A DNA stretch of 64,000 nucleotides from Mitosporidium daphniae. Lineage: Eukaryota; Microsporidia. The notes under the pieces were generated by a model that was not told the DNA's origin, searched no databases, and was given only the letters and a program-made list of their open reading frames with translations. The DNA lies in the NCBI RefSeq assembly GCF_000760515.2, contig NW_013546289.1, forward strand, positions 33,905 through 97,904. Reading direction: 5' to 3'. Each line of letters begins with the position of its first letter. Positions within the stretch are counted from its first letter, which is position 1. This document shows, piece after piece, positions 1 to 64,000 of the stretch. The position numbers were made by a program, and so were the translations under genes.

Positions 1-3000
1 TTGCACGGCCAAAGTCGACGATTTCGAAAGGTTCTTTTTCCCGTCCACGGCAGAACTCCATTGCTCATCGGCGATATCGATGGCATATTTCGATATGTCC
101 AGAGAATCGATCAATTCCTGCTGCTTTGAGCGAAAGGCAGAGTTGGCAGAAAGTGCAGAAATCCGAAGATCCTCATCTAAGCTTTGAGGCGTGGGATCCC
201 ATGCCGCTTCGTCGGAAAGCGAGCGCTTTGATGTGTTGGGATTCGCTTGGCTTACACCAACATCCGATGTCGTTTGGAGAGACCTGGTAGCCCGATTTTC
301 CTCGTGACCTCTGAAAATATTAAAGAATTTCTTCAGTATCTTTGAAAGCATGGCCAACAGCTGCGAAGAGTTGAGGCCAAGAATATTTTCTAGATCGTCG
401 ATAGACTTCATCTGTCCTCCAATGGAGAGCAGAATTCCGCTTTGCACCGGAGTGAGAGAATCTGACGGCTTTAAAGAAAGCTTACCAAAGAAATAGGCCC
501 TTGCAATGGTTGGGATCAGATCCAATATGACGTGGAAATCGGCGGTGTTGCTAAGATATGCCTCAAGGCGCCTTATGTCGAATTTCGAAAGCAATTCAAT
601 CACATTCGAGTCTTTGGCATCGGCAAATATGTTGTGTGTTTGCTGCTGCTGCTGCTGCATAAGCTCGAGAGCAAGGGCAATTGGCATGTCTCGAAAGGCC
701 ATCGGAAGCAGGTTGTAAAACCTGCAATAAAAGTCGTCAAAAAATAGCTTAAGCCAATCGGAGGGATTTTCGACAACAAAGTTCTTCAACATGATGACGG
801 TGTTTTCACCCGTAAGATCGTTCTTAGTTTGCCTGACATAAACAGGGAGAAACCCAAGGCGTTTCCAAAATTTTGCCAAGCTTTGAGTGAGACCAAATGA
901 GACGCCCACCCAATCCAGCCGCTCTGGAGCCCGCTCGTCCAGCCTGTAAAGCAACGGCGGTAAATTAGCACGAGGGCATAATGACTCCAAGTCCGTCTCT
1001 TCGCTCATATTAGAGTGTGCAGGACTATCCTGCTTTGGGTCTGCAAGTCTTTCATCAGAAAACATTTCGCCTCGATAGTATTGCTCAAGTAGGGTGATTG
1101 CGCGAGTTCCATAGCCCATTTTCTGGAGCTCTGGGTGGGTAGCGATTCGGATAATTCTAGCACCAGAAAGACTGGCAAACTCGGTGTCCTGAAACTGGGT
1201 GGAAATTGTCCAAGGGATCAAATCGCCTCCTCCTCTTTGGCCTCTAGAAATAGATTTCAGGATGCTTTCCCTGGAAAGGGATCCCTCAATACAAACTTGG
1301 AGTACACAAAGAATTTCAGGTATGCAATCTTCGTCAGCTCCAGAGGCTGGACCCAACAACACAAACAAATGGTGGGCAGGTGCATCGCTCATCAACTGCA
1401 GATCGTTTGGTGTGTTTTTGTAGTGCGACGAGACATACAAAAACATCATTTTCTGAAGAAAGGTCTCAGAGGCTTCATGAAAAGAAAATAAAGTGTCTCG
1501 ATTTACATAAAACAGCTGGCAATCTTTAGGATGCGGGCAAGAGGGAGAAGTGCTCTTTTTTACTTCGCCAACAGCATCAAAGCAAAGGAGTTTGTTGAGC
1601 CACTCTTCGATAAGGTCTTTTCTGGCATACCGGATCGGTGCTTCAAGCTTTATCTCTTTTAAGAAGCGTCCAGAGGATCCCCCCTGCTGTTCTCGCAACT
1701 GCTGAATGAGTTTCAGAGATAACGAGCGACCGGTGCCTTCATAACCATGGATTGTAGATGATAGCAATACCAAATACGGGCCAAGAAGCGATTTGACCAA
1801 AGGCAATGGGATGGCCGCTGCCTCGTCGATAACAACAAGCTCTGCTTGGCCCAGTACTCGAAAATCTTCAGGAGCTATGTACTGGATGGTTTGGCGATGC
1901 GTCTTGAAAATATTGACGCGAACCGTAATGCCCGAAAGCTCCTCAGAAGTGGCTTGTATGGCATCATAGTGGGTATGCTCATTATAGCCCAATGCTTCGA
2001 GGCCCTTGAACAGAAAGGAAAATAAAGTCCCCAAATTGGAAGGCGAAGGAGAAGTCACAAAAATGTTGGAGAAACCTTGTGACACGGCAACTGCCATTGC
2101 AAGTCCAAGCGCGGCAGATTTTCCTCTACCTCGAGAGGCCGTTAAAGAGAGCGTAAATCGAAGGGACTTTGCAGATATGGCTTCGGCGATTGAAATCAAT
2201 GCGCGTGTTTGGTCGACAGTCTTGCAAAGATTGCCTATAGTACGAACCACGCCGTCAACCTCAGGTAGCTTGTCCAACATATCTTTGATCCGGGAATTTT
2301 CCTGCTCTTGCAACGTAGAAGGATCCTTTTCAACCCCATCTTCGGTTGAAGAAAGCATGTTTCTGCTAAAGCTCGTAATCGGCAACACATTCAAGGAATC
2401 GTCGATAAACAAGCAGCTATCGCATCGAGAAAGGGAAAGAAGAAATCTTTCGTTGAACCTCCCGACGATATCTTGATCTTTAGTGCCTTCTGTTCTGTAT
2501 CTGGAGTGTACGTCCATCGTCATAGTGTAAAGCTGGCGCAGTGAATTGATGTTATTCAAAAGCAAGACTATCATGCCACCGCCTCGAACGGTCTCGATAG
2601 TTCGGGCCAGTAAGTTTGGAGTGAGCGCCTCAAAATCCTATAAGGAAAGGATTTACGAACACAATACCTGAAGCACACACATGCCGAATGTATTTCCGAG
2701 GATCTTTTCGCTCTCCTTATAATAGCAGTAGCGGATGTCGGTGGTCGACAAAAACCTGTCAAATAAATTATCTTCATTGGCAACGTCGTTTAAAGAAATT
2801 CCCTTTTTTTTCTTGTCCTCAAGCATTCTCATGCGCTTCTTTTTGTTTGAGGAAAACCCAAGCTCCTTTTTGTAGCACCATAAAACAGACGGACGCGCAC
2901 AAACTTGTGCCTTTGAGAGCATGTAATGAAGGTGGATAATTTGATCCCTTCCATGGTCTCCTATCATTACAAAAAGAGACCGATGGTGATTGGACACATT

Positions 3001-3048
3001 GAGCTCGATGAGCGTTTTAATGCGAGGGTCGATTTTCTTGCGGGCCAT
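1..3048 (-). CDS. KRE33: RNA cytidine acetyltransferase Kre33/NAT10 (3' end beyond window)
   Basis: This ATP-dependent acetyltransferase makes N4-acetylcytidine in 18S rRNA and tRNA and is needed for small-subunit assembly in the nucleolus. Exons are complement 3048-2668 and 2637-1, joined over a 30-nt intron (2638-2667) that holds an in-frame stop. 1006 residues are visible against about 1025-1056 in the family, so only a short C-terminus is missing. The N-terminus carries the family block ending GMCVLQ-DFEAL. A helicase-type P-loop (SRGRGKSAALG) lies near residue 298, a DEAAAIPLP Walker B follows, and the GNAT acetyl-CoA motif (HPELQKMGYGTRA) is near residue 630. A CTG run at about 641-658 encodes six glutamines. 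A TTAGGGTT motif lies about 28 bp upstream of the ATG. Identification is secure. Confidence 0.95.
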
Positions 3049-3210
3049 TAAAAAAAATAAAATTTATAAATTTCATTAGGGTTGCTCCATATGCACGCGG
3101 CAATGCAAGAAAGGTTTATCTGCATGTGTGTTGATTTGCTGATGCAATGGCACATGTTTATCTGCACTTTATCAAGAACGTCATACTGATGGCCGAAATA
3201 CTTCTTTCCA

Positions 3211-3432
3211 ATGTGTTCATGCTGTTGTGAAAGCTGCTACTGCGTTTTGAATGGCATTCTCGCCATTTTCATTCCGCCGCTAACCGTATTGATCGATCGA
3301 GGCTGTACTAGCGACTTGCTGCTTAACATTCTTTTAACGCTGCTTGGCTGGATCCCCGGTACCATCCATGCCTGGTTTCTACTTTGCGAAAGCAGGGAAT
3401 ACCGAAGAGCCATGCACGAGTGTCCAAGATGA
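3211..3432 (+). CDS. PMP3: Pmp3/UPF0057 family proteolipid, copy 1
   Basis: A 73-residue membrane protein of the Pmp3 (plasma membrane proteolipid 3, stress-induced hydrophobic peptide) family, which modulates membrane potential and cation tolerance. It has a Cys-rich start (MCSCCCESC), then two transmembrane helices around the family block RGC..DLL.NI.LTLLGWIPG.IHA. It lies divergently 162 bp from the Kre33 start. Its TGA is followed by an AATAAA-type signal and only 27 bp later by a small membrane ORF. A second, more divergent copy begins 331 bp downstream, so this is a tandem duplication. No intron. Confidence 0.9.
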   Translation: MCSCCCESCYCVLNGILAIFIPPLTVLIDRGCTSDLLLNILLTLLGWIPGTIHAWFLLCESREYRRAMHECPR

Positions 3433-3459
3433 CCCAATAAAGTTTAATTTTAAACAAAA

Positions 3460-3588
3460 ATGTTCCAATCTCAGCCGTCGCCCCAAGAGATAGCCTTCAA
3501 TCGCTACCAGGTCAAACTGGTGTGGTATCAAATTGGTGTCGTTGCAGCGCTTATTTTTATAGGTTTGCATGTGCAGATTTATTTTTAG
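3460..3588 (+). CDS. 42-residue single-span membrane micro-protein, unrecognised
   Basis: An ATG-to-TAG frame of 42 codons fills the gap between the two Pmp3 genes. The first half is polar (MFQSQPSPQEIAFNRYQVK). The second half is one hydrophobic helix (WYQIGVVAALIFIGLHVQIYF) reaching the C-terminus, so a tail-anchored topology is likely. Small subunits of OST, TOM or respiratory complexes look like this, but I cannot match it to a named family. It starts 27 bp after copy 1 of Pmp3. Length alone is weak evidence, and the gene could be spurious. Confidence 0.4.
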   Translation: MFQSQPSPQEIAFNRYQVKLVWYQIGVVAALIFIGLHVQIYF

Positions 3589-3763
3589 CTCCCTTTTCTG
3601 TCGCCCGATACTTGAGGGCTTCAACCCAACCCTAACCCAGTCTTAATAAAGGCATTGCAACCTCTCGATCGCAGAAAACCACCAAATAAAAATAAAAATG
3701 CCACGAAATAAATAGCGCGTGGAATATTTGCCGCATCAATGATACCATCAATTTGTGCATCAA

Positions 3764-3964
3764 ATGTTCTGTGGAGAGTGCAGGCTATGCTTTGTTCTGA
3801 AAGTCACATTGGCCTTTCTGTGTCCCCAGCTTGTTGTCTTTATGGATCGGGGATTTAGTGTGCATCTATTTATTAATATCATTTTGAGCATGTTCCTTTG
3901 GATCCCCGGGGTCATACATGCTTTGATGGTGACGCTCAAGCCTAACTCTAAAACACCTAATTAA
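3764..3964 (+). CDS. Pmp3/UPF0057 family proteolipid, copy 2
   Basis: 66 residues, starting at the first ATG of the frame (MFCGECRLC). It keeps the family layout: Cys-containing N-terminus, first hydrophobic helix, the block MDRGF..HLFINIILSMFLWIPGVIHAL, and a short polar tail. It differs at many positions from the copy at 3211-3432, so the tandem duplication is not recent. An AACCCTAA motif at 3628-3635 lies about 130 bp upstream. Expected role as for copy 1: a small membrane proteolipid affecting ion balance. Confidence 0.85.
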   Translation: MFCGECRLCFVLKVTLAFLCPQLVVFMDRGFSVHLFINIILSMFLWIPGVIHALMVTLKPNSKTPN

Positions 3965-3994
3965 GAAATTTAATAAACAATAAAAGCGAGCACG

Positions 3995-4402
3995 TCATTT
4001 CATTACAAAGCTTGCATTTCGAAGTGCCAGGTAGTCTTGTATTTGGCTTTGGGAAAGTTTTTTGATCACTTGATAGGCATCGACGGACGAATATCTCAGT
4101 GTGGATCGAGGATCGACATATGCCATTTCCAGACCCGTAATGTCACAGTACTTTAGCTGCGGAAGTAGGGAGGGTAAAACATCCATTGAGCCCCAAGGGG
4201 AGCACAAAGGGTCAGAGGTCGATGTAGACGAAAGGCTTTTAATGCTTTTCCATTTTCGCTTTGATCCGATAAAAGAATTCCACTGTGGATTCTTGAAAGG
4301 CTTGGTGTTATGAGCGTCAAAGAGTCCATTTTGAAGGAGGGGGGCCTGCTGCGCGGCATTTTTGGGATTGGAAGACGACCCCCTTTTGGAGAGGATAACC
4401 AT
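3995..4402 (-). CDS. IES6: INO80 chromatin-remodelling complex subunit Ies6/INO80C (YL1-C domain)
   Basis: 135 residues with no intron. The start is the first ATG of the frame (MVILSKRG). The middle holds the Ies6-type motif PFKNPQW...KRKWKSIKSL. The last 50 residues form a YL1 C-terminal domain (YCDITGLEMAYVDPRSTLRYSSV, then QDYLALRNA). In yeast, Ies6 with Arp5 forms the module that couples INO80 ATPase activity to nucleosome sliding. The paired PFKNP motif and YL1-C domain favour Ies6 over Swc2/Vps72. The stop lies 30 bp from the end of Pmp3 copy 2, convergently. Confidence 0.85.
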   Translation of the reverse strand: MVILSKRGSSSNPKNAAQQAPLLQNGLFDAHNTKPFKNPQWNSFIGSKRKWKSIKSLSSTSTSDPLCSPWGSMDVLPSLLPQLKYCDITGLEMAYVDPRSTLRYSSVDAYQVIKKLSQSQIQDYLALRNASFVMK

Positions 4403-4882
4403 ACTGCGGCTAAAAAAGCAGTCTATAAATTTTAACGACCCAACAATGAACAAACATTGGCCCAAATTGGGCTGTTAACCCTGGCATTGAGAACCCTAAA
4501 TTTTGGGGATATCCACTGAAATCGCGATTGAAACCAAGGCTGGCTCCGTGTATTTGGGCCCCTAACCCTAAATGACCTTCGTGCTATGGCGGGTTAAGAT
4601 TCCAGCTTCCAAATACGAGGAACACTCCAGAAACAATTGGCATGCAATATATGTATCTGGCATAAAAGTCGAGATTTATGTGTTCTAAATTGATCCGAAA
4701 TACAGACACATGTTCTTATAATGCTTACGGATCGTTCTTGATGGATATCAGACTAACTTTGAACTTAATGCCCCGTGCCCGGCTTGAACCAGATTGAACT
4801 GCAAACCGACATCGATGTTGGCACTAAAATTAAACACTTCCAGTACATTTCGTAACATTGCGCCGTGGCATTTGTATATTTT
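4403..4882. other. 480-bp divergent intergenic region with two telobox-like motifs and a 38-codon ORF
   Basis: This is the promoter region between Ies6 (left) and COX5A (right) and the longest gap in the window. AACCCTAA occurs at 4492-4499 and 4564-4571. A frame at 4572-4688 (+) starts right after the second motif and encodes 38 residues (MTFVLWRVKIPASKYEEH...). A GT...AG pair just before its stop could extend it, but I recognise no family and count it as doubtful. No tRNA fold was found. Confidence 0.5.
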
Positions 4883-5314
4883 ATGATTTCCAATTTAAAA
4901 TCGCTGCTCAAAATCAACCCACCACGGCAGTTTTTGTTTGCCGAACGCATTTTGAAAAAGAGCCTTGCTCCCCCTTTTGCATGTTCAAATTCGTATTCAT
5001 CATCGCGTGAACTGGATACTGTCGAGGCTTACGAGCGTGAATGGGTGGACTTTTTTAAAACGGCTCCCGACCAATTCGAGCTGTATCGTGGGCTCAACAA
5101 TGCCTTCTCTTATGACATTGTGCCGACGGTACCTATTGTGCGCGAGGTGTTACTTGCATGCCGTCGTCTGAATCATCTCCCCACTGCAATTCGTCTTCTC
5201 GCCGCCCTAAGAGCAAAGGTCGACACTGTGGACCAGTACAAGCTTTACCTTACGGCGATTGAAGACTTGCGTTTGGAGTTGGGAGTTCCTGCCCCCGAAG
5301 AAATTGGCGTATAG
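4883..5314 (+). CDS. COX6: Cytochrome c oxidase subunit 5A (yeast Cox6)
   Basis: 143 residues with no intron. A basic, Ser-rich presequence (MISNLKSLLKINPPRQFLF...) should target it to mitochondria. The mature part matches COX5A/Cox6: YEREWVDFFKTAPDQFELYRGLNNAFSYD, then a helix-turn-helix with the VDTVDQYKLYL and LRLELG segments. It is a nuclear-encoded peripheral matrix subunit of complex IV. Its presence implies electron transport to oxygen, unlike classical microsporidia with mitosomes. The ATG at 4883 is the first of the frame. The gene ends 46 bp from the convergent Rad23 gene. Confidence 0.92.
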   Translation: MISNLKSLLKINPPRQFLFAERILKKSLAPPFACSNSYSSSRELDTVEAYEREWVDFFKTAPDQFELYRGLNNAFSYDIVPTVPIVREVLLACRRLNHLPTAIRLLAALRAKVDTVDQYKLYLTAIEDLRLELGVPAPEEIGV

Positions 5315-5360
5315 AAAGAAATAAATTTACTGGTTAGTACTGATCGTTGGTGCTAGGATT

Positions 5361-6513
5361 TCAATCGTTAATTGCATCTTCGCGATTGATGCCAGTGTCA
5401 TCGTCGTTGGGGGTATCGAAGAGATAATTTGCCGCCAGGGATTCGTCCTTGTCGCAGGCAAAAAATGCTTCTATTGCTCTTTGGCGAGGGAATCCCAAAT
5501 CAACCAGTCGGTCTATTGCCTCCTTTTCTTGTGAAGATACTTGAATGTATTGGGTATGTGGAATGGCAGTTGCGCTTTCAATAGGCATGCCAGAGCTCTC
5601 GAGCACTGCATTTTGGCCCAATATTTGATCCGGAACATCGATGTCTTCATTTATTTCTTCAGACACTTCCTCATCAAATACTTCTTGCTCGGAATCATTA
5701 TTGTCTGTGGCACCTTGTCCCTCCTCTTCATCGTCTTCTTCCAGAAGGGCCAGAAATTCGGTCTGGTTTTCATTGATTAGCTATGGTAAGGATTATCATG
5801 GGATACTTGAAGAAGCCGTGGATTTACGCTGCCGATTTGCTGAAGAAGCGGCTGCAATAAGTGAGGTTGTCGGTTCAGCAAAGCCCTTAACTGCTGGAAC
5901 TGGGGATCGGTTTTAAGGAACGATAACGATTGCAGGCCACCGTTTCCGGCAGAGAGCCCATATGTGTCGTTATCGGATGGCTCTGGAATGTTCCCTGAAA
6001 AATGTGTCAAAGAGCTAGCTTACCTGAGAATAAATATTCGGCCGCCCTATCTGGATCGTTAAATGCTGCCTTCATGGCCTTTACGACGATATCCCTATCA
6101 AAGCCGCCCATTTCCATTAATGTAAGGATTTCTATCTCATGTTCCGATGTATTTTCTGTATCGGCAGCTCCATTGGCGGGAGGCGCTTCTTTAGCAACTT
6201 CCGGCAATTTCTTTGTTTCGCTTTGGATAGCGGATACTGGCGGTACTGGAGATGTTGCCGAAACTTTCTTCTTAATCATCATCACCAGAAAGTCTTTGTC
6301 CTTGACATTGCAGCTAGATATGGTCGAAGAGTCACCGAGAACTTTGCCTACAAATAAAAAGCCAGAATTACCTTGGAAAATTATTATTTGCGAAGCAAAA
6401 CCAAACCCTTCCTGAGCTTCGATGGTCTGCTTTACAGTCTGGATGGAGGCCCCATCGTCAACCTCGATGGAAAAGGTCTTTTGTTGAAGGGTTTTTATGG
6501 TAAGTTTAATCAT
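5361..6513 (-). CDS. RAD23: Rad23-type ubiquitin receptor (UBL-UBA-XPCB-UBA)
   Basis: Exons: complement 6513-6372, 6347-6024, 5994-5807, 5780-5361, giving 357 residues. Introns are 24, 29 and 26 nt. Order: UBL domain (1-78), linker, UBA1 (LMEMGGFDRDIVVKAMKAAFN) near 130-165, STI1/XPC-binding region (DPQFQQLRALLNRQPHLL), acidic linker, and C-terminal UBA2 (DRLVDLGFPRQRAIEAFFACDKDESLAANYLF). It shuttles ubiquitinated proteins to the proteasome and binds Rad4/XPC in nucleotide excision repair. The 24-nt intron (6348-6371) is in frame and free of stops. Removing it restores the UBL strand IIFQGKVLGD, which argues that it is real. Confidence 0.93.
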
Positions 6514-6543
6514 TAAAAATTAATAACCAAATTTTCAATTTAA

Positions 6544-7569
6544 TTAATTAACACAATCCTCGTCATCGCCCCTCCCTTGGTGGCGGTCGAACTCATCGAG
6601 TTCAGATTCGATTTCCTAGTATAAAAGAAGCACGCATACTCTGGGCTCCCGTGGCTCCTGATGTTCGGAATACTGGATTGCATTGTCAATGTGGGATAAG
6701 ATGTCGCCAATGGAATCCTCGTCTCGGATATTGAACGGCAAAAACTGCACCATATTGAATTCCTCGATCTAAGGGAACGCGTTAATAAATGGCCGCATTA
6801 CCAGGCCAACAATAGCCTCATTCAGTTTCCTAAACTTTGGGTTCATCCCAAGATGCTCGGAACAAGATTTTTCATCGGTTCTGAGCCAATCCAAAAGTAG
6901 GCTTGGGTCTGAATTAAAAAACCTAACAATAAACCACATCGAGCAAACCGTGATATTTGCTCTGATTCAAGAGTGGCGTCATCCACAAGGTCCAGCTTTG
7001 TAATGACGTTGATGTGCGGAATTTCAAGCTGCACCATGGCGCTCATCGCACTTAGCACTCCAGAAAAGAACTTTGACACGTCTTGTAGAAACACAGATTC
7101 GAGCAAATATACACAACACACTTGATATCCCATGCGCTGGAACACAGAAATGATGTTTTTGAAAATCGAAAAATGAGTGTAAAGCTCCAACTGTCCGGGA
7201 CAGTCAACCAGCAGAAACTCGTTGTCATATTGGCCTAAATCGTCCTCCAGCCAATCGATATTTTCCAACAGATATCTACAAATATGCGGGAAATCGGTAC
7301 TCCATGGAATAAATGAGACCTCCATTTGGGCCCAGTGCTAACTCCTCCATAACTTCGTCTACGGTGATGAGGTCTTTGATGTCCTTTGAAACCGGGGCGG
7401 GGAAGTGGTCCGCCGCGGGATCCAAATTGAGTAGATGGATTGCCCGCTTCGTACACGATCCATATGTGACCAGATGATTACAAAATGTGCTCTACACGCA
7501 TAAACGGCCACGCTCCGATACCTTTCCAACGCCGGCGGGGCCAACAACAAAAACGGCAAAGTTGACCAT
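6544..7569 (-). CDS. GPN3: GPN-loop GTPase 3
   Basis: Exons: complement 7569-7522, 7491-7301, 7275-6935, 6908-6802, 6768-6640, 6615-6544, giving 295 residues (human GPN3 284). Introns are 30, 25, 26, 33 and 24 nt. The P-loop GPAGVGKS is split by the first intron right after its Lys. The GPN motif lies in ALGPNGGLIYSMEY, followed by DCPGQLELYTH (G3) and TKLDLV (G4). GPN3 pairs with GPN1 for assembly and nuclear import of RNA polymerase II. The 5' edge of the third intron is the least certain (GTTTAT at 6934; an upstream GTGG is the alternative). It shares a 46-bp promoter with the aminopeptidase gene. Confidence 0.92.
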
Positions 7570-7615
7570 TAAAGTGGGCCGATTTAAAATTTTGCCAAAT
7601 AAATTTTGGCAATTT
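7570..7615. promoter_or_regulatory. 46-bp divergent promoter GPN3 / Xaa-Pro aminopeptidase
   Basis: Only 46 bp separate the two start codons, which point away from each other. The segment holds an AT-rich core (gatttaaaattttgcc) of the TTTAAA/AAATTTT type seen upstream of many genes here. Transcription of at least one gene must start within this segment or inside the other gene. Confidence 0.6.
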
Positions 7616-9691
7616 ATGCAATTTTTACGATCAATGCAGCTCAAAACACCGCTTTCGGCCACTGCCCGATTGGAGGCGCTCCGGGCGCAAATGAAGCTTC
7701 ATTCAATACACGCATACTATGTGCCGGGCGAAGATGCACATCAGGTAGATTTTTTGCAAGCCTATTTTGCAGAGTGAATATATATCTGCCTGCGATTCCA
7801 GAAGGGCATATATTTCCGGGTTTACCGGCTCGGCAGGAGCCGCGATCATCACCATGAAGGAGGCCGCGCTTTGGACAGATGGCAGATACTTTCTGCAGGC
7901 GGAGCAACAGCTGGATCCCAAGGCCTGGATATTAATGAAGAGCGGGCTGCCCGGCACTCCCCAAAAGGAAGAATGGATTATGGAGAAATTAAAGGCTCCA
8001 AACTCGACGCTTGGATTTGACCCAACCCTAGTCCCCTTTGATTTGATCCAAAAATGGAAGGGCTACTGGAGCGCTCAAAATGCACCCATAGAAATATGTC
8101 CGATTGACCAAAACCTGGTCGATCTGGCGTGGAGCTGTAGGCCCGCTCGTCCTTGCAATGCAGTTTCCGAGCTTGCCCTTTCATTTTGCGGAAAATCATT
8201 TGAGGACAAGCTCAAAGACCTTCGCTCGAAAATCGAGGCCGAAAAATGTGCCGGCCTGCTTGTGTCGTCTCTGGATGAAATAGCATGGATTTTGAACTGG
8301 AGAGGCTCCGATATCGATTTCAACCCGGTCTTTTATTCATATTTGTGGATTGCAAAAGACTGTGTTTACCTGTATATCGATGCTAGGGTTAGCTTTAGTC
8401 CTACAACTATTCCAACTAGAATGGAGCAATCAACTGTCTTGCCAAAAACCTAACGCCGCCCGTTGTCATCAGAGACTACAATGCGCTTTTTTCCGATCTC
8501 AAGTGCTGGAAGGAGCTCTCAAATACGTTTGACCGCGTTTTGATGGCCAAAGGCGTGTCTTCGGTAGATCTTGTCGAATCTGCAGGCGGCGAGGTAAGAT
8601 ATTTTGTATTTAGGGGTAGGAAAAAGTGAAGCTTCTGCCCTCAATCGTTTCTCCCTTGAAGGCAGTGAAAACTAGAGTTGAGATTGACGGATTTCGCAAG
8701 GCACACGTACAAGACGGAGTTGCATTGGTATTTACAGTTTGGCTTAGCCGTAGGTGAGATTCTTTTGTTGGCTTGAATCTGCTCTCACATCAAACCAGGC
8801 TGTAAGTGAATCCACAGCGGCAAACAAACTCAAGGAATTCAGAAGTCAAGGGAAAAACTATGTCGGCCTCAGCTTTGACACCATCTCGGCTTCTGGCCCC
8901 AATGCCGCCATCATCCATTACAAGCCTTCCGCAGAGCTCTCTAGATCGCTTTCGCTTGATGAAATTTATCTGTGTGATTCTGGCGCGCAATATTTGTATG
9001 TGCCCTTTGCTGGCTTAGTTTAGGAACGGGACAACGGACGTTACTCGGACGCTGCATTTTGGAACGCCTTCTTTGGAAGAGAAGATGGATTTCACGCGGG
9101 TTTTGAAGGGCAACCTTGCGCTTGGAAGCATTGTGTTCCCCGAAAAGACCTCCGGCTTTCATCTCGATGTTCTGGCAAGACAGTTTTTATGGGAAAGCGG
9201 CAAGGATTATAGGCATGGCACTGGCCATGGCGTCGGCCATTATCTTAATGTGCACGAAGGTCCGCATGGCATTGGATTTCGCGAAGAATATCTCAAAAAT
9301 ACGCTTGTTGACGGCATGGTGGTCACCAATGGTATTGCTGCATTGTTGCTGTTTTCATTAGAGCCTGGATTTTACAAAGACAGTGCCTTCGGTATCAGAA
9401 TCGAGGACATTATGATTGTGCGAAGCAAGACTGATTTTCCGGAACCCGCTTTTGGGGGCGTTGCCTTTTACGAATTTGAAAAGGTTACAATGGTATTTTT
9501 GACCCTTTGTTAACCAACCCTAGTGTCCGTATCAGAAAAAACTCGTGCAAATTTCAATGCTTACACCGAAGGAAATTAACCTAATCGACCAGTATCATAG
9601 TCAAGTTTATGTTACTTTGGCACCGCTTTTGAAGGAGCTTGATGCCAAAGCATTAGATTGGCTAAAGAGAGAAACCAGCCCCATCTGCTAA
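7616..9691 (+). CDS. XPNPEP1: Xaa-Pro aminopeptidase 1 (aminopeptidase P, M24B)
   Basis: Exons: 7616-7744, 7773-8387, 8420-8593, 8620-8727, 8754-8995, 9024-9331, 9362-9492, 9524-9691, giving 624 residues (human cytosolic enzyme 623). Seven introns of 26-32 nt interrupt it. It releases the N-terminal residue before proline, using two metal ions. Visible blocks: [27 protein letters not shown] at the start of the creatinase N-domain, DSGAQYLNGTTDVTRT (two Asp ligands), HGTGHGVGHYLNVHEGPHGIG (His), NEPGFY and FGIRIED (Glu ligands). The alternative ATG at 7634 is possible. All metal ligands are present, so it should be active. Confidence 0.95.
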
Positions 9692-9836
9692 TGTAATTGA
9701 AACAATAAAATTTATGTCCCAAGTTTAGGGTTAGCAAACGCGCTTTAGGGTTTTCGGGATTTTGGCGGCCTTGTGCACTCAAAATGCACACCTTGGAGTT
9801 GGTTTTAAATTTTGGCTTCATTTTACCCTTTTCAAA

Positions 9837-10877
9837 ATGCAAGAAAATAAAAGCCCCTTGCCTTGTGCAGCCGCACCATTAAGAAGAGTCACACAGGAAA
9901 TGATTACAGTCATAGCCAAGGCTAGAGAAGCCGCCGTCAAGATACAGACGGGGTTTTCCGCCCTATCCAAACGCCTTAAAGAGTTGGAGGCTACTCAGGA
10001 CTTTTCAACAATAGACCATCCATTTCCTCTTGCATCATATTCGAAAACACCAAAGCTTATTGACGCTTATTTTGCCTGTCTGCGGAAAAAAAAGGCCTTA
10101 AATGGAAAGGTTAAAGGCGCCGCAGGTGGCGGCGCTCATTTCAACCCCCCACCGACGTCCCAGCTCTATCATAACTTGAATATCCTGTCTCGTTTGTATG
10201 TAGGCTCCATTAACTTTGATCTTTCAGATGCAGACTTGAAATCGGCATTTTCCATTTTCGGTCCGGTCAAAAACATCTCGATGACCATCGATCCAGACAC
10301 TCTCAATCACAAGGGCTTTTGTTTTGTTGAGTTTGAGACTCCAGATGGTGCAGCACTTGCACTCGATACCATGAACGGCGGCGATCTTCGAGGCAGGTCG
10401 CTGAAGGTCGGCCGTCCAATGAATTTCCCACCAGACCTGCCACCAGGCGTTCCAAGGCCACTTGCAAACCGTCTGTACATCGCCAGTGTGTGCGACTCCA
10501 TTTCCGAGGCCGACTTGCGCGAAGTTTTTTCTGCTTTTGGTGTGGTGACGGCCCTTTCGCTGATTCCGGATGCCCACGATCGGCTGCGCCATAGAGGATA
10601 TGGATATGTCGAGTATTCAGATGCATTGAGCGCCCGAACGGCCACAAGCGCCCTGAAAGGATTTCAATTGGGGGGCCTTGAGCTGCGTGTTGGAAAAACT
10701 ACAGTCGGTGGCCCCATGCCTGGAGGCATGGCTTCGGCCGAGTCCTGCCCGCCTGCCCTGATGCCCCATTGTTCCAAGCCATCGAAACAGACCGAAAAGG
10801 GCAGGCCAGGAAAAGCGCTTCCGCCAGCTGTGCGAGAGGCCTTGAAGAGCATCGAGGCTGCCTTGGCAAAGAAATAG
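9837..10877 (+). CDS. PUF60: PUF60-like poly(U)-binding splicing factor, two RRMs
   Basis: 346 residues, intronless. RRM1 starts near residue 119 (RLYVGSINFDLSDADLKSAF, RNP1 KGFCFVEF). RRM2 starts near 210 (RLYIASVCDSISEADLREVF, RNP1 RGYGYVEY). The spacing, the LKVGRP tail of RRM1 and the LRVGK tail of RRM2 match PUF60/half-pint more than U2AF65. PUF60 helps U2AF recognise pyrimidine-rich 3' splice sites, which is notable where introns are under 40 nt. The usual C-terminal UHM domain is absent: after RRM2 there are only about 55 low-complexity residues. Two TTAGGGTT motifs (9725, 9745) lie about 90-110 bp upstream. Confidence 0.8.
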   Translation: MQENKSPLPCAAAPLRRVTQEMITVIAKAREAAVKIQTGFSALSKRLKELEATQDFSTIDHPFPLASYSKTPKLIDAYFACLRKKKALNGKVKGAAGGGAHFNPPPTSQLYHNLNILSRLYVGSINFDLSDADLKSAFSIFGPVKNISMTIDPDTLNHKGFCFVEFETPDGAALALDTMNGGDLRGRSLKVGRPMNFPPDLPPGVPRPLANRLYIASVCDSISEADLREVFSAFGVVTALSLIPDAHDRLRHRGYGYVEYSDALSARTATSALKGFQLGGLELRVGKTTVGGPMPGGMASAESCPPALMPHCSKPSKQTEKGRPGKALPPAVREALKSIEAALAKK

Positions 10878-11053
10878 AAGGGCCACAAGTTTGGTGCCGT
10901 TTAAAATTGACCCACCACTAAATATTGCATGCAATACGGTAAGGAAACCCATCATTTTTGACCTGCAGCTGCTCACTAAAAGTAGAGCCCGTAAACATTA
11001 AATACAATGCCCATTGATTAGTTGATCAGTCTTTTCAAAGTCAATACGCCAAA

Positions 11054-11134
11054 ACTCGAGCCCATTGCAGGCCAAATCAACTGCAACCCGAATCGATTGC
11101 AGCCCAAATGCATTACAACTCGAATCCATTATCA
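11054..11134. repeat. Imperfect ~32-bp direct repeat, about 2.5 copies, in a 295-bp gap
   Basis: In the gap 10878-11172 the phrase C(T/C)CGA(A/G)(T/C)C(C/G)ATTGCAG recurs at about 32-bp spacing, with gcccaaat-type linkers. It lies in the shared 3' region of the PUF60-like gene and the convergent coiled-coil gene. I see nothing else in this gap. Confidence 0.45.
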
Positions 11135-11172
11135 CTCCGGTGCACTAAAAGTTGCGTATGTTACAATAAGCT

Positions 11173-12471
11173 TTAGTAAGAATGGGCAGATGCATCGTTC
11201 TGGTGGGAAATCCGTAGGAACGTGATGGCAGCCAGTAGCTCTGATCGGCATAAGGCATCAACAGTGTCTTTTTCTTGCAACGGCAAGGCACTTATAGCAT
11301 GCGAGAGAATATCAACTCCGTCTTGCTTTGCATCCTACCAAACATCAAAAATAGGACATTGTCAACCTGAATTGAGAGAACAGATCCCCGTTTGTCAAAC
11401 GTCACAAAAAAGTTCCTATCTCCAAGGATGGCGTCATTGCGCAGATGGATGCAAAGACGATACGGGTACTCGTGTTCCATAAAACAAGACGCCCCAAATG
11501 CCTCCTGAATAATCCTTGTCATTCCGTCGTACCTAAGGATAAGATTCAAAGCCCACATATGGTATAGCTCCTCTACAGTGGCATCTCGTTGGATCACATG
11601 GGCCTTTTTGGTGTTTACACTCTCGTCCATCCGATCGCACTCTGCTGCAAGTTCTTTATACAAAAGATCCTCTCGATCGAGACGCAGTTTCGCCTCTTGG
11701 ATCAGCTTGCTCACATCGTGGATCGAGGTTTTGAGATCGGACATTTGCAATTTCTATACTGAGTACGCTTTGAGGAACCTTTTTTTCCAAAGCGGCCTCT
11801 CCCTCTTCAATGGTCATGGTGGAAGTCAAATTCTAGCCGCAAGAAGACTGTTCTCTTACCTTTGTGGAGAGAATCTTTTCAATACGCTCTGCCAAAGATG
11901 CAGCTTGCTGTTCGAGCTCCAATATTTCCTCCGAAAGCAGTCTATTGCCCTTTACGCAAAGGGACGCCGATTTTTGTTCTAAAATAAGGACTTCAATTAC
12001 TGTTGAGGATCAGGTCGCACTGGTCCGCAATGGAGCCTTTGAGCTTCTCCAATTCATCCTTGAGCTTTTTTAGCGCAGCCTTAGACTCATCTATGCAATC
12101 ATCGTATATTCTTTACCTTTGGCCACAAGAATGTGCTTGTCAACGGATTCTCCACAACATCCATCTTCTCCCATCTCTTCGTATAGTGTCGTCAGAAATA
12201 GGAGCTTCGATTGGAGTTCGATGGCTGTAAATTTGAGTCGTGAAAATAGTTCCTAATCAAATAAGCACCGCCACACTTGCCTTTGATTGCCGGAAGGACA
12301 GATCCTCTCCACCTATGGACTGGAGCAGCGCATGCTTTGGCGCAAACATATCCTCATCAGAGGAGAGCGTAAAAAATTCTGAAAGAAAAAGTCCATCCAC
12401 AGATGGAATGGCTACGTTCGGTTTTCTGTCACATAAAAACAAGCAATGCCGTACTGCTCACTTGTCGACAT
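11173..12471 (-). CDS. Coiled-coil protein, unrecognised (possibly kinetochore-type)
   Basis: Exons: complement 12471-12441, 12411-12281, 12252-12117, 12090-12001, 11978-11860, 11832-11779, 11753-11367, 11334-11173, giving 369 residues in one frame. The seven introns are 29, 28, 26, 22, 27, 25 and 32 nt. The second (12253-12280) fits only as a GC-AG intron with consensus AAG|GCAAGT; GT alternatives in phase are poorer. The first intron boundary is uncertain: GTGAGC at 12462 is an alternative. Residues about 100-250 are heptad-rich. After them comes a compact region (WALNLILRYDGM, then YRLCIHLRN and FFVTFDKRGSVLSI) resembling the RWD-like C-termini of kinetochore proteins. I cannot assign a family. 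The start lies 101 bp from the divergent PIS1 gene, with TTAGGGTT between. Confidence 0.65.
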
Positions 12472-12572
12472 CAAGCTCAACACCAAAATTTAGGGTTGGA
12501 ATTTACTTTAATGTGTGCAAGGTACATTTTCAGGCCAACCTGACGGAGATTTAATCATTTCAATTGATCGTT

Positions 12573-13312
12573 ATGGACAATATCGACTTCACTGCAAAGG
12601 ACTTGTCCGAAAAAAAGAAAGCCCCCGTGACGATGAAGTCTATACTCTTGTACATTCCCAACATCATTGGTATCTACATCTGACTCACATCTAGGGCTGC
12701 TGCGCGTCGTATTTGCTCTGTTCTCAATCCTGCTGATGGCCACTGGCCAACATTGCGGCGCAATGATTCTGTACTTTATTTCCGCAATACTCGATGCATT
12801 TGATGGCATGACTGCACGTTATTTCAACCAATGCTCACAGTTTGGTGCTGCCCTGGATATGGTGACAGACCGGTCTGCGACAATGATGCTGCTTTGCGCA
12901 CTTTGCCGTCTCTATCCCGCAATGATGATGCCCATCTTCCAGTTTATTCTTTCGCTGGACCTTTCCTCGCACTATGTTCATATGCTTAGGTAAAGAGTGT
13001 GTTTACAGCTTTAGTTCTACCAAGAGCGGCTCGGCATCGCACAAGACCGTAGCCGAGAATAGCCCTATACTCCTGAGAGTATACTACACTAAAAGGTGGG
13101 TTTTATTTATCGTCTGCGCTATGAACGAGCTTTTCCTTGCATCACTTTATGTGTGGGCAGTATATCCGCATTCATGGGTCCCCAAAGTGGCGCTCGCCCT
13201 CAGCAGTCCCGTCTTTCTTTTCAAGCAAATTGTGCACGTCATCCAGCTAGTAGAGGCGTTCCAAGTTCTTCTGCACTTTGACGTCGCAGATGCTACCAAA
13301 GCAAATAAATAA
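12573..13312 (+). CDS. PIS1: CDP-diacylglycerol-inositol 3-phosphatidyltransferase (PI synthase)
   Basis: Exons: 12573-12669, 12695-12989, 13015-13312, giving 229 residues (yeast 220). Both introns are 25 nt. It makes phosphatidylinositol from CDP-DAG and myo-inositol at the ER. The CDP-alcohol phosphotransferase signature DGx2ARx8Gx3Dx3D is exact (DGMTARYFNQCSQFGAALDMVTD). SHYVHMLSS..SGSASHK matches the PI-synthase-specific segment. Four to five hydrophobic helices are visible. Confidence 0.93.
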
Positions 13313-13420
13313 ACCACCAACGGCAATCAACCCAATTGCGCCCATCAATCCGCGTCAAGTTGCGTGTGCAAGCGAAAGCTGAGCTGACTCTACATTTATT
13401 GGGCGATCATATATAGCCAT

Positions 13421-14349
13421 TCAACTGCGATAAGAAGACGACGGCTTTCGACTGCTGTTGGAGGAAGATGACGACGAAAATGTGCGTGAAAAGTTTGAGC
13501 GCGAATATGACGACGATGCGGAGCTGGCCTTGTCACCAGCCCTGTGGTCTGGACGATCCTTTGATTCGTGGTCTGAGCGGCGGGTTTCAGACCTGCGCTC
13601 TGTCTTTCTAGAGTCACCTCGTGACCGCGATCGCGATCGATGCCTCCTGGTTGACTGTGGGCTTTTGCTCTCCTCTCCAAAGTAATACTCCGCAGATGGG
13701 GGGCTGATTGTGCTCGGCGCAGGTATCCTATGAGAGGCCGACAATTTCGGTCTACATGATCTACAAATAAAAAGACAACAATGACGATGAACTGGCGCTA
13801 CTGCCGTCAAACACGCCAATACGCCGCGATTGGTGTGCCTCTTCGCGTTGCGACTTTTGCCGCAGACAATAGAGCCTCCAGGTTTGTTCGTCAAACCCAT
13901 AGTTGAAATAGTCGGTAATATCCGACCCAGGCTGTCTCCAAGGCTTGTCCTCAATGGAATCAAGCTCGATATTATATATGGACGAGGCCATGGGCGCAGA
14001 TGGAAGCCCATCGGAAAGCACCGTTGTAAGCTGGGCAGAGAGCATCTCTGAGGGTGCAAAGGTTGGTGCTGCATCCACATTGGTGGTGGAGCCAGGGGCA
14101 CCTGCTCCGCCACATGTTGGACATGTGGCTGAAGATGCGTTCGGGCCTATTGATGGTAAAAAAGACGATCTCAAACCGGTGCCAGCTGCAGGTATTCCCG
14201 TTGCAACGGAGAGGGGCTTCTGGAACCTAGCAGGAAATCTCGAGGGAACCATACCCTAGACCATCCTCATCCTGGTCATAGTCATTCATGACGATTTCGA
14301 CATCCTCCTCTTCATCCTGGAAGTCGGCCATGGGGGCAGGAAGCGACAT
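13421..14349 (-). CDS. FIP1: Polyadenylation factor subunit Fip1
   Basis: Exons: complement 14349-14255, 14226-13786, 13760-13421, giving 291 residues. Introns are 28 and 25 nt; the acceptor of the second could be 9 nt further on. The acidic N-terminus ([22 protein letters not shown]) is typical. The Fip1 motif ([27 protein letters not shown]) near residues 130-160 binds poly(A) polymerase and CPSF30. The C-terminus is Ser/Arg/Asp-rich ([19 protein letters not shown]), an RS-like tail as in animal FIP1L1 and absent from budding-yeast Fip1. The gene converges with PIS1 at 108 bp. Confidence 0.92.
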
Positions 14350-14497
14350 TAATTTTTAAAATTCGGGGACAGAAGTTTTAAAATCTCACGTTGCAAGTTT
14401 AAGGGAACACAATCAGCCATCATCACCATCAAGTGCGACAAAAGTCAACCGGAATAAATAACATTTTATCAAAATACTTAATATGCATTGCACTCCC

Positions 14498-15523
14498 CTA
14501 CATGTGTCGCCCCTCTTCGGTGCTCAACGAACTTGTCATGTATGACTCTATTGACAGGCGAGAATGTGCGATGATGCGTCCAAACTCCTTTCTCAGGCTT
14601 TTGACATGCTGCTGGTTGTCTTTGAATTCGTTGAGATGATGACACAGCCAATTCATATTATCTATAAACGCCATGTTGTTCATCCGCAACATCTCGTCAT
14701 CCTCCACTTCCATGCTCCTGGACGTATGCTTGGATTCCTCAGAGAGGTGCTCTTCGCCCGGGAGGTCGACCTGGCCCTCTTTCTTCTTCAGATACTTTCT
14801 TCCATAAGAGCGGCAGGAAGAGCATGTCTTGCGCTTCCTATTTCCATCCATGAAAGAGGTGACGTCCTTAGTGTATCGACATCGGGAGCAGTAGAAAGGT
14901 GTCTCTGGAATGCCTTCCATTTTTGAGGCCAAAGATTGCGGAGACGGTGGAAGGTTGTGCGACTGTTGTTGAATCGGGGATGGGATCTGCCGCTGATGGT
15001 GCATGAGCGATGGATGTTGATGGTGATGAAGGTGATGTGAGGAAGACATCAAATGAGACGGATGGTGCTGATGATTGGAGGCCCCCATTGCTGCTGCAAG
15101 GTGATGTGGGTGGGAGTGGCCTAGCCGTCCATCGGAAGCGAGCATTGGCCTTTGTGGGGCAGGCCCACATACACCAACCCCGCCATTAGATGGAGATCCG
15201 TTTAAGTGTTGGTGTGGGTGCATAGAGTGGTGAGGATGATGGTGCTGCGGATGCATCAAAGGCGATCCATGCTGTTGTGACTGCAGTATGCCAGTCGTGG
15301 CATATGGATGATGGGAATTTCCGAGAGATTGATGATGCGGTCCGCCCGGACTCATTAATGCCGCTTGTTCTAATAATGCAGCTGTAGAGTGATGCACGGG
15401 TATGTGGAAATCCAGATGATCCTCATCCTGCAAAAGATGGCCCAATTCGTTTGACTCTGGCGCCTCGTCATTGGACGCCTCGGGGTCAGAGACCCCTTGT
15501 AACATCCAGCTGGTGTTCATCAT
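14498..15523 (-). CDS. His/Gln-rich protein with a C2-C2 zinc motif, unrecognised
   Basis: 341 residues, intronless. Residues about 63-178 are dominated by His, with Ser, Pro and Gln (for example HHLHHHQHP), a typical low-complexity activation or phase-separation segment. A zinc motif follows: Cys212, Cys215, Cys234 and Cys237 in YCSRCRYTKDVTSFM..NRKRKTCSSCRSYGRKYLKKK, ending in a basic patch. The C-terminal 90 residues are charged and helical. A transcription regulator is the simplest guess, but no named family is evident. A 29-bp tandem repeat lies just upstream (15559-15624). Confidence 0.75.
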   Translation of the reverse strand: MMNTSWMLQGVSDPEASNDEAPESNELGHLLQDEDHLDFHIPVHHSTAALLEQAALMSPGGPHHQSLGNSHHPYATTGILQSQQHGSPLMHPQHHHPHHSMHPHQHLNGSPSNGGVGVCGPAPQRPMLASDGRLGHSHPHHLAAAMGASNHQHHPSHLMSSSHHLHHHQHPSLMHHQRQIPSPIQQQSHNLPPSPQSLASKMEGIPETPFYCSRCRYTKDVTSFMDGNRKRKTCSSCRSYGRKYLKKKEGQVDLPGEEHLSEESKHTSRSMEVEDDEMLRMNNMAFIDNMNWLCHHLNEFKDNQQHVKSLRKEFGRIIAHSRLSIESYMTSSLSTEEGRHM

Positions 15524-15558
15524 TTATCTGCAATTGGGGAAGTAACGTGCGAGCTGCG

Positions 15559-15624
15559 GTGCAAATGCTGTTGCGAAGGTAAGGGCAGTGCAAACGTTGT
15601 TGCGAAGGTAAGAGCAGTGCAAAG
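15559..15624. repeat. 29-bp tandem repeat upstream of the His-rich gene
   Basis: Two near-identical 29-bp units (15559-15587 and 15588-15616) begin gtgcaaa and contain tgttgcgaaggtaag. An 8-bp partial third copy follows. They lie 36-101 bp upstream of the ATG at 15523, in the 291-bp gap 15524-15814, which otherwise shows nothing. Confidence 0.8.
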
Positions 15625-15814
15625 AAAAAGGCCATGCTTGAACGATTTAGCCTTTGATGCTTTGATTTGATTGGTGCGTTTTGTAACATATATTTTAATT
15701 TTAATCCTGACCAACCACACCCTCGAACGTTAAGGCGACATCTTCACCCCCTGATTTGTGCACCGAAATTTATTGCATCGGAGCATGTGCCTATTTAAAA
15801 AATTTGACATTCGT

Positions 15815-17586
15815 TTAATTTCTGTTTTTGCGCGAGCCTTTTTTTGAGGCGATTTTCAAAACCTCGGAGTTTAGTCCGCCTCCGAACATCGTGGCAATGG
15901 CAGACGCACTCAACTTGGCAACCGCTTTGGACTCCTTTTCGTTCTTAGCTCGCTCTTTTTCCAAGACTTCAAGTTTACTTTTAACGGTGTCCACATCATT
16001 CATAATTGAAAAGAGCTCGTCTTTGACCTCTTGTTCGCGTTTATGCAGAGCCTGAATCTCTTTTTCAAATCTAACATTGATGGCATTTTTGAAAAGCGAG
16101 GCGTTCTTCATTTGGTCTATTTTAAGCTTTTCCTCGAGCTTTGAGCTTCGCTCGGATAGCTCTTCATTCTGCTTTCTCAGCTTCATTAGATCTCCCCTAT
16201 GAGATAGTGATAGGTCTAATATTGTACTTTTTGGGCGGGCTGGTAGGCTTCTTTGAAAGGATGTCGGCGCGATATATTTCATAAAGGATGGTGGCTTTTC
16301 TTCTGAGCTCTTCGCTATGATCCGAAATAAGAACTTGCTTGAATTTCAGGAAGTCATAGTACTCATCAGACTCGATATTGATTTTCCCCCACGGATATTC
16401 CCTGCACTTCAAAGGCGCAGATTGGGGCGACCCATTGTTGTGCTGCAGAAGTGCTCCAATAACGGCAAATGGAATTGAGCTCTACGCATCATTTAGGATT
16501 GGCTTGTTCATTACCTTTAATCGCTTCACCTCTTCTTGCACAAAATCTTCATCTCTGTCGTCGACAGTTGGATAGAAAAGCTGAATTCCAAATCTAGAAA
16601 TGTCCTTCAATATCTTTCAATTATGCCATCAAGTGCTTACCCTTCCTTTTAAAAGAGACAGCTCGCGCAATGTAAGGATTTCTGCTCGGCCAATGACTGG
16701 AATTAAATTTATCACTTTGTCCAGCTTTGACATTGCCAGGATGTCGATTTTCCTCAGACTTTCAAGTAAACGTTGCCGTGGGTTACCTTGTCCTCCATGG
16801 TGGGAGAAGATAGATGCACGCGTGATATCTGCTATCCACAATCTCACCTCGGAAGCGGCGGAAAATGTCGCTTTCTGCACTGCAATATTCCTCTAATCCT
16901 TTGTGGACTCTTTGGATTATCCTTGGCAGCCTAGAAATAACGAAAAAGTCCGTACATATCTACATTGTCCACTTGATCCCCGAAGCCATCAACCACAGTG
17001 ATGTTCATGGTCATGGAGAGCTCAAACTCCTCAATACCTTCATTAAAAAAATTCAAGTACTTTTTGAATATTCCGTAAATTTCAAGCAAGCGGCTCGCTC
17101 TTCTTCGTGGCACCCGATAGCCTCTTTTTGATGTTCAGAGGGCTCGTGTGCTATTTTCGTGTTGACATCTGCTTCTGATAGCGAAAAAAGAGATTTCAAC
17201 AGTGTGACCTTTCCAACACCAGCCTCACCTTATCAATAAGAAAAAAATTCTCCTACCAACCACTAGGATGTTCAGGACAAAGCCGGAGAGCGAGTATTGG
17301 CGATGAAGCTGATTTGCATAGGAGGAAAACCCGACCCAAGATGAAGAGTCTCCAAGAATGGTCTTTGATGTAAGAAAATAATCCCCCACCTCCTCATTAG
17401 ACATGCTTGTTGGCTTTCCAATCTTCTTACTTGAAAAAAATGATACCGCAGGCGCTTCATCTCTAATAATCGATTGTGTTTGCAGGCATTCCGGAGATGG
17501 CGGCAAAAAAGTCTCGCCATTCTGTTGGGACGAGTTGATCAAAACTACTGTCAATAGGACCATACGGCCAAACCTGATGGAGGCAT
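15815..17586 (-). CDS. Septin with degenerate GTP-binding motifs
   Basis: Exons: complement 17586-17574, 17547-17257, 17228-17061, 17037-16956, 16930-16787, 16758-16641, 16613-16515, 16481-16228, 16196-15815, giving 516 residues. Introns are 26, 28, 23, 25, 28, 27, 33 and 31 nt. Septin hallmarks: WVGFSSYANQLHR before the P-loop, the LPPW segment, INLIPVIGRAE, PFAVIGALLQHNNG, YPWG, and a C-terminal coiled coil (about residues 390-480). The P-loop is GEAGVGKV (no Ser/Thr after Lys), G3 is VVDGFGDQ instead of DTPGFGD, and G4 AKAD is GRAE. GTP binding is probably lost, so this may be a structural septin. The first 13-nt exon is tentative; an ATG further in (MVLLTVV) is the alternative. Confidence 0.88.
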
Positions 17587-17802
17587 ATATCAAAATAGGA
17601 TGGTTTTTCGATCGTAAATATCATTTTCAATCTCAATTTCACATCCCTAAACAATGGCTAGCAACAAAGCCCCTTTTCTGATTGGCCCGAGTGAGCAAAT
17701 TAAAATCGTACAAATTGTAATTTAATGAGGTACATGGCGGCAGCATGTGATGGCATCATGCGCATGCATGCATGCCAAGTGCATAATGTAACTTTAATTA
17801 AT

Positions 17803-20800
17803 TTAATTAACTCCTTTGTCTTCATGTGCTTGACGCGATTCTTTCTTGTAGAGCTTATAATATAGACCCCTTTTGGAAAGTAACGAGGAGTGGTCGCCCA
17901 TTTCAACAACCTTTCCCTTGTCCATGACATAAATTAAATCAAAATCTCGAATGGTGCTAAGACGATGCGCAATGACAATAAACGTCCTTGGTCTCTCGCT
18001 TGAAGCAAAATCTTTCATCAAAGCTGCTTGGATTTTTTCCTCAGATTGGGCATCCAAGGCACAGGTGGCTTCATCAAATAGCAAGATTGGCGGATTTTTT
18101 AAAAGGACACGGGCAATTGCAATGCGCTGCTTTTGGTCCCCAGAGAGCTGTGATCCAAATTCACCAAGCTGTGTTTCATATCCGCAAGAAAGGGATATAA
18201 TGTCCGAATGGATACCGGCCAGAATTGAAGCATTTTCAACATCAACTTGAGGAATCGATGGCGCTTCCTCCTCCTCCTTCTCCTTAAGCAGCTGTCTGCC
18301 TAGACAGATATTTTCCCAAATAGATCGAGAAAAAAGTACCGGCTCTTTGCTTGCCAATCCAAAGGTCTCTCTAACTACAGAGAGCGGAATCGTGGAAATA
18401 TCCTTTCCATCAAACAGTATTGAGCCGGTTTGTGGCTCGTAGAAGCGTTCAAAAAGCCCAAAAATGGAGCTCTTTCCAGACCCTGAAGGTCCAACGATCG
18501 CAATTCTCTTTCCAGCTTCAAAAGTTAAATTTAAATCATCAAGAACTCGAGTTTCGGGCCTCGAAGGGTATGAAAAGCGTACATTTTCAAGCCTGATCTG
18601 TGGAGGAACATTGCTGGCAATGGCTTGATCCTTGCGGTACTCATCCAAAGATGCGTTTGCATTGCCACCGTCGCCATAGGAGAGGAGCTCAAATATAGAT
18701 TGAGCTGCAAGGCGTCCAGAGGGAACATCTGGCAAGCAAGCGATTGTTTTTCCTGCTGCCATGGCGCAAAATATAATTGAATAAAGGACCCTGTTCATGG
18801 CGGCATAATCGAGCTCGCCAGAAAGGACCAATTTGGCCCCAAAATAAAACGAAATAGCATAGATCCAACACAGCATGGCTTGCGAAAGCCCAAATCCAAT
18901 AGCTCCAACAAATGCACTGATCACGCTAAGGCGATGAGGAGCATCCAATTGCTTGCAATATTGCTCCAAGAACCAGGATTCGCGGCAAAGGCCAGAAACA
19001 GTACGTCGATAGTGAAGGGCCTCACCCATGCGCGCCTGAGCAAGCTCAGAGGAACGTTCGATATTGCTGCCAAAGTATGTTCTTGTATTCCTTTCAAAGA
19101 AGCTAGCAATTGCCATTAAAGGCATGCATAGCACGAGAATAATGGCCAATTTGTATCCGGAATAAAAAGCAACAAATAGACCAAGTCCAACGGTCACTAA
19201 AGCCTGTATTAGGGTACCAAAAAGAGGACCCGTGAGTTTTTTCAAACTATCTACCTCTGACGATAAGCGTGCAATTAGACGAGAAGGTGCATTTTGAGGT
19301 GTATCGAAATACGCCATCTTTAAAGGATGATTTTGGTCCATCGAAACTAGCGATTTGAAGCAAGAGGCTCGAAGGCGACTGGCAAGACGCTCTCCGGCTA
19401 TGCCAAAAAAAGCGGTTTGCCCAAGTTGGGAAACTCCGGAGATCAAGCCTTGAATAAAGAACCAAAAACAGTAAAACTTGACGCCTTTGATTAGAACCGC
19501 AATTGAGGGTTCTGCAAATACACTTTGAAGGTCGGCAAAAAGGAAGGATAGTATTGGCATTGTGGAGCCGTTTACAATCGCACAAAGAAGGCCGAACAGC
19601 ATAAAGGCATATTCGGGACCTTGCATCCTCAGGATACGGTGGACGATTTTCGAAAGTGGCAATGTACATTTTCTTCCTCTAGCTGTGTCGGAAAGACGAA
19701 GGATTGAAGGTGATGCTGCGATTGCATCGTAATCAATACCGTCACATGTATCGGGAGTCTCCAAGTATCTGTCATCCACGGGAGTACTGTCATTATCAAG
19801 AAATACAGCGGTGTCTCCTTTTTGTGGATGGACTAGTTCGAAATATGGACCTTCAGTGTGAGAAATTAGTTCAGAATGTGATCCCTGCTGCAGAATTTTT
19901 CCTTCTTGAAGAAGGATAATTTTGTCAGCAGAAATTACACTTGAAAGCTTATGGGCGATAACTAGAGTTGTACGGCCTTTAGAAGCCATTTCAAGGGCAT
20001 CCTGAACAGCAGCCTCTGAAGCAGAATTCAGGGAGGACGTAGCTTCGTCCAAAATCAACAAAGATGGGTCTCGCATCAACGATCTAGCAATTGCGATGCG
20101 TTGCCGCTGGCCATCAGAGAGCATAGAACCACCAGGGCCTACCCTAGTAGAGTATCCTTGAGGCAAGCCCAAAATAAACGTGTGAGCATTTGCGATACGG
20201 CAGGCATTTGCCACATCCTCCATGGTTACAGAAGCCCGATTTATAGCTCCAAGAGCCACATTTATAAAAACACTCTCGTCAAAAAGAATAGGCTCTTGAG
20301 ACACAATTCCGATGGAAGATCGCATAGCCAAAGGGCTAATGTTATGGTCTTCCTCGTCCCCAATCAGGATCCTCCCACTCTGTGGACGATAGAATCGTTG
20401 AAGCAGGTCAACAATGGTGGACTTTCCTGATCCAGATTTGCCTACAAGGGCTGTCTTCTTCCCTGGCTCCAATACTAGAGATATATTAGAAATTTCAGAG
20501 CCGGCATCTGATGGAGAATTATATCTAAAAGTTAGAAACAAAATGTCAAAGCATACCGAAAGGAGACATTTTCAAGAGTAATTCCACCTTTCTCAATAAG
20601 CCCGCGAACACGAAGGTGTTCCTCATCGTCAACACCTTTTTTGGATATATTTAATGATTGATCTTCGTCTTTTTTGATGATATTGGAGAGTGTTGAAGCT
20701 GCAAGAATTCCCCGGCTTACGATTTCAAAATTTTGGAAAATGTGTCTCACAGAAACGGCACCAGAGATCACGCAAAAAAAGACACTTAAAATTACACCGC

Positions 20801-21902
20801 GTTTGAGAATAACTCCAGACTCAATAAGCTTGGCACCGCTCCAAAAGGCAAGTGAATATGAAAAAAAGGCTAACATGCAAATAATACCCATTGAGGCTCC
20901 GGAAATAAGGAAAGAGGGCTCGTTTTTCTTTGCTGCCTCTTGCGCCAGGTCACTATAACTCTCGCATTCCGAAGATTGAGCACCAAATGACACTACGGTA
21001 CGGATTCCTGCAATAACTTCTCCTGCATATGCGCTTGCTCGAGCGTAGCGAGGTTGGGCCTTCTCAGAAAATCGAGAAGAGACGCGGGAAAAGAGCGCAT
21101 TAGATGCACTTATAATTGGAAAAATCATGCATACGACAAGAGTTAATTGCCAGCAGCGAAAAAAGGCCACAGAAAAGCAAGAAATAAATGTAGCTGCATA
21201 CAATGCTGTCAATCCCATTTTCCCGGAAAGTCCTTCTTGAACTAGGAAAATGTCTGCAGCAGAGCGGTTGATAAGTTCACCAGTAGAATTTCCATCAAAA
21301 AAAGAAATTTCCTTTTCCAGAAGAGAAGCAAAAAGAGTGGTTTTAAGACGATAGCACTGGCGAGCTGCGGACCAATTAAGTAAAGCCAACATCCAATATC
21401 CTGTCTGGAATATTACCACTCCCAAAATGGAAAGAAATGTTAAAGAATATGTCATTTCTGTCCAAAAGAGTTTTTCTTGGAGTAAAACAGACGAGGGGTC
21501 CACATTTTTTGCGATGAGAAAATCGATGAACAAGTTGATGATATCTCCAAGCAAGTAATTCATTAATGAAACCGAAAGGCCGGCCACGAGGCCACAAACC
21601 AAACCAGTTCCAATTAAAAAATAATCGAAAGAGTTGGCCCATGAGAAGAGTATCGCAAACTTTGATGCTGTTCCAGCAGGTGAAGTTACATGAACGATGT
21701 CTTTTTCGGATAAAAGTGCGTTTGAAGATTGATCTTTTGAGGTTGCGTTTGAGGATTCATCTTTTGAAATTTCGTTTGAGGATTCATCTTTTGAAATTTC
21801 GTTTGAGGATTCATCTTTTGAAATTTCGTTTGAGGATTGATCTTTTGAAGTCATATCTGAAGAGAAGCTTTCAGACATCACCTTTTCAGAAAACTGTGAC
21901 AT
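17803..21902 (-). CDS. ABCB-type (P-glycoprotein-like) full ABC transporter
   Basis: Exons: complement 21902-20557 and 20524-17803, joined over a 32-nt intron carrying a ctaac branch site, giving 1355 residues. Layout TMD1-NBD1-TMD2-NBD2. NBD1 has GKSGSGKST, signature LSDGQ and LLILDEATS. NBD2 has GPSGSGKSS, signature LSGDQ and ILLFDEATC; both have the H-loop histidine (IAHKLS, IAHRLS). Each TMD shows about six helices. The N-terminal cytosolic tail has 9-residue SKDESSNEI-type repeats. It likely exports lipids, drugs or peptides at the plasma membrane. Both ATP sites look competent, though each signature departs from LSGGQ by one residue. Confidence 0.93.
21724..21850. repeat. 27-bp coding tandem repeat (about 4.7 units) in the ABC transporter
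   Basis: Units at 21724-21750, 21751-21777, 21778-21804 and 21805-21831 plus a partial fifth. Units 2-4 are identical. They encode SKD(E/Q)SSNEI-type nonapeptides in the N-terminal tail and keep frame. Identity between units suggests recent expansion. Confidence 0.9.
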
Positions 21903-22082
21903 GCTGATTTCAAGATAATTAAAGACTTCTATTGGTGTAATAGCTATAAGGTGCAAAATAAAAATTGCATTAACCACCAATCATCGCCTGCTGGCTTCTA
22001 AAAAAATATTCGGAAAAAATCTGTTTACAAATTTATTCTAGAATGTGAAGAGGAGGATATTTGTATTCTATGCCGGCCAGGT

Positions 22083-23264
22083 TTATTTTTTGTTGCGTAC
22101 AAAGAGGCATGACCTTTCAAAAAAGAAATCAAAATCTGGATATATTGCAGTTAAATTCAAAATGATAAAGCCCAGCGCAATACACACGCCCGCAAGATAT
22201 CTGAACTGGAAAATACTATTTCCATTAATGAGCAGATCAAAAAGAATCGTCATTGGAATGGAAAAGGCGAGCCCAATAGACACTATAAGAGGGGAAGTAT
22301 GAAGAAGCGCATAAATCCAGAAATAGTTGGCTGCAAGACCGCCGAAAATATTATTAGCAAATAGTAGAACCAAGCTAAAGAGCGTTGGAACTTCAAGGAC
22401 TTCTAATTTTGTGATGTGCAAGATAAAAAAAATCGGCCAAAGCAATATAGTAGACAATAAGCCGACGCAACCGAAAAAAAAAGGCATATTTATCCTTGAC
22501 TCGTCGATGGTTTTTTTCTTTAAAATTACCGAGTAGAGCCCATATAAACTTGCAGAACCAACTGCAAAAATATTTCCTAGGGCTATGTTTATTGGCGGAT
22601 TAGTTTGGGTTGTTTTCTCATCATAGAAATATGAAAGACCCCCAACGATGCAAAGTCCACCGGCACAAATTAACACGGATAGGCCCTTCATTAGGCTAAA
22701 TTTTTCAACACCAGCTATGATGCTAAATATAAGCGTAAAGAAGCAAGAGGTTGAAAGCAAAAGTGCAGCCGATACAACATCTGTATATTCAAATGAAAGA
22801 TTGGCCAGATAACAGGAGATAAAATAGATGGAGAAAAATAAAACAGAATGCTCAAGCATTTCTCTTTTTGTCAGCTTTTTAGATGCTGGCGCCGCTAACG
22901 ATGAGGGGGATTTAGGGATAGCACTAGATTCCTCCGCTTCCCGAGGCTTTTTCTTGAACAGAGAGTTGAGATATAAAATTGGGAAATAAAGCTGAAAGGT
23001 TGCCGTTGACATGTAGGTAGAAAAGAAGGCCTTTGGATATATACGCAGCAATAAGGACATTACAAATGATGAGGAGACCCATAGAAACACGACTAGGGCT
23101 AATGATACAAGGCCAAGAAAGTACCTATTATTCTTTGGAGCTCCCTTCAAGTCAGCAAGCGACTGTTGAGCTGAAGGGGTAGCGGAATGTATTGTGTTTT
23201 GGGGCTTCTCTTCCAAGTTTTGAATGGCCGTCTTGGAGGAATTAATTTTAGAATCTTGGGGCAT
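22083..23264 (-). CDS. DMT-superfamily carrier, SLC35F5-like
   Basis: 393 residues, intronless, starting at the first ATG of the frame (MPQDSKINSS). About ten hydrophobic helices in two EamA-like halves are visible, with a long polar loop after helix 2 or 3 (about residues 105-140). Blocks such as FEYTDVVSAALLLSTSCFFTLIF and ASLYGLYSVILKKK match the SLC35F/YML018C branch (vacuolar or Golgi membrane proteins of unknown substrate). It is divergent to clathrin heavy chain (210 bp). Confidence 0.85.
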   Translation of the reverse strand: MPQDSKINSSKTAIQNLEEKPQNTIHSATPSAQQSLADLKGAPKNNRYFLGLVSLALVVFLWVSSSFVMSLLLRIYPKAFFSTYMSTATFQLYFPILYLNSLFKKKPREAEESSAIPKSPSSLAAPASKKLTKREMLEHSVLFFSIYFISCYLANLSFEYTDVVSAALLLSTSCFFTLIFSIIAGVEKFSLMKGLSVLICAGGLCIVGGLSYFYDEKTTQTNPPINIALGNIFAVGSASLYGLYSVILKKKTIDESRINMPFFFGCVGLLSTILLWPIFFILHITKLEVLEVPTLFSLVLLFANNIFGGLAANYFWIYALLHTSPLIVSIGLAFSIPMTILFDLLINGNSIFQFRYLAGVCIALGFIILNLTAIYPDFDFFFERSCLFVRNKK

Positions 23265-23360
23265 AACTTGGAAAAATAAATATGCCCCAAAACAGAATGT
23301 GATTTGCCACAAAATTTGCGAGTCGCTTTTCAAATTTATATGGCAAGTTACAAGTTAAAA

Positions 23361-23417
23361 CCAACCCGACCCGACCCAACGCAACGCAACCCTAAACTAA
23401 ACTAAACTAAACTAAAC
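23361..23417. repeat. Pentanucleotide microsatellite in the clathrin promoter
   Basis: Three 5-bp repeats run into each other: cccga, then cgcaa, then ctaaa (about five units), with an AACCCTAA at 23388-23395 at the junction. It lies 58-114 bp upstream of the clathrin ATG. Confidence 0.85.
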
Positions 23418-23474
23418 TTCAACGTTGCTAAGTTTTTACAATTTGACATCAATCCGAGGCCTCTTTTGTCAAAC

Positions 23475-26400
23475 ATGCAAACCAGCAACAAGTATCCACT
23501 TCCGATTCACTTCCAAGAGCATGTCAATGTATAGCCGATTTTCTCATTTTAGCTGCAATCGCTAGGATTTCTGCCCACGGACATTGGCTTTAGCACACTG
23601 ACAATGGAGTCAGAAAAGTATCTTTGCATTAGAGATCCTTCCGGAACATCTCTATCGATCATAGAAATCGCAAATCCAAATAATATCTTGAAGCACGCCA
23701 TCACCGCAGACTCTGCCATCATGCACCCCATAGAGCTGATCATAGCGTTGAAATGTATTTTTGGATTTTAATATTCCGGCATAGCTGGCCGACAGCTCCA
23801 GATTTTCAACCTTGAATTCAAGGTCAAAATTAAGGCATACGTTATGGATGAAGACATCATATTCTGGAAATGGGTGAACCCGTCTTACATCGGCATTATT
23901 ACCGCCAAATGTGTATACCATTGGCATATTGAAGGGACTGGCGGGCCAAAGAAGATCTTTGATAGACATTCTTCGCTGGAAAACTGTCAAATTATCAACT
24001 ATAAGTGTAATTCCGATCTTTCTTGGTGTTTTCTGGTCGGCATTTACGCCAAAGATCAAGGCGTTGGCGGAACCATTCAACTATTTTCGCAATCAAAGTC
24101 GGCCAGCCAAATTATCGATGGGCATGCGGCAGCCTTTGCCGATTTGCTGATGAAATCGGAGTATTCAACGTACACGGTAAAGCTGTTTTGCTTTGCATCG
24201 AGGGCTTCGACGTCCCTTTCCAAGGTAATGACTGCAGCTCCAATATCTCTAGCTACACATTGTGCAAATAGACCATACAGACGCATATCCTGCATTCCAA
24301 AAGGTTTCGTCCGACATTTTCTTCCCAACCGATGCTCCTGGTGATTTTCCAGTTGCGCTACAAATTGGGCATCGGTTTGACATCATCTACATGATCACCA
24401 AGCTGGGCTTTATTCATCTGTATGATCTGCAATCTGGCGCTTGCATTTTTATGAATCGAGTGTCAACGGATACCATTTTTGTGACCACCGAGTATACCCC
24501 GGACTCGGGCATTATAGGAGTTAATAGATCGGGACAGGTAATTGGCCGATCAGTTGATCTGTTAACATTAGGTCTTGTCGGTGTCAATATCGGAGGAAAA
24601 CATCATCCAACATCTTGTCGAGGTGGTGCAAAATCCCAAGCTTGCCATTAAGCTTGCTTTGAAGGGCAATTTCCCCGGTGCTGAACAGCTCATTTTTACC
24701 GAATTCCATGCGCTCGTTGAAAAGGGCAAAATGTTGGAGGCAGTCACGCTTGCAGCCCGCTCGCCCAATGTATTTTGACCGTGTTTAATGGGTAGCAAAT
24801 GCTTAGAACCCCGCAAACAGTAGAGCTATTGAAGGGCTATTTTGCGCCTGCTGGGCAGTTGGCGCCGTTGCTGCAGTATTTTGCGATTATTTTGGAAAAT
24901 GATCGCCTAACGGAGTATGAAACCATTGAGCTCTCAACTTTGCTGATTTCGCAAAGCAAAAACGAATTGCTCAAAAAATGGTTTGAAGAGGACAAGCTTA
25001 CTTGCTCCCAGGAGTTTGGGGACATCCTGCAGCCGATATATCCTCGATTTGCGGCAGAAGTGTACAAAAAAAGCAGATGCCATTCCAAGGTGCTCGAATC
25101 GTACATGATCATTGGCCTATATGCGGATGCCATTGAGTATGCAAAGCTCCACAAGCTCAAGCCAGACTATGAATATTTGCTAAACATTGCCATCAAAAGC
25201 AATGCGCCTGAAAGCACGTCGCTTTCCAAAATGCTGCTGTCAAGCAACCCGCCTCTGCTGACGATCGGAACTGTTTTTGCTTGCTATTGTGAAGGTGGAT
25301 ATATTGACGAGCTCTATGTGGCGATGAGGGAAATTCTGCAAACCAACACACCGGAATGCGGGGCCCATCAAACTAGGCTTCTTGAAATCCTTTTTGACTA
25401 CAACGTAAATATTGCTGCAGATGTGCTTTCAAAGCACATTTTTACCGCTTACGACAAGGATCGAGTGGCTCAGCTGTGTGAAAACAATCACATGATCATG
25501 CTTGCTTTGGAAAATTATACCTCCATAGAGGACATCAAACGGCTGATAGTGCGAACAGACGTTTTGGATTTCAAGTTCATCAGCTTTTTCTTTTCAAAGC
25601 TTTCCGTATCGAAGGCTTTGGAGTGTCTTGCTGCTTTGTTGAAAAGCGACATTTCAAAAAATCTGCGCATCTGCATCGAGGTAGCTAGCAATCGCATCGC
25701 TGATATCAAGCCGTCCTCTTTTGTTCTGATTCTTGAATCGTTTGATTGCGACGAAGGTTTGTTTGTTTGTTTGGTTGACTGCATCTATTTTAGGCATATT
25801 TCTGTATTTGCAGCGCGTGATCAACGGCATCAGCGATCCTGAAATCCATGCTCTATATTTTAAACTGCTGATAAGATATGCTTCTGTGGATGATATTGCA
25901 TCGTTTGCCAATGTGGTAAATGTGGCAAACCCGATTGTTTATTGCCAACAAATGGCGGAAAAATTTACGCAATATCAAGAGCAGCAACCACTGCTGATCA
26001 TATGCAGCAAATATGGATTGGAAGAGTTCTTTTTTGACTTCATCCTAAAGATGGGGTATCACGACCTTTCTGTTGAATATGTAAAATACAATCCGCATAC
26101 GCTGCCTTCCGTGATTGCCTTCATTTTGGACCGGTATGAGGGCGATCAAGATACCCTCGTCGGTGTTCTGTTGAGCGACTTTACCTCTTTTTTGAGCAAC
26201 GATGAAGTCTTTGAGCTTGTGGAGCTTTTGCAAAAGCACGACAAACTATATCTGCTGATCCCCTGGATTCAGTCAACATTGATGGACAATTCGCACAAAT
26301 ACGACAAAACACTGCTGGCAAATGCCGTTGCCAAGTCGCTTCCGATGTCGTCCGATGAGCTGGTTGCTTTTCTGAAGCAAAACCCGTATTATGACAGGAG

Positions 26401-28718
26401 ATTGGTTGGCAAGTTTTTCCAGGCAAAAAACAACCCCCGCTTGGCCTCCATCTGCTACTCTACGGCAGAGCTAGCCGATGAGCTGATGGAGCTGTCGCTG
26501 GAAACTCTTCAGTACGGCGAATTGATCCCTTTTCTGCTGAAAATGAAAGATGCCACAAAGTGGGGCCATTTTTTATCAAATGCATCCTTCAATAAGGAGG
26601 AGTTCTTGGCCAAGGTTTGCACTTTTGCTTTTACCTTCAGATCAAGCTGTGTGCAAAGACTTCCAAAGATGCCGATTCATTTGCCATTCTCATCAAGGTG
26701 TTGATCATCTCCAAAAAGACCTCCATCCTTCTTCCTGTGTTGGAAGTACTGGTGCTGGAAAACGAGCATTTTTCGAAGAACAAAAATTTGCAAACCCTTT
26801 TCATGGTCACTTTGGCAAAGGTTTTGCATTTTCCTCTTTCTCCCTCCATCGTAGGTCAATGATGCTCGCTTTGACGATTTTATTAAGAAATTGAAGGCGT
26901 ACGACTCCAAAGAGGTTGCCGATGCTGCAATCAAGGAGGGCCTGTATGAGCAGGCATACCTTATCCACAAGGCCGCAGGAAACTTGAAAGAGGCTGCAGA
27001 AATTCTAATCAAAAACATGAATGACCTCGACAAGGCCACCGAGTTTGCAGATAAGTACCGTGTTCCTTTTATTTACCAACTTTTGGCCAATGAACAATTT
27101 TCTAACCACCTTATAAAAGAAAGTATTAGCAGCTTTATAAAGGCCGACGACTTTTCCAAATATGCCCAAGTCGTTCCCAAGGCCAAAGAGGCTGGATGCC
27201 TTGAAAGCCTGGTTTCTTACATCGAGCTGGCCAGGGTCAAATACAAGGAGCAATTTCTGGATACCGAGCTTTTGTATTGCCTTGCGTTTTTGGAAAAGTT
27301 TTCAAAGCTTCAGGCTTTTCTGTCTGCTCCCCACAAAGCACGCGTAAGTTTCGGTGGTGATGGGCCCTAACCCTTAGACGGAACACATTGGAGCGCTTTG
27401 TTTGCAAAGCAATTTGTTCAAATCGGCCGCGTACATTTTCACGTCAACGTCTGACGTGGAAAATCTGTCGCTGGCATTGTTTCTGGATCAAGATTATGCC
27501 GGCTGTTTGAAGGCGCTTTCAACGTCCACAACAAACAAAAGCCACGCAAAAATCTTTTCAATGGCCCTCGACAAAGGGTTGTTTGATTTCTCGTGTGATC
27601 TTGTTTGCATAGTGGTGTTGAAATCGCCGCACTCGCTCCAATCGGTTGAAGCCCTGTGCCAGGAGTATGAGAAAAGAGGCCTTGTCACGGAACTGGTGTC
27701 GATGCTTGAAAAACTGCTCGCTTCGGCTGCTCAACACTCGGCAAAGAAAACGCTAACCTCGATGTTGTGTCTTGTCAAGCTCAAATATTACCCAGACACG
27801 TTCTTGGATTGTTTGCAAAGCTCCAGTTCGGCATGCGTTGACTTTTCTTGGCTCACCGAGAAGATTGTGGCTGTTTTCCCGGATGCCGTTTGTGTTTATC
27901 AGAAAATCGGCCTGTTTTTCTGGTCCAACACCCCTTCCAAGGCGTTGGAGTATGTGTTCAAGTATCCCGCTGTGCTGTCCATACATGATGACCTGCTTAA
28001 AACAACATATCCAAGGTGTGTGCGCCAGCTCGCTTCTGACGACGACATGATGGAAAGAACGTTTTTGTTGCATCTTTCGCTTTTTCCGCGAGACGTGTTT
28101 CGCTTTTTCAAGGAAATCCCGCTCTCCCAAAACAGCATTCAGAAGATCTTTGCAAAGATAAATTCGTCCAACCAGCTATCGATGGCACCGTGCTTTGAGC
28201 TCGTTCAGCACTATCATGAGCGCTATGATGTTGAATCGATTAACAGCATATTCCACGACATGTGTCTCAAAAGGTGCGACTACAAGTCCATTGAAAGCTC
28301 CATCAACTCAAAGTCAAACTTCAACAAACAAGCCTTGCTCGACACACTCGCCAGCATTTCTACCACGGAGTGCACGTTTTTGTCCGGGTGTCTTTACCTT
28401 AAAATGGGGCTGCATGCCAAGGCTTTTGAAACCTTTGATCACATCCACTGCACTTCTGCCATCCTTTTATCGCTCAAGGCTTCCAGGTGCACCGAGCTTG
28501 TGCTTCAAGCGCTCGAGGTTTTCCATAAAAGAAATCACATCTCGACTTTTACTTTAACTCTGTTCCATTGCTTTGATTTCACTCCCTTCCATTCGCTGCT
28601 ATCTCTGATCTGGCTGAACGCATCGTACTCTCAAGCCTTTCTTGATGCCTCTTTCCCGCTGATCATTGCGAAAACACATGAACTGGAGTGCCATTTAAAT
28701 AAACAAAGTACTAACTAG
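23475..28718 (+). CDS. CHC1: Clathrin heavy chain
   Basis: Exons: 23475-23528, 23553-23754, 23785-24224, 24253-24537, 24572-24769, 24796-25756, 25794-26614, 26641-26820, 26855-27343, 27378-28718, giving 1656 residues (human 1675). The nine introns are 24-37 nt. It forms the triskelion coat for endocytosis and Golgi-endosome traffic. The N-terminal beta-propeller begins YPLPIHFQEHVN and holds FWKWV, YHWHIEG and FDRHSSLENCQIINY. Linker and leg follow as CHCR repeats (ENPYYDRRLVGKF-type block near residue 880). The C-terminus lacks the QLMLTAG-type light-chain/uncoating tail of animals. The intron at 27344-27377 shows a clear ccctaac branch site; the one at 25757-25793 starts with a GTTT repeat. 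Confidence 0.97.
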
Positions 28719-28767
28719 CTGATTTGAACATTTATCGTTTGTGTACATAAATAAAATCCCAGTCGCA

Positions 28768-30945
28768 TCAAGTCTGGCTGTCCAATTCGCCATCTTCGTC
28801 GTCATCTTCAGATGCGCAGTGGCCGGGCCAGTCGATAAATAGCGATTCTGGTATAAAAATTTTCGAGCTTGGCAATTTGAACGGATCAAATGGGAAAAAG
28901 TTTTCAAGAGACTCCAGGGCTTTCAGCTGGGCAGAAATTGTGACCGTGTCCTCCGTTAAAAAAAAGTCCATCATCAATGGCGAGGAGCAACAGGGTGCCG
29001 TTGCGCTCGGCATCGGAGAATTGGGCCTTGAATTTGCGGGTGTCAAAATGGCGGCTTTCAATCCGCTTTGGTCGCTCGGAGAGAGCTCCGGATACCAGGC
29101 CTCAACGATTTGCAAAAATTCCGCCGAAATGGTGGACAAGATCGAAGCCAAAGGGCTTAAACAACCATTACACATCAGCTTTGCCAAGTGTGGCTTCAGA
29201 TCACGGCATGAGATGTCTTGCATTGCATCTTCCAAAAGGGCCTCTTCGTGGCGAAAGCAAAGGATGTAAAAAATGGCTTGCGATACGGAAAAAAAAATCG
29301 AATGCTTATATGCGAATTGGGCCTTTGAAGTTGCCCCGATCGGCTCTTTGCATGCATATCCTTGTCTGCAATCTGGGCATCCATGGTTTCGAATGTACTT
29401 TCCTGCCCAGCATAAAAGGTATAGCAAACATTTTCTAACGGTCTTTTTTGGGATAAACTTGGCCCGGGCAACGTACCCGCTGATGTAGCATGCAGAGGAT
29501 AGCCTCAACGCATCGAAGGAGCCCGACTTCAAGCACTCTTTGGAAGGCCTACAGCCGGCTCCAGAGGAAAGCTTCAACGTATCAATCCAAGAAGCTGTGG
29601 AGTCGCAAAAATACTGGCCCCCAGCCCCCTTGAAAGACGAAATAAGGGTGGATGATGAATTGGAAAGCGATGAGCTAGAAAGGCGATTGATCAACACGCC
29701 CAAGAAATAATCGGGGAACCGCTCATCAAGACTTGTGATGTAGAAGAGAATAAATTGCGTATATCTCGACCTCATTGTGGGCAGCACCACCTTTTCAAAA
29801 ATCACAAGCAAAGAAATAAAGAGATTTGCAAACGACACCTCAGTGTCTTCCGATTTGATTCTTTCAATGAAACTGAATACCAAAAGAAGACACGAATCAA
29901 GCCGAGCAATCAGCGCTTTAATGGTCGCTATCGAATCAAACGAGTTTAAAGCCACCGGGGAACAATCTTCATCTACATCTTCGCTGGGTCGTTTTCGGTG
30001 CATAAGATCGCCATCGTACTGTTCAGCGTCATCGCTTGAATGGGAGGCATTCTGTTCGGCTTCAGAGCCCTCAAGAATGTTGCTTTCCAAGTGCTCAAAA
30101 AGATCATCCTCCAACTCATCGACTTCTATTTGAACCTCGACATCGATCTGGATGATCTTGGAAATCAACAACTCAATAAGAGAAGGACGGATTTCAGGCC
30201 AGTAATGGCAGATTTTTATGCACTCAGACAAGTAGCAGCTCAAATAGTCGTGAGAATCTATCTGCCGCGGGTGGGGGAAAAATTCGTTGATAAAAGGCAG
30301 GATTGACGCCTGTAGCATCGGAATCATCTTGATCAGAGGCTTGATGACACTGTGGATTCTTTGTGATAGGACATTCACTCTCGGCGTTTCGGAAACACAA
30401 GATGATCCTGCAAGGGTGGAAATCGTGTAAAGAGACCCAACAATCGACTCCAAAACAGGGCCCAAATGCGAAAGAAAGGCTGAAAGGATATTCAACATCC
30501 AATCCGAAAATCTTGTAAAAAAGATCGAATATGAGGCCTCAAAAAGCGCCGCATTTGAGTCCGCTTTGGGCTCAAACCGTATCCAGTTTGTATGTAAAAT
30601 GGTCTTGATCAAAAGAGAATGCTTCGGCGAAAGCTTGAAAATGAACGTTTGATTCAGATGCTCAATGAAGCTAGAAAAGATGTTCAAGGTATCTACACCA
30701 ATCATGATGCTGCTACTGGAATATGTCTGCTCCAAAATGTCAATCATACAAAGAATCGAGTCTGGAGCTCCACGTTCATACTCATCAAAGGCTTTCGTAA
30801 GAAATGGAAGCGAAAGAACGCCTTGAAGCGTCGGGCCTTGGTCTATGGTTGGAGGGACCGAGCGACAACGAGCAATGTCTTCAGAATGGCCAGCAGAGGA
30901 AGCGGGCGGAGGCGCAGAAGATGGCCTTACCTCATGCTGCATCAT
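28768..30945 (-). CDS. RRN3: RNA polymerase I initiation factor Rrn3/TIF-IA
   Basis: 725 residues, intronless, starting MMQHEVRPSS. Rrn3 is a HEAT-repeat protein that binds Pol I and recruits it to rDNA promoters. Visible family features: a long acidic loop (about residues 275-330, with DELEDDLFEHLESNILEGSE), the block LSSACYISGYVARAKFIPKKTVRKCLLYL near residue 490, then CFRHEEAL. It also ends acidic (ASEDDDEDGELD). The gene ends 49 bp from the convergent clathrin gene. Together with Kre33 and RPL11 it is one of several ribosome-production genes in the window. Confidence 0.9.
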   Translation of the reverse strand: MMQHEVRPSSAPPPASSAGHSEDIARCRSVPPTIDQGPTLQGVLSLPFLTKAFDEYERGAPDSILCMIDILEQTYSSSSIMIGVDTLNIFSSFIEHLNQTFIFKLSPKHSLLIKTILHTNWIRFEPKADSNAALFEASYSIFFTRFSDWMLNILSAFLSHLGPVLESIVGSLYTISTLAGSSCVSETPRVNVLSQRIHSVIKPLIKMIPMLQASILPFINEFFPHPRQIDSHDYLSCYLSECIKICHYWPEIRPSLIELLISKIIQIDVEVQIEVDELEDDLFEHLESNILEGSEAEQNASHSSDDAEQYDGDLMHRKRPSEDVDEDCSPVALNSFDSIATIKALIARLDSCLLLVFSFIERIKSEDTEVSFANLFISLLVIFEKVVLPTMRSRYTQFILFYITSLDERFPDYFLGVLINRLSSSSLSNSSSTLISSFKGAGGQYFCDSTASWIDTLKLSSGAGCRPSKECLKSGSFDALRLSSACYISGYVARAKFIPKKTVRKCLLYLLCWAGKYIRNHGCPDCRQGYACKEPIGATSKAQFAYKHSIFFSVSQAIFYILCFRHEEALLEDAMQDISCRDLKPHLAKLMCNGCLSPLASILSTISAEFLQIVEAWYPELSPSDQSGLKAAILTPANSRPNSPMPSATAPCCSSPLMMDFFLTEDTVTISAQLKALESLENFFPFDPFKLPSSKIFIPESLFIDWPGHCASEDDDEDGELDSQT

Positions 30946-31160
30946 AAATTTAAAAGCCTCAAATCTCGAAAGCTTTAAATTTTAATTAATTCGGAAATGT
31001 CGCCTTTTCGCGAAAAGTCCATTGCAATCATCGTGCCACCCCACCAACCTTATTTTAATGCGGTGATCAAATTACGGCAAGCAAATGCACCGCTTGCCAA
31101 AGAAAAGAACCAAAAATTGCCAAAATCAGGGCTCACAATTTATTTACTGTTAAAAAGCGT

Positions 31161-31815
31161 TTATTTGTTAAGAATAACACCGTCAAACTAGATATCAGTG
31201 AAAAGGCAAAAATTACCGTATCCTTATACCAGGCAATGGCATCGCTGGTCGAGACGCGATGAGTAGTGTTGATGGATTTTGTGCAACACTTGCGGCGAGA
31301 CACACGAGATCCAGGTCGTGCAAGGACAACAAAAAAGTCCATACCATAAATACCGATCAAAGGATCATATTTGAGACCAAGGTCAATATGTTCTTGGATA
31401 CCGAATCCAAAGTTTCCGGTGGACGAAAAGTTGGATTTTTTCAGCTCATACTCTTTGACCTTGAGACCACGTTCAAGGATCTCCTTGGCTTTTGGACCGC
31501 GAACGGTAACGTGAACGGCAATCTTTTCATTGCGGCGAATGGAGAAGGAACGGACAGTATAACGAGCTTTTGAGTAAACTGGGGTCTGACCAGTCAATTG
31601 TTCAAGGACTTTGGCGGCCTGGGTGAGGCGATCTCCAGATTCTCCAACGCAAATGTTCAAGCAAAGCTTGTCGATGGATATCTCGCGCATTGGGTTTGAG
31701 GCCTTCTTTGTCCCTCCGTTAGTAGACTACAAAGGTTAGCAAAATTCGGCCACACACGAGCGTTAAATGATGGATGCAATATGATGAGTTAAGCTCAACG
31801 GAAAGTCCTTACCAT
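31161..31815 (-). CDS. RPL11: 60S ribosomal protein uL5 (RPL11)
   Basis: Exons: complement 31815-31813, 31726-31217, 31187-31161, giving 179 residues. The first exon is just the ATG, followed by an 86-nt intron. A 29-nt intron precedes the last nine codons (FDGVILNK). The protein is nearly canonical: [67 protein letters not shown]. It contacts 5S rRNA in the 60S central protuberance. Placement of the intron right after the start codon is typical of ribosomal-protein genes in yeasts and microsporidia. Confidence 0.97.
31727..31812 (-). other. 86-nt intron directly after the RPL11 start codon
   Basis: It runs from GTAAGG to TTTGTAG, with gctaac as branch site about 9 nt before the acceptor. 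It is more than twice as long as almost any other intron here. Splicing ATG to TCT-ACT-AAC gives the conserved N-terminus ([17 protein letters not shown]). Confidence 0.9.
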
Positions 31816-31882
31816 TTATGAAGAAAAACAACAAAATTCAACCCTACACTGTGGTAAATTTTACTTTTTCAAATTTTTCAAT
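31816..31882. promoter_or_regulatory. 67-bp divergent promoter RPL11 / deoxyhypusine synthase
   Basis: Two translation-related genes start 67 bp apart. The segment contains AACCCTAC (31840-31847), one base from the AACCCTAA motif seen elsewhere, and AT-rich flanks near the DHS start. Confidence 0.55.
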
Positions 31883-33075
31883 ATGTTAAATTCAGCCAAA
31901 GCCGAAACTGATACTATTAATAGCCATGTCACCTCCTCAGCCAACATGGAAAATATATCCGAAAATATCCACGCAAATATACCCGAAAATATATCCGAAA
32001 ATATCCTGTTGACATCAAAATGCATCCTCCCCGACAATCCAATAGAGGTCAACGGCTACGATTTTAATGACGGTCTCAACTGGAATGCTTTTTTTAGCTC
32101 GTTTCAGACAATGGGATTCCAGGCATCCCTCTTTTACGAGGCGTGCAAAACTGTAGACGAAATGGTCAGTAGACATTTTAAATTTTAGATTCAAAAAAAA
32201 AAGGAAAATCCCTCTTTTAAGCTGTTCCTCGGATACACATCTAATATGGTCTCGTGCGGTAATAGAGAGATCATCCGGTTTCTTGTTGAACATAAGCTTG
32301 TCGACGTTCTTGTCACAACTGCCGGCGGCATTGAAGAGGACATTATAAAGTGTCTTGGCCCAACTCTTTTGGGCGAATTTGAAGCCTCCGGAGAGAACTT
32401 GAGGGCCAGAGGTCTCAATCGGATAGGAAATCTGCTGCTACCCAATTCAAATTACTGCGCCTTTGAGGAATTTCTTAATCCCATTCTTGATGAATGCTTG
32501 GACACCCAAGTTCGGGTCGTAGGAGAGGATGCAGACACTGACCTCAATCTCGACAGAACTCTATGGACGCCTAGCAGGTTTATACGGAAACTTGGAGAAA
32601 AAATTAACAATTCTTCCTCCATTTATTATTGGGCCTACCGGAATGACATTCCGGTATTCAGCCCGGCCCTCACAGATGGCTCAATTGGAGATATGATGTT
32701 CTTCCATTCCATAAAGAGAGGAGGCCTTGTACTAGATATAATTCAAGACATCAAACTGCTCAATGGAATTGCCATAAAGGCCGAAATGACTGGCATAATT
32801 ATTCTGGGCGGCGGGATCCCTAAACATCACATTTTCAATGCGAATCTTATGGTACTTTCATCTTCTAACTTTTGCAGAGAAACGGAGCCGACTATGTTGT
32901 CCTCATAAACACTGGAAACGAGTTTGAGGGGAGCGACGCTGGAGCCAGTCCGGACGAAGCCAAGTCGTGGGGAAAGATCAAGGCCGCTGCTCGTCCAATC
33001 AAAGTACATGGAGAGGCCTCGATACTGTTTCCTCTTTTGGTTGCTAATACTTTTGCAAAAACAATTAATTTATAA
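31883..33075 (+). CDS. DYS1: Deoxyhypusine synthase
   Basis: Exons: 31883-32164, 32189-32851, 32878-33075, giving 380 residues. Introns are 24 and 26 nt; the second has ctaac 9 nt before its acceptor. It transfers aminobutyl from spermidine to a lysine of eIF5A, using NAD. Conserved blocks: [67 protein letters not shown]. The catalytic lysine is in SWGKI (residue 348 here). The N-terminus has a short ENISENI-type repeat (residues about 23-41), not part of the enzyme core. Confidence 0.96.
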
Positions 33076-33205
33076 AATTTTAAATTATCCGCAAAACATA
33101 GAAAGTTGACTACTATGTGTAGGACTGGAATTGGAATTAGGATAAGGAGAATTGTATTTTGCAATGATTCCGAATAGTGTTTACATACATGCCATTGTCA
33201 GGTCC

Positions 33206-33674
33206 TTATTGTTGAGATAGTTTCTTTTCCAGAAACATAGACCGCGCCTTTTCTACGGCGGCAGCTTTTCGTTGCTGTAAACTTTGATGGCGGAGTATGG
33301 GGTCGTCATACCATGTATGGTCGGGCTGATTGGTTGGATGGAACTTGCTATCAAGACCAGTGCCTTGATAGGCTTTGGTGTTTTGAGACTCTCTTTTTGC
33401 ATTCATATCAAGCAAGGTTGAGATTGTTTTTTCGAGAGACCCGGAACTCTTCATCAACAACGCCCTTAATTGCTCCTCTTGCAGCGACGGAAACATTCGA
33501 CAAAGAGTCTCTAGGGAGCGCTCAAATTCGGCGGGGTTGGCGTTGTATGTGGTGTTTCCGGCTAAAATAAAAGCTCAACACGCCATACATACCTGAGTTG
33601 ATTATTTTAGCAGCCAAAGTATATACAGCAACGGTGGCAGCAATAAGCAGGGGAAAGATAAGAATAGTCTCCAT
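33206..33674 (-). CDS. CUE1: Cue1-like ER protein: N-terminal membrane helix plus CUE domain
   Basis: Exons: complement 33674-33593 and 33561-33206, joined over a 31-nt intron, giving 145 residues. Residues 1-25 form one membrane anchor (METILIFPLLIAATVAVYTLAAK). A CUE domain follows (LCRMFPSLQEEQLRALLMKSSGSLEKTISTLLD), with the ubiquitin-binding MFP and LL motifs. The C-terminal 35 residues are a charged helix. This order matches yeast Cue1, which anchors the conjugating enzyme Ubc7 at the ER for ERAD. Cue1 itself is longer (203), so the C-terminal Ubc7-binding region may be reduced. Confidence 0.75.
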
Positions 33675-33726
33675 GTTGAAAAATTCAACGCCAAATTATT
33701 TTATTTAAATTTAATTTACTTTACAA
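33675..33726. promoter_or_regulatory. 52-bp divergent promoter Cue1-like / Rpt4
   Basis: The start codons lie 52 bp apart. The segment is A/T-rich and includes atttaaatttaattt. Both products serve ubiquitin-dependent degradation, so co-expression would make sense; that is inference. Confidence 0.5.
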
Positions 33727-35068
<1,342 letters not shown>

Positions 35069-35249
35069 TTTTTAATGGAACGCAATCGGCTGAACTGAAA
35101 TCAAACCAAAAATCAAAGCAAAAATCAAATCAAAATTATTACTTTCAATTTGAAACAATAAAATCGGACCCAACCAAACCCAACCAACACAATGCAGTCC
35201 AAAAAATTAATTTAAGATTCACAGCCGTCCCAAAGCAAAAAGTCTATTA

Positions 35250-37850
35250 ATGCCAAAAAATGCAAGGGGCTTTCATAGAATTTTGGGAGCCTTAACGTGG
35301 TCAAGACTGCGTTCTGCGATTAATGCCACTTCGAATACTAGACCAAGCATGCGTTTCCTTTCGACTTCTGCTGTGTTTTCGACCGACCATATTCCAGAGC
35401 ATCTTTCGCCAAGCGGGCGAATATATGGAAAGTTGATTTCGCCGGAAGAAAAGTCAAAATTGATTCTCGAAAGTAATAAGGCGTTCACGGAGAAAGACAC
35501 CCTTTCTTCACAGATTAGCCGCATAAGGCTAATTAAACAGTACCACCTAGTAGACGACCCAAAGGCTCTGGAAGTAAATGTTGCATTGTATTTTTCACTG
35601 AGATCGATACCTTTTTCGGAAAAAATTTCCCTTTCCGGAACGTACATTCATTTCCACATGTGCAGATCGCTTATCTTGAATCTTCCCAGATCGCTTATTC
35701 TACCGGTGTTCCTTTTTACAATCAATGTTTTACGTACCTTGGTATCGACAGATGGCATCGTCCCTTCTGCTCAAGCCATTTCGACATTACTTTTGGCCCA
35801 AGGCGGTGCCCACAGCAACCAAGCGGGGCCTCTTTTGTCAAAGGAGAGAATCAGTGAAATGTTTGGCCTGAAAAAACGAGACATTGAGCTGTTTACTGGC
35901 TTTTGTCAAATTGTTTCCGATACCTATGTGGAAACGGGGAGCTTGCTCGAATTTTATTCCATTTCGCTGCTGTTTCACAGGGTATCGCTGTATTATGAGC
36001 CGAAAAATTGCACCATCAATGGGCCCTCAAATTGGCTTCAATTTGCCTCTAGTTTTGCCTGCGGAATTTCGCATGATATTGGATTTGACTCTTGCTCATT
36101 TGTCATTCCTACTTTGCTGGATGCAATTGGACTTATTCAACAGGTGATCCCACTTGGCTGTGTACCTGGCGAGAAGAGCCGCGATGCTCTGATCTCCATC
36201 TATGGCTTGACAACGGCAAACATTATTCTTTTGTACAATTCTGCGCTGCGCCAATTTATTAAGCTTGACTCTTTTGTTCAAGGACGCACCCTTTTTGAGT
36301 TCCTAAAGGAGTGTAAGAGCCAAAATCATGCATACGATGCAAGGAAAAAATTGACATCAATACCTTGCTCCCCTAACGTTGAGACGTTCAAGCTTATTTT
36401 TTCGCTGTATATGCATGAGGGCGTGGTCTCTGGGAACATAAAAGATGCAATTCACGTGTTGTACACAGGGCTCGAGTTGCTTTCATATCCCCTGGATTTG
36501 TGTGTACATGCCACCAAGCTGCTGTTTTACACGCGGTCTTTGGAGGACATTAAAGCCCTTTATTTGAGGGTTAAAGCCGCATCTCCCGAGGTATGTAAAC
36601 ATGTGTTGTTTGAGAACACATTCTTATCTTGTCTGTCCACATCTAAAGGAATCAGTAGCACAGAGAGGCAGTTGGTCCGAGATATCTCTGAAATTGTGCT
36701 TTCAAGTTCTGGAAAAACCCAAGCCATACATTCGTCAAACACGTCATTTCTGATCGGCATCTTATACAGATTCAATAGGAGGGCATTGGGCGATTACATT
36801 AACCATTTGCCACTGTCCTTTCTCTCGGACTGCCCCATGTTTTTTTCATACCTGATCAAGCTGATGGTTATCGATGCATCGCACAGGCCTTTTCTCCTTT
36901 CCCTGTTGAATGAGAGATTTAGAATATTTGACTCATATCCGGAGGGTTCTGCATATATCGACTATCGGTTGGGTGCAATTTCGTCCCTTTTTTCAAGGAA
37001 CCATCCACAGATTTCTGCTCTTCTCTATTATTGGGAAATCTTTGACAACCGGCAAACAAAACCTTTTGAGGACACCCATGTGACCGGGTTGTCTTTGGTC
37101 CTTAAAAAGCCCAAGACCAGTTTGGAAAGACCCATGCTGAGGTCCAGTGCTCACTATTATTTGATACGAACCCTATATCTTGAGGGAAATTCTTCTGGAA
37201 TATTGGCCTACTTTCTGTACTTTATAAAACGATCGAGGGAAGGTCGCCAAGTCTGCTACGACTGGATTTCCAATCGCACGCTCGACTTTGTCGTGTGGTC
37301 TCTTACTAAGGAGCATGAGTGGAATCACCTTTGTCGTCTGTTGAATTATTTTTCCAACTCTGGCGATGGCGGTGGATTTGGCGGCGAACCCATTTCAGAC
37401 CCATTTGAAGCTTCAAAAACAAATTCCGATGCCATTGGTAATGAAAACTTTGCGCACATGGAGTGTACAAAAAAGTTCAAAGCCCCTCTATTCGTAGGGA
37501 GCAAATATTCGATGCTGGTTCCACGGCTTTACCAGCAATTCAAAGATCAAATACAGAAATATCCAGGAAACTCTTCACCAATCCATACACTTTATCCGGG
37601 AAACGCCATGTTTGGCGCCGATATCATCCTATCTAGTGAAGAGAAACGCACGTTAAAAGAGCTCTTGGATCGTTATTCTACCGTCAGGGAGCTTAGAAAG
37701 GATGTTCTTGGAAATGGCCTGCATTTTCTTCATCTGAACTGCAACATTGGGGCATATTTGAGGTCAATCCTAAGCATTCCAGCAATTTTTATCGACTTTT
37801 GCGAGCAGATGGAAAAGCATCACAAAGAGCTGCATTCTCATTTGGCATGA
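35250..37850 (+). CDS. 866-residue protein of unknown function with mitochondrial-type presequence
   Basis: A long intronless frame from ATG to TGA. The first about 45 residues are basic, hydroxylated and free of acidic residues (MPKNARGFHRILGALTWSRLR...), which suggests mitochondrial import. The rest is rich in leucine, serine and helices, with repeated helical pairs (for example AIHVLYTGLELLSYPLDLCVHATKLLFY) reminiscent of PPR or helical-repeat organelle RNA factors. No diagnostic motif was found. Being intronless among intron-rich neighbours fits the split pattern of the window. Confidence 0.75.
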   Translation: MPKNARGFHRILGALTWSRLRSAINATSNTRPSMRFLSTSAVFSTDHIPEHLSPSGRIYGKLISPEEKSKLILESNKAFTEKDTLSSQISRIRLIKQYHLVDDPKALEVNVALYFSLRSIPFSEKISLSGTYIHFHMCRSLILNLPRSLILPVFLFTINVLRTLVSTDGIVPSAQAISTLLLAQGGAHSNQAGPLLSKERISEMFGLKKRDIELFTGFCQIVSDTYVETGSLLEFYSISLLFHRVSLYYEPKNCTINGPSNWLQFASSFACGISHDIGFDSCSFVIPTLLDAIGLIQQVIPLGCVPGEKSRDALISIYGLTTANIILLYNSALRQFIKLDSFVQGRTLFEFLKECKSQNHAYDARKKLTSIPCSPNVETFKLIFSLYMHEGVVSGNIKDAIHVLYTGLELLSYPLDLCVHATKLLFYTRSLEDIKALYLRVKAASPEVCKHVLFENTFLSCLSTSKGISSTERQLVRDISEIVLSSSGKTQAIHSSNTSFLIGILYRFNRRALGDYINHLPLSFLSDCPMFFSYLIKLMVIDASHRPFLLSLLNERFRIFDSYPEGSAYIDYRLGAISSLFSRNHPQISALLYYWEIFDNRQTKPFEDTHVTGLSLVLKKPKTSLERPMLRSSAHYYLIRTLYLEGNSSGILAYFLYFIKRSREGRQVCYDWISNRTLDFVVWSLTKEHEWNHLCRLLNYFSNSGDGGGFGGEPISDPFEASKTNSDAIGNENFAHMECTKKFKAPLFVGSKYSMLVPRLYQQFKDQIQKYPGNSSPIHTLYPGNAMFGADIILSSEEKRTLKELLDRYSTVRELRKDVLGNGLHFLHLNCNIGAYLRSILSIPAIFIDFCEQMEKHHKELHSHLA

Positions 37851-38022
37851 AATTGAGCAAATGATTTCCACAATTATGGCATCTTTGATCGCAATCGGCT
37901 GTACATTTTAATCCTTTTTCCGCTCGTAATTTATCAAAGTATGACGAGTGGAGCAAAGAGGGAAAGAGGAGGAGGAGGAGGCAGATTATTTATTAAATTT
38001 TAAGAATAAAAAGAATTAATTT

Positions 38023-39191
38023 ATGAGCCATCCTGAGGACCTTGAACAACCGACAGCCTCCCCTGCTTATGCAAGCTCGTTCGAACAAGTGGAACTACCG
38101 CAAATAGCTGTTCCGGATAGGTATCCTAAATCTAGGGTGTCTTGTTTTTGATAACTTTTGTAGTTGTCGCTATTGAAAGTGCCGCCGTTCATGACACTTG
38201 AGCCACAGGCTTATGAAACGGAGACTCTTCAGCTCCAAGACGTCACACAATTCGAAGAAGAAGATCAGGCTGTCGCCTCTGCACGTGTGGCTTCCACTGT
38301 GCGTTGGAAACTCGCCAAGGACATTGCCCACGTCTCCGATTTTACATACAAGGTTTGGAGTACCTGTTTACCGCCGCTAGGTTTGATGGTGCGTATTTCT
38401 AACATGGCATCAGGACATGCTATCCAATGCCAATCTTGTGCAGTGGTCCGACAATTCATACTCAATTGCAATTGGGTCCGAAATTTACGATCTGAACATC
38501 CATCCGGTGGGGAATGAAGAGCATCTTCATATTTTTGCGCAGCACCAGGCTGCGTTGTTGATGGAGGATGTTGGCACGATTACAGAGAAAATGTATCTTC
38601 GCTCAATTAGCGCATCGTCGTCGTCGTCGTCTTCGTCGCTCACAAGCCGTATGGCCAGAGCCCATTCGGAGGCAAAGGTGAAGATGGCGTTCATGCCTCA
38701 GGATCCAGAGGCAGCCCGTGTCGAGCTGGAAAAGGTTATTTCTGGATTGTTTCTAATGTCAGGTTGCCTTGGAAAAACACAGGCTTCGCCAGAAACAGGA
38801 GGCGGAACAAAGGAAATACGAGCAGCGGCAACTGAAAAAAGAGACATCAACATATCGTACTCCACATCTTACAAAAGATTGGCTTGAAAGTGATGGGGCT
38901 AAGAAGAGAACGGCCCGTCAAAAAGAGGATGACGGGCATGACGTTGAGGACGATGAAGACGAAGACGAAGACGAAGAGGATGAAGATGTGGAAGATGATG
39001 AAGACGAAGAGGATGAAGAGGATGAAGAGGATGAAGAGGATGAAGAGGATGAAGAGGATGAAGAGGATGAAGAGGATGCGGAAGAGGATGCGGAAGAGGA
39101 TGAAAGCGACTCATCCGAAGACGAATCGTTAGAAAAACGCGATCTACCCAGACGGAGGGCCGTACTGAGCGATGATGACGATGAACGCTAG
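38023..39191 (+). CDS. LEO1: Paf1 complex subunit Leo1
   Basis: Exons: 38023-38136, 38164-38388, 38414-38734, 38763-39191, giving 362 residues. Introns are 27, 25 and 28 nt. The Leo1 core is recognisable: LSLLKVPPFMTLEPQAYE, STVRWKL, SNANLVQWSDNSYSIAIGSEIYDL, then KHRLRQKQEAEQRKYEQRQLK and TKDWLE. The complex travels with RNA polymerase II and supports H2B ubiquitination. The second intron is the least sure: GTTTGG at 38353 or GTACCT at 38361 could give shorter versions of the loop before SNANLV. The C-terminus is a very acidic repeat tract. Confidence 0.88.
38943..39110. repeat. GATGAAGAG coding microsatellite in LEO1
   Basis: A purine-rich tract, with about eight near-perfect 9-bp units between 39012 and 39078 and degenerate units on both sides, encodes an almost pure Asp/Glu stretch. 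Acidic tails are normal in Leo1, but the DNA-level regularity marks a length-variable locus. Confidence 0.9.
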
Positions 39192-39394
39192 TTATGTTAT
39201 ATATTTGCGTATCCAAAATGGAAGAAAGATCAAATAAATGTGGATATCAAAATTTTGTCTCCTTATACACAGCTACGAAATCGGGGCATTCTTAAAAGGC
39301 GATCAAAGGAGCCAGATATTCTGGATCTTATGCTGAATGGCTAATAAATCGAACACCATCTGGTTTCGATGTGTAAGTGCAGCTCGGTTTCTGT

Positions 39395-40968
39395 TTAATA
39401 GTTATATTTCTCGCAAAAATCGGCGTGGAACTTCTGTAAAGCCCCGGTGAATTCGGAAAAGAAGGACTCCTCAGGCAGAAAAGTAAATCGCAAATGGTAT
39501 GTGTTTGAAGCTTGACCAAATCCAGACCCATTGACAGTGCACTATGAAGTCATAAAAAACAAATACAATTCCGGTTGCTCTCAAAAGCTCCAACGCATAC
39601 AAAGTGTCGGGTTCCAATTCCAAGCGCCGGGCCTCCTTCAGAAACGCTTTTGGAAATGAAAATTTGGGGAACAAATAAAGAGCTCCCTGAGGCCTGGCAC
39701 AAGTAACCCCTTCCATTTTATTAAGCGCCTCTGAAAGCATTTGTGCCCTTCTTGCAAGCGATTCTAAAATTATCAAAGCACCATTTACCTTTGATTGCCG
39801 TGATTTCCTGGACGTGTTTCTCATATTCACTGTCCGCATCAGGCGTTAGGGGATCAACCATCAGGCCCAGCATAACTTGGCCATCGATCGCTGAGCAAAG
39901 GGAAATTGACATAAGCTTGTAAAACTGGCTCAGGATTTCTTGGTCAATGTTTGTGCATGCGACATATCCTCCCCGCTTTCCGCACTCGCCAAGCAATCCC
40001 TTTGACGTGGAATGGAACGAAAATATTTCCACAGCATCCAGAAGAGCCGGATTTTTACGCGAAGCCGACAAAAGCGCCTTTCTGGCAGAGCAAAATTGTA
40101 CCTCAGAATCCCAAACATTGTTCTGATAAACCTCATCGGAAAGCAGCACTAGACGCTCATTCAGACAAAATTCGATGATATCTTCCAGATCTGCACAGGA
40201 GAGCACATTTCCTGTTGGGTTTCCTGGATTGATGATACAAAGAGCCCTCACATCGACTCCGCGCCCTCGTGCTTCGGTCAATGAGGTTTTTAGAGCTTCA
40301 AGGGAAAAGGTCCATCGGCCAAATCGCTCCGCTGGCTCCTGCAGCGAATAAAAAACCGGAACGCCATGTAGCAGAGAAATGGACGCAGAATAGAGAGGAT
40401 ATTGCGGCTTCGGGATTAATACGCCGACCGAGCGATCGCTAATAACCAACGAAAGCACGGACTGGATGGCAGATGACGCACCATTTGTCAGGAAAATATG
40501 GTCTGGATCGCACGAAACGGAGGTTTCATCTGGGGCTGTCGAGAACGAGTCGCGCTTTTCAATAAAGGACGCAATCAGTTTTCGGATGAACAGGTGCCCT
40601 TGTGAGTGCGAATATGCGCCCATACTGTTTTTTAACTGCGAGCGATAAAAAGACGCTCGTTCATATACGGCTGGAGCAAATAGATCGGATATCTTTTTGG
40701 CATTTGAAGTGCCTCCAAGCGCATCAAAAGACTCCATCAATGCAACAACCTTTCGATAAAAGGAAATCGGGGGCTGATTGAGGGCCTGGGGATTGCCAAC
40801 GTTGCAGGGCAAAATGCGCTTAAACGGCAAGTTTGAATTTCCGGCTTCCAAAAGCCTCTTGAGCCTTTCGCTCTCAATGGCTATCTCACCTCGTACTGCA
40901 TATTCTGAATGAAGGATGCCCTGTGAGAGCTTTGAAGGGATAAGAACACGTCCTCGTTTTAATGTCAT
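39395..40968 (-). CDS. ALT1: Alanine aminotransferase (PLP fold type I)
   Basis: Exons: complement 40968-39789, 39763-39567, 39541-39395, giving 507 residues (human ALT1 496). Both introns are 25 nt. It interconverts alanine + 2-oxoglutarate and pyruvate + glutamate. Blocks: EYAVRGEIAIESERL, CNVGNPQALNQ, GAYSHSQGHLFIRKLIA, FLTNGASSAIQ, INPGNPTGNVL, SDEVYQNNVW, the PLP lysine in FHSTSKGLLGECGKRGGY near residue 320, RPQGALYLFPKF, and the C-terminal ATGICTVNGSGFGQ. No presequence is obvious, so a cytosolic location is likely. Confidence 0.95.
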
Positions 40969-41244
40969 GTTTTTTCTTCAAGTTCTAAGCGCTCAAAGAT
41001 CACTTTGATGAGAAATCGTAGCTTTGGGTGATGTCGCCAATGATTATGTGTGTGAGTGCAAACCAAAAAAGGACAATATCACACCAATAGCACAATTTTA
41101 AATTCATTAAAAGGTGGCAAATACCCGTTTAATTTGGCTGCCAACGGAGTCCTGAACTTTTAAAGCTCCCAGTGATTAATTGTTTTACATCACGAGCCAA
41201 ATTGCAATTTATTTAGTGAAACATTTGTCATAGTTACGGTGAAA

Positions 41245-42285
41245 ATGGCTCTCCCTCATACTGTGGCCGCGGCTGTCATCATCTCCGACTGCATTGACGA
41301 GAATGCGCGCGTCAGGCAGCAATGTAGATTTGCATCTCTGTTTAGTATCGAACCGTCCTATATTGGAGTGAGCTCGACACACCCGGAACTAGAGGCGGCC
41401 GGTCACTTGGTTGACGTTCTTGATGCCCATCGCCTAATGACACCGTCTTCGAGCGGAAATTCGACGCCAATCCAATCTTCGCTGTCGAAGCTTGCAAATG
41501 CCTCGCACAATCAAAAAGATGCCTCCTCCCCATTCACTGCTGTGATTATTGTTAATGTCGCGCCCAGGACGGAATCCATCAAAAAGCGATGGGGAAATGG
41601 GCCACCGTTCTGCTTTTTCGCAATTAGCGGCGTCCTTGTTGTCAGCACGTATTCCCAGCTTATTTTGTCGCTATTGTTTCGGATTCTAAAAAGGGAAAAC
41701 AATGCCTCGCTGCCTCAAATTCACGTCATGAAAACGCAAGCTGTCATTCAGCACGCTGCAAATCAGAATTGGATCCCACTTGACGAGGCCAATAGAATTA
41801 TCAACACCCAATTCAGGTCCTATGAGTTTGTCCCGCTCGCTGCGTATTGGATAGTTACACGAGGAGGCTCCAGTGCCATCCCACATGACCTGGCCTCGAT
41901 TTTGGAAAAAGAAGGTCAAGACCAGTGTGAGCAGGAGCATCAAGAAGAGGGTAAAAGAAATAATCAAGCAGACGATAAGAGTCTAAACCCATTCATTTGG
42001 TTTATCGACAATTTTGGAAATTGCAAGACTTCTCTTCTGCCAGAGGACATTGATTTTATGGAAAACAGGATTTACTCTGTCACGCTAGAAAACAACCAAT
42101 CATTAATCATCAAAGCCTGCGGCATCAAGAGGCTATCAGATGCTGTCCCATTGGTGCCAACTGTTCTCGTTGGTTCATCTGGATATAAGAATTACCGGTT
42201 TTTAGAGTTGGTTATTAAAAACGACAATTTTTCCAACAAGACTAGAGCCTCAATTGGCCCCTTTTCCATTTCTTTGGATACTTAA
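41245..42285 (+). CDS. Possible SAM hydroxide adenosyltransferase-like (DUF62) protein
   Basis: 346 residues, intronless, starting MALPHTVAAAV. Segments recall the SAM hydroxide adenosyltransferase / fluorinase family: an opening strand VIISDCIDENARVRQQCRF, VIIVNVAPR...WGNGPPFCFF, VLVVST, and above all FIDNFGNCKTS near residue 253, like the family's IDxFGNxxTN C-domain motif. The canonical catalytic ISDFGxxD start is changed (ISDCIDE), and a Gln/Glu-rich insert precedes the C-domain. The match is from memory of motifs only. If right, it would hydrolyse or remodel SAM; otherwise it is an unknown soluble protein. Confidence 0.45.
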   Translation: MALPHTVAAAVIISDCIDENARVRQQCRFASLFSIEPSYIGVSSTHPELEAAGHLVDVLDAHRLMTPSSSGNSTPIQSSLSKLANASHNQKDASSPFTAVIIVNVAPRTESIKKRWGNGPPFCFFAISGVLVVSTYSQLILSLLFRILKRENNASLPQIHVMKTQAVIQHAANQNWIPLDEANRIINTQFRSYEFVPLAAYWIVTRGGSSAIPHDLASILEKEGQDQCEQEHQEEGKRNNQADDKSLNPFIWFIDNFGNCKTSLLPEDIDFMENRIYSVTLENNQSLIIKACGIKRLSDAVPLVPTVLVGSSGYKNYRFLELVIKNDNFSNKTRASIGPFSISLDT

Positions 42286-42382
42286 GGCATCCACCTTAGA
42301 CGAGCCAACCATTGATTGGCCGAGAGCCTTAACACAGTGATCAATTTTGAGCATAAATTTTTTTGCTTATTGGTACTAGATA

Positions 42383-43858
42383 CTAAATTTTAATGATGTA
42401 AGTGCATACGGCAGAAACAGATCCAATGATCAGGTGTAATATTCCAGTAGCAAGGCACACATAGGCGAGAACTTTTCTCATCGGCTTCTCGTCGATAAGG
42501 CCTTTTTCCATGCATTTTAAGGAGCACAGAGCAGGAATGGTAAACAAAATTGATGATCCCGATATTGGGACGAAAAAGTCAAAAACAGCCAGCACGGAAG
42601 GAAATAAAATTGCACACATGCAAGAAATAAATACAAGAATACCAGCTTCAATGGTATGCCTTTGGTTCTTTGCATTGTCAAATTTTTCTTCTAAAAGATC
42701 AATTTTCCCTCGTGGAAAATTGGTGGACCCTAATGACGATGGCGGAGCTGCAGAAATCTTTTTGAAAGCAAGTCTCCGGTTGTCGATACTTTTAATGACC
42801 TCTCTGATTAACCAATCTAAAGACAACCTTGCAGGCCAGTGGATAAGAGGAAAAGTAACAATATTTACCAGCACGACAAGGATTTGAGCTAGCAGATAGA
42901 AAGGATTTTGCTTGAGCAAGATGTAAGAAATAGAGTCTTCACATGCAGAGCCAAAGTGAAGATATCCAAACGTAGTCGTCAAAATGTAGAAGGTAACAAT
43001 GACAAATTGACTGCGAAATAGTAATTTTGAGCGACGAGATGCTGTAGGGCTTTCCATCTCTGAGATCAGAGGAAGAATTGAGGGGTGATTGATGTACGCC
43101 AGCATGAACGTATTAAAGGCAGACATCAAAGCAAGGCTAAACTTGAAGTACGAAATATTTGACGAGACCAATCCGAGGCCGGGGTAGATTCCAACAAGAC
43201 CCCCGTTAATCCAAGAATCGTAAAAATAGTCAAAAATCGTCAGGAGGGAAAGGTAAGTAACGCAAATCAGCCCCATCACAGAGACAAACGAGAGTTTGGA
43301 CAAATTTTTCAAAAGACAAAGCGGCAGAATCACAAAAAACGAAAGGATCACCGTAATGATTGTGGGATTGACGAAAATAGAGTGTGAACTTACCCCCAAG
43401 GACATGATAAAGTTGTACGCGAAAATTCCGTTAAGCTTGATGTACGCAATCATTGGGGTGAATAAAAGCAACAGCTGCAAAATGACGATCGACGTTTCCA
43501 CAGACTTTCCATAACACCTGCTGGAGAGCGAGATGTAATCAGAAACGCCAAGTGTACTCATTTGTGACAAAAGAAGCTGCGGAACAAATGTAACCGCTGC
43601 ACAAAAGACAATCAGCACAAGTCCAAGTATAAGGCCACAATGGTTCATCGCCTTGGGTAGGAAAATCATACCACACCCTATGGTTGTTTTGACCAAATTA
43701 TAGCCAGTACCGGAAAGCGAATTTAGAGGTTGCTTTTCCTGGATCAATCGTTGAGATGCAGAAATTTCGTCTGTATTTGGCTGCTTAAACTGCGGAGATG
43801 ATTTTACTGCAATATTGCTGGCTCGAGCGGGCCCTTTCTCGACATCAAGTGAAGGCAT
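42383..43858 (-). CDS. AAAP-family amino-acid transporter (SLC38/Avt-like)
   Basis: 491 residues, intronless. After a polar N-tail the first helix carries the family start (SLSGTGYNLVKTTIGCGMIFLPKAMNHCGL). About eleven hydrophobic helices can be counted, with a 45-residue polar loop near residues 350-395. In fungi such carriers sit in the vacuolar or plasma membrane and move neutral amino acids. Substrate cannot be told from sequence. Confidence 0.88.
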   Translation of the reverse strand: MPSLDVEKGPARASNIAVKSSPQFKQPNTDEISASQRLIQEKQPLNSLSGTGYNLVKTTIGCGMIFLPKAMNHCGLILGLVLIVFCAAVTFVPQLLLSQMSTLGVSDYISLSSRCYGKSVETSIVILQLLLLFTPMIAYIKLNGIFAYNFIMSLGVSSHSIFVNPTIITVILSFFVILPLCLLKNLSKLSFVSVMGLICVTYLSLLTIFDYFYDSWINGGLVGIYPGLGLVSSNISYFKFSLALMSAFNTFMLAYINHPSILPLISEMESPTASRRSKLLFRSQFVIVTFYILTTTFGYLHFGSACEDSISYILLKQNPFYLLAQILVVLVNIVTFPLIHWPARLSLDWLIREVIKSIDNRRLAFKKISAAPPSSLGSTNFPRGKIDLLEEKFDNAKNQRHTIEAGILVFISCMCAILFPSVLAVFDFFVPISGSSILFTIPALCSLKCMEKGLIDEKPMRKVLAYVCLATGILHLIIGSVSAVCTYIIKI

Positions 43859-44028
43859 TAAACCAAGATGTATTGTTTTTGAAATTATTAACGATGAGCC
43901 AATACATTTAGCGGAATGAGTAATTTAATGACTAGTCTTAAATTTTAATTGTCGTGACACATCATCACTTGAGCCCCAACAATCCTTACAAAACGAACAC
44001 TTTACAGGGCTAGTAAAATATTTAACGA

Positions 44029-44038
44029 GGGGGGGGGG
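44029..44038. repeat. Homopolymer G10
   Basis: Ten consecutive G residues lie in the 215-bp gap between the amino-acid transporter start and the SF3B4 3' end. It is unusual in an otherwise AT-rich spacer; sequencing length error is possible here. Confidence 0.8.
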
Positions 44039-44073
44039 TACTTTTTAATTAATATTACAAGCTACTCTGGTGA

Positions 44074-44796
44074 CTAAATAACATTTCCATCCGCAGATAC
44101 ACGCTGAGGCAGGCTGACTGCGTTCTTCCGCGCCTGGGCAGCCAGCAACCGTTCTGAACATAAGCTAGCATAAACTTACCGGCAGGAGATCCATGCCTCT
44201 CGCCAGGAGAGTCCTTCTTAAAAGCATAGCTAATTGACAGGGGCTTGTTGCACAAAAACTGATGGTTCATGGTTTGAAGGGCCAGGTCGGATGCCTCGAA
44301 GGTATCAAACGAGATGAATCCAAACCCTCTGCTCGCATTCGAATCCGGCTCCCTGGCCACGTTTGCAGAGAGGACATTTCCAAAAGAGGAAAAGGTATCA
44401 TAAAGCATTTTCTCGTCAACCTCTGAATCGAGATTGCCAACAAAAAGGTTCGCACCGACGTCCAGGTTCCTTTTGTCGGCAGATGCCTTGTTAACACGAA
44501 TTGAACGCCCATAGAGCTTGATCATGTTCATTATACGAATTGCATAATCTGCATCTTCTTCGCACTCAAACTCGACAAATCCAAAGGATTGATGTGTCTG
44601 CGAAACTCTATCCTTTGGCAGCTTTACACTGGTCACAGGTGCAGCCTGGGCAAACAATTCCCACAACAGGGATTCGGTTACTTTTTCATCAAGATTACCG
44701 ACGTAAATGGTTGCCTCTACGTATGAAGGCTTTGGAAAAAATACCTTGGTTGCCCTCTGCACCGAGACCCAGGTACGTGTTTGGGTCAGAGCTCAT
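44074..44796 (-). CDS. HSH49: U2 snRNP subunit SF3B4/Hsh49 (SAP49)
   Basis: Exons: complement 44796-44745, 44716-44180, 44153-44074, giving 222 residues. Introns are 28 and 26 nt. Two RRMs are highly conserved: [21 protein letters not shown] with [25 protein letters not shown], and [26 protein letters not shown] with [22 protein letters not shown]. It binds pre-mRNA near the branch site within SF3b. The long Pro-rich animal tail is absent, as in yeast Hsh49. It is relevant to how mini-introns are recognised. Confidence 0.95.
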
Positions 44797-44815
44797 GTGA
44801 AAATCAAATCAAGCA

Positions 44816-44899
44816 AAGTAAATTAAATGAAATCAAAGTAAATTAAATTAAATGAAATCAAAATTAAATTAAATGAAATCAAAGTAAATTGAATTGAAT
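44816..44899. repeat. AT-rich imperfect tandem repeat in the SF3B4/MCM10 divergent promoter
   Basis: Variants of aaatgaaatca and aagtaaattaaatt alternate about four times with 25-30 bp spacing. The segment fills most of the 122-bp gap between the two start codons, so it must overlap both promoters. Confidence 0.75.
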
Positions 44900-44918
44900 T
44901 TGTTCGTTGCAATATTTA

Positions 44919-46091
44919 ATGAATGGTGGGGACAAGGAAAATAGCTTTACCCGCGGTCTGGTTTCAAATGTTGTAAAACAAAAAAGCGTCAATTCGGAAT
45001 TTTGCCCCGATTACAATGGATACGTCGTACACTTCAACAAGATTCGGCCAGTTGAGACTTTCCTCTTGGACATCGAAAGCCACGATGGAAATCTCGTGTC
45101 CAAAATATTAGTAAACAATTCATATGTCCCCCTGTCTGCAATCTTTTTAAGACTGATCGAAGCTTGTTCAAAGAAAAAATACCTTACCAGCAAGGATGTG
45201 TATTTTTGTATTTCCAAGCTAGCAAAATACAATTCTGACGCACTCTCTTTAATCACCATAGGTATAATTTCGCAAATCGATACAGGCGCCTCTACATCTT
45301 GCCCGCAAAAGTGCAGATCGTTGATTGTCCACTGCAAAGAAGACTATCAAGTTGGAATCATGGTGTTTTTCAAAGGAGACCATAAGCTGCTAGAAGTTGG
45401 CCGCGAAATCGCCATCATAAATCCGCTGCTTATTTTTTCGACCGGAGCTACGCTTCGATATGAGCAGCAGGTATGCAATTTTACAAGGTCGGTATGTTTT
45501 TTAATTTGTAGCCCGCTATTAAACATTGCCTTTTACGTTGGCAATATTAAAAGGTCTGCTCTATTTCTATCAAAGCACGATGGGATGAAGTATTGTTGCT
45601 CCAAGACCCCGTGTTTGGTGCCGCTATTTGGTAGGAAGGATTCAGAAAATGCATATTGCAGCATACATTTGGCCGAATCGATTTCTCGGAAGTTCGTGCG
45701 TATCAGACCTGATCTGGCTGCTGGCCATTCCTGCCTTCTTGATCCAAACTCAAAGGCGCTAAAGGCATCAATTGAAAAATTTGATGCCAGAGTCATTCTA
45801 AAGGAGCTGCTTTTCGAATTTCCAATGTCATCCAGAAAAAATCTGGTCAAGTTGGTTGGCATGGAAATGCCCTGTATTCACAAGGACAGGGTACACAAAA
45901 AGTCATCGCCATCAATACCTATGAAGAAAGACCCAGCGGGTCCGACGCACCAGGAAGGTTTGTCGAACCCTTTGGCCGAAATTGTTAGCATTTCGCAAGC
46001 CGAATCTCGCAAGAGATCCTTTATAGAGGATGCCATTTCAAAGACCAAAGCAGCTCCGGTTCTAGGAAGAAACTGGATGCAAAATAAATAG
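44919..46091 (+). CDS. MCM10: Mcm10-like replication factor
   Basis: 390 residues from the first ATG of the frame (MNGGDKENSF). The middle holds an OB-fold-like region (LITIGIISQIDTGA... then YQVGIMVFFKGDHKLLEVGREIAIINPLLI). A zinc motif follows (YCCSKTPCLVPLFG..., then YCSIHLAES) of the Mcm10 C-C-C-H kind. A 24-nt stop-free GT...AG stretch (45491-45514) inside this frame could be an intron; removing it keeps frame and drops eight residues. Mcm10 activates the CMG helicase and recruits polymerase alpha. Assignment rests on the OB-plus-zinc order and is moderately sure. Confidence 0.65.
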   Translation: MNGGDKENSFTRGLVSNVVKQKSVNSEFCPDYNGYVVHFNKIRPVETFLLDIESHDGNLVSKILVNNSYVPLSAIFLRLIEACSKKKYLTSKDVYFCISKLAKYNSDALSLITIGIISQIDTGASTSCPQKCRSLIVHCKEDYQVGIMVFFKGDHKLLEVGREIAIINPLLIFSTGATLRYEQQVCNFTRSVCFLICSPLLNIAFYVGNIKRSALFLSKHDGMKYCCSKTPCLVPLFGRKDSENAYCSIHLAESISRKFVRIRPDLAAGHSCLLDPNSKALKASIEKFDARVILKELLFEFPMSSRKNLVKLVGMEMPCIHKDRVHKKSSPSIPMKKDPAGPTHQEGLSNPLAEIVSISQAESRKRSFIEDAISKTKAAPVLGRNWMQNK

Positions 46092-46139
46092 ATTTATTTA
46101 AGCCTTTTATTATCGCACCGGTTGAAGAGAGACAACGCA

Positions 46140-47174
46140 CTATGAGGCCCTTTCACTGTCATCTTCTTCAGAATTGTCTTCATCGCCAGAAACTTCCGCG
46201 TTTTCTTGCTCTGCGCGCTTCATCATTGCGTCAAGCTCCAAATCGTCAACGTCAGAAACAACTCTAGGATTCATTTTCACATTTAACATCCCACCGAAGG
46301 AAACGATCTTTTCCGAAATCTTGGCTATCGATGCAGCCAGTAGCTCCAAACCTTGGATTTTGTCAAAACAGTTTGTGAAGATCACATAAAGAGGCGGGGC
46401 AACGAGCTTGATTTTGATGGGAATCTGTTCCGTGGAAAGCGTTTCTCCTGCGCGAAGGGCTTCCTTTATGGCCTCTATTCCTTCGAAAGTATAGCACATG
46501 ACCTCAATATCGGCTCTGATTTTCGCCTTTTGAGGCAATAAGCGGCGATTGATATTGACAAGGATATCGTCCAGAACCTTGGCATCGAGGCCATATGGAT
46601 TTTCGGGGCCCCCGAAAACGCGCTCTGGCTCCTCAATGGCCAGCTTGAAGGCATCATAAGCATGTCCAAATTGTTTATAAAGGGGCCAACCAAGCTGTTC
46701 GTACAGAGATTCCGTCGAGATGGAATGCTTTTCGGAGATGTTTCTCATAATTGTATGAACGGCCTTGCTTTTTAAGAATTTCTCTTCACATTTCTGTACC
46801 TCTTCTGGGGAAACTCTGCGCTTGCTGAGATCGATATAGCCCTTTTCTTTATCCACCCGAAGAACAACGACAACCTCGTTTCTTCCAACTCGAATCAGTT
46901 TTTGGATGGAGCGAATCCTTCTGCGAGAAAGCTCGGAAAGAAGAACCATGCCCTCGATGTTATTATATTCCAGCAGGGTCACATAGGCACCCATTTCTGC
47001 AATTTGACGCACGTTGACCATAACGAGATCATCAACCTCAGGGTATTTGTTCTCGTACATTCTACAATCATACTTGTCCCTATCAACATTGATTTTAGAG
47101 ATCGAAGTCTTAGAGATGGAAGCAGACGAAGTTGAAGCCTGAGCTGGAGTTGGAGAGGATGAAGATGAAGGCAT
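46140..47174 (-). CDS. SUI2: Translation initiation factor eIF2 alpha subunit
   Basis: 344 residues, intronless. A Ser/Thr-rich leader precedes the S1 domain ([58 protein letters not shown]). The regulatory serine in [12 protein letters not shown] is present, so control by eIF2-alpha kinases is possible. The helical and C-terminal alpha-beta domains follow and end in an acidic tail ([13 protein letters not shown]). It is divergent from MSH2 at 189 bp and converges with the Mcm10-like gene at 48 bp. Confidence 0.96.
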
Positions 47175-47363
47175 TTAAAATGGAATTTAAATAAATTTAT
47201 TTTTTGCATAAAAATTTACTTGTTCCAAACGGGGAGGGGGTGGCGACAGACTAATGGTGTATCGGCAACACCTGGTCAAAATAATTACTTTTTGAAATTT
47301 AATTAAATAACAGCTATTGCGGAGGGGACATCATCTTTAGTAAATTAAAAATTTCAAGCACTA

Positions 47364-50185
47364 ATGAGCCTTTCTCCCCCCGAATCTTGTGTAGATGAAT
47401 CGGAACTTTCCTTTTACGATACATCTTCGTGTGCTCCCGTGTTCAGTTGCATCAATATTTTGCAAAATTCTTCGGGATCTCTTGTAATATGCATAATTTA
47501 TATCGCCATTATTTGCTAGATTGTCCATTGTGGCTTCCTAGACAGGCTCCAGAGTCTGTTGGGCGTGTCTTTTTTTGTTGATGACGATAGATTATCCAAC
47601 CTCCAAGTATGAGCGCCTTTCGTTTATATAGACTCTTATCCAACAACTTGGCATCAAAGAATTGTGCCTGATGTCTGGGTTTAGGGAAGCCATATTGCCT
47701 GTTAGCACCATTGAGTTTGTGTGCCAAAATGCCGACATCAAATTGACAACCTTAAAGACACGAATTTCAGGCAAGTTATCGTGCTTTCATCCATTTGCTA
47801 GATGACGAATCAGTAGTGATGGGTTATATCAAAGGCCTATTGTTTGATTGCTCGCAGGCAAGTGCTCAAGGTTTGTTTGCAACACTAACGGTGCAGTTTT
47901 GGGCGTTGAGCTTGAAGATTTTCGATGTTTATATGCTCTTTGTCAAGAACTCAAGGTATTGGTTCTCATACAATGACCCTCAGATCAATGAAACGCAATC
48001 TAAATTTTCATCTCAAGGATATTTTTACCTGAAAAGATACAACCTTTCCCAATATATGAAGGTAGATGCCACTGCGCTCAAGGCACTTGGGGTTCTTGAA
48101 GTTTATCCTCCAATTTCAGGTAGGCCGTACAACCCCATTGTATAGAGAATAAATCAAAGGGATCCCTCTTTGACATCATTGGCACCCATTGTTCTACACT
48201 TCAAGGAAAGAGGATGCTAAATGAGTGGTTGAGGCAGCCCCTTTTAGATCAACGGCTGATAAATGAGAGGCTTGACTTGGTTGAGTTACTCCTCTCCTCG
48301 TTGGCTTATGTGACCAGGAAAGACCTGAAAAACTACCTTTCATTATTCCCCGACTTATTACGTGCTGTTAAGCGTCTTGAAAGGGGTTCTTCCTCCTTAC
48401 AAGAAATCGTGCGTCTTCATCAAGTCGTCAAGTCGCTTTCCAAAGTTGTTTATTTTCTATCTTCCTTATCAAATATCAAATCCACCGAGCTTAAAAGCGG
48501 CATCGAGATAATTAGATCGCAATTTTTATATCCCCTTCAGGCAACCCAGGTCCAAATTTCTTATTTGTTTAGGAAATTATGAAAAATTTGGAGCCTTTGA
48601 TCGAGCTGATCGTGAAAACGGTTGATTTAGAAGTTGCAGAAAAGTCGCATGAATATCTTATCCGGCCAGAGATTTCCCCGGATCTGTTCCAACTGGCAGA
48701 ACGGCGAAAAGCGCTCGACCAGAGATGCCAACTATCATTTGAAGAATTGGACCTACCCTGTGGAGCAGAAATTAAGGGGCCAAAGGCAAAGCTTGAAAGA
48801 TCGCCCATTTATGGAGATTATATCCGAATCTCGAGAAACGTATCGTTTGCGCCCCGGAAGTTTTATTTTAGGATGTTTCAAACCCGTTGTTTAAAAGATC
48901 CGAGTTCATCGAGCTATGTACGCAAAAGAATGGTGTCTACTATACCACACCGTCGCTTTTGGCAACATCCAATGAGCGTAAATCGGTTGTCATAGAATAC
49001 GCAGCCAAGCAAAACGAGATTGTAAAGTCGCTTTTTGGCGTTGCAGGTGGGCGGACCGCTGCTATTTACTTACCGTAGTTACTTATACGCCTTTGCTTCT
49101 TTTGCTCAACTATTTCATTGCCCGTCTTGATGTGATAGTTTCTTTCGCCGAATTATCGACAGTAGTGTCACAGTCTCATCCCTATGTGAGACCCATTTTT
49201 AGCGCAAATAATACATCGAGCTTGCGCATCATTGATGGCCGGCATCCATGTGTCGAGAGATACCTGGACCTGTCGTCACCATTTATACCCAACTCTCTTC
49301 TTTTGGATAGAGCAACTGATAGTGATAATCGATTTCAAATAATCACAGGCCCGAACATGGGTGGAAAGTCTACATTCATAAAACAGGTTTGCCGTCTTCA
49401 TATGACGCAGTAGAATGCCTTGATTGTATTGATGGCACACATCGGCTGCTATGTACCTTGTACTCATGCAGAAATCCCTCCCATTGACGCCATTTTTGCG
49501 AGAGCCGGTGCTGGGGATACACAACTAAAAGGTATGCTTGCATCCAAACGAAACACACATCTAGGGATATCAACCTTCATGTCTGAAATGCTGGAAATGT
49601 CCTCCATTCTACACAGTGCGTCTGCAAACTCGCTACTTATCATCGATGAGCTTGGCAGAGGCACCTCCTCCACCGATGGGTTTGCCCTTGCATGGGCACT
49701 TTCCGAGTGAGCCTGTGGGAAGTTTTAATCGTTAGGTTTTTAATTGAAAATGTAAAGTGCTTCACGCTCTTTGCTACTCATTTTCATGACCTGGGAAATC
49801 TGGAAAAATGCTATCCAAACATCGTTTCAAATGTGCACGTAAAGGCACTGATATCGGACAGGGATGTGGATGCATTGGAGGTGTCGCTTCTTTATAAAGT
49901 TGTCTCCGGGGTTGGCCATGAAAGCCTTGGTATTCACGTTGCACAGGTCGTTGGATTCCCAAGCGAATGCATTAAGGTATCCATTTACGGGATTATTTGG
50001 AGATTGCCAAAAAAAAGCTGTCGACCTCGCTGACCGTTGATTCGGAGGAGGTTTCTGAAGTCGTAAAATTCATTGACCATGTAAGGGAGGGTGAGGCCAA
50101 CCTTTCACTGAGTGATTGTGTCACCATGTATTCCAGTGTTAACGCTGCCTTTTTGCCTCAAGTTAGTTCCTTTATTGAAGGATGA
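47364..50185 (+). CDS. MSH2: DNA mismatch-repair protein MSH2 lacking domain I
   Basis: Exons: 47364-47483, 47520-47606, 47632-47770, 47802-47870, 47897-47955, 47984-48119, 48146-48549, 48573-48839, 48872-49046, 49079-49386, 49414-49531, 49565-49706, 49736-49976, 50003-50185, giving 815 residues (human 934). The thirteen introns are 23-36 nt. The intron 47771-47801 fits only as GC-AG. Domains II-V are present: [82 protein letters not shown]. The N-terminal mismatch-binding domain (about 120 residues) is replaced by about 40 unrelated ones, and no room exists upstream for it. ATP-site and dimer features agree with MSH2, not MSH4/5. Confidence 0.93.
47771..47801 (+). other. Probable GC-AG intron in MSH2
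   Basis: The exon ends TTTCAG and the intron reads GCAAGTTATC...GCTAG (31 nt). No GT donor nearby gives the needed phase (one base carried over), while GCAAGT is the classic GC-donor consensus. The joined frame ([17 protein letters not shown]) continues the MSH2 alignment. Confidence 0.7.
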
Positions 50186-50196
50186 AAATTTAACTT

Positions 50197-50238
50197 TTAA
50201 ATTGTGAAAACTTGTACCCTTAAATTGTGAAAACTTGT
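50197..50238. repeat. 19-bp direct repeat in the MSH2 3' flank
   Basis: ttaaattgtgaaaacttgt occurs at 50197-50215 and 50220-50238, four bases apart, right after the MSH2 stop in the 227-bp gap before G-alpha. Confidence 0.9.
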
Positions 50239-50412
50239 TTTCAAATCATAGAAGGCCATTGGCTCATGTAAAGTATTCCGAACCAATGTTTTGGTCAATT
50301 TTTTTTTGACTGGGCAACTTTGAAAATTGGTTGGTTATCGCCAATAACCTAATGGAAGGGTTTCACATAAAAAGGTCGTCGACTCCCCATTTTGCACATC
50401 TAAATTTTGAGG

Positions 50413-51507
50413 ATGGGAAATTGTATCGGACAACATTCTGAAGAGTATATCCGAAATAGGGAGATTGAACAGTCCTTGAAAAAAGATAAACGGGTGCAAG
50501 ATGACGCCGTAAAACTTTTGTTATTGGGAGCAGGAGAGAGTGGAAAGACAACCATTTTGAAGCAGATGAGAATGATCCACTCGCATGGGTTTACCTCCGA
50601 AGAACGGAATGATGCCAGGACACTTGTCTATTCAAATGTGATTGAGTCGATGCAGATCATCCTCACAGCAATGGAACCTTCAAATTTGGATATTCCATTG
50701 GAAAATGAAAAAAACGATTCAATGGCTTCTCTCGTTAAGAAGGCAATTCCACCGGTATCTGGCGCACCATTGCCAAGTGCCTTGGGCCAAGCTCTCAAAA
50801 TCCTTTCCAAGGATGCTGGAGTTAAAAAATGTATGGCTAGGTCTTCCTCATTTCAATTATTGGACTCTGCCCCCTAGTAAGAGGATCGATCAATTTTAAC
50901 TTTTAGTTTCTTTTCAGAATTGGGGCGAATTTCATCTCCCGATTATATTCCAACTGACCAAGACATTCTTAGGACCAGGCAAAAGTCCACCGGAGTTACT
51001 GAATTCAACTTTACAATTGGGGACCTGACATACAAAATGCTTGACGTTGGAGGCCAGCGTTCCGAAAGAAAAAAGTGGATCCACTGCTTTGACAACGTAA
51101 CTGCAATTGTGTTTCTTGTTGCAATTTCAGAATATGATCAGATGCTGATGGAAGACGAATCGGTCAATAGGATGCAGGAGGCTCTGTCCCTTTTTGATTC
51201 AATCTGCAATTCTCGATGGTTTCTGAATACTTCGATAATCCTCTTTCTTAACAAGATTGATTTGTTTCGTGAAAAAATCCAGAAGGTCCCATTGGAAGCT
51301 ACTTTCCCTATGTATACTGGAGGCCCTGACTTTGATGCAGGATGCAAATTTATGGCAGACATGTTTCTTAGGCTCAACAAGACAGGGCGAAAAACCATCT
51401 ATCCGCATTTAACATGTGCTACGGACACCACCCAAATCAAGTTTGTTATGAACGCTGTAAATAAGATCATCATTGACAAGCTGCTGCAAGAGGCCGATTT
51501 GATATAA
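50413..51507 (+). CDS. GPA1: Heterotrimeric G-protein alpha subunit (G-alpha-i class)
   Basis: Exons: 50413-50876 and 50907-51507, joined over a 30-nt intron with ttaac branch site, giving 354 residues, the canonical length. The N-terminal MGNCIGQ has the myristoylation glycine and a palmitoylation cysteine. GAGESGKT is at 39-46, followed by ISSPDYIPTDQDILRTRQKSTGV (switch I), DVGGQRSERKKW (switch II), NKIDLF and TCATDT. The C-terminus is LLQEADLI, without the cysteine that pertussis toxin would modify. It implies GPCR-type signalling. Confidence 0.96.
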
Positions 51508-51883
51508 AATAAAATTTTATCGTAAAAATTATAACCGAGCGATAGAAATGGACCACATAAAGAGGAGAGAGAGCATACACATGTTGTATCGCTTTTTTAA
51601 TAATTCCCAAAGCGCTAGGAACCTCTCGATCGCTGCTCTTCTACTGTGCATTTTAAAAGCAAATCCGTGCCAATACATTTTCTATCGTTTTTTTATATCA
51701 TAATATGCGATCAGCATTAAAATACTACTGTACGGCTGCCTTATGGTGACATACGAATCGCTGAACAGATGTGATATGGTGCATCTTTAACCCCAAAATT
51801 GCGTACCTTTAAACCGATTAATTGGAGGGCTCCCGTAAATTTAATTATTGGAGTGATTTTCATTGGCCTGGTAATTTTTTATT
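51508..51883. other. 376-bp intergenic region without recognised features
   Basis: It lies between the G-alpha stop and the NPC1 start. AT-rich with several T runs; no ORF of note, no tRNA fold and no exact AACCCTAA. It probably holds the G-alpha terminator and NPC1 promoter. Confidence 0.6.
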
Positions 51884-54800
51884 ATGCGTTCTCATGTCTT
51901 CATTCTTCTACTCCTGTTTGCTATAGCTCTCCGGGAAATCGAGTCTCTTTCCTCATTGTTTGAGGAAAAAGTCAATGGTCCGGGTCCAGGAATCTGTTCA
52001 ATGTATGACGTCTGCGACCCCGGTCGGCGCCTCAATTGCGCGGGATATAAAAAGGCGCCCATTTTGTCTGATGCAAAAACACTCGCCTCAATCAAAGAAT
52101 GGTGTGGAATTGACATAGTCAATGACCATAAGGGTCATTCGTGCGTCAGTCCTTCGCAGTGGTCTGTGATTGAAGCGGGATTAAAGTTTGCACGGCCTCT
52201 TCTTTCTCCTTGCCCTGCCTGTTGGAAGAACTTTATCTCTTTATGGTGTGAAATGTCAGTATCGCCACACCAGTCCCTATATGTGCGCGTTATAGAAACT
52301 TCTAAGGCCTCTGGGAGGTGGGGAAAGCCCGTAGCGACTGCGCTTAATTATTATGTGACACCCACCTTACGACAAGGACTCTTTGACTCGTGCGCTAATG
52401 TCTCAATGGGAATGACTAATAAGAAAATCTTAGATGTAATGTTTTCCGCAGAGGCCTCCAGGAATCCAGATGTGCTCTTTGAGATGCTTGGAAAGAACTC
52501 CACGATGCGATCTCCATTTCTGATCCGGTTCCCTCACTTTGAAGCCGATTCCTTGGAAGAGGAGATGCTGCAAACTTATACCGGCTCAACTAGCCCCTCT
52601 CTAACAATGAAAGGAAATCAGGCATGGTCCACTCCAGTTCCTGCTGATGTTTGGCCGTTGAATACGACCATGTTTCCCTGTGACGACCCTGTATATGGCT
52701 GTGTCTGTGTAGATTGCCATCGCAAGTGCCCAGCTCCTGCAAACTGGGTCACGTGGGCCCCTGCACCCTGTACCTTGTCCCTGCCGCTTATTGGACGCAG
52801 CGGATGCTGGACTTTTGCGGTCTCCATTGTATATTTCTTTGCGATCATTGTCCTTTCTATTATTTTGGCCGTTAAGCTCTTTTTTCTGGCGCGCCAAAAC
52901 TACGAAGAAGATCTTGAAAGAAACCACGCCCATCAATCTGCCCAAGGCGGTGATCCTTCATCTTGTCGTCTTTACAAGTACGGAGTGGAAGACTTGATCG
53001 CAAAAAAATTTTACGCCCAGGGCAAATGGGTCACTATGCACATCCCTCAAGTGTTGTTAACAGCATCTGCTTTTGTTATCATTTCAATTTTGGTGTTAAT
53101 TGCTACAAAGGGGCTCCAGATTGAGCGCGACCCTGTAAAGCTTTGGGTGGGCCCTCATTCCCAGTCTGCGTTGCAAAAGCAGTTTTATGACGAAAAATTT
53201 GGTGCCTTTTTCCGCGTCGCTCAAGTCATCATTCGACCAAAAGTGGACATTAACGGTGCCGTAACCCGTGAAGCTATCACTCTCATTTTTGATTTAATAG
53301 AAGAATTGCGGCACATGAAAGTTCTTCAGAATATAACCACCGATGGCAACATTGACATGGACATCAAAGCCTTTAAAAATGGGGTCTCGCTAGAGGACAT
53401 TTGCTACAAACCACTGGGGCGCGAATGCTTGATCCAGAGCGTGGCACTAATTTGGCCCACACGTGAAGCTTTTGAGGCTACCGGCGATGCCTGGGCGTTT
53501 GATTTTGACACATGCATGCGCTCACCCACAGATTGTCTTGGCTTTGACGGAAATGACCAGAATCTTCGCGTACCTTTGATGCCAGAATTAGTAGTTGGAG
53601 GAATCCCTCTCAAGTACAAAAAGCTGCCTGCTGGTGCTGGGGGCCGACCTGCTCCACTTCCTATAGATCCTGAGTCGTGGATAGAAGCTAAATCCCTTGT
53701 TATTACCCTGCTACTTGACCCAAAGGATGAGAATCAGCATGCTGCTTGTATAGAATGGGAGCGCGCCTTTATCGAAACTTTACGGCGGTTCGAGAAAATG
53801 CACACTGATTTTACCTGGGCATTTTCTGCAGAGTCTTCTGTAGAATGGGAAATTAATCGCGAGACAGAAGCCAATGCCCCAGTTATTCTCATCTCATATC
53901 TGGCAATGTTTGTTTACGTGGCTCTTGCTCTCGGACGCCACTCCAGGAGGAAACGAAAGCAAAATACATCAGAACAAAAGAAAGAGGAATCATCATCATC
54001 ATCATCATCACCCTGGTTTAGTGGCTGGCCTTCATTAGTCGATATGCGATGCACACTTGCGCTCGGTGGCGTACTGCTGGTGGCTGTCTCCATTCTGTTT
54101 TCCGCAGCCATATTCACGCTTCTACAAATCAAAACCACGTTGATTATCGCAGAGGTGATTCCATTTCTCGTGTTAGCTGTCGGTGTGGACAATCTCTTTT
54201 TACTGGTGCAGGCCTACGAGTCTACAGGGACCGTTGAACCAGCAGAAATCTCAAAATCAAGTACATGCAGTTTCATGGAGGACAAAAAAGACCCTGCGAT
54301 TGATGCAAAAATGGAGTCCACACTGAATAACGTCGCCCCCCCTTCTGTGGAAGAGCGTGTGGCATTAACGTTACGCAGGTCTGGACCATCTATTTTGGTG
54401 ACCGAGCTTGCAGAGTTACTTGCTTTTCTCATCGGCTGCAACGTGGAGATGCCTGCAGTTGCCTCTTTTTCTATGTACGCTGTGCTTGCTATTGCCTTTG
54501 ATATTTGTCTACAAATGACAGTATTTACCGTCTTTTTAACTCTCGATGGCCGCCGGATAGCTGCGGGGAGACCCGATCCAATTGCTGGGGCTCTCAGCCG
54601 TGCCTTCAAGGCTGTTTGGACGTGGCTATGCCCCATTTTGATACGGCTTAAAACTCGCTTTTCTACTTTATGGGCTTCTGATACCATGTCTTCTGATCTC
54701 AGCCCTCAAATTGCTAAAGATACACAGGAAATCGAAAGCACACAGGCTGTTAAATCGATTCGATGGCCCTTTGGTAGCATATCTCATGCTTTAGCGCGAA

Positions 54801-56197
54801 ACCGTCGCGTACAAACTGCTGTATTGCTATTTTATTCAGTATTGCTTTTCTTTTCACTGTTGGGAATCGGTCGAATTAGGCTTGGGTTGGAACAGCGACT
54901 AGCTGTGCCTTCTGACTCTTATCTTGTCCCATATTTTGATGCTTTGGAGACCGAATTGCTGGTCGGCCCCCCGCTCTTTTTTGTGCTCCGAAACGCAGAT
55001 GTGGCTGGGAGCACATCGATTCAACGCTCAATTGCCACCCGATTCTATCAAGATATCATGGATGAATTATCCATTGGATCTATCGTTGAGGTCAATAAGG
55101 GTGAGCCCGGCTCATACCTTTCCTCTGGAATTTCTAACTGGTTTGACGATTTTTTGGCATGGTCGCGGCATTGTTGTCGGATTGATCCCGTAACGGGCGA
55201 CAGATCCAGTTCACCTAGCGCCGTGCCTTGTATTTCGGAACAGAAACGGACACTGACGCAACTTGCCCTCAATTCAGAAACCATTGGCCGTTTTTTGCCG
55301 TGGTTTTTGGAGGAAATGCCGTCAGCACAGTGTCCTTTTGCCGGAGGCGCTGCCTATGCCAACCAGGTGCGTCTAAAAGGCAGTGTCTCCGCCTTCAAGG
55401 CTTATTTGCAACCGCTGCGCTCACAGGAAGATTTCATTGCGTCGTTACGGGCATCGAGGCGTATTGCCGGAATGCTTACGACTGCCATCCAGAAGGCGGC
55501 AAAGGTCACGGCGAATGGAGTTCCACCTGAAATGGACTCGGGATCACTTCCCGAAATCTTTGCTTTCTCACCGTACTTTGTCTTTTTTGACCAGTACCTC
55601 GAAATCATCTGGATCTCTATCTTGCTCTGCACCCTGTGTTTGCTCGTCATTCTTGTGGTGACATGGGCTCTTCTCGGCTCATTTGAGGCGGCATTATTTT
55701 CCGCCTTGAGTGTATGTTCGACGGCCGTTTCACTTTTCGGCGTTATGGGTTGGTGGTCGATTGGTCTCTCCGCAGTTTCACTGGTCAATGTGATCATTGC
55801 TATGGGTATTTCGGTAGAATTCTCCTCTAACATGATTCGTGCGTACATGGTTGTCCTTGATGCCGAAGAGACTGAGGAGTCCGCATATTCTGGGTTTGAA
55901 AAAGAGCCGTCTTCATGTTTACATGGAGCTTCATTCAACGCATTGCCTTCGCGCAAAAAGCGCGTAGAGCTAATGGTGGCCGAGACTGGCACTAGCGTTT
56001 TCTTTGGCATCACCCTGACAAAGCTGATCGGCATTTCCATTTTATACTGGTCTACATCCAAACTTTTCGAGGTGTTTTACTTTCGGATGTACATTGCCAC
56101 GGTGGCATTGGCAGCTTTCCATGGGTTGGCCTTGCTGCCTGTGGTTCTGGCGCGTTGGGGTCCACATTCTGCCCTCTCCCCGCCAAGCTATAAATAA
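51884..56197 (+). CDS. NCR1: NPC1-type intracellular sterol transporter
   Basis: 1437 residues in a single intronless frame. A signal peptide (MRSHVFILLLLFAIALREIES) is followed by the Cys-rich sterol-binding N-domain (GICSMYDVCD, CPACWKNFISLWCEM). A first membrane helix is near residue 305, then a lumenal loop. The sterol-sensing domain spans about 664-905 (IKTTLIIAEVIPFLVLAVGVDNLFLLVQ). A second Cys-rich lumenal domain and a terminal five-helix set (to about 1430) complete the RND-like fold. It moves sterol out of the lysosome or vacuole. The animal C-terminal dileucine lysosome signal is not seen. A Ser-run microsatellite (tca) lies at about 53993-54010. Confidence 0.96.
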   Translation: MRSHVFILLLLFAIALREIESLSSLFEEKVNGPGPGICSMYDVCDPGRRLNCAGYKKAPILSDAKTLASIKEWCGIDIVNDHKGHSCVSPSQWSVIEAGLKFARPLLSPCPACWKNFISLWCEMSVSPHQSLYVRVIETSKASGRWGKPVATALNYYVTPTLRQGLFDSCANVSMGMTNKKILDVMFSAEASRNPDVLFEMLGKNSTMRSPFLIRFPHFEADSLEEEMLQTYTGSTSPSLTMKGNQAWSTPVPADVWPLNTTMFPCDDPVYGCVCVDCHRKCPAPANWVTWAPAPCTLSLPLIGRSGCWTFAVSIVYFFAIIVLSIILAVKLFFLARQNYEEDLERNHAHQSAQGGDPSSCRLYKYGVEDLIAKKFYAQGKWVTMHIPQVLLTASAFVIISILVLIATKGLQIERDPVKLWVGPHSQSALQKQFYDEKFGAFFRVAQVIIRPKVDINGAVTREAITLIFDLIEELRHMKVLQNITTDGNIDMDIKAFKNGVSLEDICYKPLGRECLIQSVALIWPTREAFEATGDAWAFDFDTCMRSPTDCLGFDGNDQNLRVPLMPELVVGGIPLKYKKLPAGAGGRPAPLPIDPESWIEAKSLVITLLLDPKDENQHAACIEWERAFIETLRRFEKMHTDFTWAFSAESSVEWEINRETEANAPVILISYLAMFVYVALALGRHSRRKRKQNTSEQKKEESSSSSSSPWFSGWPSLVDMRCTLALGGVLLVAVSILFSAAIFTLLQIKTTLIIAEVIPFLVLAVGVDNLFLLVQAYESTGTVEPAEISKSSTCSFMEDKKDPAIDAKMESTLNNVAPPSVEERVALTLRRSGPSILVTELAELLAFLIGCNVEMPAVASFSMYAVLAIAFDICLQMTVFTVFLTLDGRRIAAGRPDPIAGALSRAFKAVWTWLCPILIRLKTRFSTLWASDTMSSDLSPQIAKDTQEIESTQAVKSIRWPFGSISHALARNRRVQTAVLLFYSVLLFFSLLGIGRIRLGLEQRLAVPSDSYLVPYFDALETELLVGPPLFFVLRNADVAGSTSIQRSIATRFYQDIMDELSIGSIVEVNKGEPGSYLSSGISNWFDDFLAWSRHCCRIDPVTGDRSSSPSAVPCISEQKRTLTQLALNSETIGRFLPWFLEEMPSAQCPFAGGAAYANQVRLKGSVSAFKAYLQPLRSQEDFIASLRASRRIAGMLTTAIQKAAKVTANGVPPEMDSGSLPEIFAFSPYFVFFDQYLEIIWISILLCTLCLLVILVVTWALLGSFEAALFSALSVCSTAVSLFGVMGWWSIGLSAVSLVNVIIAMGISVEFSSNMIRAYMVVLDAEETEESAYSGFEKEPSSCLHGASFNALPSRKKRVELMVAETGTSVFFGITLTKLIGISILYWSTSKLFEVFYFRMYIATVALAAFHGLALLPVVLARWGPHSALSPPSYK

Positions 56198-56390
56198 ATG
56201 AACATCAACTGATAGGCAATTATCAAAAACGCCCGGTAAAAGTTGACCAAAATATTGTAGGACTCCCCGATTTTGAAGCTCCAAACTTGGATACTGCATG
56301 TGTGTTGCCAACAACGTTAAACGATTAACCTACTGGACCGCCATTAGGTTGAGCTGGTGATATTTATGTATATGATTTTGGGGTTAAGAT

Positions 56391-56690
56391 TCACCACGAC
56401 GAGGGGACGATGCCAGGAAGCGAGTCTGTACGTGCAAGACGGTGAAACTCGATGCGAGAAATGTCAAACTCCTTGATGATGCTGCGCGCCCGTCCCGTAA
56501 TGATGCACCTGCGTGCCAATCTGTTTGGGACAGACGCCTTTGGCAGTGCACTCAGTTTAAACTGGGCCATATATCGAACGGAAAGTGGAAGTGAATCATT
56601 GTGTGTGATAAACCGAAGAGCGTTTCTTGTGTTTTCATGTTGGGCTGCACATATGAGCCGAAGCCGCTCTGTAAACGTTTTTCCCTTCAT
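56391..56690 (-). CDS. MRPS14: Mitochondrial small-subunit ribosomal protein uS14m
   Basis: 99 residues from the first ATG of the frame (MKGKTFTERL). The C-terminal half is the uS14 signature: RCIITGRARSIIKEFDISRIEFHRLARTDSLPGIVPSSW. The zinc-less form with I in place of the Cys pair, and the KLSALPKAS..NRLARRC core, fit the organelle/bacterial-type protein rather than cytosolic uS14 (about 56 residues). It implies mitochondrial translation and hence a mitochondrial genome. Confidence 0.9.
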   Translation of the reverse strand: MKGKTFTERLRLICAAQHENTRNALRFITHNDSLPLSVRYMAQFKLSALPKASVPNRLARRCIITGRARSIIKEFDISRIEFHRLARTDSLPGIVPSSW

Positions 56691-56992
56691 GGCGAAAAAA
56701 CTCGCGTTCAAGTAATTGATTGATTAATTAATTAATTAATGCCAATGTTGCAGTTGGCCAAATTTTGTGCAATTCATGGATGAATGTAGGTGGAAAAAGT
56801 AAGCTTTTACCAATGTGATGGTTCAGGCTTCATTAGGGAATGGAATTCCCAAACATTGGCCCGATTCTGGAAAATTTGGCTAAATTTCAATCAGCAATCA
56901 AAAAGCCAAAGTAACAGGCTATCAACCATTTTTCTATTCTATTGGTCGCCATGCAGCATATTGATAAAAGAGCCGTTTTCAGTCTCTAATTC
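56691..56992. other. 302-bp gap between uS14m and the Rho GTPase
   Basis: Near 56717-56739 there is a ttaa(ttaa)n run (tgattgattaattaattaattaat) just upstream of the uS14m ATG. Nothing else stands out. It serves as divergent promoter for both genes. Confidence 0.55.
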
Positions 56993-57771
56993 ATGCTTCA
57001 AGGCTCCCCAAAGGATAGCAAAAGGGTCGATCTTATCCAACGGCAGCTCTTCAGGAAAAAGCTTGTGGCTGTTGGAGACGGGGCCTGTGGAAAAACCTCC
57101 TTGTTGATTTCTTACTGCAGAGGGGAATTTCCGGAGGAGTACATCCCCACTGTGTTTGAAAACTATGTCACGGAAATTTCTTTAGACGGTGGCAGGGTCA
57201 TTGTTGACATGGCGTTATGGGATACTGCAGGTCAAGAAGATTATGACCGTCTGCGTCCACTTTCGTATCCAGACTCGGACATTGTTCTGCTTTGTTTTTC
57301 GATTGATGCGCCAGACTCGCTACGCAGCATCATTGAAAAGGTATGAAGACAATAATGCTGATCGCTTAGTGGCATCCGGAGGTTTCCCATTTTTGCGATG
57401 GTGCTCCAGTAATTCTGGTGGGATGCAAATCCGATTTGAGGGATGATCCATCGGTGATCGGCCGTCTGGCGCGGCTGAACCAACGGCCCATTTCATATGA
57501 AGAGGCCTCTGACGCTGCGTACAGAATCAATGCCTACAGATACGTTGAAACCTCGGCAAAGGTCAAAGATGGCCTTTCCGATCTATTTGCCACAGCAGCA
57601 AGGGCCTCCATAGCAAAAGAACAAAGCTACAAACCGGAGGAAAGGAAAAGCAGGTTTTTCAAAAAAAGGTTCTTTTTTTTTGGGGAGAAAAAAAGCCTCG
57701 TACCCACACTACTTTCCCCGGCACAGCGAAGGGCGCCAGCCGCCAAAAAACACGAATGCTCCATGATGTAG
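56993..57771 (+). CDS. RHO1: Rho-family small GTPase with extended C-terminal region
   Basis: Exons: 56993-57340 and 57370-57771, joined over a 29-nt intron, giving 249 residues (Rho proteins about 190-210). GDGACGKT is at 28-35, switch [10 protein letters not shown], switch [22 protein letters not shown], then [10 protein letters not shown] and ETSAKV. The Rho insert helix is present. About 50 extra residues before the CaaX box (CSMM) are basic and Phe-rich ([15 protein letters not shown]), likely a membrane-binding element. It should control actin or cell-wall synthesis. The number 1 in the symbol is only by resemblance. Confidence 0.92.
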
Positions 57772-57823
57772 TGGCAGTAAACTTAAAATTAAATTGAAAG
57801 TGTAAAATTTCAACAATTTCTTA

Positions 57824-58858
57824 ATGGTGGTGGTCCATCAGGCTCAATTGCGGCATTCAATTGGAGGAACCAGAACGGTAATACCGGGCCCCCATTCGTT
57901 TCCAACATCATCCAAATATTCTGCCCTACAGAACTCATACTCTGCGCTAGAATCGCTTTATCTGACACTTTTGGTCAGATGTGAATCTGCCGAGTACAAT
58001 TGCCGTCTTTTGCAGTTTGGTAATTGATGGCTATTTATTTTTCATAGAACTTAATACCATAAAATCGCAATCGCTTGCTGCCATACAAAATACAAACGTT
58101 GTTCCTGATTCATTTGGCGATCAAGATTCTGAGAATGTTCTCCGCAATTCCAATAATGTATTGGATAGCAAAGACGCTCAATTGAAATCCGAATTTTCCG
58201 GAAATATAATTGATTTTTCCAAAGCTTCCAACAATAACGACGATTACAGTATTCATGAAAGCCCAGAATCAGAAGAGCCCAAGCGCGACATACTCCAAGA
58301 AAAATCACAAGATACAGAGGAGGGGCCTCCAGAATCCTTTTTTGTAAATATGGAAATTATAAAAGACGATAAAAAGCTTGGAGAACCGCTACATGAATAC
58401 GATAGAGTGCCGCTAGAGTCTTTCGAGGAACAGGATGGAGAACACAAAACTAAGAATGATGATCTTTCTATGTTGCAGGAGAAGATATCGTCTTTGGAGT
58501 TTACGCTCAAATCGCAAACGGAAAAACTTCAAGCACTAGTAAAAGAAAAGGATAAGGGTGCTTGCATAGTGTAATAACTTTTAGAATCCATGGATTTAGC
58601 GTACATCTTAATTGATAGAGACGTAGAAATAGAAGACTTGAAAGATAAACTGCAAGAATATCACGATTTTGACAAAGCTTTTCGGTTTGTTTCTTTCTGC
58701 TTCTTATTTTTTATAGGGAGGGGATTCGTGCAACTGAATCTTACATTTCATGGCTCGAGAGCGGTACATCTTTTCAACATTTAATTTTTACATTAGAACT
58801 AGACAGAGCCTCCAATGGGTGTCTTTCCCAATCCATATCTGAGATCTCTCCTGCATAG
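57824..58858 (+). CDS. Acidic coiled-coil protein, unrecognised
   Basis: Exons: 57824-58019, 58048-58557, 58585-58684, 58717-58858, giving 315 residues in a continuous frame. Introns are 28, 27 and 32 nt; the second donor (GTGCTT) is weak. The N-terminus is polar with a short Leu-rich helix (ALESLYLTLLVRCESAE). The middle is acidic and Asn/Ser-rich. Residues about 200-280 form heptads (LQEKISSLEFTLKSQTEKLQALVKEKD, then VEIEDLKDKLQEYHDFD). No domain was recognised; its role could be scaffolding or tethering. Confidence 0.7.
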
Positions 58859-58993
58859 GATTAATCGCATAACAGAATGATGAAGACACAAAGGCCGCTT
58901 CACATACCGATCTGAAGCTGCTCCATTCGCGGCGAGTTTAGAAAATAAACGACAATTCTCGATTTGAATTAACTACTGGAGAGATATCACAAT

Positions 58994-60659
58994 TTAATAG
59001 GAACGTCCAAAAAGTGTATAGGAAACGGCAGGATGGCCACAAGCAACGCACTTAGCGCCTGGAGCCATGCTCGGCTGCTCAAATGGAATACAAAGGCTTT
59101 TAGCACCCATTGCAGGGGCCTTTTCATCCGTGCCTGCACGACAGGTCCGCTCCTTGATGTCTTTTTCGCAGGCGGGACGCTCGCACCATGGAATCATGAC
59201 AAATTTTTTGGCATCCAAAGCAGGTAATACCAGATCCCAACTCTGGTCAATTACCTCCAAATGCTCTTCATGTCGAGCACGTGCGGCGGCAAGCATGTCG
59301 TCGTGAATTTTTTCCAAAAGCACAGGGATCGACTCGGACAACGTTGCAATGCTGTATTGCTTTTTTTGGTCGTCGTGTCTGGTCACTACACGGACCTCAT
59401 TCTTTTGCAAGTCTTTGGGTCCAAGTTCAAATCTAATCGGAACTCCCTTGACTTCCCAGTGATTAAACTTCCATCCAGGCGTATAGTTATCCCTTAGATC
59501 GGTGTTTACACGAATGCCGATAGCCTGAAGGGTGGTTGATATTTGGGAAATCTTTTCCTCAATGGCAGCCACAATTGAAGGCTCTAGCTTCGAAGTGATT
59601 CCACATGGAACGATGACAACTTGGACAGCAGCAACCTTTGGAGGCAACACGAGACCCTTATCGTCACCATGTGTCATCACCATAACACCAATGGAGCGAG
59701 TGGTGATGCCCCATGAGTTTTGCCAGACAAGAGATTTTTCGCCCCGTTCGCCTTCGACTTCGATCTTAAACATCTTTGCAAAATTTTGTCCAAGGCAATG
59801 AGAGGTGGCGCCCTGGATGCCCCTTCCAGATTCTGGAATAAAAGCTTCAACAGTTGTGGTGTAAAGGCCGCCGGGGAACTTTTCACTTTCACTTTTACGC
59901 CCTTTTATGACGGGGACAGCAAGGACATCCTCATACACACGTCGATACAGCTCAAGGATTTGGAGAACTTCATGATCTGCTTCCTTTTTTGTATAGAACA
60001 CCGTGTGTCCCTCTTGCCACAGGAACTCTCTTGTGCGAAGAAAAGGCTGGGGATGCTTAAATTCCCACCGAATCACGTTGCACCATTGATTGATTTTCAA
60101 TGGAAGTTCGCGATGGGACTTGACCCACTTGGCAAAGGTTGGGTACATGATTGTCTCCGACGTTGGGCGGATGGCAATCGGCTCCTGCAGCTCCGATTGC
60201 CCGGATCGTGTGACCCAGGCAACTTCAGGCGAGAACCCTTCAACATGATCCTTTTCCTTTTCCAGCGCGCCTTGGGTGACTAGCATTGGAAAATATGCAT
60301 CTTGAACGCCAATTTTTTCAATTTCCTTTCCAAAGAAATCTAAACTTTGGGCAATTGATAGCTTGAACCTTGAATGCGCTTCCAAATGCAGAAGCTCCAC
60401 GGTCTGAGGATATAGCAGCCAGAAATATCGTAGTAGTCCATCATTTCGGCTTTTAATAGGACCTTGAAATAAGACGCACAAGACTTACCTGAGTATACCA
60501 TGCAGAAAAGTCATCAGCCTTCTTGACATCAATTCCAAGGTTAGAGGCTGTCGTTGGTTGATGGGGATTTGGATTAGGGTTAGGAGAACTAGGTTTCTTG
60601 GATTTCTTTTCATTGAGATCAAGCTTTGAAATATCGATGGGTTTTGTGGTTGCGGACAT
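58994..60659 (-). CDS. PRS1: Prolyl-tRNA synthetase (eukaryotic/archaeal type, free-standing)
   Basis: Exons: complement 60659-60489, 60462-60369, 60339-58994, giving 536 residues. Introns are 26 and 29 nt. It is the class II enzyme charging tRNA-Pro. It matches the ProRS half of EPRS almost end to end: [53 protein letters not shown], motif 2 with WEFKHPQPFLRTREFLWQEGH, motif 3 with GVMVMTHGDDKGLVLPPKVAAVQVVIVPCGIT, and the C-terminal YTLFGRSY. It is not fused to GluRS. The N-terminal leader has an Asn-Pro repeat encoded by ccctaa-like DNA. Confidence 0.96.
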
Positions 60660-60857
60660 TGTTTTTGTGCGTATCGAGAGCGCGCGTATTATAAGCTTGG
60701 AGAAACCTATTAATAAAAATTGGCAGTGTGATGGTGTAATAATCACTAATTAAAAGTCTCGAATTTTACAATTGTACGAATATTTTAACATCGGAGCAGT
60801 ATAGGCCACCGTCCACTTTAAAATCTTTGGACCTCCTCTATTTGAACCCCCGAATTT

Positions 60858-62636
60858 CTAATTTTTTATTAGGGAATGGGTGGCAGGCGTGCTGATCATC
60901 TTTTCATTAATAATTAAATGCACTATCAAGAATAAAAAGTTGTTTTCAACCAACAAAGAGAAAATAAAATCACCCAAAGATTCATTTAGCGATTCTTCAC
61001 TAATCACCTTGCTCTTCGGGATCTTATCAGATAGCTCTATCATCCCTTTTAGGATATTGTAAACCTTGGCAAAGGTTGCATTTCCCAGCTCTTTACCCAG
61101 ATAATCCTTGACAATTTCAAGCTTCAAAAATAGGGAGGAGCATTTTTTCTGTTGATCAATGATAACCGATATCTCCTCAGAGGACGGCGTGTCCTCGAAA
61201 GAATAATTGGGGCCTTGAATCCAAGAGCAGAGAATGGAAGATCCAAGGGTCCCGAATGAGCCCAGTGGAAACAACCGCCCATTTAAAATGTATTCATTGG
61301 ACGAGATTTTGTAGAACGACAGGAAGCTATGGTCCAAGACCCTTCCGTTGCAATTTTTAGACGCATCCGAAAACGGCAGTTTATTTTCTGCCTGCTGGAG
61401 TCTTGAATCGTCCCCAAAAGACAAGTTGTTTTCACACAATTGGCGTTTATCGTGGCTCCATTCAATATGCTGCAATATGTCTTCAAATGTATCTCTGTCC
61501 GACCATTTGTAGTAAGTAAATATGGTTTCTCGGCTTATGTCCCCAAATACATATTGGCAGATCACATCAAAGGCCTTAGCACGATCATCAAATCTATATA
61601 AATATAACGCAACGACGAACCCACATTTCCAACAGCGATTTAAACTTGCGTGTCAGCAGCGAAATATTGATTTCCGCATCCTTTAAAGGCAACAGGTTGC
61701 TAGTGGTGAGTTGTGGGGGCTTTTCGGGCACCTTTTTTGTTGGGACATTGTACTTGGACATGATTGATAGCAAAAGAAGGTCTTTGGCAGAGGGCCGCAT
61801 GTTAGGGTCCTTTTGAAGCAGGCTCGAAATGAGAGATGAAAGCTCTTTTGAAAAATGCCTACAAGTGAGTTATTGGGGCACCGCGTCGCGCCGTACTTTG
61901 GAATCGGCAAAAACTCGGCCTTGATGATTTTAAGAATTAGCCCTCTTATGTGCCGAGAGTCAAAAGCATGCCTGAGGGTGCACATTTCATAGATGACACA
62001 CCCCAACGACCAAATGTCTGACTTGTAATCATAGGGCTTGGATTCACATATTTCCGGACTCAGGTAATATGGGGTTCCAATTGCTGTGTGGGCCAATTCT
62101 ATTGTTCCAGTAAGTGTGCGGGAGATACCAAAGTCTCCCAATTTCAACACCACATTGGGATATGCCGATTTTGTACGCACATCAGGCAGCGAAGACAAAA
62201 AGATGTTTCTCGATTTTATATCTCGATGCAAAACCTTGAGATCGTGCAGGTACGCCAATGCCGAAATAAGTTGGAAAGAGAACCGTAATATTTGGTCCTC
62301 CTCTAAAGCATCATTGGGAGGCCGCGATGCTTTGAGCTTTTTCAACAGCTGGTACAGATCGCCCTCGTTTGCATATTCGGTAACCACATACAAAAACCCG
62401 CTCTCCTCGAAGGAACCAAAGTATTTGATAATATTTGGATGCGACAACCTTGACAAGATTTCAACCTCCTCGCGCAAAAAAAGCGGATCCTTCACTTCAA
62501 GCTCCTCCGGGTTCAAAGGAATTTCTTTCAGGACAACAAGATTTGAGGACGAACCCTTGGTGTCTCTGGCAAGTATTGCCTTGCCCGAGGTTCCATTTCC
62601 AATCTCTTTTATGAGCTTAAACCTGTTTTTGTTCAT
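60858..62636 (-). CDS. NEK-family Ser/Thr protein kinase with C-terminal extension
   Basis: Exons: complement 62636-61897, 61858-61625, 61593-60858, giving 569 residues. Introns are 38 nt (the start could be 15 nt later) and 31 nt. The kinase domain occupies 1-285: GNGTSGKAIL, VVLKEI (catalytic Lys), HRDIKSRNIFL, LGDFGIS, GTPYYLSPEI, SDIWSLGCVIYEM, KDPNMRPSA. The order and the SPEI and LGC(V/I) forms resemble NIMA-related kinases, which act in mitosis and cilia/centrosome control. The 280-residue tail is Asn/Ser-rich with no known domain. All catalytic residues are present. Confidence 0.9.
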
Positions 62637-62790
62637 CGTCAGTTGTTGAGAATAACTTTATTCTTATAGCAGATGTCACTCAAAGTTGACATGCCATCAA
62701 AATGGGGCAACCCCATTTTGCTTGACATTAATTATTAAAAATTGGGCAGCCCACTCTAGGAAATACAAAAAGTTGGCACTTAATTTTTAA

Positions 62791-63427
62791 ATGGCCAGAG
62801 ATTTTTCACTTCCCATCGCGTCGACGGGCGATCCAGTGAAAAAGGAAAAATGCCAAAAATATCTACTGGAGCTGTTTGTAAGCTCTCCCATAATTCTCTA
62901 CATGAAGGATGCTTTAAAGCAGGCCGGATGCCCTCTATTTGTCAACGACATACAATGTGTACCCTGTTCAACGGATCTACCAATTAGTGGCTTTTATAGG
63001 CCTGGAAAGGGAGTGTTCCTTTGTGAAGAAACAATATATTCGCCCACTCATTTGCAAGAAACTCTGACGCACGAATTATTGCACGCATTTGATTATTGTA
63101 CCAAAGACATAGATCTCTCGAACAACTGTATTCAGAATATATGTACCGAGGTAAGAAGTTCCAGCAGTCGGCTTATTTGAAGATTAGAGCATCAAATTTG
63201 AGCGGAGAATGTAGATTTGCAAATGAATTCCGTCGCGGGTTTTTTGGAATAAAGGGCCATCATCAAGTGGGATCTTTTGCTTATTTTAGGAATGCATCAA
63301 ACGGCGAGCATTGAAATCCGCATCCATGTGCGACGGATGCGAGGGGCAAGACATCGAGGCATTGTTTAAAAAAGCCTTTCCAGTGTGCTTCCAAGACAAG
63401 TCGCCCTTCATTGAAATTCCCTATTGA
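62791..63427 (+). CDS. ATP23: Mitochondrial metalloprotease Atp23
   Basis: Exons: 62791-63150, 63183-63266, 63290-63427, giving 193 residues. Introns are 32 and 23 nt. The HExxH zinc site is intact (LTHELLHAFDYC). Downstream blocks fit Atp23: ICTEIRASNLSGECRF and HHQECIKRRALKSASM, with conserved Cys residues of the intermembrane-space fold. Atp23 processes and helps assemble Atp6, which is normally encoded in mitochondrial DNA. This agrees with COX5A and uS14m elsewhere in the window. It is divergent to the NEK-like kinase at 154 bp. Confidence 0.92.
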
Positions 63428-63506
63428 TGCTGAGCTGGGCCTGTTATAAATTAAAATTTCCTTTCCCAATACGAACGGTGTAAATTACACTTAATTTTGT
63501 GTAGCA

Positions 63507-64000
63507 ATGGAAGAGTACTCCTTTCCATTTGAGTCCTTGAATGGGGTCTCTTTTATGGACCAGGATCATTTTCTTCTGGAGTGCCCGTTTTCAGATGCCT
63601 CCAAAATCAACGAGTACCGTGGCTGTGATTATTTACTTAGATGTTGCATCATTGGAAAGGGAAATGAAAATGCTGTACTTGTGTCGCCCTCAGCCTCGTA
63701 TTCAATTAAGCAGGTTTTGATTACCAGCACCTGCTTGATGGCCAATTCAAAGAGCAAAGAGATTGAAAATATCTTTGATTGCTACTTTGAATGCAGGGAA
63801 GAAAGCACGGTAAATTTTGACAATATACCTGAAATAATGAAATCCTCCATCTACCACAGGCAGCAGCTTCCCGCAGGCCACGAGAAAATCGTAACTATTT
63901 CTTCAAATTACTTATTTTTAGACACGAAACGATTTAAAACTTCTCCTTCAATGTACCGATAGGGCATTGGAAGAGGTTATGGCTCGTTTTAATATCGTTG
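63507..64000 (+). CDS. DCC1: Sister-chromatid cohesion protein Dcc1-like (truncated by window edge)
   Basis: Exons: 63507-63890 and 63922 onward, over a 31-nt intron; about 154 residues are visible. The segment FLLECPFSDASKINEYRGCDYLLRCCIIGKGNENAVLVSPSASYSIKQVLITSTCLM fits the Dcc1 pattern (LLE...G..L.I.G...D.AVL.T...TY.LR....SN). TRNDLKLLLQCTDRALEEVMARF fits the helix after it. In the Ctf18-Dcc1-Ctf8 clamp loader, Dcc1 links to polymerase epsilon. The assignment is moderate because the C-terminal winged helices lie outside the window. Confidence 0.6.

What the first reader, a model, noticed from the sequence alone, without database searches (positions are those of the whole stretch)
1..64000. 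Genome-wide mini-introns: about 85 introns, nearly all 22-38 nt
Frame continuity plus protein similarity locates introns in about 25 genes. Examples: 23 nt in MSH2 (48550-48572) and ATP23 (63267-63289), 22 nt in the coiled-coil gene (11979-12000), 24 nt in RAD23, DHS and clathrin. Only one clearly long intron was found (86 nt, RPL11). Donors are mostly GTA(A/T)xx or GTTTxx and acceptors mostly TAG. A branch-like (C)TAAC is visible in only a minority. This is near the lower physical limit for spliceosomal introns and far below ordinary fungal introns of about 50-70 nt.
Basis: partly seen in the sequence, partly recalled or inferred. Interest (0 to 1): 0.75.

Follow-up and report, generated by a model that had tools for sequence, protein, structure and literature searches.

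The report
Genome-wide miniature introns in Mitosporidium
The tiny parasite behind this sequence, almost certainly the water-flea parasite Mitosporidium daphniae, interrupts most of its genes with introns only about 28 letters long, which matters because it joins miniature introns with a high intron number at the base of a group otherwise known for having lost nearly all introns.

Summary
Confirmed. The window is a contig of Mitosporidium daphniae or a very close relative (98% identical protein). With a flat length prior (12-250 nt), my gene finder puts 302 of 360 introns at 20-40 nt in 308 kb, against 14 of 66, 14 of 54 and 17 of 81 in synonymous-codon shuffles. The window has 83 model introns in 36 genes, 77 of them 22-38 nt. 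In five genes, 28 of 35 junctions sit in cleanly aligned stretches of homologues. U1, U2, U4, U5 and U6 snRNAs each have one match. Density is about 1.76 introns per kb of coding sequence; the published mean for 15 Microsporidia is 0.01. The length is no record (Stentor 15-16, mikrocytids 16-17, Encephalitozoon 22-76 nt). Unusual are density and miniature length together, and that no full-length MSH2 or clathrin of this organism appeared in protein searches. No RNA was available, and the founding genome paper was not readable, so priority is open.

The parts
2638..2667 (-). mini-intron 30 nt, Kre33/NAT10-like gene
   Evidence: posterior 1.0; gene name by recall
5781..5806 (-). mini-intron 26 nt, RAD23
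   Evidence: posterior 1.0; spliced protein has ubiquitin, UBA and XPC-binding domains
5995..6023 (-). mini-intron 29 nt, RAD23
   Evidence: posterior 1.0
6348..6371 (-). mini-intron 24 nt, RAD23 (length divisible by 3)
   Evidence: posterior 0.69 only; ubiquitin profile 1-71 of 72 matched when spliced, best stretch 1-46 in the longest open frame
6616..6639 (-). mini-intron 24 nt, GPN3 GTPase
   Evidence: posterior 1.0; junction in aligned stretch to 9t5j_C
6769..6801 (-). mini-intron 33 nt, GPN3
   Evidence: posterior 1.0
6923..6948 (-). mini-intron 26 nt, GPN3
   Evidence: posterior 0.94, 2-residue gap about 5 residues away
7276..7300 (-). mini-intron 25 nt, GPN3
   Evidence: posterior 1.0
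7492..7521 (-). mini-intron 30 nt, GPN3
   Evidence: posterior 1.0
7745..7772 (+). mini-intron 28 nt, Xaa-Pro aminopeptidase
   Evidence: posterior 0.99; junction in ungapped stretch to 3ctz_A
8388..8419 (+). mini-intron 32 nt, Xaa-Pro aminopeptidase
   Evidence: posterior 1.0; junction lies beside 1- and 7-residue insertions of the homologue, so not judged by homology
8594..8619 (+). mini-intron 26 nt, Xaa-Pro aminopeptidase
   Evidence: posterior 1.0
8728..8753 (+). mini-intron 26 nt, Xaa-Pro aminopeptidase
   Evidence: posterior 0.99
8996..9023 (+). mini-intron 28 nt, Xaa-Pro aminopeptidase
   Evidence: posterior 1.0
9332..9361 (+). mini-intron 30 nt, Xaa-Pro aminopeptidase
   Evidence: posterior 0.88
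11754..11778 (-). probable 25-nt intron, coiled-coil gene (the model called a 13-nt version)
   Evidence: frame-equivalent alternative to the 13-nt call; inference
11833..11859 (-). mini-intron 27 nt, coiled-coil gene
   Evidence: posterior 1.0
11979..12000 (-). mini-intron 22 nt, coiled-coil gene
   Evidence: posterior 1.0
12091..12116 (-). mini-intron 26 nt, coiled-coil gene
   Evidence: posterior 1.0
12426..12454 (-). mini-intron 29 nt, coiled-coil gene
   Evidence: posterior 1.0
12670..12694 (+). mini-intron 25 nt
   Evidence: posterior 1.0
14227..14254 (-). mini-intron 28 nt
   Evidence: posterior 1.0
16197..16227 (-). mini-intron 31 nt, septin-like gene
   Evidence: posterior 1.0; gene name by recall
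16482..16514 (-). mini-intron 33 nt, septin-like gene
   Evidence: posterior 1.0
16931..16955 (-). mini-intron 25 nt, septin-like gene
   Evidence: posterior 0.99
17038..17060 (-). mini-intron 23 nt, septin-like gene
   Evidence: posterior 1.0
17229..17256 (-). mini-intron 28 nt, septin-like gene
   Evidence: posterior 1.0
20525..20556 (-). mini-intron 32 nt, ABC transporter
   Evidence: posterior 1.0; ABC domains
23529..23552 (+). mini-intron 24 nt, clathrin heavy chain
   Evidence: posterior 1.0; junction gap-free in 19 homologues
23755..23784 (+). mini-intron 30 nt, clathrin heavy chain
   Evidence: posterior 1.0; junction gap-free
24225..24252 (+). mini-intron 28 nt, clathrin heavy chain
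   Evidence: posterior 1.0; poorly occupied columns within 6 residues
24538..24571 (+). mini-intron 34 nt, clathrin heavy chain
   Evidence: posterior 1.0; junction gap-free
24770..24795 (+). mini-intron 26 nt, clathrin heavy chain
   Evidence: posterior 1.0; junction gap-free
25757..25793 (+). mini-intron 37 nt, clathrin heavy chain
   Evidence: posterior 0.68; junction gap-free
26615..26640 (+). mini-intron 26 nt, clathrin heavy chain
   Evidence: posterior 0.96; one extra residue in homologues within 6 residues
26851..26887 (+). mini-intron 37 nt, clathrin heavy chain
   Evidence: posterior 0.68; one extra residue in homologues within 6 residues
27344..27377 (+). mini-intron 34 nt, clathrin heavy chain
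   Evidence: posterior 1.0; practically gap-free
31188..31216 (-). mini-intron 29 nt, RPL11
31727..31812 (-). 86-nt intron directly after the ATG of RPL11, the one long intron examined and accepted
   Evidence: posterior 0.94 or 0.92; 3 nt into the CDS
32165..32188 (+). mini-intron 24 nt, deoxyhypusine synthase
32852..32877 (+). mini-intron 26 nt, deoxyhypusine synthase (missed by the model)
   Evidence: frame change at this GT..AG segment; match to DHS by recall
33562..33592 (-). mini-intron 31 nt
   Evidence: posterior 0.98
33836..33865 (+). mini-intron 30 nt, proteasome Rpt4
   Evidence: posterior 0.92; junction in ungapped stretch to human Rpt4
33986..34014 (+). mini-intron 29 nt, Rpt4
   Evidence: posterior 1.0
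34474..34499 (+). mini-intron 26 nt, Rpt4
   Evidence: posterior 1.0
34619..34646 (+). mini-intron 28 nt, Rpt4
   Evidence: posterior 0.99
34849..34877 (+). mini-intron 29 nt, Rpt4
   Evidence: posterior 1.0
38137..38163 (+). mini-intron 27 nt, Leo1-like gene
   Evidence: posterior 1.0; gene name by recall
38389..38413 (+). mini-intron 25 nt, Leo1-like gene
   Evidence: posterior 0.95
38857..38890 (+). mini-intron 34 nt, Leo1-like gene
   Evidence: posterior 0.97
39542..39566 (-). mini-intron 25 nt, aminotransferase-like gene
   Evidence: posterior 1.0; gene name by recall
39764..39788 (-). mini-intron 25 nt, aminotransferase-like gene
   Evidence: posterior 1.0
42376..42409 (-). mini-intron 34 nt, amino-acid transporter
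   Evidence: posterior 0.91; Aa_trans domain
44154..44179 (-). mini-intron 26 nt, SF3b4-like gene
   Evidence: posterior 1.0; gene name by recall
44717..44744 (-). mini-intron 28 nt, SF3b4-like gene
   Evidence: posterior 1.0
47484..47519 (+). mini-intron 36 nt, MSH2
   Evidence: posterior 0.99; no indel at junction, occupancy 0.70
47607..47631 (+). mini-intron 25 nt, MSH2
   Evidence: posterior 1.0; no indel at junction in 10 homologues
48120..48145 (+). mini-intron 26 nt, MSH2
   Evidence: posterior 0.99; poorly aligned stretch
48550..48572 (+). mini-intron 23 nt, MSH2
   Evidence: posterior 1.0; gap nearby in homologues
48840..48871 (+). mini-intron 32 nt, MSH2
   Evidence: posterior 1.0; gap nearby in homologues
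49047..49078 (+). mini-intron 32 nt, MSH2
   Evidence: posterior 1.0; no indel at junction
49387..49413 (+). mini-intron 27 nt, MSH2
   Evidence: posterior 1.0; no indel at junction
49532..49564 (+). 33-nt stop-free intron, MSH2 (missed by the model)
   Evidence: 11-residue stretch present in fewer than 15% of 10 homologues, flanked by GT..AG
49707..49735 (+). mini-intron 29 nt, MSH2
   Evidence: posterior 1.0; no indel at junction
49977..50002 (+). mini-intron 26 nt, MSH2
   Evidence: posterior 1.0; no indel at junction
50877..50906 (+). mini-intron 30 nt, G-protein alpha-like gene
   Evidence: posterior 1.0; gene name by recall
57341..57369 (+). mini-intron 29 nt, Rho-type GTPase-like gene
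   Evidence: posterior 1.0; gene name by recall
58020..58047 (+). mini-intron 28 nt
   Evidence: posterior 1.0
58558..58584 (+). mini-intron 27 nt
   Evidence: posterior 0.91
58685..58716 (+). mini-intron 32 nt
   Evidence: posterior 0.99
60340..60368 (-). mini-intron 29 nt, prolyl-tRNA synthetase-like gene
   Evidence: posterior 0.99; gene name by recall
60463..60488 (-). mini-intron 26 nt, prolyl-tRNA synthetase-like gene
   Evidence: posterior 1.0
61594..61624 (-). mini-intron 31 nt, NEK-like kinase
   Evidence: posterior 1.0; gene name by recall
61859..61896 (-). mini-intron 38 nt, NEK-like kinase
   Evidence: posterior 0.97
63151..63182 (+). mini-intron 32 nt, ATP23 (missed by the model)
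   Evidence: frame change at this GT..AG segment; match to ATP23 by recall
63267..63289 (+). mini-intron 23 nt, ATP23 (missed by the model)
   Evidence: frame change at this GT..AG segment; match to ATP23 by recall
63614..63640 (+). mini-intron 27 nt
   Evidence: posterior 0.94
63891..63921 (+). mini-intron 31 nt
   Evidence: posterior 1.0

Best explanation
These are U2-type (GT-AG) spliceosomal introns shrunk across the genome to about 28 nt (high-confidence range 21-38). Each is little more than its three splicing signals: a GTA-type 5' splice site, a YTNAY branch site whose A lies about 20 nt downstream and about 7 nt before the intron end, and a TAG 3' splice site. The branch-to-end distance is nearly fixed, and the 5' splice site-to-branch distance takes up the length variation. 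A conventional U1/U2/U4/U5/U6 spliceosome most likely removes them by pairing across the intron (intron definition). Shown here: existence, lengths, signals, snRNA genes, and joined reading frames that match homologues. Inferred: that they are actually spliced, intron definition, and that the minimum length is set by spacing between 5' splice site and branch site.
For: Flat-prior gene finding: 302 of 360 calls at 20-40 nt versus 14 of 66, 14 of 54 and 17 of 81 in shuffles; 31 of 43 on held-out C70. High-confidence set of 327: mean 28.2, sd 3.4, range 21-38; TAG 282 of 327, GTA 267 of 327, core GC 0.359 versus CDS 0.453. Branch motif log-likelihood 108.6 versus at most 16.8 in 10 shuffles, which were run with fewer seeds and iterations; 275 of 327 introns assigned, A at intron position 20 (median) with 7 nt after it, intron length correlating 0.87 with 5' splice site-to-A and 0.27 with A-to-end. 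Homology: 28 of 35 junctions in five genes lie in cleanly aligned stretches: Rpt4 5 of 5, Xaa-Pro aminopeptidase 5 of 6, GPN3 5 of 5, clathrin 6 of 9, MSH2 7 of 10. Pfam: GPN3 domain 243 bits spliced versus 106 in the longest frame, Rpt4 AAA 154 versus 59. snRNAs U1 83.6, U2 137.2, U4 97.0, U5 89.8, U6 90.8 bits, each above its Rfam cut-off, which no control genome reached. Prp18 E 6.9e-51.
Against: No RNA data. SF1-HH gave no candidate, which by the tool's own statement does not show absence; the BBP-type KH match (46 bits) is weak evidence because that family also rang in 10 of 14 control genomes, once over the cut-off. Seven of 35 junctions could not be judged cleanly, and one MSH2 call counted as clean (47719-47770, 52 nt, posterior 0.32) is doubtful. 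The model makes identifiable errors: two 13-nt calls and a 240-nt call fusing two genes.
Confidence: 0.95

Rival explanations
1. The apparent introns are assembly or sequencing indels, or decaying genes, that break frames and only look like introns.
For: Frames change over short distances; the assembly may hold duplicated stretches (Prp18 at three places with identical scores).
Against: Removed segments share GTA, YTNAY and TAG signals and a sharp length peak that shuffles lack. The five genes checked give fuller domains once joined.
Confidence: 0.01
2. The introns are real, but a sizeable part is not removed efficiently, with nonsense-mediated decay clearing retained transcripts as in Paramecium. 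This is compatible with the best explanation.
For: After recall correction, introns divisible by three are under-represented: 66 with stop observed versus 87.7 expected (P 0.009), 10 stop-free versus 16.6 (P 0.06). UPF2 (42.8 bits) and UPF3 (39.2 bits) matches exist.
Against: The deficit is mild and not specific to stop-free introns. The UPF1 zinc-binding domain was not found in an intron-blind search. No RNA data.
Confidence: 0.3
3. The organism is not Mitosporidium daphniae but an undescribed close relative.
For: 98% rather than 100% identity of the one matched protein. The genome held is 4.66 Mb in 147 contigs versus the published 5.64 Mb in 612 scaffolds.
Against: GC of the window (0.405-0.481 per 4 kb) against 43%, and the longest contig met (104,519 bp) against 115,468 bp, fit a filtered M. 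daphniae assembly.
Confidence: 0.15

Closest known systems
Encephalitozoon cuniculi introns (PMC3629993, passages seen)
   Same: GT-AG introns at the short end (22-76 nt). The RPL11 intron directly after the ATG recalls the 5'-end introns of ribosomal-protein genes reported for microsporidians and yeasts (PMC10245619, passages seen).
   Different: E. [quoted passage not shown] here an extrapolated 6,300 with loose motifs (donor +3 to +6 carries 1.27 bits) and a tighter length range.
Paramecium introns of about 25 nt (PMC5014332, passages seen)
   Same: Introns confined to a narrow ultra-short range.
   Different: Unrelated lineage; strong selection on introns divisible by three and for stops in them there, only a mild and unspecific deficit here.
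Mikrocytid introns, 16-17 nt (PMC10245619, passages seen)
   Same: Reduced intracellular parasite with miniature introns.
   Different: Nearly fixed length and strongly conserved sequence there, 224 introns in M. mackini; here 21-38 nt, degenerate, and far more.
Stentor introns, 15-16 nt (PMC9505925, passages seen)
   Same: All snRNAs present; branch A near the 3' end (10th of 15 nt).
   Different: Fixed 15-16 nt there; here the 5' splice site-to-branch distance varies (5th to 95th percentile 16-27).

Membership tests
U2-type spliceosomal introns | GT..AG ends | tested here: inconclusive
   GT and AG were required by the gene finder, so not independent; the further GTA and TAG preferences were learned
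U2-type spliceosomal introns | branch-site motif near the 3' end | tested here: met
   YTNAY with 5-11 nt after the A in 180 of 327 versus 78 expected; EM motif
U2-type spliceosomal introns | genome encodes U1, U2, U4, U5 and U6 snRNAs | tested here: met
   one match each above the gathering score
U2-type spliceosomal introns | removal from mRNA | not testable with these tools
   no RNA data; protein continuity is indirect
Microsporidian (Encephalitozoon-type) intron set | short introns | tested here: met
   mean 28.2 nt versus 22-76 nt
Microsporidian (Encephalitozoon-type) intron set | very few introns per genome | tested here: not met
   415 introns in 235.5 kb CDS, 128 of 171 predicted genes; published mean 0.01 per kb for 15 species
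Paramecium-type surveillance-shaped introns | stop-free introns divisible by three specifically depleted | tested here: inconclusive
   10 versus 16.6 expected, P 0.06; stop-bearing ones reduced too, 66 versus 87.7
Fixed-length mini-introns (Stentor, mikrocytids) | one or two lengths only | tested here: not met
   sd 3.4 nt, 21-38 nt

The most novel reading that the evidence does not exclude
Mitosporidium preserves the intermediate step of microsporidian genome reduction: introns were miniaturised genome-wide to about 28 nt while still numerous, and mass intron loss came afterwards, so the few short introns of Encephalitozoon are survivors of an already miniaturised set. In addition, these introns have defeated public annotation: intron-rich genes such as MSH2 and clathrin heavy chain are missing as full-length proteins, so some reported gene absences at the base of Microsporidia are annotation artefacts.
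Probability: 0.45. Interest if true: 0.65.

Novelty: new variant of a known kind. Interest (0 to 1): 0.5.

Why it matters
A published reconstruction places massive intron loss in the ancestor of Microsporidia after the split from Cryptomycota such as Rozella (PMC8476143, passages seen); its main text does not name Mitosporidium. A lineage at the base of the group with about 1.76 introns per kb, mostly 20-40 nt, separates two processes usually confounded, shrinking and loss, and makes their order testable. It also offers a large natural data set on how small a spliceosomal intron can be when sequence signals are weak. Practically, intron-blind gene calling on this genome often yields fragments: the longest open frame is 446 of 1,655 aa for clathrin and 152 of 837 for MSH2, though in three of the ten genes checked it is over 80% of the spliced length or longer. 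Gene-absence claims for M. daphniae, for example no CLK kinase (PMC12795684, passage seen), therefore deserve re-checking on the DNA; I did not test that claim genome-wide.

Tried and rejected
Record-short introns: the two 13-nt window calls (11754-11766, 32510-32522) were examined and rejected. The first has a frame-equivalent 25-nt alternative; the second lies where the frame that I recognise as DHS reads straight through.

Long introns: 33 of 415 calls with posterior above 0.5 exceed 40 nt and 3 are under 20 nt. I listed the 16 long ones with posterior above 0.9 and checked only two: RPL11, accepted, and the 240-nt call, rejected as a fusion of two genes. Long calls also appear in shuffles, so many of the rest may be errors; some may be real.

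Branch motif: first EM runs converged on the acceptor; excluding the last 4 nt gave the YTNAY motif.

Translation-dependent surveillance: inconclusive. A first calibration (7 stop-free introns divisible by three among 280, recall 0.37) suggested a stronger deficit; the larger one (2,400 trials, 327 introns) weakened it and showed stop-bearing ones reduced as well.

MSH2 against solved structures at E 1e-120 returned nothing because the threshold was too strict; MSH2 was then tested with 10 homologues. SF1-HH and UPF1 zinc-binding searches found nothing and are not evidence of absence. ARAGORN and Rfam at gathering scores found no RNA gene in the window. A regex for LAMMER-type kinase motifs in the 308 kb found none; that is under 7% of the genome.

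Rows dropped before counts: predicted genes with under 240 nt of CDS; for motif statistics, introns with posterior of 0.9 or less or outside 18-40 nt; GC-AG and AT-AC introns are excluded by design. For clathrin 19 of the 120 listed homologues were used, for MSH2 10 of 45. The Pfam comparison used 5 of the 10 genes. In the parts list, model calls under posterior 0.9 are left out unless homology speaks for them.

I opened passages of eleven papers only; several listed ones that mention Mitosporidium were not opened (for example PMC13174016, PMC4589312, PMC12558613). The only statement on Mitosporidium gene structure I saw is that its caleosin gene is intronless (PMC6309107). Three opened papers on Mitosporidium or its relatives have no occurrence of 'intron' in the main text. 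The 2014 M. daphniae genome paper (PNAS, recalled) and the microsporidian intron paper PMC6349667 are not held, so whether short introns were already reported for this species is unknown to me.

Full report
What genome this is. The window is bases 33905-97904 of contig C92 in a 4,662,434-bp, 147-contig assembly. Its 1,440-residue NPC1 frame matches a protein named Mitosporidium daphniae at 98% over its full length; the next hits, 71% and 56%, are unnamed. GC and contig sizes fit the published M. daphniae genome (43% GC, longest scaffold 115,468 bp; table in PMC5701793, passages seen). NCBI places the species in Microsporidia incertae sedis.

Are the introns there? I wrote a semi-Markov gene finder with coding, antisense and intergenic models and introns of any length from 12 to 250 nt, flat in length and at first without splice-site preference beyond GT and AG. 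On 248 kb it converged to 240 introns, 164 of them at 20-40 nt with a sharp peak at 23-34, the other 76 spread thinly from 12 to 240 nt. With a learned length prior it gives 339 introns (posterior above 0.5) in 191.7 kb of coding sequence, and 83 calls in 36 window genes. On contig C70, not used for training, the flat-length version puts 31 of 43 calls at 20-40 nt.

Control. In contigs with predicted introns removed and synonymous codons permuted within genes, the flat-length model finds 14 of 66, 14 of 54 and 17 of 81 calls at 20-40 nt; in the real sequence 302 of 360. With the learned prior, three shuffles give 14, 8 and 13 high-confidence calls and the unshuffled intron-removed sequence 7, against 280 real ones, a false-call rate of about 3-5%. 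In these controls the splice-site parameters are those learned from the real data.

Homologues. Spliced Rpt4 aligns to human Rpt4 over 385 residues with one 2-residue indel, and its five junctions fall in ungapped stretches. For Xaa-Pro aminopeptidase five of six junctions do so; the sixth lies beside 1- and 7-residue insertions of the human protein. GPN3's five lie in aligned stretches, one about five residues from a 2-residue gap. These junction positions I derived by hand coordinates. For clathrin heavy chain, six of nine junctions have full occupancy and practically no inserted residue within six residues in 19 homologues; one sits by poorly occupied columns and two by a single extra residue. 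For MSH2, seven of ten are indel-free in 10 homologues (occupancy 0.7 or more) and three lie in poorly aligned stretches; one of the seven (47719-47770, posterior 0.32) is doubtful on other grounds. That makes 28 of 35 cleanly aligned, and in the other seven homology neither supports nor contradicts. MSH2 also has an 11-residue stretch that homologues lack and that is exactly a 33-nt GT..AG segment without a stop, an intron the model could not see. Splicing raises the GPN3 domain match from 106 to 243 bits and the Rpt4 AAA match from 59 to 154 relative to the longest open frame.

Numbers. Across 308 kb: 171 predicted genes, 128 with introns, 415 introns with posterior above 0.5 in 235.5 kb of coding sequence, or 1.76 per kb; 379 of 415 are 20-40 nt. 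Scaling by length gives roughly 6,300 introns in the assembly (inference). The 327 high-confidence introns average 28.2 nt, sd 3.4, 21-38 nt; phases 0, 1, 2 are 165, 81, 81.

Anatomy. Donor GTA in 267 of 327, otherwise weak (1.27 bits over +3 to +6); acceptor TAG in 282 of 327; core GC 0.359 versus 0.453 in coding sequence. Expectation maximisation finds a degenerate branch motif, [CT]T[AT]A[CT], with log-likelihood 108.6 against at most 16.8 in 10 shuffles (the shuffles were run from 4 seeds and 30 iterations, the real set from 12 and 60). In 275 of 327 introns a site can be assigned: the A is at intron position 20 (median; 5th percentile 16, minimum 11) with 7 nt after it (5th to 95th percentile 5.7-11). 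Intron length correlates 0.87 with the 5' splice site-to-A distance and 0.27 with the A-to-end distance. The positional preference was learned from the same data, so these spacings lean towards the motif; a direct count of YTNAY with 5-11 nt after the A, 180 of 327 versus 78 in shuffles, supports it without that model, though the range was chosen after seeing it.

Machinery. U1, U2, U4, U5 and U6 each have one match above Rfam's cut-off; U1 and U6 searches also rang below the cut-off in 3 and 4 of 14 control genomes. The U1 5' region (ACTTACCT), U2 GTAGTA, U6 ACAGAGA and the U5 loop CGCCTTTTACTAAAG read as canonical (sequences; canonical forms recalled). Prp18 is present. A BBP-type KH exon matches above cut-off, but that family also rang in 10 of 14 controls, one above cut-off, so it is weak. 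Nothing seen points to an exotic spliceosome; most of its proteins were not searched for.

Surveillance. After correcting for recall by up to 2,400 spiked introns, introns divisible by three are under-represented both with an in-frame stop (66 versus 87.7 expected, P 0.009) and without (10 versus 16.6, P 0.06). UPF2 and UPF3 match; the UPF1 zinc-binding domain did not. This hints at, but does not establish, Paramecium-type selection.

Public annotation. In a database of about 5.8 billion proteins the single-exon NPC1 finds its M. daphniae counterpart. Spliced MSH2 (45 hits; highest identity 41%, over a third of the query; only the 7,989 candidates sharing most words were scored) and spliced clathrin (highest identity 36% among the 120 listed of 1,965) list none, although a near-identical protein should top the list. 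The search admits only proteins of 0.55-1.75 times the query length, so fragments would be missed; the longest open frames are 446 of 1,655 and 152 of 837 residues. From two intron-rich genes against one intronless gene, this suggests that intron-rich genes are absent or fragmented in public proteomes of this organism. It could also reflect what the database happens to hold.

Against what is known. Mini-introns as such are known in Encephalitozoon, Paramecium, chlorarachniophyte nucleomorphs, mikrocytids and Stentor. What differs here is an intron-dense genome with miniature, variable-length, weakly marked introns at the base of Microsporidia. A published table gives a mean of 0.01 introns per kb for 15 Microsporidia and 2.53 for Rozella (PMC8476143, passages seen). 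In what I opened after the searches I saw no description of Mitosporidium introns beyond one intronless gene; not every listed paper was opened and the founding genome paper is not held, so this is not a claim of priority.

Noticed in passing
L028, L029, L032, L030, L031 (upstream of U1, U2, U4, U5, U6): All five snRNA genes share TCCCAYAA at -55 to -62 from the start of the Rfam match, with TATAA at -25 to -32 in four of five (TTTAAAT in U4). The motif occurs 19 times on both strands of 308 kb, never within 150 nt upstream in sense orientation of 167 predicted starts (once in antisense), and none of the 19 is followed by TATAA 20-42 nt on; one, inside ATP23, is followed by TTTAAA. It looks like a dedicated snRNA promoter element.
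   Followed up: partly
window 31727-31812: RPL11 carries an 86-nt intron directly after the start codon; 5'-end introns of ribosomal-protein genes are reported for yeasts and microsporidians.
   Followed up: partly
G000 C56:50046, C80:2158, C118:10369: Prp18 is found at three places with identical scores, suggesting duplicated stretches or redundant contigs in the assembly.
   Followed up: no
window 17803-23264: An EamA-type transporter and an ABC transporter lie head to tail on the minus strand; the model fused them through a false 240-nt intron.
   Followed up: partly
P0002 and P0003: Two unnamed relatives carry NPC1 at 71% and 56% identity, but no comparably close MSH2 or clathrin was listed, as expected if their genes are also split by introns.
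   Followed up: no
window 38023-39191 and 14498-15520: Predicted proteins with long acidic D/E repeats (Leo1-like C terminus, name recalled) and histidine-rich repeats.
   Followed up: no
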